Shown one piece after another: positions 1-41,461 of a stretch of DNA of 41,461 nt. Position 1 is the first letter of the stretch. Every line of letters begins with the position of its first letter. Both the position numbers and the translations under genes were made by a program. The DNA is from a virus: IMG/VR virus record IMGVR_UViG_3300044655_000769, positions 1 to 41,461 of that record. The stretch is one strand, 5' to 3'. The notes under the pieces were generated by a model. It ran no database searches. It saw only the letters and a list, made by a program, of their open reading frames with translations, and was not told the DNA's origin.

Positions 1-276
1 TATCCTGTAACAGAAGGTCACTTGTTGTTTGTGCCTAAATATTCAGCTGTGGGAGTGATTGAAGATTGTTTCGCTGATGCTCTAAGAGTAGGGCAGGAAA
101 AAGTCAAAGCAGGTGAGTGGGATGGATTCAATATTGGCCTTAATTGGGGCGAAGCTGCTGGACAAACTGTGCCGTATCCACATGTTCATTTGATTCCCCG
201 ACGTAAAGGCGACATGGAAGACCCTACAGGCGGTGTCAGACATGTCATTCCAGAAAAAGGTAATTATAAAAAATGA
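1..276 (+). CDS. HIT-family (histidine triad) hydrolase, 5'-truncated by window edge
   Basis: The frame is open from base 1, so the N-terminus lies outside the window; 91 residues are visible. The end carries the HIT signature: a GQTVPYPHVHLIPRRKGD block followed by a GGVRHVIPEK tail, as in bacterial HIT hydrolases acting on dinucleoside polyphosphates or aminoacyl-/acyl-adenylates. The usual motif is H-x-H-x-H-x-x. Here the first His position is Tyr, while the second (nucleophile in the family) and third are present. The partner residues further upstream cannot be seen. In a phage its likely role is nucleotide-signal or nucleotide-salvage hydrolysis, but the substrate is not deducible. Family assignment is firm, function only general. 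Confidence 0.85.
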   Translation, partial: YPVTEGHLLFVPKYSAVGVIEDCFADALRVGQEKVKAGEWDGFNIGLNWGEAAGQTVPYPHVHLIPRRKGDMEDPTGGVRHVIPEKGNYKK

Positions 277-286
277 GTGAAATATT

Positions 287-493
287 GTGTCTGATCTAAA
301 AACAATTTTAGTTCCTTGGAAAAAAGAACAAACTGGATTTTGGTGGAATGAAACCTGTGTCATGGTGTTGGAACACTTTGGCCTTCCAGGCGATCGATAT
401 ACCAGCCATCCAGAAACAGATCAAATGACATTTAAATTTTATAACGAACACGATGCAATGCTGTGTAAAATATTGTTAAGCGATAGAGTATGA
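287..493 (+). CDS. Small hypothetical protein (68 aa)
   Basis: A 68-residue ORF starts at GTG, ten bases after the HIT stop. It is acidic to neutral, with a Trp-rich start (VPWKKEQTGFWWNE) and no cysteine cluster, membrane segment or recognised motif. Its last four bases overlap the next start (ATGA arrangement), so it is probably translated as part of the same early-type operon. The GTG is chosen because no ATG lies upstream in frame after the previous stop. Function unknown. Confidence 0.6.
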   Translation: MSDLKTILVPWKKEQTGFWWNETCVMVLEHFGLPGDRYTSHPETDQMTFKFYNEHDAMLCKILLSDRV

Positions 494-687
494 AGAAATA
501 TTTCATTGGGTTTGTTGTTGCCTGCGTCCTTTGGATTCTCTTTCTTTCTCAAGTAGAAATGCCAGAATATCGAGTCTACGACTGCGGCATGGCAGAATGG
601 CATCCAGATATTCCAACTGACGTTAAAGAAGAATGTCGTAAACGTAGATATTTGGATTGGAAAAATAAGAACGACAATACTATTTGA
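490..687 (+). CDS. Small single-pass membrane protein (65 aa)
   Basis: Residues 1-20 (MKKYFIGFVVACVLWILFLS) form one hydrophobic segment after two Lys, giving an N-in signal-anchor or a secretion signal. The remaining about 45 residues are polar and charged, contain two Cys (in DCGMAE and EECRKR), and would lie outside the cytoplasmic membrane. The ATG overlaps the stop of the preceding gene. Such small N-terminal-anchor proteins are common in marine T4-like phages and usually unassigned. A lysis or superinfection-exclusion role is possible but nothing here proves it. Confidence 0.65.
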   Translation: MKKYFIGFVVACVLWILFLSQVEMPEYRVYDCGMAEWHPDIPTDVKEECRKRRYLDWKNKNDNTI

Positions 688-700
688 TCAGGAGTTAACA

Positions 701-865
701 TTGAAAAATTGGACAGTTGTATTAGAAGAAGATCCTGATACCGGTGATCTCATTATGCCAATACCACAGGAAGTGTTGGATCTGCAAGGTTGGGGCGAAG
801 GCGACACATTAGAATGGATAGATCAGGGCAATGGCTCTTGGCAATTACAGAAAAAGAGTGTATAA
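701..865 (+). CDS. Small AbrB/MazE-like fold protein (54 aa), TTG start
   Basis: An ORF of 54 codons starting at TTG and preceded by a clear ribosome site (AGGAG at 690-694, six bases upstream). The protein runs MKNWTVVLEEDPDTGDLIMP, then IPQEVLDLQGWGEGDTLEW and a short Trp/Gln-rich end. The layout resembles SpoVT-AbrB/MazE half-barrel domains: a strand, an IP-x-E-(V/L)-(L)-x-x-x-G-W-x-x-G-D turn, then more strands. Those proteins bind DNA as dimers, so a small transcriptional regulator is the leading guess. The resemblance is by motif only, and DNA binding is inferred. Confidence 0.6.
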   Translation: MKNWTVVLEEDPDTGDLIMPIPQEVLDLQGWGEGDTLEWIDQGNGSWQLQKKSV

Positions 866-866
866 T
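838..866 (+). promoter_or_regulatory. Putative sigma70-type promoter ahead of the QueE-like gene
   Basis: TTGGCA at 838-843 and TATAAT at 861-866 are separated by exactly 17 bases, a near-consensus host sigma70 pair. The site lies inside the end of the 54-residue ORF. Predicted initiation falls at about 872-874, on the ATG of the QueE-like gene, which has no good Shine-Dalgarno sequence. Chance occurrence in AT-rich DNA cannot be excluded. Confidence 0.45.
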
Positions 867-871
867 AAACT

Positions 872-1726
872 ATGAGTAAAATTAAAATTGCAGAGCTGTT
901 TTACAGCATTCAGGGTGAAGGACGCTATATGGGTGTGCCTTCTGTTTTCTTACGCACATTTGGCTGCAACTTTAAATGTGCGGGCTTTGGTATGCCTAAA
1001 GATAAACTAAGTACCGAAGTTGATTCTATTGCACAAATCGTAGATAAATTTAAAACATATGAAGAACTACCACTTGTCAGTACTGGCTGTGATAGCTATG
1101 CAAGCTGGGATCCAAGGTTTAAGGATCTTAGTCCTATGCTTACTAGTGATGCTATCGCTGAGCGTATAATGGAAATCTTACCTTTTAATCAGTGGCAGGC
1201 TGAACATCTAGTTATTACAGGCGGTGAGCCTTTGTTGGGTTGGCAACGTGCTTATCCAGAATTACTTAACCATCCTAGTATGATCAAACTTAAAGAAATT
1301 ACGTTTGAAACCAACGGCACTCAAAAACTCACTCCAGAATTTAAAACATTCCTACAAGAGTGGGGTCAGAATCCTCCATTCGCTTCTAGAGAAGTTACAT
1401 TTTCAGTCAGTGCCAAGCTCAGCTGTTCCGGAGAGGAAAGACACGAAGCGATAAAGCCGGACGTTGTTTGTGAATATCAAGAAGCTGGTTATACCTATCT
1501 TAAATTTGTAATAGCCACAGAAGAAGATGCCGAAGAAGCCTTAGAAACTTTAGATATATATCGTGCAGAAGGATTTACCGGACATTGTTATCTCATGCCT
1601 GTGGGCGGAGTTGAAAGTGTATATACACTAAATAATCGCCGGGTGGCAGAATTAGCAATGAAGATGGGACTACGTTACAGTGATAGACTGCAAGTGCCGC
1701 TATTTAAAAATGAGTGGGGAACATGA
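872..1726 (+). CDS. queE: QueE-like radical SAM enzyme (7-carboxy-7-deazaguanine synthase family), split Cys motif
   Basis: QueE converts 6-carboxy-tetrahydropterin to 7-carboxy-7-deazaguanine, the ring-contraction step of the preQ0/queuosine pathway. In phages that pathway can feed 7-deazaguanine DNA modification. Supporting blocks are FYSIQGEG (residues 10-17), GVPSVFLRTFGCN (21-33) and the SAM-binding GGEP (117-120). The cluster motif is unusual. C32 and C36 are spaced as expected, but the position of the third Cys is Phe39; about 36 residues later comes TGCDSYASW, matching the normal CDTxYAW tail of the motif. C73 is therefore the likely third ligand. At 284 residues it is longer than typical QueE (about 210-245), in line with an insertion. 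No other deazaguanine genes are in the window. Confidence 0.85.
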   Translation: MSKIKIAELFYSIQGEGRYMGVPSVFLRTFGCNFKCAGFGMPKDKLSTEVDSIAQIVDKFKTYEELPLVSTGCDSYASWDPRFKDLSPMLTSDAIAERIMEILPFNQWQAEHLVITGGEPLLGWQRAYPELLNHPSMIKLKEITFETNGTQKLTPEFKTFLQEWGQNPPFASREVTFSVSAKLSCSGEERHEAIKPDVVCEYQEAGYTYLKFVIATEEDAEEALETLDIYRAEGFTGHCYLMPVGGVESVYTLNNRRVAELAMKMGLRYSDRLQVPLFKNEWGT

Positions 1727-2166
1727 TGAATAAATGGATTGAAAAATTATTTGGTATTGACAAGATCAGAGCAGAAGCAGAACGATCAATAGGCATTGCA
1801 GCACAAGCCTCTGAAACAGCCAAAGCAGCCACTGAAGCTGCCGAACGTGCTACAGAAGCAGAGGCACAGGCCAAATTATCTCCAAAAGAACGTGCAACAC
1901 GTAAAAAAGAACCGTGGGTAGGCGTAATCGAAACACATGTCAACAAAGATAATGTTCGTAATGGCTTTTTTGAGCTTGACTGGAACGACCTTTTTGTGTT
2001 AAAATTAAAGCAAGAGGGATATGGTGAGGACGGAGACAAAGACGAAGAAATTATAGATCGTTGGTTCCGTGAACTGTGTGCCAATGTAGTAGTCGATGGC
2101 GATTTCGGCGGTCCTGTAAACACAGGCGTAATTGATATTAAAACAGTGAAGAAAGATAATCTATGA
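1723..2166 (+). CDS. Conserved phage-type hypothetical protein with Ala/Glu-rich helix (147 aa)
   Basis: The start is placed at the ATG overlapping the QueE-like stop (ATGA), with a GGGGA tract just upstream; an in-frame GTG at 1714 is less likely. Residues about 15-55 are an Ala/Glu/Lys-rich stretch with a heptad-like pattern, probably a long helix or coiled coil. After a basic linker a compact C-terminal domain begins with PWVGVIETHVN and contains NGFFELDWN. I recall similar proteins in marine T4-like phages as uncharacterised. It overlaps the RNase H gene by four bases, which suggests coupled translation. Function unknown. Confidence 0.7.
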   Translation: MMNKWIEKLFGIDKIRAEAERSIGIAAQASETAKAATEAAERATEAEAQAKLSPKERATRKKEPWVGVIETHVNKDNVRNGFFELDWNDLFVLKLKQEGYGEDGDKDEEIIDRWFRELCANVVVDGDFGGPVNTGVIDIKTVKKDNL

Positions 2167-3149
2167 ATTATATCTTAGTTGATACAGCAAACACATTCTT
2201 TCGTGCTCGTCACGTTATCAACGGTGACGCTGATATCAAACTAGGCATGGCATTTCACATCACATTAAACAGTATTCGCAAAGCATGGCAGCAGTTCGAA
2301 GGTAGTCATGTTATCTTCTGTTTAGAGGGTAGATCGTGGCGCAAGGACTACTATGCTCCTTACAAGCGTAATCGTTCAGATGCTCGTGCCGCACACACAG
2401 AAAAAGAACAAGAAGAAGACAAAATCTTCTGGGAAGCATTTGACACGTTCAAAGACTTTATCGCAGAAAAAACTAACTGCACTGTTTTACAAAATTCACA
2501 ATTAGAAGCAGATGATTTAATTGCTGGTTGGATACAAACACATCCAAATGACAAACATGTGATCATCAGCACAGACACAGACTTCGTTCAATTGATTGCA
2601 CCCAATGTCACACAATACAATGGTGTTATGGAACATGTTATCACTGACAAAGGAATTTTTGATGACAAAGGCAAGCCCATCATTGACAAAAAAACACAAG
2701 AGCCAAAAGCAGCACCTAATCCAGAATGGTTGTTGTTTGAAAAATGCATGCGTGGTGATACCAGTGATAATGTCTTCTCGGCGTATCCAGGTGTGCGTAC
2801 TAAAGGCACAAGCAAAAAAGTGGGTCTTAGTGAAGCGTTCGAAGATCGTAACAGCAAAGGATATGCGTGGAACAATCTCATGCTTCAGAGGTGGTCTGAT
2901 CACAACGGTGAAGAACATCGTGTGTTAGAAGATTATGAACGCAATCGTCGACTGATCGATCTAAGTCACCAACCCGACGACATCAAAGAGATAATTGTAA
3001 ACACTATTGCCACTGCCACTGCTGAACAAAAGAACGTGAGTCAAGTTGGTATAAGATTAATCAAGTTCTGTAATCTATGGGATTTGAAAAAGATTGCTGA
3101 TCAGGCACAGAGTTATGCAGAACCACTTAATGCGAGATATACACAATGA
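2163..3149 (+). CDS. rnh: T4-type RNase H / 5'-3' exonuclease (FEN-like)
   Basis: In T4 this enzyme removes RNA primers and adjoining DNA from Okazaki fragments. The FEN/5' nuclease metal-binding pattern is visible: D7 in ILVDTANTFFRARH, E115/D117/D118 in LEADDLI, D138/D140 in STDTDF, and D199/D202 in MRGDTSDN followed by PGVRTKG. A basic helix region (RSWRKDYYAPYKRNR, about 57-71) matches the DNA-clamp arch. Length (328) is close to T4 RNase H (305). Both ends overlap neighbours by four bases (ATGA), so it lies within a translationally coupled replication-type operon. High confidence in family and role. Confidence 0.93.
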   Translation: MNYILVDTANTFFRARHVINGDADIKLGMAFHITLNSIRKAWQQFEGSHVIFCLEGRSWRKDYYAPYKRNRSDARAAHTEKEQEEDKIFWEAFDTFKDFIAEKTNCTVLQNSQLEADDLIAGWIQTHPNDKHVIISTDTDFVQLIAPNVTQYNGVMEHVITDKGIFDDKGKPIIDKKTQEPKAAPNPEWLLFEKCMRGDTSDNVFSAYPGVRTKGTSKKVGLSEAFEDRNSKGYAWNNLMLQRWSDHNGEEHRVLEDYERNRRLIDLSHQPDDIKEIIVNTIATATAEQKNVSQVGIRLIKFCNLWDLKKIADQAQSYAEPLNARYTQ

Positions 3150-3622
3150 CAGACATACATGCTAAACCTATCATAGCAAATAAATTTTGGATCGTAGAGG
3201 AGAACGGTGAAAAGATTGCCACTCTAAGAAAAGACGACGACAATAGATTTTTTATGAGCAATGAGACAGGGGTAACAATTTACGAAACCAAAGACAGTCT
3301 AACTCGTCAGTTTGGTAAAAAGTTTTTCACAGTAAAAATTGTCAAGGAAGCCGACACAGCTCTACCTAATGAGGTTCATGGATACGCCACCAGTGCCGAA
3401 CCTCACAATGCCATGTTTGATATTCGTAAGAAGCTGCCGCTATTCACTAAGAGCAGCGATTCCAAGAGTTTATACTGTGCAGGTTACTACTGTATAAAAT
3501 TTGACAAAGGATGGGTCAAAAGTTTTTGTCCAAAAAAAATCACGCTGGAACGATATCCATATAAAGGTCCGTTCAAAACAGAATTAGAAATGAAACAGGT
3601 GTTGGCTAATGTCGCAAAATAA
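3146..3622 (+). CDS. Hypothetical phage protein (158 aa)
   Basis: Begins at ATG overlapping the RNase H stop; a GAG lies about nine bases upstream. The protein is soluble-looking. An N-terminal half of alternating strands (NKFWIVEENGEKIATLRKDD) is followed by KKFFTVKIVKE and a C-terminal half with a YCAGYYCIKF segment and SFCPKK. The three nearby Cys might bind a metal, but the spacing matches no standard finger. I believe related proteins sit beside RNase H in other marine T4-like phages. Its constant partnership with a replication nuclease would suggest a role in DNA metabolism, which remains a guess. Confidence 0.7.
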   Translation: MTDIHAKPIIANKFWIVEENGEKIATLRKDDDNRFFMSNETGVTIYETKDSLTRQFGKKFFTVKIVKEADTALPNEVHGYATSAEPHNAMFDIRKKLPLFTKSSDSKSLYCAGYYCIKFDKGWVKSFCPKKITLERYPYKGPFKTELEMKQVLANVAK

Positions 3623-3857
3623 TCTACCAGATACACTGCCCACTATACAGAAACTGTTGCAGAGAATTCAAGTAGCTGAACGCAGTCAACAAAAAGAAAT
3701 ACGCATTAGTTTACAAGAAGCACGTGATCTGACCACAGAACTAGCACTCATGTCTGCTAAACTAAGCAAGACTGTGGGCGAAATACATCAAATGCTAGCA
3801 GCAATCAAAGAATCAACCACTCAAATAGACGTAAAATTCGACGGCGGCAAGTTCTAA
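3609..3857 (+). CDS. Small helical hypothetical protein (82 aa)
   Basis: Starts at ATG inside the last codons of the previous gene (14-base overlap), with AGGTG as a possible ribosome site. Residues 10-70 are almost entirely helix-forming (LQRIQVAERSQQKEIRISLQ, then further Leu/Ile heptads), predicting a two-helix coiled-coil dimer. The C-terminus ends DVKFDGGKF. No catalytic motif is present. It is the last gene before the late promoter at 3863 and so probably closes the upstream transcription unit. Function unknown. Confidence 0.65.
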   Translation: MSQNNLPDTLPTIQKLLQRIQVAERSQQKEIRISLQEARDLTTELALMSAKLSKTVGEIHQMLAAIKESTTQIDVKFDGGKF

Positions 3858-3862
3858 AAAGA

Positions 3863-3870
3863 TATAAATA
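3863..3870 (+). promoter_or_regulatory. T4-type late promoter (exact TATAAATA)
   Basis: The octamer matches the T4 late consensus recognised by the gp55 sigma factor with gp33 and gp45. Taking the octamer as -13 to -6, transcription would begin near 3876. That gives a 22-base leader to the ATG at 3898, containing an AGGAA ribosome site. It sits in one of the few true intergenic gaps on this strand. Confidence 0.85.
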
Positions 3871-3897
3871 TATACGTGGTTAATTAGGAACACGTAT

Positions 3898-4182
3898 ATG
3901 AGTAGACCCAAACCTAAAATTCTTTTAGAATATGCTAACAAAGAAACCTACAAGGTTGAGCAAATTCTCGATTCAGAAGCTATCTGGGCTGTGTTCTACA
4001 ACGGCCAGCCTTTCAATCTCAAGAGCGGTAGTTTAATTGCTAGTTATCCTGGACCCAAATATAAAAAAGTTTCTTTTTCAAATCCAGGTCACGCACATAA
4101 TTTGGCAAAAAAATTAAATCGATTATTCAAGACCAAAGACTTTGCTGTATATAAACTCACTGCAGGTGAAGAGATTAAATGA
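3898..4182 (+). CDS. Hypothetical phage protein, first gene behind a late promoter (94 aa)
   Basis: The start ATG has AGGAA seven bases upstream and lies 22 bases after the predicted late transcript start. The protein is basic (many Lys, pI clearly high) and contains a central EAIWAVFYNGQPFNLKSG segment followed by SYPGPKYKKVSFSNPGHAHN, which looks like a small beta-rich fold. No known motif. Late expression points to assembly, packaging or late regulation rather than replication. I recall similar ORFs in marine T4-like phages as conserved hypotheticals. Confidence 0.7.
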   Translation: MSRPKPKILLEYANKETYKVEQILDSEAIWAVFYNGQPFNLKSGSLIASYPGPKYKKVSFSNPGHAHNLAKKLNRLFKTKDFAVYKLTAGEEIK

Positions 4183-4183
4183 C

Positions 4184-4582
4184 ATGAACAAAGATGCCTA
4201 CACTAAGGCGTTCTTGCAGGCAGCAGAATTACCCGTTAATGAAAAAAACATCAAAGACTACAAAGCTGTATGGTGGTGGAGTTTTCGAAAAAAAGATCAA
4301 GGCGGTTTAAGACTAACCGAACAGGCTCTCGAATTCATTGAGAAACATGCCAAAATTAAAACCTACAAGATAGAATTCCCCAAAGAATTTGCATTTACTC
4401 CACAGGTACTGCTTTGGTTAGACAACTATATCGATTCACCTTTCTTCGTCAATAAAAAACACATCATAGTAATGAAGGAAAAAGCTGCTTTTGAACTATA
4501 TCTACTCAGTGGTGATGTTAGAAAGCTAGGGCACAATAGAGCCATGAGCAAAAGACTTAGCCAAGAATCCACCCCCGAATAA
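4184..4582 (+). CDS. Conserved phage-type hypothetical protein (132 aa)
   Basis: The start is the ATG one base after the previous TGA, with GAAGAGA upstream; the longer in-frame ORF from 4142 would overlap the preceding gene and lacks a ribosome site. Notable segments are YKAVWWWSFRKKDQGGLRLT, FPKEFAFTPQVLLWLDNYI and a Lys/Arg-rich C-terminus (VRKLGHNRAMSKRLSQ). The Trp cluster and basic tail could suggest nucleic-acid contact. I recall close relatives across marine T4-like phages, all uncharacterised. Expressed from the late promoter at 3863. Confidence 0.75.
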   Translation: MNKDAYTKAFLQAAELPVNEKNIKDYKAVWWWSFRKKDQGGLRLTEQALEFIEKHAKIKTYKIEFPKEFAFTPQVLLWLDNYIDSPFFVNKKHIIVMKEKAAFELYLLSGDVRKLGHNRAMSKRLSQESTPE

Positions 4583-4590
4583 TCCCCCTG

Positions 4591-4598
4591 TATAAATA
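4591..4598 (+). promoter_or_regulatory. T4-type late promoter (exact TATAAATA)
   Basis: An exact late octamer in the 24-base gap between two genes. Predicted initiation is near 4604, only three bases before the ATG at 4607 but 21 bases before an in-frame ATG at 4625. The second value matches the 20-22 base leaders of the other late promoters in this window, so this site bears on the start choice of the next gene. Confidence 0.85.
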
Positions 4599-4606
4599 TT
4601 TTCACT

Positions 4607-4876
4607 ATGTTTGACCTTAATCCAATGGACGTACTGCAACAGCGCAAGCTGAAGACTGTGGCCCCACATTTCACTGAATTGAATATTTCAGAATCTGAAA
4701 TATTTGAAGGCATCGAAGATTGGATCAAAGTCAAACTCAAGGGCAGATATTATATCTGCAAAAAACCTGCTCTAGACCAGAGTGGAAATTTAAGATCTTC
4801 GCATTTCGTAGGTTTTGAAGATCAAAAAGAATTAACCTATTTCATGCTTGCATGCCCACATCTAAGGAGAAACTAA
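4607..4876 (+). CDS. Hypothetical phage protein (89 aa; alternative start at 4625)
   Basis: The longest form begins MFDLNPMDVLQQRKLK. The C-terminal half holds WIKVKLKGRYYICKKPAL and FVGFEDQKELTYFMLACPHL, a compact alpha/beta-looking domain with no known motif. Neither ATG has a good Shine-Dalgarno sequence. The late promoter at 4591 would leave only about three leader bases for the 4607 start but 21 for the ATG at 4625 (83 aa). The 4607 start is kept because its frame is coding-like from the first codon; confidence in the exact start is low. The TAA overlaps the next ATG by one base. Confidence 0.65.
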   Translation: MFDLNPMDVLQQRKLKTVAPHFTELNISESEIFEGIEDWIKVKLKGRYYICKKPALDQSGNLRSSHFVGFEDQKELTYFMLACPHLRRN

Positions 4877-5115
4877 TGTCAGAAGAAGTTAAAGATCAAG
4901 TCGTAGAGACACCAGCCCAAGCAGCGCCTGCGGCAACAGAAGCACCTGCAGCACAAGGTCCTGATTTAAATATCAGCGATCTGTTAGCCGTAAAAAATAT
5001 CATCGAAGTTGCAACAAGTAGAGGAGCGTTCAAAGCAGCAGAATTGGAAGCAGTTGGTAAAAGTTTCAACAAACTAAATGCCTTCCTTGAAGCTGTATCT
5101 AAAAAGGAAGCCTAA
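4876..5115 (+). CDS. Small conserved phage-type protein with Ala/Pro-rich N-terminus (79 aa)
   Basis: The start is the ATG at 4876, preceded by a strong AAGGAG site; an in-frame ATG at 4852 lies inside the previous gene and is rejected. Residues 1-32 are acidic, then Ala/Pro-rich (ETPAQAAPAATEAPAAQG), probably a flexible linker. Residues 33-79 form a helical domain containing ISDLLAVKNIIEVATSRGAF and a second helix around LEAVGKSFNKLNAFLEAV. I recall the same C-terminal domain in many T4-like cyanophages, unassigned. A structural or chaperone-type adaptor is possible. Confidence 0.75.
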   Translation: MSEEVKDQVVETPAQAAPAATEAPAAQGPDLNISDLLAVKNIIEVATSRGAFKAAELEAVGKSFNKLNAFLEAVSKKEA

Positions 5116-5757
5116 ATGAGAAGCTTAAAACACATAGGCAGAATTCAAAACACAGGTGCTAAAGTCATAGTGGTGTTTAGAACTCTGCCAGGAGAGTCAA
5201 ATATGGCTCTAGTATTACCGGTAGCGCAACTGCCAGATCAGTATCATGATTCAATTATGACTTTGATAGAAACTGATCAAGCGCAGGACGCATTTGAGTT
5301 TGGCGAAATCATGCACATACGCCCATTCCCAGACGGCAGACCTATGCTGCGGGCCATGCAGGCTGATAACAGACTAGTAAAAGTAGCCACTGATGCTGTG
5401 ATGATGACTCCTACTACCAACGATACTGTGCTGTTAGCTAATCTTAACACACTGATAGCAGAACAGAAGAACTGCACCGTAGATGATCTATGCACATTTG
5501 TAGCAGGTGCTCCGTCCGCTAAAGCCGATGTAGCTTCAGTAAATGATATCGCTCCTGCAGTAGATTCAGACATTCCTGCACCATTACGTGCTCAAGCTGC
5601 ATCAAACGAAGCATTATCTGATAAAGATATTGCCAAGAGCTATCGCAGTCAAGCTGATGCCATGTATAAAGAAGCAGCAAGATTACGTAAAGAAGCAGAA
5701 GATCTTGATCCCACAGTCAAGAAGGTTAAAAAGGCAGAAGAAACTGCTGATGCCTAA
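5116..5757 (+). CDS. Conserved phage-type hypothetical protein (213 aa)
   Basis: The ATG directly follows the previous TAA, with AAGGAAG embedded in the end of that gene. The N-terminal 115 residues look like a folded domain (LKHIGRIQNTGAKVIVVFRT, then FGEIMHIRPFPDGRPML). Residues about 120-165 are Ala/Ser/Asp-rich and probably disordered. The C-terminus from about 170 is a Lys/Glu/Ala-rich helix with coiled-coil character. I recall relatives in marine T4-like phages, always next to the 79-residue protein upstream and the 101-residue protein downstream. Expressed late; function unknown. Confidence 0.75.
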   Translation: MRSLKHIGRIQNTGAKVIVVFRTLPGESNMALVLPVAQLPDQYHDSIMTLIETDQAQDAFEFGEIMHIRPFPDGRPMLRAMQADNRLVKVATDAVMMTPTTNDTVLLANLNTLIAEQKNCTVDDLCTFVAGAPSAKADVASVNDIAPAVDSDIPAPLRAQAASNEALSDKDIAKSYRSQADAMYKEAARLRKEAEDLDPTVKKVKKAEETADA

Positions 5758-6055
5758 TCCTTTGTTCAAACCTCCACGCCATCTTGTGAAAGAATGGCCG
5801 GAGGTTTTTGAAGATCTTTATATGAATACCATGCCTGTGGCGTATCTGGATTCAGTACGACTGGATTTTATAGATGGCAGAGTATGGGAAATCGATGTGA
5901 AAAGCGAATTGACCAAACAAACTTCCGAAAGCATTGCTGACGTATTGCTTAACACACTCCAAGAATACAAGGATGAAATCAAAAAGATCGATTTTAAAGT
6001 TGATATATCTCGTTTGAAAAACGATATTGCTAGCGAAACAAACAAACTATTTTAA
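5750..6055 (+). CDS. Conserved phage-type hypothetical protein, end of + strand block (101 aa)
   Basis: The start is the ATG overlapping the previous gene by eight bases and giving MPNPLFKPPRHLVKEWPEVF; a longer in-frame ORF from 5588 is a shadow of the upstream gene. Sequence features are VRLDFIDGRVWEIDVKSEL and a helical C-terminus around IADVLLNTLQEYKDEI, ending in SRLKNDIASETNKLF. No catalytic motif. Its stop abuts the stop of the convergent 680-residue radical SAM gene with no base between them, and the last three codons form one arm of the hairpin at 6050-6092. Confidence 0.75.
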   Translation: MPNPLFKPPRHLVKEWPEVFEDLYMNTMPVAYLDSVRLDFIDGRVWEIDVKSELTKQTSESIADVLLNTLQEYKDEIKKIDFKVDISRLKNDIASETNKLF

Positions 6056-6092
6056 TTACCATTTACCAGAATCTTGGTAGTGGTAATTAAAA
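6050..6092. terminator. Long hairpin across convergent stop codons, probable bidirectional 3'-end structure
   Basis: Bases 6050-6060 (TTTTAATTACC) are perfectly complementary to 6082-6092 (GGTAATTAAAA). The stem continues inward through A6061-T6081, T6062-G6080 and T6063-A6079. With T6064 bulged it then adds ACCA 6065-6068 against TGGT 6075-6078, closing on a short loop. No U-run follows the stem on either side; the A/T runs are inside its base. It is therefore not a textbook intrinsic terminator, but its position at the meeting point of two operons suggests transcript-end formation or stabilisation. Confidence 0.6.
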
Positions 6093-8098
6093 CTGAAATC
6101 TGTGTCTTTTAATTCTTCAATTAGTTTTAAATGCACGTCATACTTTGCTGTAGTCCAATCACTTTCACCATTACTCCCTGGCACTGCTAATGTTCTAGCA
6201 CGTTTAGCCGACATAGAAGTTTCTCTAGAATAATCCTGATATTTCCAAGCATCGGTATCTTGTTTAAAATTAAATTTAAAATCGGCCAACCATTCTCCTG
6301 AGGCTGTTATTTTAAAATTGTAAATGGCTGTTAAATTACACCCTAGTCTAGTTCCAAACTCGTTATTAATATCGTCTGGAGTAATTGCTACGTCAATTTC
6401 GTATCCTCCACGTGCTCTCCATAGCAATCGTAACAAAGGCCATATTTCATTTACTACGCTATCGGCCAACGGATTAATATTAGGGTTAATTATATTAAAA
6501 TCAAAATTTTCATATTCTATAGAGTTTAATACCCTATTCTTGTGAAATTTAATTTTGTGATATTTGTCTGTGCTAAAATTAGCAAAATTACCGCCTGTTA
6601 GTTTATTAACCAATCCAGCTTTTGGAGTATGTTCTAAAAAGATATTAAATGTAACTAATCTTATTGCTCGATGAACTTTTGAATTTCTAAAATCATGTGT
6701 GATCCAATTATTCATATAATAGGCTTTTATCATTCCGTATTTTTCAGAGTTTTGAGATAAAATTGTATCGGGCGGCTCTGTGAATCCGTGTCCACACGCA
6801 ATTACTTCTATGTAAGAACGATTACGCCATATTAGATTCAAAGACTCGTAAAAGTGTTGCATCTCTTCTGTAGGAAATCCTATGATCCAATTAGTATGAG
6901 CTTCTACTCCGACCAATGACCCGTGATACAGGTTTTGTTCTATTTCATCAACAGTAACACGTTTATCCATGTCTTTAAGAACTTTGTTAGACCCAGATTC
7001 TATTCCGTAACTCAACATCTTACATCCAGATCCTGCAAGGTCTTGATAATATTTAAAGTCCATCTTTTCATTACAACGAGCATATCCAGTCCAATTAATT
7101 TTAATTCCGCTGGCAATGACTCCTTTACAAAATGCTCTTAATTCATTTATGTTACCATTCACTAGGCTGTCAAGGAACCAAACAAAATCTATTCCGTAGT
7201 TGTTGTACAAATGAACAATTTCATTTAAGGTGTTTTTAGCCGATCGTCCTCTGTATTTCCAAAAATGTGTTTCACTGCAAAACACACACTTGGCAGTACA
7301 TCCTCTACTAAATTCAGCGTTAACTCCGTTGGGCATTTGATATTCTGACAACTCAAAATGACTGTAATCTGCCCAAGGTAATCGATCTAGATCTAATCTC
7401 TGTCCTTCTTGTTGTGCTATAGTTACCTGTAAAGACGATGCGTTATCTGTCTCTATTTCATCTAAAACTTTAAGCAGCATTTCTTCGCCTTCTCCAGATA
7501 CAACATAATCATAATACGGTTTATCTGGTCCAGGAGGAAATGCGTGGCACTGCGGGCCGCCTACCATAATTTTAACATGCGGATATCTTCGTTTAATTTC
7601 AGATGCCATCCAATCCGTTGGTTCTTGATTGCAGTAATATAAACTGAATCCAACAATATCCACCCTGTCTGTTTCAATTTGTTTTATATATTTTTCCATC
7701 AATGGCTGCATATATTTGTGCAGGTGCTGATGATATGACTCTCCCATCCATCTCCACTCTTTGCTGCCGTGCCAAGGATTAAAGTCGATATCCCAATTAG
7801 ATTTATCTTTGTATGCTTTGATGTTTAAATCAACTCCGTCAGCACTGTATCCTGCTTCTTTGGCAACCGATATCAATCTTGCTAGATTGTAAGGTGGAAA
7901 ATTAATGGCCCATTCAGGCAATAAGAAAAATCTTACTTTAGATTTTCTAGTAACATTATTAATAACTACTTCTGTGAGATTTTTCTGAGGTGTAGATCTA
8001 GCATAAGGAAGTATAGCTTCCATTATTTTTAAATGTTTATCATCTAAATCTACAGGTTTGTGTAGTGTTGCTTTGACTATTGGAATATTTTTTTTCAT
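6056..8098 (-). CDS. B12-binding-domain-type radical SAM protein (680 aa)
   Basis: Residues about 55-215 look like the Rossmann B12-binding domain of BchE-type radical SAM enzymes: PPYNLARLISVAKEAGY, DIVGFSLYYCNQEPTDW, VKIMVGGPQCHAFPPG and VVSGEGEEMLLKVLDEI. The radical SAM core follows with C267-x3-C271-x2-C274 (SRGCTAKCVFCSE), then YGIESGSNKVLKDMDKR and NWIIGFPTEEM. I see no DxHxxG cobalamin-ligand motif, so cobalamin, if bound, may be bound without the classical lower His. The last about 200 residues are a family-specific region. Related enzymes methylate unactivated carbons or phosphinates, or act on lipids; the substrate here is unknown. It is the last gene of the late operon, starting at an ATG overlapping the upstream TAA. 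Confidence 0.88.
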   Translation of the reverse strand: MKKNIPIVKATLHKPVDLDDKHLKIMEAILPYARSTPQKNLTEVVINNVTRKSKVRFFLLPEWAINFPPYNLARLISVAKEAGYSADGVDLNIKAYKDKSNWDIDFNPWHGSKEWRWMGESYHQHLHKYMQPLMEKYIKQIETDRVDIVGFSLYYCNQEPTDWMASEIKRRYPHVKIMVGGPQCHAFPPGPDKPYYDYVVSGEGEEMLLKVLDEIETDNASSLQVTIAQQEGQRLDLDRLPWADYSHFELSEYQMPNGVNAEFSRGCTAKCVFCSETHFWKYRGRSAKNTLNEIVHLYNNYGIDFVWFLDSLVNGNINELRAFCKGVIASGIKINWTGYARCNEKMDFKYYQDLAGSGCKMLSYGIESGSNKVLKDMDKRVTVDEIEQNLYHGSLVGVEAHTNWIIGFPTEEMQHFYESLNLIWRNRSYIEVIACGHGFTEPPDTILSQNSEKYGMIKAYYMNNWITHDFRNSKVHRAIRLVTFNIFLEHTPKAGLVNKLTGGNFANFSTDKYHKIKFHKNRVLNSIEYENFDFNIINPNINPLADSVVNEIWPLLRLLWRARGGYEIDVAITPDDINNEFGTRLGCNLTAIYNFKITASGEWLADFKFNFKQDTDAWKYQDYSRETSMSAKRARTLAVPGSNGESDWTTAKYDVHLKLIEELKDTDFSFNYHYQDSGKW

Positions 8099-8769
8099 TA
8101 AAATTTTGCAATTAATATATCACTAGAAAGTTCAAAATCAAAAAATCTAATATCTGGACTTATTTTATCAGTTTTTCGAATCCTAGCACATTTACTGTAT
8201 AAGGTTAATTCTACATCTTTTGTTCTTGCAAATTTTGTAAAAGCATTATAAACCATAGGAGAATTAATATCGTCGCCAAATATGCAGCCGCCGTCTAATA
8301 ATCGATCCCATGCATAGTTTAAATCTGCAGTAACCTCATCTTCACTGTGTCCAGCATCAATAAACACCACTGAAAGATCTTTAAGATCTAAAGATTTACT
8401 ATCTCCTGTATGAGGTATAATATTTGGAAAATCTTCAATATGCATTTTTTGAATTTCTAATAAATCTAAGGATGTTAGTAGAGGTAGATTATGTGAACTC
8501 CTCATTGATTCTAACATATGGTTATTTTCTTCGAATTTATTTAAATCAATTGTATGTATAATCACGTGTTGATTATCTTTCGCTAATAAACAAGTAGATC
8601 CTCCAACAAACGTACCCATTTCTAAAATCAAAGATCCTTGCGGCAATTTAGAAATTTCTAAATTAATCCAATTAATAATCCACCCATAAGTACAACTAAA
8701 TGGTTTTTCTAAGAAACATTGTTTTAATTCTTCACGTATGTTGTTGTATGTAAAATTTATTTTATTCAT
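8098..8769 (-). CDS. Class I SAM-dependent methyltransferase (223 aa)
   Basis: Motif I is seen as LILEMGTFVGGSTCLLA (47-63). The acidic end of strand beta2 is TIDLNKFEE (D75), and a DAGHSEDEVTADL block at about 138-150 is typical of the Methyltransf_24 type found in sugar, natural-product and cephalosporin-hydroxylase-like methyltransferases. Length fits a single-domain enzyme. It starts in an ATGA overlap with the GT9-like gene and its stop overlaps the radical SAM start, so the three are probably made together. Methylation of a sugar or peptide product of the neighbouring enzymes is a reasonable inference; the acceptor is unknown. Base composition is very AT-rich. Confidence 0.88.
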   Translation of the reverse strand: MNKINFTYNNIREELKQCFLEKPFSCTYGWIINWINLEISKLPQGSLILEMGTFVGGSTCLLAKDNQHVIIHTIDLNKFEENNHMLESMRSSHNLPLLTSLDLLEIQKMHIEDFPNIIPHTGDSKSLDLKDLSVVFIDAGHSEDEVTADLNYAWDRLLDGGCIFGDDINSPMVYNAFTKFARTKDVELTLYSKCARIRKTDKISPDIRFFDFELSSDILIAKF

Positions 8770-9542
8770 TTAGATGATAGAAATTTTTTTTCTTCGTTAG
8801 ACACTGAATGGCCAATTAGTCTTTTTGTTATTAATTGTTTGTTATTTACTAACTCATTGTTAGTTATTCCGCTGTGTAAGTCATTAATACATTTATCTAG
8901 ATCTTCCTTGGTCCAAGATAGTATTCGATCAAATGAATCTAAGAAAAAAGTTTTTTTATCTAAGTGAAGCAATTTGGCGTCAAATGAAGTTTTCCAAGGA
9001 AACATTATGTAAGGTACATCTAGCATATGACACAAATGAGCAATACCACCTTCGTATCCAATAACACATTCACAATAATTTGATATTAGATTAACTTTTT
9101 CTTCTACAGAAACATCTTTACTATCTAATGTAATTACTTCCCAACCAAATAATTTTAAAAGTTTGTATAATTCTGAATATTTTTGTATAGGATAGTATTT
9201 TGATTCAGGGTATACTAGTCCTGGATTTTCAAATGCTTGACTATCTTGATAAGCGGCAATACCGATAAATCTTTTGTTTTGTTTATTATTTGATAGTTTG
9301 TAATAGGGACTATAGATTTTAAAAATATCGCTAGGTTCTATTTCATTTTGTAAATCAGTTGTTTGATGTATTCGTAATATATCGTCTGAGATATTAAAAA
9401 TTTTTTTATATTTTTCAAAATTGGTGTTATTTAAACTTTTATTAATATTAAGCTGTGAAACTTTATAGTCTAGTAAGGTACATAAGACTATTAACTCTGT
9501 TCCCAACCCTTTACGCCAATTTCGATCTAATGTAAATTCCAT
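8766..9542 (-). CDS. GT9-like (ADP-heptose-type) glycosyltransferase-related protein (258 aa)
   Basis: The clearest sign is the C-terminal half: NYCECVIGYEGGIAHLCHML followed by DVPYIMFPW. This matches the GT-B nucleotide-sugar block of the heptosyltransferase family, where a D/E-x-G-x-x-H-L-A pattern precedes (G/D)-V-P. Residues about 92-101 (RFIGIAAYQD) look like the start of the C-terminal Rossmann domain. Full-length GT9 enzymes are about 330-360 residues, so the N-terminal acceptor domain is short or reduced. Role: sugar transfer, or a sugar-binding relative, within the island. Strongly AT-rich (11 G/C in the 60 bases at 9361-9420). Confidence 0.65.
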   Translation of the reverse strand: MEFTLDRNWRKGLGTELIVLCTLLDYKVSQLNINKSLNNTNFEKYKKIFNISDDILRIHQTTDLQNEIEPSDIFKIYSPYYKLSNNKQNKRFIGIAAYQDSQAFENPGLVYPESKYYPIQKYSELYKLLKLFGWEVITLDSKDVSVEEKVNLISNYCECVIGYEGGIAHLCHMLDVPYIMFPWKTSFDAKLLHLDKKTFFLDSFDRILSWTKEDLDKCINDLHSGITNNELVNNKQLITKRLIGHSVSNEEKKFLSSK

Positions 9543-9543
9543 T

Positions 9544-10269
9544 TTAAATAGCCTGCATTTTTTTTAATTCATTTTCCAACCATACAGCTATTTTTTTGTG
9601 GCCTTCGATATTGGGATGAGAATTTTGAGTGAATAAATGTTTGTATTCAACTGGGGGCTTCCACTTGCTGTGATCAGAAATCCTTGGAACACCGTTGCCC
9701 CAATTGTCAGTTAATATATCGAGTAGGGTGTTTCCCGGCGTGGCAAGCCCAATATAGTTGTTGAAATTAAATTTTTTTATATCTTCTTCTGATGCATCTT
9801 GTAATGGGTCATGAAACAAATTAAATTTAACTATATTAAGATTATACATTTTTTCTAGTTTTTCTAATACAGAAAATGTATAGAATGTGTCAATTGTGCA
9901 AATCCTAGTGTCAGGGTGGTCGTGTAATAATGATCGATTTATTAATCCCGGTCCACGAGTTTTTCTTAAAAATTCAGGAGCTAGATGAGGTATCATAAAT
10001 CTATCACGCAGAGGTGTAGTAATGCCAAACAATATTAGATCATCAGAAGACATGTTAGTGCAATCTAACCATAACTGATCTAATTGAACAAAATTACTAC
10101 ACCCACTAATTGCTCGATTTGTTAAAGTTACATTAAGTTTTTTTGCTAGTACTGATGCAAAACTAACATTATATCTATTATATTCCATGTTTTCTAGTAT
10201 AGCGTCGATCCGATCAGGAATATCCTGATCACCTGCTACAAAACTATCACCGTATGCCCATAGTTTCAT
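9544..10269 (-). CDS. SGNH/GDSL-type hydrolase (241 aa)
   Basis: Start placed at 10269, where ATGA overlaps the stop of the upstream radical SAM gene; an ORF from 10287 would add six residues. Block I is WAYGDSFVAG (nucleophile S9), block II SGCSN, and the C-terminal NSHPNIEGHKKIA gives the catalytic-type His (H218). SGNH enzymes are esterases that add or remove acyl groups, often O-acetyl on polysaccharides. No signal peptide is present, so it acts in the cytoplasm unless virion-bound. With glycosyltransferases nearby, sugar (de)acylation is the natural guess. A distant paralogue lies at 13865-14614. Confidence 0.82.
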   Translation of the reverse strand: MKLWAYGDSFVAGDQDIPDRIDAILENMEYNRYNVSFASVLAKKLNVTLTNRAISGCSNFVQLDQLWLDCTNMSSDDLILFGITTPLRDRFMIPHLAPEFLRKTRGPGLINRSLLHDHPDTRICTIDTFYTFSVLEKLEKMYNLNIVKFNLFHDPLQDASEEDIKKFNFNNYIGLATPGNTLLDILTDNWGNGVPRISDHSKWKPPVEYKHLFTQNSHPNIEGHKKIAVWLENELKKMQAI

Positions 10270-11399
10270 TTGTTTAATAACTCCCATTCAGTAGGCCACA
10301 ATTTTTCAAATTTTAAAGTTTCATTTTTTAAATAGGTAGTTTCTAATGAATATATTTCTTCTACAAAACTTTTATTTGTTGATTTTGTTTTTAATGTGAG
10401 ATTTTTCTTAAAAGTCAATAACCACTCTAATCCGGGAGCATCTGGAAATAATTTTTCACATTGAGTGATTTCGTCGATTGCACGTTGCTTTAATTCAGGA
10501 GATAATTTAAGAACACTAGCTGTAGAATTTTCTCCCGACGACTCTAATAAATTCCAAAATACATTTTTAATTTTATTTTCCTGTATAAACTCATAAAATT
10601 CAACAAGATTAAATGCAGAATATATCGAATATAAACTATGTGCATCTATATTATTGGATGTTTTTTCTTGTATGTAATTTATATTTTTTGCAAATAGATC
10701 CCAAGATGCTCCTCGTCTTACATACTCGTATCTGTTGCCAACTGTTTCAAAACTAACTCCCCATTTTGTAGTTCGTTCATTTATTAATGTTTGTGCAATT
10801 GAGTTAGATTCTAATGGTATTGCTAGATTGGATAAGATGTAAAAACTTCTATCATCTGTTATAGTATTAACTAATCGTAGATTTTGTTTTTGTAATAACG
10901 GTTCGCCGCCTAACATTAAGATATTTTCTATAGAGTCTATGTTTTTTTCAATCATGAGAAATAAACTATTTTCGTTTTCATCTTTGATTGTATTAATTTT
11001 TAAACCCTTCAACGTTGCCCACTTAGAACTAAAATATTCATAACAATAAGTACAAGATAAATTACAAGTGTTACTCCAGCGTAGATCTAATCTTCTCAAT
11101 TTAAAAAAAGAATTATCAACAGGTCCGTAGTCAGTTTGAAATCTTTCCAAATCACTGTCTCTTTCTGATCTAGCATTTTGAGATTCTTGTTGTTTACATT
11201 GTCTGCAAGACTCATGCCATTTACCATCAAGAATATGCTGTCGAATATCGGTTGCAACCTTTCCGTTGATTAGTTCGTCAATTGTGTTTGTATGTAACGA
11301 TCCTATAGAATTAGATGCCGAACAACAAGTCTTGACGTGGCCATCCGGTCCTAAGAAAATCTCAGTGAACGGCAAAGAACAAAATGTTTCTTTGTTCAT
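10266..11399 (-). CDS. Radical SAM protein with N-terminal twitch-type cluster domain (377 aa)
   Basis: The core has C112-x3-C116-x2-C119 (NTCNLSCTYCYE) and GGEP at 164-167. An unusual feature is a Cys-rich domain ahead of the core: C7 in CSLPF, C25/C26 in VKTCCSASN and C65/C68 in ESCRQCKQQE, read as an auxiliary Fe-S (twitch/SPASM-like) domain at the N-terminus. This order is known for an N-twitch family of unassigned radical SAM proteins. Such auxiliary domains usually bind a peptide or small-molecule substrate. The region is AT-rich. Start ATG is four bases inside the upstream gene's end. Function unknown. Confidence 0.87.
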   Translation of the reverse strand: MNKETFCSLPFTEIFLGPDGHVKTCCSASNSIGSLHTNTIDELINGKVATDIRQHILDGKWHESCRQCKQQESQNARSERDSDLERFQTDYGPVDNSFFKLRRLDLRWSNTCNLSCTYCYEYFSSKWATLKGLKINTIKDENENSLFLMIEKNIDSIENILMLGGEPLLQKQNLRLVNTITDDRSFYILSNLAIPLESNSIAQTLINERTTKWGVSFETVGNRYEYVRRGASWDLFAKNINYIQEKTSNNIDAHSLYSIYSAFNLVEFYEFIQENKIKNVFWNLLESSGENSTASVLKLSPELKQRAIDEITQCEKLFPDAPGLEWLLTFKKNLTLKTKSTNKSFVEEIYSLETTYLKNETLKFEKLWPTEWELLNK

Positions 11400-12658
11400 T
11401 TAGATACCTTTATTTCCCGCCAATTTCTAGATTTGTCGTCCATCTTTTCGTGTGTATAAATTCTATCTACTCGACTAAAGGTTCCGCATATGTTAGCACA
11501 ATATGCCATTTTGCCTTCGGCACAGCTAGACTTGGTCCATGAGTCCGTAAACACCCGATCCAGGTGATGACCTTCCATGATTTCTTGAAGGCTATGTTTG
11601 TTAAGGTCGAAGTGATCCCAGCCGTACTTTTCAATCTCGTAATGCAGTTGCAGGCTTTGGCTATCTGAATGTACGCCGTTTAAGTGTGTGCCCATGTAAC
11701 AACAAGGGATAACACGACCCTTTTGATCAACAAATATTTCTCTACCACCATTTCTAGTTTCGGCTTTACACTTGATGCTAGCACTATCTAATATAGAATT
11801 ATCTTCTGAACGTAGCATGTCATATACGTTGGCAACACGTTCAGGATGATTGTTGTGTGTTAGTTTATTTTCTTTAAGACGTTTGTAATCATCTATACTA
11901 AATTTCCAAAATTGATCTTGTACTTGTCCTTGAGGATTTTCCAAATTTCTATTCTTTGGGTCTACAGGAGCATCGATCCAATAATCAAATTCACCCTCGC
12001 GAGTCATTGCACTCATGCGTACTAAACTTGTACCGTTATCAACGCCCAATGCTTTCTTAGGAACAAATGCATGAAATCCCATGTCTTTAGAAAGTTGTTT
12101 AGCTTCGTCGATTTGATGTTCGTTATGTTTAAAAATCAAGTAGTCCCATTCTGCACGACCACCTGCATCTATGAATGCTTTTGCATTTGCTATGAGCTTA
12201 TCCCACTCTACGTTTCTTCTGTACAAGTGGTTTGTGTCTGCTAGTCCGTCGATACTAAATGTAATTTGCCATGACCAGTGATCTCTTAGTTTCTTTGAAA
12301 ACAAAGTTCCCATCTTAGCCCAGAATTCTGGTTTACGCATTCCACCGTTCGTATTCATACGAATGACAGTTGTTGGACTTACTTGATCTATGTATTCGCA
12401 AATCTCGTATAGATCTTTTGCCATGCCGGGGTCACCGTGAACACCGCAAAACAAAATTACTTCACACTTGTTAACAACTTCTGGTGGAAAATATTGTTTA
12501 AATTTTTCAATAGTAATTTGATCTATTTCTAAATCTGGACGAGTAAGTGGACTGTTAACATGAAATCGAGTACACATTGGACACGCAGCATTACACGCAT
12601 TAGACAGCTCGATGTGTAATTGATCTAGTTGATCAAAATTAAAAAAGTTATTATTCAT
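11396..12658 (-). CDS. Radical SAM/SPASM protein (420 aa)
   Basis: The core begins close to the N-terminus with C22-x3-C26-x2-C29 (SNACNAACPMCTR). In place of GGEP there is CGVHGDPGMAKDL (71-83), and a TFSIDGLADTNHLYRR stretch (133-148) follows as in SPASM enzymes. A classical C-terminal SPASM domain is visible with C297, C319/C320 (GRVIPCCYMG), C379, C387 and C391 (SCAEGKMAYCANICG). SPASM enzymes modify ribosomal peptides or act as sugar and protein maturases (for example thioether-forming or dehydrogenating enzymes). It is less AT-rich than the 8.1-11.4 kb genes (25 G/C in the 60 bases at 11581-11640), hinting at a different origin. Confidence 0.9.
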   Translation of the reverse strand: MNNNFFNFDQLDQLHIELSNACNAACPMCTRFHVNSPLTRPDLEIDQITIEKFKQYFPPEVVNKCEVILFCGVHGDPGMAKDLYEICEYIDQVSPTTVIRMNTNGGMRKPEFWAKMGTLFSKKLRDHWSWQITFSIDGLADTNHLYRRNVEWDKLIANAKAFIDAGGRAEWDYLIFKHNEHQIDEAKQLSKDMGFHAFVPKKALGVDNGTSLVRMSAMTREGEFDYWIDAPVDPKNRNLENPQGQVQDQFWKFSIDDYKRLKENKLTHNNHPERVANVYDMLRSEDNSILDSASIKCKAETRNGGREIFVDQKGRVIPCCYMGTHLNGVHSDSQSLQLHYEIEKYGWDHFDLNKHSLQEIMEGHHLDRVFTDSWTKSSCAEGKMAYCANICGTFSRVDRIYTHEKMDDKSRNWREIKVSK

Positions 12659-13868
12659 AGTTTATTGTCTTTGCATATTCTGGATATACTGTTGCAAAAT
12701 TTTGTCCTCGATATTCATCGTGTGCTTTTACATGTCGATTAAACTTTTCCCAATTTTCTGATTTAGCAGTGCCGTTAATAATAAAATTAATAATTCCTGG
12801 AATATGATACTCATACATATACCCATCAACATCTTCTTTAGGAATTGACTTGAGTATATCAACAACATAGGATTTTACGTCCGTTGGCAGTTGAGTTAAG
12901 TTATATTGTATTGGTCCGTGTACTAAATTAAGATAGGGTCCAAATTCTTTAAAATTTGTATTGTGTTCTTTTAATATTGCTGGCAATCCTGTAATGTTTA
13001 TTGTACTCAAAGTAATACACCAACCTAGATAGATGTTACCTGTTCTATTACTAAGTTCTACTGCCTTTTTCATATTTTCTTTTACTTCGCTCCATTTAGC
13101 AGGATAACGCATGTATTCGAATTGTTCTCCTATACCGTCGACACTGAATGATAAATGTACGTGTCTAAAATGTTTGAATATTTCAACTTTTTCAGCAGGC
13201 CACTGTGTGCCGTTGGTAGCATAGTGTACTTCGATATCTTTAGCATATCCTTTTTCAACAGCAACTTCTAAGATACGCCACATTTTTTTACTCATGAAAG
13301 GCTCACCGCCATAGAAGTCGAACTGTTTAATCGTTGCTAAGTTATTTTCTAGATCATCCCAAAACGGACTTTCGTCATCGTAGTGCTGATGATACTTTTT
13401 CATACTTTGAGCAAATAATTTATATGTAGAATATCTCTGGTTTTCATAAACATCGTAGTCCTCTTCCATCCAAGTACTACTAGAATGACTTCCGCAGGTT
13501 CTGCATTTTAAATTGCAGGTATTGCCCAAGTTTAATTCAACTTTGGCAAGACCTTTAAAGGGTGCATTTCCTTTACGTAACCAGTCAACGTATTTGTCGT
13601 TATCGCGCTGACGCTTACTTTTACGACCAGCGTCTTCTTCTTCGAAACACCAACTGCACTTATCGTGTCTCTTTCCGGAACCCAATGTATCTCTCACTTC
13701 CTGAAATGCTTTCTGATTAAAATTAATTGCAATAGGTTCAGCACCTAATGAATGTTTTAGATCTTGATCTCGATACATGCAACAAATTTTTGTTGTACCA
13801 GTATTATTTCCACTCATTGCGTGGTCAGCGTTTACACACCAGGTAGTTTTATTTTGTTCGTTTATCAT
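12651..13868 (-). CDS. Radical SAM protein with N-terminal twitch-type domain (405 aa)
   Basis: The N-terminal cluster domain has C11 (TTWCVNAD), C29/C30 (TKICCMYRD) and C71/C74 (HDKCSWCFEEED). The core has C118-x3-C122-x2-C125 (GNTCNLKCRTCGSHSSSTW) and GGEP at 187-190. LSFSVDGIGEQFEYMRYPAK matches the substrate-side strand shared with its relatives. The architecture is the same as at 10266, 14604 and 15941, but the sequence is clearly diverged. It overlaps the SPASM gene by eight bases and the SGNH gene by four, so translation is likely coupled. A peptide-modifying role is inferred only from the auxiliary domain. Confidence 0.88.
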   Translation of the reverse strand: MINEQNKTTWCVNADHAMSGNNTGTTKICCMYRDQDLKHSLGAEPIAINFNQKAFQEVRDTLGSGKRHDKCSWCFEEEDAGRKSKRQRDNDKYVDWLRKGNAPFKGLAKVELNLGNTCNLKCRTCGSHSSSTWMEEDYDVYENQRYSTYKLFAQSMKKYHQHYDDESPFWDDLENNLATIKQFDFYGGEPFMSKKMWRILEVAVEKGYAKDIEVHYATNGTQWPAEKVEIFKHFRHVHLSFSVDGIGEQFEYMRYPAKWSEVKENMKKAVELSNRTGNIYLGWCITLSTINITGLPAILKEHNTNFKEFGPYLNLVHGPIQYNLTQLPTDVKSYVVDILKSIPKEDVDGYMYEYHIPGIINFIINGTAKSENWEKFNRHVKAHDEYRGQNFATVYPEYAKTINYE

Positions 13869-14614
13869 AATTTTAATAGTTCTCTAATACAGTTTGGGTC
13901 GTTTGAAACATTTTTATCTTTAAGGATATCTATCATAGTCGATGTATTATTTAAATTTTCATACATGCGATCGGCAACTAATTTATTATTTTTCCAATTC
14001 ATGTGGCAATATCGCATATCGCCTGAGTATATCATTTTTATAAATTGTTCTTGTTCTACAGGTGTTAATTGTTGTTGTTCAAATTGGATTAGGTCAATAG
14101 CATTATATATGCAAAATCCTGCTCTGCTTTCATAATTAATCAACGTACCGTTATCAAACGGCATGAAATTTATCAATTTTATGTTATTATCGCGACATAG
14201 TTGATTCACATCATTAAATATTTTTTGATATACAAAAAGATCAAACTCTTCCGAGTTTACGATGGGGTATGTATCTAAAAGAATTTTTGCAACATCACGT
14301 TTTTCTTTGGCTATATTAGGAACGAATAATTTATTTACAGTAATATGGTGCATTGTTTCGTATTCTTTTTGGAGACTATGCCACCGATTGTGCTGACTAT
14401 ATACAAATACTATGTGTGAGTAGTCTTTGTAATGTTTTATAAAATTATTAAAACTCCACCAGATACTTGTTCCATGTAGTGCGTATAAAGTAGAATCAAT
14501 ATTTAATAAATCAGAAAGAGTTTTCGCCCATGGCTCTCCAGATATGGGTAGAGGAGATAGGTCTTTACTTGCAAAGCTATCTCCAAAAATTCCAAGATGT
14601 TTTTTAATATTCAT
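13865..14614 (-). CDS. SGNH-like hydrolase (249 aa)
   Basis: Block I is LGIFGDSFAS (nucleophile S13). A possible block II is ALHGTSIWWSF. Near the C-terminus, CHMNWKNNKLVADRMY supplies a His followed by Asn as in the last SGNH block. There is no signal peptide. It is distantly related to the SGNH protein at 9544, and both are sandwiched between radical SAM genes, so the pairing is probably functional. Esterase/acyltransferase activity is a family-level inference. The catalytic set is less complete than in the 9544 protein, hence lower confidence. Confidence 0.7.
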   Translation of the reverse strand: MNIKKHLGIFGDSFASKDLSPLPISGEPWAKTLSDLLNIDSTLYALHGTSIWWSFNNFIKHYKDYSHIVFVYSQHNRWHSLQKEYETMHHITVNKLFVPNIAKEKRDVAKILLDTYPIVNSEEFDLFVYQKIFNDVNQLCRDNNIKLINFMPFDNGTLINYESRAGFCIYNAIDLIQFEQQQLTPVEQEQFIKMIYSGDMRYCHMNWKNNKLVADRMYENLNNTSTMIDILKDKNVSNDPNCIRELLKL

Positions 14615-15959
14615 TGTAAACTGTTTTGCACAATTCGTAAAAATCTTTATATTCTGGAAAGGTCTTTAATAAGTTAGTATTTAACCGCTTGTCGTTTTCT
14701 GAAAAGAAGCTGTAAAAGTCTCTGCGACCAGCACGAATTTTTTCTGCAGGAATTGTTTTTTCCTTCATATAATCTGTAACACGAAGCATTTTTTCATATT
14801 CAACATCTGTAAACCATTTTTTATTATCTACAATAAATTGTAGTTGACGTTCTTGATGTTTTATGAAATCGTCTGTAAGAATATTAATCATCCAGTGTGG
14901 TGGTTCTTTTAAGTAAGGGGTATCAAAGGAGACTGATTCAAATCCAAACTTCTCACGCCATTCAATCACCTTTTCTAATAGTTGTTGAAAGTTAGTTACA
15001 CAAAGAACATTATATGTACACATTAAGTTTACAGTAGCACCTGCTTTGATTACTTCTATCATGTTGCGTTCCCAGTGATCACATTTAAGTCCTGTACGCA
15101 TATACTCTGCTTGCTCGCCCCAACTATCAATGCTGGTAAAGAAACTAAACTTACGAATTTTCTTTTGACGAACCAGACTAGTTACTCTTTGAATAAGTCT
15201 GTCAACACGATCGAATGTTACACCTAGATTACTGTTTAATGTAATTTCTAAGTGAGGGGCTGGTTCGTCTTCTAACAGATCAAAAAACTGCATTGCACCT
15301 GGATTCATTAGAGGTTCACCGCCTGTGATGCGGAGTGTGTGTAGATCTTTACGCAGACTGGGCCACCATTTCCAGAATGCTTCAATGTAGGGATTTTCGT
15401 CTTTAGGACCATAGTATGTTCCGTTGGTCATAAACTCAATGCCATACTGATTATAGGTTAGATCGTAATTACCATGCTTCTTGATTTCTTCTGTCCACAT
15501 GGTGCTTGCTTGTGGGCAGCAATAACCGCAACGATAATTACAGCCATTACCAAAACTAACTTCTAGGTAACGAGGATTAACTGGTGCATCCCAGGGAAGC
15601 TCTGCTAGTTTTTCAATCAGCGGTTCGCTAAAATCACTTGAACTATGTATCATTCTGTCACTGATATGCTCGCCTGGTAGATCTTCAATATTCCAACAAT
15701 ATTGGCATTCGTTAGGGCGACCTCCTTCTAACATAGTTTTACGCTGTTCTTTTTTCCATCTTGTATTGTGTAACGCACTAGGATCTGCTGCAATTTCATC
15801 TAAGCCAATATGATGCGGGCGTGGATGATAGCAACTATGATTATCACCGGTGTGTAGATACAGAGTTTGGTGCAACCACTTCATTGCACAGAATCCCGAA
15901 CCAACTTTGTTTAATCTATCTCTTACGTTTTTAATAAACGTTACTCTGTTTTCTTGCAT
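14604..15959 (-). CDS. Radical SAM protein with N-terminal twitch-type domain, tandem paralogue A (451 aa)
   Basis: Start placed at the ATG at 15959 with GAGG upstream; an in-frame ATG at 15971 lies deeper in the previous gene. Numbered from there, the auxiliary Cys are C24 (GFCAMKW), C43 (HSCYHPRPH), C85 and C88 (NECQYCWNIED). The core is C140-x3-C144-x2-C147 (GNGCNYRCGYCCPQAS) and GGEP is 213-216. It shares block after block with the gene at 15941, including SALHNT, KKEQRK, MLEG and AFWKW, so the two arose by tandem duplication. Ends in FYSFFSENDKR and a Phe/Tyr-rich helix. Substrate unknown. Confidence 0.88.
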   Translation of the reverse strand: MQENRVTFIKNVRDRLNKVGSGFCAMKWLHQTLYLHTGDNHSCYHPRPHHIGLDEIAADPSALHNTRWKKEQRKTMLEGGRPNECQYCWNIEDLPGEHISDRMIHSSSDFSEPLIEKLAELPWDAPVNPRYLEVSFGNGCNYRCGYCCPQASTMWTEEIKKHGNYDLTYNQYGIEFMTNGTYYGPKDENPYIEAFWKWWPSLRKDLHTLRITGGEPLMNPGAMQFFDLLEDEPAPHLEITLNSNLGVTFDRVDRLIQRVTSLVRQKKIRKFSFFTSIDSWGEQAEYMRTGLKCDHWERNMIEVIKAGATVNLMCTYNVLCVTNFQQLLEKVIEWREKFGFESVSFDTPYLKEPPHWMINILTDDFIKHQERQLQFIVDNKKWFTDVEYEKMLRVTDYMKEKTIPAEKIRAGRRDFYSFFSENDKRLNTNLLKTFPEYKDFYELCKTVYNEY

Positions 15960-17374
15960 TTTGCCTCGCATTCTTTCCAGAAAGTTTCTAACTCTGGAAA
16001 TGTATTTAAAAAATTTGTGTCTTGACGCTTGTCTTGCTGGCTAAAAAATAAATAAAAATTCTCTTTAGCTAATTCACTGTTAAATCCAGTGTCTGATTTA
16101 ATCCAATCGATCAATCTCTGTACTTTGCTAATTTCAAAGTCGCTAAATCCTTTAAACTCGTTCCATTTGGTTTCTGGATTATATTTCATAAACTCAATTG
16201 TGCGTTCTAACTCAGAAACTAAATCAGGTAATAATTTAGGATTCAAAAAATCGGGATCAATTAACTGAGGCACATCAAACCAAACCAACTGACGACCACT
16301 GTTAAATTGTTTGCGTAATTTTAATATATTTTCCATGTATTCGTAAAATCGTGTGTACGACAACGCATTAAAAGTGATAATAAATGTCAAACTATGTTTA
16401 TCGCTGTTTTGGAGATAATCAGTTACATTGGTGTATAGCATGTCAAAGTTCATGCCGTTACGTATATATTCAGCCTGTTTGCCCCACGAGTCTAAACTGC
16501 AAAACAACATAAAGTGGTCAATTGCATTTTTTTCAGTGATTTTCTTCAATGATATCATGAACTTATTCCACTGATTTCCAGGCGGGCAGCAATTTGACGT
16601 TATAGACAGGTTTAAGGCAGGATGTGGGTGCTCGTATACATAATCAAACATTTTAAAAGTATTTTTATCCATCAACGGTTCGCCACCAGTCATACGGAAC
16701 GTTTGTAGCTTTGGATAAACTACAGGCATCCATTTCCAAAAGGCTTTTAGATAAGGATTGTCAGGACCGTTGTCGATATTGAGTTTTTTTACCCATGTAA
16801 TGTCATTGTGCCAGCGATCAGATAAAGTGATAGCACCGCTTTGTTCTATATCCTGTTGCCATGCTGTGCTTAGGTGCGGACTACAATAGCTGCATTTAAA
16901 ATTGCAGGCCTGATTGAAGTTTACTTCAACATATCGAGGTATTGCATCACCTTCAAATCCCAATGCCTTGGCTTCCTCAATTAGTCCGTCTTCGTAAACG
17001 TCCTTACTGCGATATGCGCGATCGCTGAGTTGATTGCCACTGTCTTCGATTTGCCAACAAAATTCACATTCTTTAGGACGAGTCCCTTCTAGCATTAATT
17101 TACGTTGTTCTTTTTTATACTTGGTATTATGCAACGCACTTACATCGATCACTATTTCATCTAATGGAATTTGATGTGCTCTAGGATGATAACAACTATG
17201 AGTCTTTCCTGTGGGAATATGTATACTAACGTTATACCATTTGGCAAGACAGAAACTAGGACTAACCTTGTTTAGTTCTTTATACACATATTCAGCGTCG
17301 GCAAGATAACGAGATTCATATCTACCATTAATCTCTTTAAGTTCATTGCCTTTTATATTACGATTATATTCCAC
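15941..17374 (-). CDS. Radical SAM protein with N-terminal twitch-type domain, tandem paralogue B (477 aa)
   Basis: The frame is open to 17563, but that extension runs through the end of the 767-residue gene. I chose GTG at 17374, which has AGGA eight bases upstream and overlaps the preceding stop by 11 bases. Auxiliary Cys: C42 (SFCLAKW), C61 (HSCYHPRAH), C103 and C106 (KECEFCWQIED). Core: C157-x3-C161-x2-C164 (QACNFKCSYCSPHLSTAW), with a TGGEPLMDKNTF stretch. Closely parallel to the gene downstream, with the same auxiliary spacing and C-terminal FYLFFSQQDKR. Perhaps the two act as a heterodimer or on successive sites of one substrate. Confidence 0.87.
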   Translation of the reverse strand: MEYNRNIKGNELKEINGRYESRYLADAEYVYKELNKVSPSFCLAKWYNVSIHIPTGKTHSCYHPRAHQIPLDEIVIDVSALHNTKYKKEQRKLMLEGTRPKECEFCWQIEDSGNQLSDRAYRSKDVYEDGLIEEAKALGFEGDAIPRYVEVNFNQACNFKCSYCSPHLSTAWQQDIEQSGAITLSDRWHNDITWVKKLNIDNGPDNPYLKAFWKWMPVVYPKLQTFRMTGGEPLMDKNTFKMFDYVYEHPHPALNLSITSNCCPPGNQWNKFMISLKKITEKNAIDHFMLFCSLDSWGKQAEYIRNGMNFDMLYTNVTDYLQNSDKHSLTFIITFNALSYTRFYEYMENILKLRKQFNSGRQLVWFDVPQLIDPDFLNPKLLPDLVSELERTIEFMKYNPETKWNEFKGFSDFEISKVQRLIDWIKSDTGFNSELAKENFYLFFSQQDKRQDTNFLNTFPELETFWKECEAKCKKTE

Positions 17375-19667
17375 TAAACTGTTCCTGTAACCATTCAAAG
17401 TCATTGATTTTATTAAGAGCGTCTGGATTATTTTTATTAGTTTCGCCGTAATGTCTACCCGCCTGTGCCCCGGCAATTGCATATGCCCCAAACGGTTGTT
17501 CAACACCAGCTGAACACCATATGTCCAATCGTAGTTTAGTTTCTTCTTCGTACTGCCTTTCAATAATACGACTAGCTAGTTTACAACATTCTCTAAAGGC
17601 CGATCTCCATGTTGCAAACTCATCAGTATTGAAAGAGTTAATATTAGACACAGTATTCATGGCTTTAAACTTGTCAGATATACTTGTTGTCATATCCGAA
17701 GTATTAACATTCATATTCAATGTTAGGTGTCTTGGTAATAATTTAACACCACCGTTACCGTATTCTAAATTGTTAATAGGATTTTTACTTTGCCACACAT
17801 GAACACAATCTATATCATAGCTTGACATCACTGTATCAAAACTAAAACTGTCTTCAATTATTGCATCGCCATCGACTATCCATATCATATCAGTATCACA
17901 TATACTTGCTGCTTTAATATGTGCATTGTGAATTCCTTTCACGCCACGCACTCGTTTGGCCCTAGGACACATATCTATTAATTTTTTATAGTTCTCGTCA
18001 GCGTTGGGCTCGTTATAAGAAATAAAAACAACATCATATAAACGATGTTTAGATACTAGTCGATCATGTTCTTTTTTCTCAATTAAAAATCTATGTTTAA
18101 ATTCTCGTTGTCCTATAATTTTATCTTTAGACAATAATACTAGTCCGTTGGTATGAATTTCTTTACCGTTAAACAGATGCTTAAATGTATGATTTTCTTT
18201 TCTATCATGATCATATTTTCCATCATTAGGATCAAAATATAGATCAAATACAGATTCATCTACAATATCTATCTCAGGCCATATCCCCCAAAACATCGGC
18301 TGTGTTTCATTTTTTAAAATGTCTGTGTAGTTGTCGTATGACGAAAGAACATATCTATTATATCTATACCGACTAACAACAGTTGTATGTTCTTTTTTGT
18401 CTATTAAATATCTACGGTTAAATTCTTTTTGCGAAATAACTTTTTCTTTTGAGAATAAAACTAGCCCGCACAAATATGTTTCTTTGTCATTGCATAGATT
18501 TTTAAACACGTGATTTTCTTTTCTATCATGATCATACTTTCCATCGTTGGGATCAAAATATAAATCAAAAATTGTTTCATCTATAATGTTTATTTCGGGC
18601 CATATACCCCAGAATAAAGGTTGAGTTTCTGTTTCTATAATTTGTTTATATTCTTCGTAACTGGAAATATTGTATCGATTATATCTATACCTACTAACTA
18701 TGCGGGTATGTTCTTTTTTGTCAATTAAATATTTTCTATCAAATTCTTTCTTAGAAATAATTTTAGATTTAGAAAATAAAACAACTCCGCTTAGATATGA
18801 TTCTTTATCATTGCATAAATTTTTAAATACATGATTTTCTTGCCTATCATAATCTAATGCACCATTGTTAGGATCAAGATAAAAATCAAATATTGTATCG
18901 TCAATAATTTCTATACTAGGCCACTGACACCAAAACATTTGTTGTTTTTCATTGTCAATAATCTCTAAATAATCAGCATAAGAATTAATTTTATAAACTG
19001 GGTATTGATATTTGCTGACAACTTTGTTGTGCTCTTTTTTATCTACAGCATACTGTTTATCAAACTCTCGATTTGATAAAGGTTTATATTTGCTGCAAAG
19101 GATTACTCCGCTGAGATAAGATTCAACACTATTGCAGAGATTTTTAAATACATGATTTTCTCTGCGGTCATAACTATTATGATGACTAAAATATATGTCA
19201 AAAATTGATTTGTCAGTTACAGTAACTTCTGGCCATACTAGCCAAAACATGTCGTCGGTTATGTGTTGGTATTCGTTGAATGTATTAGGACTGTATGTTT
19301 TATATTGTTTTGGAATACTAGCAACAATATCAATTTCTTTTTTAGCTGTAAAAAATCTATGATGAAATTCACGCTGAGAAATCGTCAACGATTTAGGAAA
19401 CAAACAAATACCATCATAGTGTTCTCCGTTTTTAAAAACGTGAACATACATGTCATCCCACTTAGTGGCTTTATAATCTAATAAATTAAATTCTGTAAGA
19501 TTTATATCGTCCCAGATAACCCAGAACATTTTTGTAAAGGATTTAGATTGAATTTCTTCGTAAGATTTTATGTTTGTTAATTTTTGAGCAAGTGGATACC
19601 TAGACTTTATTGTTGACCAGTCTTTGTCATTTCCGTTGCTTGCTGAAACATAAAAAATATCATACAT
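17364..19667 (-). CDS. Multi-module GT-A-like protein: tandem degenerate modules plus one DxD-bearing glycosyltransferase-like domain (767 aa)
   Basis: Five related modules occupy about residues 1-108, 109-209, 210-316, 317-423 and 424-530. The last three repeat at exactly 107 residues. Each has a TQPMFWGIWPEI-type strand, an FDLYFDPNDGKYDHDRKENH stretch, VFKNLCN and LVLFSK, ending KEF-x-x-x-(Y/F)-L-I-x-KKEH. From about 543 follows YDVVFISYNEPNAD, AKRVRGVKGIHNAH and WIVDGDA (DxD at 599-601), then EYGNGGVKLLPRH. This matches the paralogue at 19660. The repeats align with this domain but carry WPE/WDD where DxD belongs, so they look like non-catalytic copies. Likely a glycosyltransferase with an array of binding modules; donor and acceptor unknown. 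Confidence 0.75.
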   Translation of the reverse strand: MYDIFYVSASNGNDKDWSTIKSRYPLAQKLTNIKSYEEIQSKSFTKMFWVIWDDINLTEFNLLDYKATKWDDMYVHVFKNGEHYDGICLFPKSLTISQREFHHRFFTAKKEIDIVASIPKQYKTYSPNTFNEYQHITDDMFWLVWPEVTVTDKSIFDIYFSHHNSYDRRENHVFKNLCNSVESYLSGVILCSKYKPLSNREFDKQYAVDKKEHNKVVSKYQYPVYKINSYADYLEIIDNEKQQMFWCQWPSIEIIDDTIFDFYLDPNNGALDYDRQENHVFKNLCNDKESYLSGVVLFSKSKIISKKEFDRKYLIDKKEHTRIVSRYRYNRYNISSYEEYKQIIETETQPLFWGIWPEINIIDETIFDLYFDPNDGKYDHDRKENHVFKNLCNDKETYLCGLVLFSKEKVISQKEFNRRYLIDKKEHTTVVSRYRYNRYVLSSYDNYTDILKNETQPMFWGIWPEIDIVDESVFDLYFDPNDGKYDHDRKENHTFKHLFNGKEIHTNGLVLLSKDKIIGQREFKHRFLIEKKEHDRLVSKHRLYDVVFISYNEPNADENYKKLIDMCPRAKRVRGVKGIHNAHIKAASICDTDMIWIVDGDAIIEDSFSFDTVMSSYDIDCVHVWQSKNPINNLEYGNGGVKLLPRHLTLNMNVNTSDMTTSISDKFKAMNTVSNINSFNTDEFATWRSAFRECCKLASRIIERQYEEETKLRLDIWCSAGVEQPFGAYAIAGAQAGRHYGETNKNNPDALNKINDFEWLQEQFSGI
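18191..19160. repeat. 321-bp tandem coding repeat (four in-register copies)
   Basis: The string GATTTTC (coding GAAAAT-C, residues EN-H) recurs at 18191, 18512, 18833 and 19154, exactly 321 bases apart each time, with flanking bases also conserved. Copies at 18191 and 18512 are nearly identical over about 60 bases, so they duplicated recently. A more diverged fifth copy lies 288 bases further at about 19442. The repeat is in frame and preserves the 107-residue protein module. Confidence 0.85.
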
Positions 19668-20577
19668 TCGTAGGCACCGGCATCTTAAAATAAGTGTCGT
19701 TGAGATTCATGGTTTCATTATACAAATCTAAAGTAAATTTGCTCTGCTGTGCATCAAGAAAAGGCCAATCTAATCCCAGACTCATTTTTATTTTATCGCC
19801 TAAATTTTTAATCTCATCTATTAATCCGTCACCGTTTACTTCTTGATAAGGTTTTCCATATTGATTCCATATATCTCTGAGTATTTCAAAATCTCGAACA
19901 TCAACATAATTCCATTCAGTGCAGTTGGCCATCCATGTTCCTAGTCTAGCACCATAGACTGCATAGATTCCATTTTCTTCGTGAGCACCCACAGTTGACC
20001 ACATGCGCAGTCTGTGAATATTATGCCACCATATGCGTTCTTTAATTTCCATCGGAGGAACTTTAACGCCGTCAAGCAAGGTCATTTTAACACCTTCTCG
20101 AAATCCTGCTCTCCATGCTTGAAATGATGATCCTGTAATAACACTTTCACTGAACGTTAATGGAAAATTTCTATATCCATCTTCCCAACAAAAATCTACT
20201 TGGCCGCGATCACTGTTGGAATTTTCATGTGTCTTCATGTTCAAGACAAAATCCTTACGCCAGATTTTTAATCCACCATTGCCATATCGAAGACCGTTAA
20301 TTGCATTACGACCACACCAACCATAGACCTGTATCTTGGGATCACTCATGTCAAGGTCGATGTTAAAAAATCTAGGATCTACAATGTTGTCAGCATCAAC
20401 TGTGATAAACCAATCTGTTTCACTGGCTTCTGCTGCGGCTTTATGGGCATGGTCAGATCCTTTGACTCCGTGAATGCGTTTAGCCCACGGAACTTTGTTA
20501 CACAAATCAGCATAATGCAGATCTGCATTAGGCTCATCGTAACTTAAAAAAACTACATCAAACTCGATTACTTTCAT
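19660..20577 (-). CDS. GT-A-like glycosyltransferase-related protein (305 aa)
   Basis: Begins FDVVFLSYDEPNADLHYADL, then AKRIHGVKGSDHAHKAA and a WFITVDADNIVDP block with DAD at 61-63, the metal/nucleotide-sugar signature of GT-A folds. RYGNGGLKIWRKDF (about 106-119) matches the acceptor-side strand. It is the single-domain paralogue of the C-terminal part of the 767-residue protein, whose ATG lies eight bases inside its end. Its own ATG overlaps the upstream stop (ATGA). Sugar transfer onto a virion protein or cell-surface glycan is inferred from context. Confidence 0.8.
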   Translation of the reverse strand: MKVIEFDVVFLSYDEPNADLHYADLCNKVPWAKRIHGVKGSDHAHKAAAEASETDWFITVDADNIVDPRFFNIDLDMSDPKIQVYGWCGRNAINGLRYGNGGLKIWRKDFVLNMKTHENSNSDRGQVDFCWEDGYRNFPLTFSESVITGSSFQAWRAGFREGVKMTLLDGVKVPPMEIKERIWWHNIHRLRMWSTVGAHEENGIYAVYGARLGTWMANCTEWNYVDVRDFEILRDIWNQYGKPYQEVNGDGLIDEIKNLGDKIKMSLGLDWPFLDAQQSKFTLDLYNETMNLNDTYFKMPVPTNV

Positions 20578-21191
20578 TTATATTCGATCACATAATTCTT
20601 AAATAGGCGTCTTGTATACACACTGAATCTATCATATTCAATGTTTTTAATTGTTACATTATGCCCAACTAGTTCATTTAGTTTAACAGAAAACATCTGA
20701 AAAATCAAGTTGGGATCGTTGTAATCGGTGATTAAAAAATCCATATCGGTAGAACCATCCCAAATAAATTGTCTTGTTCCGATGCTGCCTTTGTGTTTTT
20801 TAGTTCCACCGTATTCTGTAGACAGTTGAATTTTCAAATATTTGCTTTTCGAACTGTATGTTAGATGTATGTCCGATTTAAATTCTTCCAAATATTTGAT
20901 GTCAGGAATTCTATGCAATACATCATCTAATTTGTTTAGTGTCTTTTTTTCAGCTATCTCTAACTGTCCTGACTCTACATTTATTTGACAGTTGTGTATC
21001 TGTGTTTCAGCTGTGATTATAGATTCAGCAATTTCTTGTGATATCTGCACTGTATGTTTTTGATCTGCAAAAGCATGATCTGGTCCTACGCTGATAACTC
21101 GACCCGTATTTGGATCAAACACCGCTACATATTGTATAATCGGTGGCTTGTATTCTTTCAGCCATTTATCAAAATCTTCTATAGTTTCCAT
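20574..21191 (-). CDS. Hypothetical protein (205 aa)
   Basis: Start placed at the ATG at 21191 with GGAGA seven bases upstream; an in-frame ATG at 21218 lies inside the previous gene. The N-terminus carries a DKWLKEYKPPIIQYVAVFDP segment and GRVISVGPDHAFADQKH. The middle is helical (IAESIITAETQIHN, then LEIAEKKTLNKLDDVL). The C-terminal half is strand-rich, with GSIGTRQFIWDGSTDMDF and an Arg/Tyr-rich end. The alternation resembles small virion accessory proteins, but I recognise no family. It sits between two glycosyltransferase types and is translationally coupled to both. Confidence 0.65.
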   Translation of the reverse strand: METIEDFDKWLKEYKPPIIQYVAVFDPNTGRVISVGPDHAFADQKHTVQISQEIAESIITAETQIHNCQINVESGQLEIAEKKTLNKLDDVLHRIPDIKYLEEFKSDIHLTYSSKSKYLKIQLSTEYGGTKKHKGSIGTRQFIWDGSTDMDFLITDYNDPNLIFQMFSVKLNELVGHNVTIKNIEYDRFSVYTRRLFKNYVIEYK

Positions 21192-22018
21192 GCTTTGGTC
21201 TCCAAGATATGTATGCACTCATCTGTGATTAAATTTTTCTCTACGTAATGCACAATATCATTCTGTTGAAAATTTCCTATCTTTAGTCTAGCATCTGCAT
21301 TGAGATAAAATCCCACATGATCGCTCCAAGTGTCAGCCGGCCACGGCCAATTTTGCAGCATTGGTTTCATATGCACTACTCGAGGAAATGGTAAATCGTA
21401 TGCGACGTCATCAGTTATATCTAGTATTTTAGCAGCCAGTGCGAATGCTTCATCTGTGCCAACGACCTTGGGTCTATGTTCATTTAGAAACTGATTAGTG
21501 AATTCATTGGGATTTTTTATAATCTGTCGGCCTAAATCAAAAAATTCTTGGCATAGCACAGATCCTTTAGAGAAAAAAGTCCACATAGAGTATAAATCTG
21601 GCAGGCAGTTTCTGTCAAAGGTTTTTCTATATGTGCGATCTGTGATTGTTTCGCCCCTATAGGTATAGACTTGGTTGGCCACATATAATTCACTGTTAGC
21701 AATAAAATAATCAATCCAATGACTGTAATCTCGTAGGAATAACATGTCAGCGTCAAGGCATACTGTGTGATCAAACGGAGACAGTTGATCCATCCACGAT
21801 CTACCATCCCAATATTTCTCTTGGTCCCATTCTATCACTGTGTCAAACACCCACGGACTTGATAATTTTTCAAGCGATTTTTTGTTGTCAATTACCAATG
21901 CCACCTTGTCATACCCTGGTTTTTGTGTGGTTTTTATACTCAGAGCTAGAGCATAGGCGCACTTGAGATAATCAATGTCATCATTGTGTGCTACAAATAA
22001 CAGATACCCAAAGTTCAT
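21179..22018 (-). CDS. GT8-like glycosyltransferase (279 aa)
   Basis: A GT-A-type pattern is seen: FGYLLFVAHNDDIDYLKCAY at the N-terminus, VALVIDN ending a strand, and HTVCLDADMLFLRDYSHW with DAD at 89-91. A later GTDEAFALAAK helix resembles the acceptor-side DE motif of GT8/GT-A glycosyltransferases, and VVHMKP supplies the C-terminal metal-ligand-type His. No signal peptide or membrane segment. It is a diverged paralogue of the next gene upstream (22015). It should transfer a sugar in the cytoplasm of the infected cell; donor and acceptor unknown. Confidence 0.78.
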   Translation of the reverse strand: MNFGYLLFVAHNDDIDYLKCAYALALSIKTTQKPGYDKVALVIDNKKSLEKLSSPWVFDTVIEWDQEKYWDGRSWMDQLSPFDHTVCLDADMLFLRDYSHWIDYFIANSELYVANQVYTYRGETITDRTYRKTFDRNCLPDLYSMWTFFSKGSVLCQEFFDLGRQIIKNPNEFTNQFLNEHRPKVVGTDEAFALAAKILDITDDVAYDLPFPRVVHMKPMLQNWPWPADTWSDHVGFYLNADARLKIGNFQQNDIVHYVEKNLITDECIHILETKAWKL

Positions 22019-22875
22019 ATCAACTCCATTAACTGTTGTTGATGTCTCAATATACTTTGTTTATTCATCACATGTATATCAACTCCAGTCACTGATGCTG
22101 CACAATATGTGGCATCCAATCGATGATCGATCAAGAATGTCAATTTGTCCTTGTCGACGGCTGTGAGTATGTCTTTGTCCATCACTGATAACACAGGCGG
22201 CAGCGTTGGTGTGTTCATGTTTTCAAATCCATCTAGCATATGCTTGGCAACACTAAACGCTATGTCATTTCTATATTGTCTATGATCAAATCGAAAGACA
22301 TCAGCATAGTGCTTGTAATTTTCTTTGATTAAATTCACCGTATCAAAAAACAGTTTGGACTGTGGATTTTTCGTGAACATCACTGTGGTTGCCCAATACA
22401 TTTTACAGCTGGTTTCACAGACGTATCTATCAAGGTATCCTAATCTATCTTCGCTATATATGTCGTTGATCGAATCTCCTATCATAACGTCAGCTTCTAC
22501 ATTCCAATATTTGTTTAGATTATCACTGAATATTAAAAAATCGCTGTCTATCAGCAGTGTTCTATCATAGGGTGTAAGGTCCCATACAGAATGTCTGTTG
22601 GTATTGCAAAACGGTATTTTTTTATTAATTACACCGTCGTGCAATCCACGTTGATTATCCGTAACAGGCTTATCAACAATTATAACATGTTCGAATACTG
22701 TTTCAACCTGCTGCCATGTGCGGGATTCGATCAACCATTCCTTGGTGCTAAGGTCTGTGACCAATGACACTGGAACATTAAGATGTTTTTTTGCAAGCCC
22801 GCCACTGATCACTGCTAATAATCCGTAATCTACTTCACGATTATTATGTGCGAAAATTAAAATGCCATTGGTCAT
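22015..22875 (-). CDS. GT8-like glycosyltransferase (286 aa)
   Basis: Paralogue of the downstream protein, with the same order of blocks: GILIFAHNNREVDYGLLAVI, VSLVTD, then YDRTLLIDSDFLIF with DSD at 110-112, a YRNDIAFSVAKHML helix and DIHVMNK with the C-terminal His. The DxD and late His fit a metal-dependent GT-A retaining-type fold. Start ATG overlaps the preceding stop by one base and the stop overlaps the next ATG. Two such enzymes in tandem suggest a disaccharide or branched product, or two different acceptor sites; neither is shown. Confidence 0.76.
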   Translation of the reverse strand: MTNGILIFAHNNREVDYGLLAVISGGLAKKHLNVPVSLVTDLSTKEWLIESRTWQQVETVFEHVIIVDKPVTDNQRGLHDGVINKKIPFCNTNRHSVWDLTPYDRTLLIDSDFLIFSDNLNKYWNVEADVMIGDSINDIYSEDRLGYLDRYVCETSCKMYWATTVMFTKNPQSKLFFDTVNLIKENYKHYADVFRFDHRQYRNDIAFSVAKHMLDGFENMNTPTLPPVLSVMDKDILTAVDKDKLTFLIDHRLDATYCAASVTGVDIHVMNKQSILRHQQQLMELI

Positions 22876-23222
22876 TATGCGATAAGTTTTTCTACAGATC
22901 TAGATTTCTTGATCTTGTCAAATTCTTGAAAGTATTCATTGGTGACTTCGAAATATCTGCTGAAGATTTCATCACGAAAAGCTTCTAGATTTTCTATCAA
23001 AATGGGATTTTCGTTGCTGTCCAACAGCACTGTTCCAGAAACTCTGCCTTTGCTACACAGCATTTCAACAAATGTCAACAGATTTCTATCAATGGCAAAC
23101 AGCCCGCCAGAGAAACCATACATCAGTTTGGCAGCTGTGCGTTCTTTGAGAATTTTTTTGTGGATTGAAAAAGTCTGCTGATAATTGGCGAAATCCAATA
23201 CAGCTTTCAACTGTTCGTTCAT
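22875..23222 (-). CDS. Small helical hypothetical protein, first gene of the modification operon (115 aa)
   Basis: The ATG has a strong AAGGAG site and lies 22 bases after the predicted late transcript start at about 23244. The protein is helical, with a Gly-rich break (KLMYGFSGGLFAIDRNLLTF) and a short strand pair (RVSGTVLLDSNENPILIENL). The C-terminus is charged (FDKIKKSRSVEKLI). No known motif. As the leading gene of the transcript it should be the most abundant product of the operon, which might suit a carrier, substrate or structural role. That is only inference. Confidence 0.65.
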   Translation of the reverse strand: MNEQLKAVLDFANYQQTFSIHKKILKERTAAKLMYGFSGGLFAIDRNLLTFVEMLCSKGRVSGTVLLDSNENPILIENLEAFRDEIFSRYFEVTNEYFQEFDKIKKSRSVEKLIA

Positions 23223-23249
23223 GAGTTCTCCTTGATAAACTGCGTAGTT

Positions 23250-23257
23250 TATTTATA
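23250..23257 (-). promoter_or_regulatory. T4-type late promoter (exact TATAAATA on - strand)
   Basis: The + strand reads TATTTATA. Predicted initiation is near 23244, giving a 22-base leader for the gene starting at 23222, with AAGGAG within it. It is the only late octamer I found for the 17 kb, sixteen-gene block down to 6056. A perfect 7-bp inverted repeat (23235-23241 with 23246-23252, 4-base loop) overlaps the initiation region and might be an operator. Confidence 0.85.
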
Positions 23258-23281
23258 GAGAATTATGTGGTCTGAAATAAA

Positions 23282-24262
23282 TTACGAGCCAGTGACAGCA
23301 CCAATAGAAACTGTGGGTTGAGTCACAGTGAATACTGCGCTGCTAGGCACCATAATACCTGTAGCAAACAGTGTAGAAACACTTACTGTAAGTGTTCCAT
23401 CTATGTCATCACCTGGGGGTGGGTTAGGACTACCCCCTGCACCCGAGTCGGTGTATCCGTCTGTGAACAATATTCGTATTTCACCGCTGGCCGCGGTGCC
23501 TCCGCTGTTTGAAGGCACATCAACACACCTAGCCTGTAGACGATAGTTGTTAGAACCATAGGGACTGCTGGCTGTGGCTGTGTAAAATGTCTGGAAAGAG
23601 TTAGTGGTTCTATACCAGTTTGTACCGTCGTTAGGGGAAGTTACAAGACTTGCGTTAGGCGCTGCGCCTCCAAAACTCTGTGTGCCTGCGGCACTGAGAA
23701 GACTAGTCCAACTAGTATTTTGAGCCGTGCCAAGCACCCCACCGGTTCGGCTCGCACTGATCCTAATTTTACCGCCACTGTTGAACCAATATCTAGCATC
23801 ATTGGCATTGGACCAATAAAATTGTATGACGCATTCGCACTGGCTAACCCATGCTCCGGTTCTGCTTGATGTGGTCACTGCTGTGGTACCCGATTCACTA
23901 GTGGCTATTGTGAATCTATTAGCTGTGATATTATCGGCCCAATCATCATATTGCTTTTGCGGTACGTCGAGGGTTCCGATATCGGGAGTAAATGAACTGG
24001 AATATCGAATAGTATTACCGTCTGCGACCACAGCGGTAACTGGGTTAGATCCGTTAATGTGCTTGTAGGCATTGATAATGTCATATCTCAGATTTGCCCA
24101 CTCGTTGATAGTGACTTTAGTGCCTTCTGTTACAGCCGTAGATTGGATTCTGATTTGTTGACCGTATCCAGAGTTTCCACTGCCGGAACCTAACACAGCA
24201 ATGATTTTGTTTCTTATTGAATTGTAGTCTGCTTGGACTATTACACTGTTAACAGCTGGCAT
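23282..24262 (-). CDS. Virion structural-type protein, paralogue A (326 aa)
   Basis: Shares a series of blocks with the next gene upstream: DIINAYKHINGSNP, ARYWFNSGGKIRISASRTGG, SPYGSNNYRLQARC and NPPPGDDIDGTLTVSV. The protein is rich in Ser, Thr and Gly with predicted beta structure throughout. A Pro-rich PPPGD hinge at about residue 275 precedes a short C-terminal Ig-like strand set. I recall proteins of this type being listed as virion structural in marine T4-like phages. Placement downstream of the fibres suggests a fibre-tip, whisker or capsid-decoration component. No ribosome site better than a weak A/T-rich leader is visible. Confidence 0.7.
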   Translation of the reverse strand: MPAVNSVIVQADYNSIRNKIIAVLGSGSGNSGYGQQIRIQSTAVTEGTKVTINEWANLRYDIINAYKHINGSNPVTAVVADGNTIRYSSSFTPDIGTLDVPQKQYDDWADNITANRFTIATSESGTTAVTTSSRTGAWVSQCECVIQFYWSNANDARYWFNSGGKIRISASRTGGVLGTAQNTSWTSLLSAAGTQSFGGAAPNASLVTSPNDGTNWYRTTNSFQTFYTATASSPYGSNNYRLQARCVDVPSNSGGTAASGEIRILFTDGYTDSGAGGSPNPPPGDDIDGTLTVSVSTLFATGIMVPSSAVFTVTQPTVSIGAVTGS

Positions 24263-24278
24263 GAGAATATTTAAGAGA

Positions 24279-25181
24279 TTATGCTGCTACAATACTTGAA
24301 AGTGAATATGTCGGACTAGTGATTGTGAAATTGCCCGATGGCTGTAACAGTCCAGAAGCTTTGACTTCTGCCACATTCACTGTTAACGTGCCCACTACAG
24401 AATCCCCCGGTGGTGGACTGGGTTCTGGGCCGGGATCAGTATACGTGTCTGTTAATGTAATACGTATCTGGACTTGAGTGGCTGTGCCTGTGGAGTTATT
24501 TGCTACATCAGACTTGGCTTCAAGTCTATAATTGTTTGCAGAATACGGGCTACTGAGAGAATCTTGATAAAATGTCTGATACACATTAGTCAATGTGTAA
24601 TAATTGACAGTAGGATTCGTATTGGCACCAAAACTTCGTGTTCCAACACTGTTCAAAAAGTTTACCCAAGCTGTAACTTGTGCTGTTGGTGCGCCAGCTG
24701 TCAACGCCGAAGTAATTCTAATTTTTCCTCCACTGTTGAAAAAATACCTAGCTGTGGTAGCATCAGCAAAATTACAAGTCAATGTGGTCTGTGCTTGAGT
24801 TGACCACGAAGAACTGAATGTCTGTGTGGCTTTAGCTGTGACTACTGATTGGTTGTCGGCAAGATTGAATCTATTTGTAATGGCCTGTTCTAACAATATG
24901 TCGTAATTTGTGTTTGGAGAACTTGGTCCAAATCCAATTGCATCACCGACAGCGACCTGTACTATCGAGGGAATTACTCCATCCTGGTGCAGTCTTATAT
25001 TGATAATATCAAATCTCAACAGATCCCATTGTGCTTTGGTTATAGCATTACCAATGAAAACATCTGAAGATTGCACGGTCTGACCATACCCCCTAGTGGT
25101 AGATCCAATGCCTAACAAAGACTCTGCTTTGTCTTGTATGGCCACATACTGCGAAGCAAATATTGATGTTCCGCTAGTCAT
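24279..25181 (-). CDS. Virion structural-type protein, paralogue B (300 aa)
   Basis: Matches paralogue A in order and sequence: RFDIINIRLHQDGVIP, ARYFFNSGGKIRITSALTAG, SPYSANNYRLEAKS and the SPPPGDSVVGTLTVNV hinge ahead of a short C-terminal domain. Start ATG overlaps the TAA of the fibre gene upstream. The N-terminal part around YVAIQDKAESLLGIGSTTRG may be the attachment domain shared by both copies. Retention of two diverged copies suggests a heteromeric structure or two receptor-binding variants. Assignment as structural rests on context and memory of similar phage proteins. Confidence 0.7.
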   Translation of the reverse strand: MTSGTSIFASQYVAIQDKAESLLGIGSTTRGYGQTVQSSDVFIGNAITKAQWDLLRFDIINIRLHQDGVIPSIVQVAVGDAIGFGPSSPNTNYDILLEQAITNRFNLADNQSVVTAKATQTFSSSWSTQAQTTLTCNFADATTARYFFNSGGKIRITSALTAGAPTAQVTAWVNFLNSVGTRSFGANTNPTVNYYTLTNVYQTFYQDSLSSPYSANNYRLEAKSDVANNSTGTATQVQIRITLTDTYTDPGPEPSPPPGDSVVGTLTVNVAEVKASGLLQPSGNFTITSPTYSLSSIVAA

Positions 25182-26983
25182 TACAGCACCAATACTTCAA
25201 TGATGTTGCCAGTTCGTGTTCCGGTTGATTCTAGAGCAACTGCAAACACGTTGGCATAATTACCGTGAGCTGCCATAGCTGTGCCGCCTGGGCCAGCTAT
25301 CAGCCTATCACCTTTTGCTACTGAACCGTATGCCTTACATGGAACTCTGCCTTTGAGAGCAATGTATATTCCACCTTCAAGATCTTTGTTCATCATAAAA
25401 GCAGGATCTGCACTAACTACTCCTACAGCGCGAGTATTGACATCGCTAGCTGTGACTTCTTTTTCACCGCCTATCATTACCACTGTGCCTGCTTCGTATT
25501 CTTTGTCAGCAAGATATTTTTCAGCTAAGTCTGCATAACGAGCAGCTGTGGCCGTGCCATTGAAAATATTTGCAGTGATGTTACCGCTGACATCTCTTGC
25601 CGCAATGCTGTAAGCTGTGGCTGTAATTCTTGCGGTTCTATATTGGGTGCTGACTGTTCCATCTGCCCATGTAGGATCAGATATTGCATTGGTTCTATCG
25701 ATAAATGTTCTATCGGTGCGGTCTGCAGTACCAACAAATTGATTGGCTAATATATCACCGTTGGCGTTTCGTACAGCTACTGTTGAAATTGCTGATCCGG
25801 GTATAACAGCACTGGGATCTAAATTGTTTAGTTTACCAGCATTTACTGCTGTTGACGCAGACCCGGTAACCGACCCAGTAAGAGTACCAACAATGTTAGC
25901 TCCGGCAAATCCTATCTGTTTTGTTGTAGCATCTATCAACACTGTATCATCATTGGCCAATACGTTGCCTTTGTGTATACCTGTGGTGTTTCCCGTCACT
26001 GCTCCAGTTAAGGCACCATTGAATGCTGTAGCGAAAACATTACTCCACCTTTTGGTAGTCGATCCTAAAGCATATGCGTTAGAGATACCAGGTTCTATTC
26101 CTGTGCGTTTTATAATTGCAATATCTCTCTCATCGACAGCGTCTTGTACTGTGATCCTAAATGTTATATCATTGCCTAAACGATTTTCTACAATTACATC
26201 GCTGCCGTTTTCAACTCTAACTCTAAGATCATTGCCGTCGCCTACTTGAAAGCCAGGATCTTTGAAACCAACTTCCGAAATAAATGCGCTTTCACCTGTT
26301 TTGATATATTGGTCAGCTGTGAATCCGCCTAGCTTGGTGGCATTGCTTGCAGTGCCCCAAAACGTAAAATCATCCGTAGAAACACCAGTCTGTGATTTTA
26401 CTAATGTTATACCTTTCTTAATCACTGTGAAATCATCTATGGCATTTTTACTATTATCAAGAGTAAACGCAGTCTTGCTGATCACAGCTATGGTCTTGCT
26501 GTCTGCTATGACTTTAAGTATAGTATGTGGGCCTTCTGCAGTAGTCAGTGTTCCATATACCACTGCCGGGCTGATAATTGATGTGCCTAAATCGGGACTG
26601 GCTATAGGTCCAATAAGAGTGAAATCATTACCGGTATAGGTATATAACTGTTTGGCTAATGTGTCCCACCAAAAATCACCTACAGACAAACCACTAGGTG
26701 CTGATGCGCTGGCTTCAGCACCGCCAGCTGTTTTGAACTTGGCACCATCATAGAACTTTAGTTTTTTAAGTTGTGTATCAAACCAAACTTGCCCGGTAAT
26801 AGCTTTTGGAGGTGCTGTGTTATTAGCAAAATTTTCTAATAGATGAACAAAATTTTCATTCTGCACTTCGCCGTAGCCTGCGTAATTTTTGCCCACTAGC
26901 CTTAGATCAGTGGTGGTGTCGATAGTGCCGTCAGCTACAGACGTTAAAAACACACCGTTAAATTTGTTGACTTCATATGCCAT
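25181..26983 (-). CDS. Tail-fibre-type protein with shared N-terminal attachment domain (600 aa)
   Basis: N-terminal about 125 residues form the domain shared by the four fibre genes: VGKNYAGYGEVQNENFVHLL, ENFANN, AITGQVWFDT and VGDFWWDTLAKQLYTYTG. The middle is Ser/Thr/Gly/Ala-rich with short beta repeats (LTGAVTGNTTGIHKGNVLAN), typical of trimeric fibre shafts. The C-terminus (about 490-600) is a cap domain beginning ARYADLAEKYLADKEYEAGT, shared with the fibre at 27032. It follows a late promoter at 27011 and an AGAGG ribosome site. Likely part of the host-adsorption apparatus. Confidence 0.82.
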   Translation of the reverse strand: MAYEVNKFNGVFLTSVADGTIDTTTDLRLVGKNYAGYGEVQNENFVHLLENFANNTAPPKAITGQVWFDTQLKKLKFYDGAKFKTAGGAEASASAPSGLSVGDFWWDTLAKQLYTYTGNDFTLIGPIASPDLGTSIISPAVVYGTLTTAEGPHTILKVIADSKTIAVISKTAFTLDNSKNAIDDFTVIKKGITLVKSQTGVSTDDFTFWGTASNATKLGGFTADQYIKTGESAFISEVGFKDPGFQVGDGNDLRVRVENGSDVIVENRLGNDITFRITVQDAVDERDIAIIKRTGIEPGISNAYALGSTTKRWSNVFATAFNGALTGAVTGNTTGIHKGNVLANDDTVLIDATTKQIGFAGANIVGTLTGSVTGSASTAVNAGKLNNLDPSAVIPGSAISTVAVRNANGDILANQFVGTADRTDRTFIDRTNAISDPTWADGTVSTQYRTARITATAYSIAARDVSGNITANIFNGTATAARYADLAEKYLADKEYEAGTVVMIGGEKEVTASDVNTRAVGVVSADPAFMMNKDLEGGIYIALKGRVPCKAYGSVAKGDRLIAGPGGTAMAAHGNYANVFAVALESTGTRTGNIIEVLVL

Positions 26984-27010
26984 GTTGTTAAGAACCTCTG
27001 CTATGTTTTA

Positions 27011-27018
27011 TATTTATC
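27011..27018 (-). promoter_or_regulatory. T4-type late promoter variant (GATAAATA on - strand)
   Basis: The + strand reads TATTTATC, one base from the consensus. Predicted initiation at about 27005 gives a 22-base leader to the ATG at 26983, the same distance as the exact late promoters in this window. It lies in the 48-base gap between two fibre genes. Confidence 0.7.
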
Positions 27019-27031
27019 TATTCAGATATTA

Positions 27032-29134
27032 TTAGTTTCTTCCAACTAAAACTTCAATAATTCCGTCAGTTCCGTTAAAATTTTCTAAAGATTTACCTAC
27101 TATATTACCAAACTGCGGTTGATTAGTTGATTTAGCGAACCCGTTACCGGCGCTTACTAATATATCACCCTTATTAATTTTTCCTGTAACTTTACACGGA
27201 ACTCGTCCTTGTAATGCTACAGCAACTACATGGTTACCTGCACATGAAGAATTCATTAAATATGCGGGGTCAGTAGAAACAATACCAGCAATTTTATTAG
27301 TTTCTGGTCGAGCTAGAGTAACTTCATATTCTCCGCCAATTTCTAAAACTGTGCCGGGTTCGTATTCTCTGTCAGCTACATAATTTTCTGCTAGATCTGC
27401 ATACTGAGCAGTTGTTGCTGTTCCCCTAAACAAACCAGTAGTGAAAATATCATTACTACCTGTATCTAAAACTCTGTTTAAAACCCATTTGTTGCCTGTG
27501 CTTGAATACATAACCGAAGCGCCAGACCCGTTAATGAATATACCAGCACCACTAGCTTCAGCTGCTGTAGCTGCTCCGCTGGCTAGTGTTATTAATTTGT
27601 CTTCGATTGTAAGTTCTGTGGAATTGACTGCTGTTACATTTCCCTGAACTGTTAAATTTCCAGTTACAATTAAATTGCCGTTGGCAGTTATATTATTACT
27701 AGGATCTGCTGACGTTATGCTAGTAACTTCAGCATCGGTACCTTTAAAATATGTTGCATACACATTTTTAAATTTATGACTCGGAATACCCAAATTTGAT
27801 AGATTATCAGAAATAATTGCAGGATCGTTGGGACCGCCTAAAGATAATGATTCTGGAGCACCTATAAATGATAACTCAGGTCCTATTCCTAACATATCAA
27901 ATTTTAATTTTCCGCTAGTAGATCTTATAGTAGGACCAGTTGAATGAACAAACACTCGCAGTTGATTTCCACTGCCTAACACTATTCCTGTGTCACTGAC
28001 ATTTAAAGAACTCAATGTTCCTAACTGTGTCAAACCACTCAGTGTCACAGAATTATTAAGACTGCTTCCGGTCAAGGTTGCGGCATCAGCTGTGACTGTG
28101 ATATTATTAGAACCATCAAATCCCACGCCGTTAATGGTTCTAGAAGTGGCTAATCGTGTAGCAGTGGATGAATTTCCAGACAACTGTGCGCCGATAAATT
28201 GGGTGGCCTGAACTATGTTAAATGTGCTGGTTCCACTGGTTGCTGTGACATTTCCAGTAAGGTTGCCAACTAGATCTGCTGTGATAGTGCCTGCTGAAAA
28301 TCCGCCTTGTGAATTTCTAGCGACTATCTTACCTATGAGATTGGCAGGAGATGCATCCACATTCCATGTTCTTTCTACCGAACCATTGAAATCTGATCCT
28401 AGGATATAATCACCTTTTTTCAATGCATTGGTGGTATTTGCTGTGATTGTGATATTTGACGCGGCTGTAAATGGCACTCCGTTAATTAGTCTAGCTGTTG
28501 ATAACTGATCAGCTGTGGCAGCATTGCCGGTTACGCTGCCATTGATCTTAGCCGTGCTAGAAAGATTGATTCCCGCTAATAGACTGTCGCTGAATCCTGT
28601 AACTTGATCGTTTGTGTTGATAGTAAAAGCTGTCGCAGTGCAGATAGCAAATATCACGCCATTGGTTTCTAAGAATATCACTGGGCGAGGATTACCGGTG
28701 TTGTCGTCCAGGGTTCCTGATCTTGCTTTAGTAGATCCAAATCCTTCCACAGCTTCTGGACCTATCAATCTCCATGCTGTACCAGTATATGTAAACAGTT
28801 GATTAATCGGAGTCTTAAACCATAAAGAACCCGGGTTGGCGCTGACAGGGACTGTGGCGCTTACAACAGCAGATCCTATGGGATTCCACTGTGTGCCATC
28901 ATAGGCATAGGTTATAGAGTCTGTGGTATTAAACCATATCTGTCCAGTTAAAGGCCTCGATGGAGGAGCTGTATTAGCAAAATTTTCCAAGAGAAACACA
29001 AAATTTTCATTCTGTATTTCACCATAGCCCACATAGTTTCTGCCAACCAATCCCAGACTTGTGGTAGTATCAATGGTGCCATCCTGCAGCACCACTAATT
29101 GTTCCTTGTTGAACTTGTTAATTACATAGGCCAT
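27032..29134 (-). CDS. Tail-fibre-type protein (700 aa)
   Basis: Has the shared N-terminal domain (VGRNYVGYGEIQNENFVFLL, then PLTGQIWFNTTDS). A long Ser/Thr/Asn-rich shaft follows with recurring NGVPFTAASNITITA and SLNNSVTLSGLTQLGTLS segments. A GNLTVQGNVTAVNSTELTI block, then IEDKLITLAS, is also seen in the fibre at 29154. The C-terminal cap (AQYADLAENYVADREYEPGT to the end) is clearly homologous to that of the 25181 gene. AGGAG lies eight bases before the ATG. Probably a trimeric fibre or baseplate wedge-attached appendage. Confidence 0.82.
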   Translation of the reverse strand: MAYVINKFNKEQLVVLQDGTIDTTTSLGLVGRNYVGYGEIQNENFVFLLENFANTAPPSRPLTGQIWFNTTDSITYAYDGTQWNPIGSAVVSATVPVSANPGSLWFKTPINQLFTYTGTAWRLIGPEAVEGFGSTKARSGTLDDNTGNPRPVIFLETNGVIFAICTATAFTINTNDQVTGFSDSLLAGINLSSTAKINGSVTGNAATADQLSTARLINGVPFTAASNITITANTTNALKKGDYILGSDFNGSVERTWNVDASPANLIGKIVARNSQGGFSAGTITADLVGNLTGNVTATSGTSTFNIVQATQFIGAQLSGNSSTATRLATSRTINGVGFDGSNNITVTADAATLTGSSLNNSVTLSGLTQLGTLSSLNVSDTGIVLGSGNQLRVFVHSTGPTIRSTSGKLKFDMLGIGPELSFIGAPESLSLGGPNDPAIISDNLSNLGIPSHKFKNVYATYFKGTDAEVTSITSADPSNNITANGNLIVTGNLTVQGNVTAVNSTELTIEDKLITLASGAATAAEASGAGIFINGSGASVMYSSTGNKWVLNRVLDTGSNDIFTTGLFRGTATTAQYADLAENYVADREYEPGTVLEIGGEYEVTLARPETNKIAGIVSTDPAYLMNSSCAGNHVVAVALQGRVPCKVTGKINKGDILVSAGNGFAKSTNQPQFGNIVGKSLENFNGTDGIIEVLVGRN

Positions 29135-29153
29135 TTATGCCACTCCTGATTCA

Positions 29154-30968
29154 TTATGGAGGTAATGGTAGATCTGACTGCCATATCCACACTCCTCCGA
29201 TTATTTGAAATACTTTGATAATTCTTGTTACCGAGACACTTGCTGCGGCTATGTTAGCTGTGGGGAAGCTGATGTTTGTAATTGCTTGGCTACTGGCTCC
29301 ACCAAGATTGGTTAAAAATGGTGCTGTGGAAATCGATGGTGGCAATGAATTTATGCTTAAAGATTGAGCGTTGTTGCTTATCAAATTACATAAAATTCTG
29401 GCATATGTGCTTGGCCTATACTCACTCACAGGAGCAAGATTATTCAATATATTTGTAATAATATACGTATTGGATTTACCATCAGATAAATCAATAGTAA
29501 AAATCACAGGTCTTGATTCCACTTTGTTATCTGCATATTCTTTAGTAGCAGCATCTTGAGCAGACACAGGATCTTGCATGCCGGTGATTCTTGGAGCCCC
29601 GATCAATGCAACATTTCCTGTGCCATCTGGTTCTAATTCAATATCAAAATTTGTACTCACAGTGCTGATTCTGTGATTTTCCAGTCTCATCTGAGTAACT
29701 GCAGGCACGCCCGGTCCGATGTTGACCACAGTCTGTGTACCAAAAGAACTAACCCCTGGGATACTTGTGATAGCAGAACCTAAACTATTGCCATCTATTA
29801 CCTTAGTTCCGCCAATATACATTGCTTTGCCGGCAGCTAAATTCAATGTCTCGGATACATCAAGCCAATTACTGCTATTGCTGTATATTATAGTTTTATC
29901 TGTAGATGCCTTAATTGTAATACCTGCACCATCGGCTGTAAGATTTGTGGGACTGGCAACATTGGCTATGACTATATTTTTATCTTCTATCTCTACTGTG
30001 TTAGTGTTTATAGTTGTGGTTGTACCTTCAACTGTGAGATTACCACTGACTATTAGATCGCCGCCGGTGGTCACTGTGCTGCTGGTAAATCCAGAATATA
30101 GGTTGATGTTTCTTGTTGCTGCATTAATAGTAATAGCTGCTTCTTGTGTAATACCCTTGCGTACACTCAACTGAATGTTTCTATCAGTTGCAGCATTGCT
30201 TATTAATACATCTCCAGCACTGACAAATAAATTTGCCTGGCCTGCTGAACCTACTATGATACCTAAATCACTGGTAATCTGTAATTGTCCATTTATACTG
30301 TTAGAAGTATCAGTTCTAACATAGGTGGTTGCCGGAGATCCGCCTAAACTGTCGCTGTTTATACAGGTCGCACGTATTTTAAAATTAGATAACGTGCCTG
30401 CATTGAAACCAGGTTCTATATTGCCATTAAATCCTACGATTTCTACTTTAGGTGTAAAACTGTCTTTGGAAAAAATTCCCAGTAACACACCATTATTATA
30501 AAGACTAGTTACTACTCTGGTTTGATTCAATGTATCTAAAATGGTGTCTACTCGCAGTCCGCTGAGACCCTGCACACTACTATACGCTGGTGCAAGTAAC
30601 ACCGCCGAAAGACCATCAAAAAAGTATAGTTGTTTTCCAACATCGTCATACCAGAGGTCGCCTGCAGCTAATGTGCTTGGTTGAGAGCTCGATACTGTAG
30701 CTGAACTTACCGGAACGAAAGAGATGCCATTATAGACTTTTAATTTTGACTGGCTAGTATCAAACCATATTTGACCCTTGATCGGGCGCATAGGGGCTGT
30801 GTTACCAGAAAAATGCTCTAGTAATTTTATAAGATTCTCATTAAACGCTTCGCCAAATCCGCTGAAATTCTTTCCTATAAGAGTGATATCAGTGGAAAGG
30901 TCATCGACCTGGCCGTCTGCTACAGTTGCTACAATTGTGCCGTCAGTTTTGTTTATTTGATATGCCAT
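29154..30968 (-). CDS. Tail-fibre-type protein with different C-terminal tip (604 aa)
   Basis: Begins with the shared N-terminal domain (LIGKNFSGFGEAFNENLIKL, then PIKGQIWFDTSQS and AAGDLWYDDVGKQLYFFDG). The shaft includes GDLIVSGNLTVEGTTTTINT and VEIEDKNIVIANVA. The C-terminus lacks the YADLAE cap and instead ends in a hydrophobic Trp-containing segment (IIGGVWIWQSDLPLPP) after an EYADNK/YRPSTYARIL region. The swapped tip fits the usual modular exchange of phage adhesins and suggests a separate receptor or structural location. Confidence 0.82.
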   Translation of the reverse strand: MAYQINKTDGTIVATVADGQVDDLSTDITLIGKNFSGFGEAFNENLIKLLEHFSGNTAPMRPIKGQIWFDTSQSKLKVYNGISFVPVSSATVSSSQPSTLAAGDLWYDDVGKQLYFFDGLSAVLLAPAYSSVQGLSGLRVDTILDTLNQTRVVTSLYNNGVLLGIFSKDSFTPKVEIVGFNGNIEPGFNAGTLSNFKIRATCINSDSLGGSPATTYVRTDTSNSINGQLQITSDLGIIVGSAGQANLFVSAGDVLISNAATDRNIQLSVRKGITQEAAITINAATRNINLYSGFTSSTVTTGGDLIVSGNLTVEGTTTTINTNTVEIEDKNIVIANVASPTNLTADGAGITIKASTDKTIIYSNSSNWLDVSETLNLAAGKAMYIGGTKVIDGNSLGSAITSIPGVSSFGTQTVVNIGPGVPAVTQMRLENHRISTVSTNFDIELEPDGTGNVALIGAPRITGMQDPVSAQDAATKEYADNKVESRPVIFTIDLSDGKSNTYIITNILNNLAPVSEYRPSTYARILCNLISNNAQSLSINSLPPSISTAPFLTNLGGASSQAITNISFPTANIAAASVSVTRIIKVFQIIGGVWIWQSDLPLPP

Positions 30969-30979
30969 GTTTTACTCTG

Positions 30980-33097
30980 TTAGAAAGCTGGTGGTCCAGA
31001 TCTTATAATATAATTCATTGCCAAGAAAGGATTCATTAAACCTACTGGTGTTGCTAGTGTCACTCCTACGGCTTTTTTTACTCCGCCGCTGTCTTTGAGA
31101 TATTGTGCCTGTCCCGGAGCTGTCGGTCCAGGTCCAGAGGTGGCCAACGGATCAAGTGTTGTTGTAAGTGCGACTGCAGAATAGTCTTGAGTGGGGGTTG
31201 ACAGAGAATGACTGTGTTCTGGTAGATTTGGCAATGTTAACGCTACAGAACTTTGTCCAGCTGAGCCTCCAAGTATTGTGGCCTGCACGTCTGGAACCCG
31301 GCCTGCAACACCGCCACCTGCATCTACGTAAGGACCTGTAATAGTTGGCACAGTGCCTGCATTATCCATATTATCCTTACCAAGTGCGAATCTACCTCTG
31401 AGATCAGGTAATCTAAATGTGTTCACTCCCAGCAATGCTGTGACTCCATTATATGTGGTGCCGATCACATCATACAGGTCTGTATACTTTACCCTTTCAA
31501 TTTCTGAGCCGTCACAGAACAAGTAACCATCAGGAGCAGTAATACCCGCATACGGAAGAATAGCTCCTATCGGCACTGCTAGATCACCGAGAAATACTTC
31601 TCTAGTTTGTTTAAGAAGACCAGAACTAGCTAAAGTGCTTTCACTAGGCCTGTAGGTTAAAACAAAATCCCCTTTTTTGCCACGATTAGGTACTGGAGTT
31701 TCTTTACCCGCAATAATATTTGCTGTGAGTGTGGCATTAAGAATTTTTGTAGAACTACCAACTTGCCCGTCAAATTGCACAGCCGGTGAGATCACATCTC
31801 CTGCTAGTTGAAAACTGGTGATTGTGCTGAGAGATGTAGCAGTATTGGCGTTGCCACTGATGTTTCCCTCGAGCACGCCTTGTATAGTATCTGCAATGAT
31901 TGTTTTGGCACGTATATTATTGAAGCGTCTTGTTGTAGTGCCTATATCATACGTGTTTGTGATTTTTGGTATTATAACCGCGGTTTGTAGGACGCCAGTG
32001 ACGTCAATGCCGTCACCGACAATTATATTTTTTGCAACTGCAATTCCACCTTGAGTGACCATGCTACCATTATTTAAATTAGTGCTGGCTAAGCTACTGG
32101 TAGTAAAAAAAGAACCTGTGATTTTTGCATTGCCTTGGATGTCTAACGCTTCTAATGGGTTACTTTGATTTACTCCAACTTTGTTGTCAACAATTCTTAA
32201 AACTGTTGCTGGGATACCGTTTCGGTTTGTCTGTAGATCAATAGAACTGCCTGCAGAAGAATTATAGATGTTACTAGATGTTGTTGTAGCTGATAACTTA
32301 AATGTCTCGTCGGCCCCGATAGAAATACCGTTATTGTTTTTGATCTTTATTTCAAAATTAGTGGTATTGATGGTATCTGATCTAAGAAATGTTCCTGCAG
32401 CTTTTTCTACTCCGCCTACCAATAATGCTTGAGCATTTCTTGCTGTACCGTTCAGAACAGGTAAAAATCCCCCTACAAAATTTGCAATTTCACCCGAAGT
32501 TGCAGGAGCACTGATGTTAATACCTGATTTTATCAGATCAAATCCAGTGATCAGAGTCTTTGGTGTAAAACTGTCTTTACTAAAAATAATTACAGGAATG
32601 TCTGCAATATAAAATGTTAGAATAAATTTATCTAAGTTATCAGAATCTGATATTTTTTCTATAACCGGTCCATATCTCAAACCACCAACTGAACTCTCAA
32701 CTGGGCCAACTAATATCCAACGTGTGCCTGTAAATATCCGCAGTTGTTGATTAGTAGTGTCTACCCATAACTCTCCTACTTTACTGGTTTCTACTGAAGG
32801 TTGGCTAACTCCTTTTTGTATTCCAGATGCTGCCTTCCATGCAGTGTTATCCCATATTTTTAGAGTTTGTGTTCCGCTTGTGCTATCATACCAAAGCTGT
32901 CCTTCTACAGGATTAACTGGTTGATTAGTAGATGCAAAATTTTCCAGTAGTGATAAAAAATTCTCTGCGATAATCTGCCCGTAACCTGTGACATTTCTAC
33001 CAGGAAATGTCAAACTGGTATCTGTGCTGGATGTATTATCAAACACTGTGATTGGACTTTTATTTTCTTTGTCTGTGAAATTAACAATATATGGCAT
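30980..33097 (-). CDS. Short-tail-fibre-like protein with phage collar domain (705 aa)
   Basis: The N-terminal domain is the one shared with the three fibres downstream (GRNVTGYGQIIAENFLSLLE, VEGQLWYDST). Residues about 505-575 form a phage tail collar domain: VPIGAILPYAGITAPDGYLF, CDGSEI, then NTFRLPDLRGRFALGKDNM, as in T4 gp12 and many fibre proteins. A LPNLPEHSHSL block follows, with the His pair often seen after collar domains. T4 gp12 has 527 residues, so this is longer and fused to the marine-phage N-terminal domain. It probably serves as the baseplate-bound short fibre or distal adhesin. Confidence 0.87.
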   Translation of the reverse strand: MPYIVNFTDKENKSPITVFDNTSSTDTSLTFPGRNVTGYGQIIAENFLSLLENFASTNQPVNPVEGQLWYDSTSGTQTLKIWDNTAWKAASGIQKGVSQPSVETSKVGELWVDTTNQQLRIFTGTRWILVGPVESSVGGLRYGPVIEKISDSDNLDKFILTFYIADIPVIIFSKDSFTPKTLITGFDLIKSGINISAPATSGEIANFVGGFLPVLNGTARNAQALLVGGVEKAAGTFLRSDTINTTNFEIKIKNNNGISIGADETFKLSATTTSSNIYNSSAGSSIDLQTNRNGIPATVLRIVDNKVGVNQSNPLEALDIQGNAKITGSFFTTSSLASTNLNNGSMVTQGGIAVAKNIIVGDGIDVTGVLQTAVIIPKITNTYDIGTTTRRFNNIRAKTIIADTIQGVLEGNISGNANTATSLSTITSFQLAGDVISPAVQFDGQVGSSTKILNATLTANIIAGKETPVPNRGKKGDFVLTYRPSESTLASSGLLKQTREVFLGDLAVPIGAILPYAGITAPDGYLFCDGSEIERVKYTDLYDVIGTTYNGVTALLGVNTFRLPDLRGRFALGKDNMDNAGTVPTITGPYVDAGGGVAGRVPDVQATILGGSAGQSSVALTLPNLPEHSHSLSTPTQDYSAVALTTTLDPLATSGPGPTAPGQAQYLKDSGGVKKAVGVTLATPVGLMNPFLAMNYIIRSGPPAF

Positions 33098-33099
33098 GA

Positions 33100-33750
33100 T
33101 TATATCTCAGTGAATCCAGTTAAACTCTGCACACGGATAGTGTAGTCAATCTGTAACAGTCTGTTAAGACTTTTCTGCACAGGGTGAAACACCACGTGTG
33201 TTAATAGTTTTCCTTCAGCGCCGTTTTGGCCGATGCTTTTTAATCCTAATTCATCAAATACGAATTCACCATTCATGTCAACGCTGTTGTCAAATGCTTC
33301 TTGCTCTAATGGTTCTCCATAATCTAACAAGCAGCTGATCACAATATCACTATAAGTCGCTCCGCTGATATGTCTAATTTCCATTTTATTTCTCACAGGA
33401 TCTTGATTTTCAATAGCATTTTGATCAACTACTTTTTGGTAGGTTTGATTGTAGAGGCTAGAATTAACACCAACAGTATTGGGTGTAAGATAAGTGATAA
33501 GACCTGTGGGGTCGACTGTGGTTCCGCCTGTACCAAAAATCATCTGATACACTGTGCCGTATCCTTGATTACTAAGACTATTGACCATGGCCACACTCAT
33601 ATTTTCATAGTGAATAGCATTGCGTTTGTCTACAAAAATTTCTTTGGTCTCAGGATCGTGAATCTTGATATGACCTTCAAAATTAAATCCGCCTGTTTCG
33701 TTGGGTCGAGATTGTGTATTTTGAGCTGATTGATCTTGATTTTTAGGCAT
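33100..33750 (-). CDS. Virion structural-type protein (216 aa)
   Basis: Start placed at the ATG at 33750 (MPKNQDQSAQN). It lies 20 bases after the initiation point predicted for the late promoter at 33776 and has AAAGAGA upstream; in-frame ATGs at 33774, 33771 and 33810 would sit at or before initiation. After a polar N-terminus, the folded part shows FEGHIKIHDPETKEIFVDKR, NAIHYENMSVAM and a YQMIFGTGGTTVDPTGLITY block. I recall this pattern as a conserved structural protein next to fibre genes in marine T4-like phages. It may connect the giant protein upstream with the fibres. Confidence 0.78.
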   Translation of the reverse strand: MPKNQDQSAQNTQSRPNETGGFNFEGHIKIHDPETKEIFVDKRNAIHYENMSVAMVNSLSNQGYGTVYQMIFGTGGTTVDPTGLITYLTPNTVGVNSSLYNQTYQKVVDQNAIENQDPVRNKMEIRHISGATYSDIVISCLLDYGEPLEQEAFDNSVDMNGEFVFDELGLKSIGQNGAEGKLLTHVVFHPVQKSLNRLLQIDYTIRVQSLTGFTEI

Positions 33751-33775
33751 TTTTATCTCTTTTTGTTCCATCATG

Positions 33776-33783
33776 TATTTATT
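33776..33783 (-). promoter_or_regulatory. T4-type late promoter variant (AATAAATA on - strand)
   Basis: The + strand reads TATTTATT, one base from consensus. It overlaps the stop codon of the giant structural gene (TAA at 33779-33781). Predicted initiation at about 33770 gives a 20-base leader to the ATG at 33750, supporting that start for the 216-residue protein. Confidence 0.65.
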
Positions 33784-36700
33784 CAGGGATGTCAGTGGTC
33801 TTTTCCACAATGAATCTAGCCACCGACGTTACGCTATCTATTAGACTCACCCCATCTGCTGCTGTAGTATCGCCCCTTGTATACCAAGTTTGTCCTAGTC
33901 GTCTAAGCACAGTGACTCTGGTCCCAGCAGGCAAAGCAGCGGTTAATCTAATTTGCTGTGAAACACCGTCCACACTAAACTCAGCTTCTTGTGTTTGATC
34001 TGCATCAGGGCTTGCCGCTCCGTTAGTTTCGGTGTATACATCCTGTGGATCTTTTTTCAATCTACGACCTGCTGCAAAAACTTCAAGTTGATCGCACGGT
34101 CCATAAGTTAGCGGAATAGATTTTCTATACCAGAGACCGCTTCGTGAGCTTTTTACAGGAGTAAAATCTAATGGTCCAATCAGTAATGTGCTGCCGTCGC
34201 TGGTAAAATCAATCCGCTGTTGTGTTTCATTGTAAGGAATAGTTTCACTGTAACTCACGTCAGCAACCACAGTGTTTGTAGCATACGTTTCTGCGATTGA
34301 TGTTCCTTGCACTCCTCTGCGCAGCTGTCCAAGCACATTGCCTGTTTTCAGCATGTATTCAATGCGTTCACCGTCAATGAATATGGTTCCTGGTAAATTT
34401 CTAGATACGATCGGTTGCCCTAACAAACTAGCATCTGATACTTCTATGGTTGTATCAAAATATCTCAAAGGCTTTACTAATTTGCATGATGCTTTTGAAA
34501 ATCTGTTAAAGTGATACACATTTAACATGTCTTTGTGGATTTCGTACGCCGAGGGCAATTTGAAAATATCATTCCCAAAAGTAATTATTTTGACAGTATC
34601 ATCAAGGGTGGTCGTGACATTGAGATATACCACTGCTCTTGGCAGGCTCACAAAGTAATCTTTTTCTTGTTGAAGTCTGATGCCGTTTAAGTATACCCAT
34701 ACATAACTGGCCGATATAGGAGATCTAGACAATTGATAATTCACTTTGCCGCCTTTGGTTTCATCTTGAATAATATCCATAGAAGGATATTCACCAAACC
34801 AAGTAACATTAATTGCAGGGTATGTTGAATCAGATATTGTGGAATCTCCAGGAAATCCAAAATCAAATCCACTGTCAATAATTACATTATTTCCTTGTAT
34901 AAAATACTGTGCATTTAAATCGTTTTCAATTTTGATTTTATCGCCTACTGATAGCTTTTCTGGTTTGATGATCAATTCCTTAGTAGGACCGTTGAATGTA
35001 TAATCAATCACAAACGTGCTGGGATCATCATTGATGTAAACTCTTAGATTAGAAGGTAATATGCTACCTCCTGATTCAAACGGATCTACTCCAAGTATGA
35101 ACTGGTTGTTGGTGCCGTCATAAGTTACATAGTCGGTGTCTGGACCGTTAAGCAATTGACCGTTAACTTCCACAATCACAGAACTTAAAGCCGATCCTCT
35201 AGCTAACTCACTGAATCCGTTGAGATCAAAACTGCGTGTGCTGCCTTCGTAATAAAATGTTTGGGTATTTACATTTACTAGAGACAGACCCAATGAATCT
35301 ACATCCAACGATGCTGCTAGACATACGATTTTGATCACATCACCTGCCTGAGGCTTTATTGCAAATTCAACTAAAGTTTTTCCCACAGCATCTATAATAT
35401 CTGTGCTGTTGCGGAATCCTACATCAACCCGAGATCCATTTAATGTAACAAATACACCACTAGTAACATCATAGCCTGCATTAGTAAGAAATAATCCAGT
35501 GGTGCCATCTGCTATATAACTTTGATAATCTAATATACCAAGACCGCCAATACCTATGCTTAATATTTCCACTAGTTCACCTATTGCTGGTGCTGAAATA
35601 AAATTCACAGTTGCGGCGGAACGGTCTATAGTGTAATGTTGATTCAACGCTTTTGCAGTGTTATCAACATAAACAAACACTGAGGAATTTTCTAAAACTG
35701 TCTGACCTATAGCAAACACAGTGTCTTGACCATTAGAAATAGTAATCTTTGATTGTAACGCAGCTGCTCCGGATGTTTTGTTGTTGTATACTTTTATCGA
35801 AACACTGTCTATTACCTGTCCTGGTATATTTTCTTCAGGCGCCGGAATGTTATCTTTGTCAATGAACTTTCCACCTGTAATAGCAATTTCTTCTGCAGTT
35901 GCACCGGTGGCAGTGGCATAAGCAGAACTAATAGCTGACAACGATCCGCCGCTGAGTTTGGTATCTAATATGTTATCATCTGTAATTACCACAGATCCGT
36001 CGCTGTCTATCGGACGGAAAATAAGGATATCACCATCTTGGGTGCTGAGATACGGCCCTATTAATACCACAGCATTTACCCCATCACCTACAAACGTTGG
36101 CATTTCTGCTGCAGGATTAACACCTGTGCTAGAATCTTGTGCCGATGAATAATTTTCATCATCTACACGCACTGTGATGTTTGTGTTTTTACGTTTGATA
36201 TATATGTTGATTTGCTGCCCAGCTGCTGGTATATATGGTAACGTCACCGAGACGGTGCTGCCGTCCGCTACATGGTAATAATCTGAACTGAGCTCTACTG
36301 AATCCCAACTATCAGTAAACCAAGGTAGCGCATCCCAACCACCAGTGACATCGAATGTAGTGCCTTGTATTCTTACGCCACCAAAGTCAATACCAGTCAT
36401 GAGTTGGTTTAGTTCCTTGCCTATCATGCCTGTTTTTGGGTTATAGGACTTTTCTATTCTATTCACAGCATCTAATAACAAAATGTTCTTGTCATAGATC
36501 ACTGTGATTTCATCATTTATAGTTGGTGCAGTATTAAATGTCAGTTTTCCACGAAGTAAATTATAACCACCTGTGGGTTGATAATACAGAGATATCTGAT
36601 AGTCACTAGCCAACACAACCTGTGTTTTTTGTGTGGCAGATATTTTTCTAGTTACCTTGATTCGAGTTTTATCATTAGTTGGTGCATAATTTAAAAAGAA

Positions 36701-39700
36701 TACAGCACTACTACCGCCGGCAATGAATGTCTGTGTCTGCGAAAAATTTTCATAGATGCCGTTGGCCGAGAGTCTATCAAATTTCAAAGCGACATCAAAC
36801 ATACGCACTTGAGAATTTCCTATGATTGCAGTGGCTTTGGCCTGTACAGCAGTAGATGGATTTCCTCCTACCAATGTCACTGTTGGTGCTTTAAGATATC
36901 CTGAACCCTGAGTTAACATCTGTATGCCCGACACTCTACCATTTGAAATAAATGCTCTAGCGGTGGCACCAATTCCATCTCCTTCTATCAACACCCTAGG
37001 TGGAGTTAAGTATTCTGTGCCCTGCTGATATACCTCTATAGCTGTGACTGCGTAGCCTTTATTATCTGCCCACCATTTCCACGGATACTGTGATATTTCT
37101 GTTGATGATGCATTAACAGGATTAGCACGGCCGTCAAAGATTGAATATGACGGTGGAAGATCAAAATCAACCGCCGACGATGCATATGTTTCTGGTTGGT
37201 CATAACGGCTGATATACTCTCTAACTGTGGTTCTAAATGGTTTAACTTCGTTGATGTATTCTTGATAACTTGATAGATTATCATTTTTGTAATTTGGCGG
37301 GCTTGCTAGTGTGCCAATATTATGGGTGGCATTTAGGAAACTGGTTTTGAACACCCAATCCACATACTGCTGTTCGCTGAACACATGTCGTATCGAAGCA
37401 AAAAACAATTTGTTCCATTCTACTGCGTAATCTCCTACAAAAATATTTTCTTTTACTGCTGCAAAAATATTTCTAAGTTCTTGCGAATTTTCTATGTCAT
37501 AGGTTGTAGTGTCAAATGGTTGTGTATTATCGAACCCGACTCCAGTTACACCAGTGTCGTACAATGAAGAATTTATTTGTATTGTACCGTTTTGTCTACC
37601 AACTAGTAGATACTTGTCTAAAAATGTTTGACCTATTTCTTGAGTTTTTTGGAATTTAGCCCATCCGCCTGCAGCATATTCTTTGACTTTGATAATGTCA
37701 CCGATCATTACAAGGCTATCTATGACCTCATAAATGTTAGAATATTCTTTAACAACACGTAGATTATCACTGTATCCTGGTCTAACCCAATCTACTTTAT
37801 TCCAGTATGCTGTTGTGTCAAACGCTTGTGATCTACTACGGAAATATGTCTTGCGTAAATCATCCCAAGAATAAATGCTCCAGAAATTATTCAGCGTTGC
37901 ATCATTGTTTACTAACACAGAAAAATATCTCACCTCGACCTTGATCACACTGTATTTTTTACCACGATTGGTAACTACCACAGCTATTACTCTGCCTTGT
38001 CCATCAATGTGACATACTGCTGTGGCATTCAATCCATCACCGGTGATGATCACCGGGGGACCAATATAAATTCCAGGTTGTTCTTGATCGAATAATTCTT
38101 TAGGCTTGTATCCATATCCCGGATCTATTATATCTATTGTGTCTAATTCACCGTTGATTAAATTACCACGCAATACAGCACGTTTGGTATTGGTTGTTCC
38201 CACTGTCTGTAGATCTATTTCAGTGTCTACTGCAATGTCATAAAGATTCAATTTATCACTAGGAGCTGTATCAACTTTATTTAAATTAGTATATTCTATG
38301 ATTTCTGCAAAAGTTTCATTTAGTAATATATCATTGATGTATTCTATAACGATTTGTAATGCTAACAATCTGTCGACAAACATGGTCTGTCGAGGTCTAT
38401 ATTGTATACCGTATTTTTGTTTAGCTGGAAGATCGATATCAGGAATTTTATTTCCTGCGATATCCGAACCAACAAGACTGTCAATCCATTTGTTTTCTAA
38501 TTTCGGAGATGGTAAATTATCAGCCACTCCTTCTGTAAGCAATTGGTATTCGTTGTGAATTGGTCTCGGTGATTCCAAGCTGTTGTTAATTTGTAGATTC
38601 AACAACGCTGTATCAGACTGCATGATTGTTTTAAAATTATATGTGAGAAATTTATTGGATTCTATCAACGCAACAAAAGCTAGATTCGATCCTGCTGGAT
38701 TTGCAATTAATCCGGCCACCTCAGCAGCTGATTTTGTTCTGTCTGGCATATTGCTGGGTGTGACGGCTTTGCTTCTTACCCAATAATAATATAATGTTTC
38801 TGAGACAAGTCCAGTAGTTGGGCTAAAGAAAAATTTCACACTGTAAACATCATTGTTGGGATATAATGGTTGCCCGCTAACTCCTTGAGCCAGTCCTGCA
38901 TTAGTGTCTGCCAACGCTGCCCATTCATTAGGTAACAACACCGTCTCAACCCATTCATACACATCTATACTCGAACCCAACACCTGTTGATTCCAATTTC
39001 CTGTTTTATAAGCAGAATCTTTTTGTTCTGCATATTGAAATTTTGCAGTGCTGGTATTCCACCATAATTTTCCTACATTTTTTTCTAACCAGTTTATAGT
39101 TGTATCCACTACCACTTCATCCGTGCCTACTGAATACACCGCAGGATCGTATGGTGTTTTATACTTGATTTCTTGCTCAGCTATATTAAGAATTTTTCCT
39201 CTAGCTGCATCGACGAAATCTATGTCTTGTATTTTTACATTGTTTACATTGTCATAAAGTTCAATTTTTTTAATTTTTCTTAAATCTACCAATGGTCGTT
39301 GGCTTGTAAGCACAGTCCAACTTGCATCTGCACTAGCTGTGAACAGACGTGCTATGCCTTGATATGCTTTGGTAGATGTGTTTTTATAATAAGGTGATCC
39401 TACTAGTATTTTTGAACCTATACAGTCTATGCTGTGTCCAAATGATTCGTCTGTCTGTAGATCGCTGTCCAGTTTTTCTGTAAGAAAGAATATTTGATCT
39501 TTGTTGTCAAACACATAGACACCACCAGTAAATCCTTGATCAATATAAAATCTTGTTCTTGCATTATCAAATGTTGTGCCTTCCAGTAGATCAAAATTGA
39601 TAGAGAAAGGCGTTTTTGTATTTCTAGCACCGACTGCTATTTTAGAACTGTCTGGACTCACCGATACGGCAAAACCAAAATATTCATCAGCATAGATTTC

Positions 39701-41461
39701 ATAACTTTGTAAACGCTGTTTCACTCGGAATTCTGTTGTTGATTGATCTAATTCTAACACATATACTGCGCCCTGATCTTGATAATTTACATCTGATCTA
39801 GGACTAGAAACTACTAGTGTATTTCCATTGGCATCTAAATCCATAGCAAATCCAAACTGATCCCCAGTACTAATCACTAACCCAGAATCTATGTCGGTGA
39901 ACGACGACAGTGTGCCAGCATTGATCATTTGAACAAATTCATAGGAATCGTATGCAGTTTTTTTATATACAAAAATCTTACCGCTAGGTGTAGTAGTGCT
40001 GTCTCCTACCTGATGCCAATTAACACTAGCAGATGGATCTTCATTATAACTGCGATATGTGCTGTCTGTACTGTCAAATGTGTCACCTAATTGATAATAT
40101 TGATATGCTGTGCCAGGTGATCCTTGAAATCTTACAGTCTCTCCTTCGACATATTCAACGTCTGGTCTCCATAATCCTCGATAGTTTGCAAAATATTGTC
40201 CATCGCTGTTTGGGGCACCTATAACTAAAATATTTCCATCGCCACTCATGGCCATAGAAAACCCAAACTGATCTCCTTGCTTGACTAGTTCTGCTTTCTG
40301 AGTGTTGGTTAACAGTCCAGTGGTTGTAAACTCCTGTGTGGAACCATCATCTTCCACAGAGATATTTGTTGGTAGAGAGCAGTGTGTTGATATGTCGCTG
40401 ACTTTGAGCCAATTTTGTGAATCGAGAGTGATGGTGCTGCCATCCGAGGTTGATCCGTCTAGACTCTGCCATAAATTGCCACGTGCTGTTTCTAAGATGG
40501 GATCTTGCGCTGCTTGCCATACTATATCATCTTGCTTGTAGGAATCAGATAGGTTGTATATGCCTTTATACAAAGGGTTTTCCATATGTGTCCACTCTGT
40601 TCCTGTGCGCTTGATGAGATATACCCTGCCTGTGTTGTTATAAGATCCCACAGCAGATACTGCCAAATAATATTCAGATCCGTTTACACCGATGACAATT
40701 TCAGAACCAAATTTTTCATTGTCTGCAGGTCTCGGTGACACGAATGCTGTGACATTAACATATCTTCCGCTGACAAATTCATAGACCGCAACCATGCCCT
40801 GCTGATAGTATCCAAAATTTCCTGCTGTTGTCTGTGCAGGAATGACAGTGGAATGTGGCATCCAGTCATCTGAATTTATAGCTATTTCTGAACTTCCATC
40901 AGTAGCCGCTGTGTTGGCGTTCAGAGCTCTATATAATCTACCGCCATATACGACAATATCGTCCTGTGCATAAAACACATCCACGGCCCACTCGCCTCGA
41001 TATCTACTAGTTACTCCGCTGGCTGTGGGAGCACCTATTACAAGATATTTGCCGTCCGGACTAACTGCCATTTTTTCGCCAAACGATCCCAATGCTGTTT
41101 CAAAGAAACCTACCGGCGGTGCTATGATCTGTTTTAACGAAAGACCGTTATCTGTTTCTACATACACATTTACAAAACCCGACTGAGGTATGGCAACAAT
41201 TGTGTGCTTATTAGTATTGTCATATATAACCTTAGTGCCTAACCCTAACGGATTAGATATACCAGCACCGTCTATATTTTTTGCTGAATAAGTTTTATTC
41301 TTTTCAATAACTTCCCATTGATCATTTCTATTGTTATCAACAAAGACCAAAGATTTATTTTTTAGTAGTGCTGCAGACCGTTGATCTATACTAGAATAAT
41401 CAAAAAATCTTGATGGAGTTAACAACTGTAAATTAGCTGTGGTGCTAGTGTCTATCTCAGG
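33779..41461 (-). CDS. Giant virion structural protein, N-terminus outside window (2,560+ aa)
   Basis: The frame stays open to the window edge (upstream residues read PEIDTSTTANLQ), so the true start is outside; residue numbers count from the edge. Propeller-type repeats of FG-GAP style occur at about 128 (SPDGKYLVIGAPTASG), 248, 391 (GDQFGFSMAMSGDGNILVIG), 531, 591 and 669. Between them are three W/Y-rich modules resembling CBM5/12 carbohydrate-binding domains (about 154-201, 297-352, 427-486). From about 1,500 on, the chain has repeated beta-sandwich-like units (for example QTFIAGGSSAVFFLNYAPT). The C-terminus ends RVTVLRRLGQTWYTRGD. Size, order before the fibres and strand suggest a baseplate- or tail-associated adhesin. 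Confidence 0.85.
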   Translation of the reverse strand, partial: PEIDTSTTANLQLLTPSRFFDYSSIDQRSAALLKNKSLVFVDNNRNDQWEVIEKNKTYSAKNIDGAGISNPLGLGTKVIYDNTNKHTIVAIPQSGFVNVYVETDNGLSLKQIIAPPVGFFETALGSFGEKMAVSPDGKYLVIGAPTASGVTSRYRGEWAVDVFYAQDDIVVYGGRLYRALNANTAATDGSSEIAINSDDWMPHSTVIPAQTTAGNFGYYQQGMVAVYEFVSGRYVNVTAFVSPRPADNEKFGSEIVIGVNGSEYYLAVSAVGSYNNTGRVYLIKRTGTEWTHMENPLYKGIYNLSDSYKQDDIVWQAAQDPILETARGNLWQSLDGSTSDGSTITLDSQNWLKVSDISTHCSLPTNISVEDDGSTQEFTTTGLLTNTQKAELVKQGDQFGFSMAMSGDGNILVIGAPNSDGQYFANYRGLWRPDVEYVEGETVRFQGSPGTAYQYYQLGDTFDSTDSTYRSYNEDPSASVNWHQVGDSTTTPSGKIFVYKKTAYDSYEFVQMINAGTLSSFTDIDSGLVISTGDQFGFAMDLDANGNTLVVSSPRSDVNYQDQGAVYVLELDQSTTEFRVKQRLQSYEIYADEYFGFAVSVSPDSSKIAVGARNTKTPFSINFDLLEGTTFDNARTRFYIDQGFTGGVYVFDNKDQIFFLTEKLDSDLQTDESFGHSIDCIGSKILVGSPYYKNTSTKAYQGIARLFTASADASWTVLTSQRPLVDLRKIKKIELYDNVNNVKIQDIDFVDAARGKILNIAEQEIKYKTPYDPAVYSVGTDEVVVDTTINWLEKNVGKLWWNTSTAKFQYAEQKDSAYKTGNWNQQVLGSSIDVYEWVETVLLPNEWAALADTNAGLAQGVSGQPLYPNNDVYSVKFFFSPTTGLVSETLYYYWVRSKAVTPSNMPDRTKSAAEVAGLIANPAGSNLAFVALIESNKFLTYNFKTIMQSDTALLNLQINNSLESPRPIHNEYQLLTEGVADNLPSPKLENKWIDSLVGSDIAGNKIPDIDLPAKQKYGIQYRPRQTMFVDRLLALQIVIEYINDILLNETFAEIIEYTNLNKVDTAPSDKLNLYDIAVDTEIDLQTVGTTNTKRAVLRGNLINGELDTIDIIDPGYGYKPKELFDQEQPGIYIGPPVIITGDGLNATAVCHIDGQGRVIAVVVTNRGKKYSVIKVEVRYFSVLVNNDATLNNFWSIYSWDDLRKTYFRSRSQAFDTTAYWNKVDWVRPGYSDNLRVVKEYSNIYEVIDSLVMIGDIIKVKEYAAGGWAKFQKTQEIGQTFLDKYLLVGRQNGTIQINSSLYDTGVTGVGFDNTQPFDTTTYDIENSQELRNIFAAVKENIFVGDYAVEWNKLFFASIRHVFSEQQYVDWVFKTSFLNATHNIGTLASPPNYKNDNLSSYQEYINEVKPFRTTVREYISRYDQPETYASSAVDFDLPPSYSIFDGRANPVNASSTEISQYPWKWWADNKGYAVTAIEVYQQGTEYLTPPRVLIEGDGIGATARAFISNGRVSGIQMLTQGSGYLKAPTVTLVGGNPSTAVQAKATAIIGNSQVRMFDVALKFDRLSANGIYENFSQTQTFIAGGSSAVFFLNYAPTNDKTRIKVTRKISATQKTQVVLASDYQISLYYQPTGGYNLLRGKLTFNTAPTINDEITVIYDKNILLLDAVNRIEKSYNPKTGMIGKELNQLMTGIDFGGVRIQGTTFDVTGGWDALPWFTDSWDSVELSSDYYHVADGSTVSVTLPYIPAAGQQINIYIKRKNTNITVRVDDENYSSAQDSSTGVNPAAEMPTFVGDGVNAVVLIGPYLSTQDGDILIFRPIDSDGSVVITDDNILDTKLSGGSLSAISSAYATATGATAEEIAITGGKFIDKDNIPAPEENIPGQVIDSVSIKVYNNKTSGAAALQSKITISNGQDTVFAIGQTVLENSSVFVYVDNTAKALNQHYTIDRSAATVNFISAPAIGELVEILSIGIGGLGILDYQSYIADGTTGLFLTNAGYDVTSGVFVTLNGSRVDVGFRNSTDIIDAVGKTLVEFAIKPQAGDVIKIVCLAASLDVDSLGLSLVNVNTQTFYYEGSTRSFDLNGFSELARGSALSSVIVEVNGQLLNGPDTDYVTYDGTNNQFILGVDPFESGGSILPSNLRVYINDDPSTFVIDYTFNGPTKELIIKPEKLSVGDKIKIENDLNAQYFIQGNNVIIDSGFDFGFPGDSTISDSTYPAINVTWFGEYPSMDIIQDETKGGKVNYQLSRSPISASYVWVYLNGIRLQQEKDYFVSLPRAVVYLNVTTTLDDTVKIITFGNDIFKLPSAYEIHKDMLNVYHFNRFSKASCKLVKPLRYFDTTIEVSDASLLGQPIVSRNLPGTIFIDGERIEYMLKTGNVLGQLRRGVQGTSIAETYATNTVVADVSYSETIPYNETQQRIDFTSDGSTLLIGPLDFTPVKSSRSGLWYRKSIPLTYGPCDQLEVFAAGRRLKKDPQDVYTETNGAASPDADQTQEAEFSVDGVSQQIRLTAALPAGTRVTVLRRLGQTWYTRGDTTAADGVSLIDSVTSVARFIVEKTTDIPE

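Follow-up and report, generated by a model that had tools for sequence, protein, structure and literature searches.

The viral DNA analysed here (the window, 41,461 nucleotides of IMG/VR record IMGVR_UViG_3300044655_000769) carries on its minus strand, from 23222 to 6056, a block of 16 genes, g1 to g16, whose ORF coordinates were confirmed. As an earlier note on this DNA had stated, neighbouring genes overlap throughout, the sole exception being a 1-nt gap at 9543 between g13 and g14. The block comprises four N-twitch radical SAM (rSAM) genes, one rSAM/SPASM gene, one B12-rSAM gene, five glycosyltransferase (GT)-like genes, two SGNH-like genes, one methyltransferase gene and two genes of unassigned function, g1 and g4. 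The TTG start listed for g7 (17563) is probably incorrect, since homologues align only from about residue 64; moving the start to the GTG at 17374 leaves g6 and g7 overlapping by about 11 nt, not 200.

A 98.6-kb contig (G004) includes the entire window as an exact match, and eight of ten G004 proteins tested match PHROGs. The G004 matches and the window genes include a T4-type DNA polymerase, a gp46/47-like (SbcCD-like) nuclease, an RNase H-like exonuclease and baseplate genes, markers by which the phage is a T4-related myovirus, as had been claimed. The closest polymerase among GenBank phages is that of Sinorhizobium phage Phosso (50%). The window phage and a second contig, G002, are identical over 5949-19517 and mostly 87-95% alike beyond it; a recent transfer of the block between them was set aside as evidence, because a chimeric assembly would give the same picture. 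The dN/dS ratios of the island genes are 0.03-0.20 against G006, G007 and G010; against G002 g4 reaches 0.28 and g6 0.38, the g6 value coming from very few changes.

Gene content of the block

Immediately ahead of the block, also on the minus strand, lies a tail-fibre-like gene, FIB24 (23282-24262), whose family is conserved beside g1. A T4-late-type promoter motif, TATAAATA, occupies 23250-23257, 27 nt ahead of the g1 start codon. The first gene, g1 (22875-23222, 115 aa), is conserved and is flanked in relatives by FIB24 and a pair of GT8-like genes, and yields nothing in Pfam, PHROGs or NCBIfam at the thresholds applied. The fourth gene, g4 (20574-21191), has a Met start at 21191 in a frame open from a GTG at 21218; its structure model (pLDDT 79.5, pTM 0.57) has a C-terminal half of beta strands. 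Compared with the PDB the g4 model gave an uninformative best Z of 5.2, and in a viral structure library it met three viral proteins, unnamed or uncharacterised, at E <0.001, from which no function follows.

Three of the five GT-like genes have profile or fold support, and Pfam backs none of g2, g3, g5 and g6 as a glycosyltransferase. Both g2 (22015-22875) and g3 (21179-22018) are GT8-like by profile only, profile A3, built from their relatives, matching glycogenin (GT8) at 1.2e-5. The g5 (19660-20577) structure model, with a pLDDT of 90.2, contains a GT-A domain. Its best Foldseek match in the PDB is a PBCV-1 capsid glycosyltransferase (E 6.3e-6, TM 0.29/0.39) and the second is SunS (1e-4), which S-glycosylates the glycosin peptide; the TM-scores reach only 0.2-0.4. 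VIA-align gave Z 10.1-11.3 over approximately residues 1-150, where many GT-A enzymes tie, and the viral structure library yielded two uncharacterised uncultured-phage proteins (23-24% identity, E <1e-14) and, at rank 24, a glycosyltransferase of mycobacteriophage Che8 (9.6e-4). A PDB sequence search with g5 returned ammonium transporter fragments only. A DxD-type motif is present in 190 of 196 g5-family proteins, and from its modelled fold g5 is a GT-A glycosyltransferase, although the fold match does not reveal its acceptor. An HMM places g6 (17364-19667) in the same family, as repeats (a tandem array at 18189-18937 with a 321-nt period) fused to a g5-like domain. Of the five glycosyltransferase-like proteins in the earlier note, g14 (8766-9542) is only possibly GT9-like, its Glyco_transf_9 match (0.0026) being weak and below cut-off.

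Four N-twitch proteins exceed the curated 170-bit threshold of NCBIfam NF033640 and carry CX3CX2C, namely g7 (15941-17374 with the revised start, 303 bits), g8 (14604-15971, 296 bits), g10 (12651-13868, 299 bits) and g12 (10266-11399, 210 bits, with an N-terminal SPASM match at 1.3e-8). The rSAM/SPASM protein g11 (11396-12658) has CX3CX2C, an NF033640 score of 48 bits, below cut-off, and Pfam rSAM (25.5 bits) and C-terminal SPASM (20.7 bits) scores slightly below gathering. For g16 (6056-8098) there is no NF033640 match, and its B12-binding (1.2e-10) and Radical_SAM (1e-12) matches exceed both cut-offs. NF033640 and Pfam thus agree with the six rSAM genes read from the sequence at first, g11 falling just short of threshold. 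CX3CX2C is kept in 219/219 N-twitch and 129/129 SPASM-group proteins; by this, by the DxD-type motif of the g5 family and by the dN/dS of 0.03-0.20, the enzymes of the module look intact at the level of sequence.

The substrate type is not separated by the N-twitch profile, whose matches among solved structures are weak and mix peptide and sugar enzymes, including YydG, MoaA and cytosylglucuronate decarboxylase. The peptide enzyme YydG could be taken to favour a RiPP-like maturation in which rSAM enzymes install crosslinks, epimerised residues or methyls on fibre proteins and the GTs add a minor mark, but the sugar enzyme cytosylglucuronate decarboxylase matches equally weakly. Among the bacterial N-twitch matches listed, one relative (L069) has a PqqD gene nearby and another (L073) a YcaO gene, and g16 resembles RiPP and P-methyltransferase rSAM families, far under their NCBIfam cut-offs. 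Against these hints, a RiPP cluster's precursor peptide gene has no space between block genes, the largest gap being 1 nt; none of the 16 genes has a family match to a recognition element (PqqD/RRE), peptidase or exporter; and glycosyltransferases are the most constant part of the module. Maturation of protein, with sugar not the main product, is accordingly improbable.

The two SGNH proteins of the earlier note hold at the level of motifs, but no GDSL family match passes the curated cut-off: g13 (9544-10287; SHPNxxGH near its C-terminus) matches Lipase_GDSL_2 at 0.014, and g9 (13865-14614; GDSF near its N-terminus) has no GDSL match in Pfam. Lipase_GDSL_2 is matched by three of nine aligned relatives (best 0.0017), two further relatives have no GDSL match, and a PDB search with the SGNH set found one ribosomal protein and nothing useful. 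SGNH-type catalytic blocks are nonetheless present, GDS and a late His being invariant in the nine rows of alignment A5, and G[DCN]S[FYHW] occurs in 71 of 98 SGNH-like relatives and is absent from 27. SGNH-like genes adjoin an rSAM gene in 54/99 cases (permutation mean 24.5, maximum 37 in 500 permutations); this was not taken for strict pairing, because both kinds share the same short island.

The single methyltransferase, g15 (8098-8769), was borne out by Methyltransf_24 (6.7e-12), and g15 also matches a PHROG named DNA methyltransferase (4e-6). Phage GTs often act on DNA, and a QueE-like rSAM gene is present in the window at 872-1726, so that the block might be thought to make or attach a hypermodified base or cofactor, or to give general metabolic support. 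This is very unlikely: the QueE-like gene lies outside the block on the opposite strand, Pfam assigns g15 to a general methyltransferase fold, and the block sits behind tail fibres, with whose genes the late-promoter group shares its promoter type. The earlier view that the enzyme set is nearer to glycan or protein maturation than to DNA modification is supported.

Fixed head and mosaic tail in relatives

The synteny counts rest on scans that each took the best 80 of at least 578, 591 and 519 matches. Shared proteins served to reduce 168 loci to 131 non-redundant ones and, in the scan by the fibre, 80 to 66; the ORFs that were counted also supplied the family HMMs. In these nearest loci (best 80 per scan) the head of the module is near-invariant, in the order fibre-g1-GT8-GT8-g4-GT-A-N-twitch rSAM: GT8 pairs number 113, g1 lies directly upstream of the pair in 98/99 loci with a called upstream gene, a g5-family gene is the second downstream of the pair in 111/113, an N-twitch rSAM gene on the same strand follows the g5-family run in 97/103, and FIB24 stands ahead of g1 in 89/90. 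Entry by the fibre alone, from the best 80 of at least 519 FIB24 relatives (66 non-redundant loci), found g1 next after the last FIB24 in 65/66, the 66th locus ending there; in the 44 of these loci with more than 6 kb beyond, the g1, GT8, g4 and g5 families are present in 44/44 and N-twitch rSAM in 42/44. The position behind tail-fibre genes claimed by the earlier note is thus a tight link to one fibre family. The median gap ahead of g1 is 58 nt, against -4 to -13 nt ahead of the other seven families tested, which shows, as far as gene spacing tells, that the module is a tightly packed transcription unit beginning at g1.

The head in the nearest relatives carries one or two GT-A enzymes, and behind it come additional genes in varying combinations, for rSAM and SGNH-like proteins, GTs and methyl- or carbamoyltransferases, with 46 orders in 57 loci, a number inflated by contig ends and strand changes that cut some tails. 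One fixed pathway is rejected on this ground. The proposal of a single co-occurring unit therefore survives for the operon-like arrangement and for the head, which recurs in near-fixed order, but not for the exchangeable tail. A distant FIB24 homologue in Pseudomonas phage PA5oct, annotated with an ESI-MS/MS note, occurs without the module, so that this fibre fold does not require it. Megablast of the block gave no match in GenBank phages. Searches of 50,697 GenBank phage records by tblastn with g1 and two g5 proteins found no relative either, which may be why the module went unnoticed.

The late motif occurs three times in the window against a chance mean of 5.2, and its raw count was dropped as promoter evidence; only position and conservation weigh, and both hold in relatives. 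The spacing to g1 is the same 27 nt in G007 and G008 and 25 nt in G012, and TAAATA lies 22-32 nt ahead of g1 in 62/93 loci (1.2% in mononucleotide shuffles), a count that omits loci with less than 75 nt upstream. In the late-promoter group the same kind of motif precedes 29/30 fibre genes with a gap. A near-consensus sigma-70 promoter without the late motif there precedes g1 in 17/93 loci, where, judged by sequence, the module is possibly expressed early; uniform late expression was rejected. Late timing, as first proposed, therefore fits the window's own clade and is not universal.

The sigma-70-type promoters would suit action ahead of release, as would be expected if the enzymes worked inside infected cells on sugar nucleotides or on lipid-linked precursors of O-antigen or capsule and thereby stopped superinfecting or released phages from binding; under this model the fibre link would reflect selection keeping receptor-binding and receptor-changing genes together. 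This modification of the host surface is the main rival, plausible if on balance unlikely. Sugar-tailoring genes in relatives speak for it, namely a carbamoyltransferase gene in G013, an NAD-epimerase gene in G014 and carbamoyltransferase-family genes in 7/61 loci found via the rSAM profile (best 80 hits), as does the bacterial N-twitch relative L069, among the matches listed, which adjoins GT1 enzymes, a carbamoyltransferase and an ABC-2 exporter. The same has been proposed, in the part of PMC7029224 concerned, for fibre-region GTs of pelagimyophages. On the other side, the highest 19-residue hydropathy across g1-g16 is 1.46, a crude test that gives no transmembrane-like stretch and hence nothing to suggest that a flippase, a lipid-linked GT or a membrane acyltransferase is encoded; a constant place behind one fibre family is not needed for such a role; and late-type promoters precede the module in 62/93 loci.

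A candidate fibre-glycan system

Most broadly, many uncultured phages bear, right behind their tail-fibre genes, a fixed row of sugar-transfer genes and then a variable set of radical enzymes, whose most likely role is to give the fibres, or else the cell surface, an unusual coat of sugars. From gene content, beyond which substrate and chemistry are conjectural, we infer as the leading reading that soluble phage enzymes may assemble a glycan on tail fibres and then modify it, with a probability of roughly 0.45. Soluble GTs would take host nucleotide sugars in the cytoplasm and assemble a short glycan on newly made fibre protein ahead of assembly, with a possible adaptor or chaperone role for g1 and g4. 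The tailoring enzymes, of the rSAM, SGNH and methyltransferase kinds, would then modify the sugars or the attachment site, possibly by epimerisation, dehydration, C-methylation, acylation or deacylation. Swaps of tail genes would alter the decoration on top of an unchanged fibre and GT core, as in diversifying surface-antigen loci, and a changed decoration may adjust how receptors are bound or conceal the fibre.

This reading draws on the conserved gene order behind FIB24, the tight packing, the intact-looking enzymes, the g5 fold matches to the PBCV-1 capsid enzyme, SunS and Che8, and the ESI-MS/MS note on the PA5oct homologue of FIB24. The lack of any transmembrane-like stretch fits a cytoplasmic acceptor. 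Against the fibre as substrate, a sigma-70, possibly early promoter (17/93 loci) is not needed for virion modification, and the carbamoyltransferase and epimerase genes of relatives, with the exporter and GT1 neighbours of L069, fit a surface polysaccharide equally well. A more far-reaching form of the fibre-glycan reading is offered tentatively: this may be an undescribed, widespread fibre-maturation system of uncultured T4-related phages, in which the fibre is decorated by the fixed GT core, after which N-twitch rSAM and SGNH-like enzymes from an exchangeable array remodel the glycan or the residue that carries it, giving a strain-specific, radical-tailored coat that diversifies by cassette exchange. 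Phage rSAM genes have long been reported as unexplained metabolic extras, and now that a large rSAM family is tied to a single fibre gene and its constant GT core, the fibre becomes testable as substrate. If the reading is true, a phage virion glycan would be tailored via radical chemistry, the uncharacterised N-twitch family would gain a function, and part of the host-range and antigen variation among uncultured phages would be explained. Overall, the interpretation first given to the block is partly supported.

Comparison with known systems

The statement that no phage pathway with this enzyme set was described is half right: cassettes are in print (PMC7029224, PMC2853527), but the passages concerned report no functional tests. 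Pelagimyophages, likewise T4-related, have tail-fibre regions that contain rSAM cassettes as well as glycosyltransferases, and the relevant part of PMC7029224 names cassettes, not the ordered head of the present module. Pelagibacter phage Mosig has a carbamoyltransferase and one SGNH-family match, as in module relatives, and in the 24,495 bases examined no FIB24, g1, GT8, g4, g5 or N-twitch family match. Several rSAM genes lie close together in Campylobacter phages CP220 and CPt10, beside two NDP-sugar-transferase-like genes, CP220 encoding 11 rSAM proteins that include an interchangeable five-rSAM module (PMC2853527, in the part concerned). In the 24.5 kb of CP220 examined, five weak SPASM-group model matches and none to other module families were found, and its locus, unlike the block, has a possible amidinotransferase gene. 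Isolated Vibrio phage K566 has four SPASM-group and one N-twitch-group matches within 29 kb, with approximately 23% identity to g8 and g10, and no FIB24, g1, GT8, g4, g5 or SGNH family match in the cluster.

Gtr-type O-antigen conversion modules carry a membrane flippase and membrane glycosyltransferases, and differ from g1-g16, in which the crude hydropathy test finds no transmembrane-like stretch. Glycosylation of mycobacteriophage virions reportedly targets capsid and tail tube, and rSAM tailoring is not known there; Che8, whose glycosyltransferase is the weak g5 fold match, is said to be among the phages studied by Freeman. Glycans on mycobacteriophage virion proteins are attributed to Freeman 2023 in the citing passage of PMC12619734. 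Chlorovirus PBCV-1 encodes its own GTs and a methyltransferase, which act in the cytoplasm to decorate one of its virion proteins (PMC7826918); it differs from the block in being a eukaryotic virus, in modifying capsid rather than fibre and in that no rSAM enzymes are reported in the part of that paper concerned. Virus GTs and a methyltransferase are shared with the block, the best PDB fold match of g5 comes from the PBCV-1 capsid system, and, as is characteristic of virus-encoded virion glycosylation, the GT genes of the module are tied to a virion protein gene.

A packed block of radical SAM and glycosyltransferase genes

The minus strand of the window carries 16 ORFs between 23222 and 6056 (g1 to g16 in transcription order), adjacent members of which overlap with the sole exception of g13 and g14, separated by a 1-nt gap; the tightly packed 16-gene block claimed in the earlier note is thus borne out. 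So are the six radical SAM (rSAM) genes: g7, g8, g10 and g12 match the N-twitch rSAM family at 303, 296, 299 and 210 bits, respectively (cut-off 170), g11 is an rSAM/SPASM protein with Pfam matches slightly below gathering scores, and family searches identified g16 as a B12-binding rSAM protein. The same type of search made g15 a methyltransferase. The TTG listed for g7 is probably not its true start, because relatives align only from about residue 64 of the listed ORF, where a GTG is present at 17374. By hydropathy, none of the 16 proteins has a membrane segment (maximum 1.46).

A seventh rSAM gene of the window, QueE-like, lies outside the block on the opposite strand, at 872-1726 (+). It matches PHROG 2076 at 2.4e-52, is under the NCBIfam QueE cut-offs, and offers a lead to 7-deazaguanine chemistry.

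Among relatives, the rSAM motif is intact in 219/219 N-twitch and 129/129 SPASM-group proteins, and at least four cysteines precede it in 218 of the 219 N-twitch proteins. Both g9 and g13 are SGNH-like, with an N-terminal GDS block and a late histidine that are invariant in a nine-member alignment; three of the nine have a Pfam match, weak even at its best (0.0017), and two further SGNH-like relatives had no match to Pfam. The pattern G[DCN]S[FYHW] occurs in 71 of 98 SGNH-like proteins of relatives, and 11 of 12 genes without a window match inside the rSAM array of five related contigs looked, on inspection, SGNH-like by N-terminal motif. Island genes have dN/dS of 0.03 to 0.20 where defined against the related contigs G006, G007 and G010 (that of g11 against G010 is saturated), and up to 0.28 (g4) and 0.38 (g6, on very few changes) against G002.

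Nothing useful in Pfam or NCBIfam matched g1 to g6. A profile of g2/g3 relatives, however, matched glycogenin, a GT8 enzyme, at 1.2e-5, and the GT8-type motif is present in 201 of 220 GT8-family proteins of relatives. For g5, which had no useful match among PDB sequences, a confident structure model from 46 sequences (pLDDT 90.2, pTM 0.88) has a GT-A fold, predicted to occupy roughly the first 150 residues. The best Foldseek matches in the PDB were the PBCV-1 capsid glycosyltransferase (6.3e-6) and the S-glycosyltransferase SunS (1e-4), with low TM-scores of 0.2 to 0.4, while VIA-align gave Z 11.3 to B4GALNT1 over 140 residues at 3.0 A, and to the PBCV-1 enzyme Z 10.1 over 142 residues at 3.3 A. 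Ties are numerous among GT-A folds and related nucleotidyltransferase folds, and the acceptor therefore cannot be read from the fold. A viral structure library yielded 24 matches at E <0.001, headed by two uncharacterised uncultured-phage proteins (3.2e-16 and 2.6e-15) and ending with the mycobacteriophage Che8 glycosyltransferase (9.6e-4). DxD is found in 190 of 196 g5-family proteins of relatives. An HMM assigned g6 to the g5 family; g14 has a weak GT9 match only.

The g6 gene, 17364-19667 (-), contains a 321-nt repeat in 2.3 copies. Its product has a g5-like domain fused behind several unclassified repeats, each roughly 107 residues long; a relative in contig G011 is 973 aa long. From 5949 to 19517 the window and G002 show zero mismatch over 13.6 kb, and identity then drops abruptly, inside g6, to mostly 87-95%, a pattern reflecting either recent block exchange or chimeric assembly.

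A near-constant head and a variable tail

Scans of viral contigs returned at least 578 relatives with an rSAM profile and at least 591 with a g5 profile; the best 80 of each, with earlier loci, made 168, cut to 131 non-redundant loci. These are nearest relatives rather than a random sample, and the same ORFs served to build the family HMMs. Within this set, drawn from the best 80 of each scan, 113 GT8 pairs occur: the gene upstream of the pair is g1 in 98/99, the second gene downstream is of the g5 family in 111/113, and the g5-family run is followed by a same-strand N-twitch rSAM gene in 97/103 (44/46 among loci entered through the best 80 rSAM-profile matches, 46/50 through the best 80 g5-profile matches). 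FIB24, the tail-fibre-like family whose window member lies at 23282..24262 (-), directly precedes g1 in 89/90. A third scan, with the fibre profile alone, gave 66 non-redundant loci from the best 80 of at least 519 relatives; in 65 of these the last FIB24 gene is followed by g1, and the remaining locus ends there. The 44 fibre-scan loci with more than 6 kb beyond all have the g1, GT8, g4 and g5 families, and 42 the N-twitch rSAM gene.

The gene set co-occurs as a unit in its head but not in its tail. The order fibre, g1, GT8, GT8, g4 or an unnamed gene, g5 family is observed in 55 of 57 loci with enough flank, whereas the tails of the same 57 fall into 46 orders, some of them truncated where a contig ends; a tail holds between 0 and 7 rSAM genes (median 4) and between 0 and 4 of the SGNH-like kind. 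A further family, GTB, recurs in the tail at L131, L115 and other loci; three of its proteins had no match to Pfam, and its C-terminus may resemble GT-B enzymes.

Transcription of the module

Of eight families tested, g1 alone usually has a gap before it (median 58 nt; others -4 to -13). In the 93 loci having 75 nt upstream of g1, TAAATA lies 22 to 32 nt before the gene in 62 and a sigma-70 site (at most 2 mismatches of 12) in 18, one locus carrying both; mononucleotide shuffles gave 1.2% and 3.1%, respectively. Neither is present in 14, ten of which by inspection have CTAAATA nearer the start. Other ORFs with a gap of 40 to 300 nt (n=213) carry the late motif in 51 cases and a sigma-70 site in 42; therefore neither is peculiar to g1. 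The late motif precedes 29/30 gapped fibre genes in the late group; in the sigma-70 group the gapped fibre genes have the late motif in 5/9 and a sigma-70 site in 3/9. At L088, L094, L154 and 14 other loci, the late-type motif is replaced by sigma-70 promoters that are near consensus and have a spacer of 17 nt. According to PMC2984593, late promoters have the sequence NATAAATA in cyanophage S-PM2 and TATAAATA in T4 and KVP40. From these promoter classes, expression of the block in the window's phage is probably late, as had been claimed, but the claim is not general: with a sigma-70 site and no late motif in 17/93 loci, one branch of relatives may not do so.

Substrate, relatives and known systems

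The window is contained at 100% in contig G004 (98,644 bases), ten proteins of which were compared with PHROGs; eight matched, including DNA polymerase, baseplate genes and an SbcC/SbcD-like nuclease pair (gp46/47 in T4). The closest polymerases among GenBank phages are those of Sinorhizobium phage Phosso (469 kb, 50% identity) and Agrobacterium phage Atu_ph07 (47%). No tRNA gene was found. The window end truncates a protein at 33779-41461 (-) whose length in G004 is 4,605 aa; parts of it match virion and baseplate families.

We favour, at a probability of about 0.45, a role for the module in fibre glycosylation: the GT8 and GT-A enzymes would glycosylate the fibre in the cytoplasm, and the rSAM, SGNH-like and methyltransferase enzymes would tailor the product. 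Against this reading, ten records of Pseudomonas phages contain a remote relative of FIB24 (29 to 31%, covering 70% of the query). In PA5oct, which accounts for two of the ten, this gene bears an ESI-MS/MS note and is followed by opposite-strand genes rather than the module. The family is therefore probably a virion protein, and it can do without the module.

Bacterial relatives bear on two other readings. At least 13 loci were found, and eight of the 13 listed, at 28 to 43% identity, are named as bacteria of the Bdellovibrio or Bacteriovorax type. L065 (a Bdellovibrionia bin) has nine and L070 (a bacterium) seven clustered rSAM genes of the module's families. Around L069, Pfam recognizes GT1 enzymes, a carbamoyltransferase and an ABC-2 exporter, which fit surface-polysaccharide chemistry and hence a change of host-surface glycans, the main alternative to fibre glycosylation, though a less probable one. 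PqqD, also at L069, and YcaO, the one protein tested by Pfam at L073, fit peptide chemistry; RiPP-like protein maturation is nevertheless improbable, and DNA modification more improbable still. L064 and L068 (Flavobacteriales and Neomarinimicrobiota bins) contain parts of the module, with fibre genes in L068; both look like phage DNA, which they probably are.

The earlier note knew of no described phage pathway with this enzyme set. As to order this stands: a tblastn search of 50,697 phage records matched neither g1 nor g5, and no description of the ordered head was found in a search of openly accessible full text. In the portions available, PMC10783043 does not describe the arrangement, nor is it among the features described for large aquatic phages, which have four core glycosyltransferase groups (PMC12619734). 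As to content it must be qualified: other reports describe glycosyltransferases and rSAM cassettes in tail-fibre regions of pelagimyophages (PMC7029224), 11 rSAM proteins and an interchangeable five-rSAM module in CP220 (PMC2853527), and 12 rSAM genes in a marine T4-like genome (PMC5332604).
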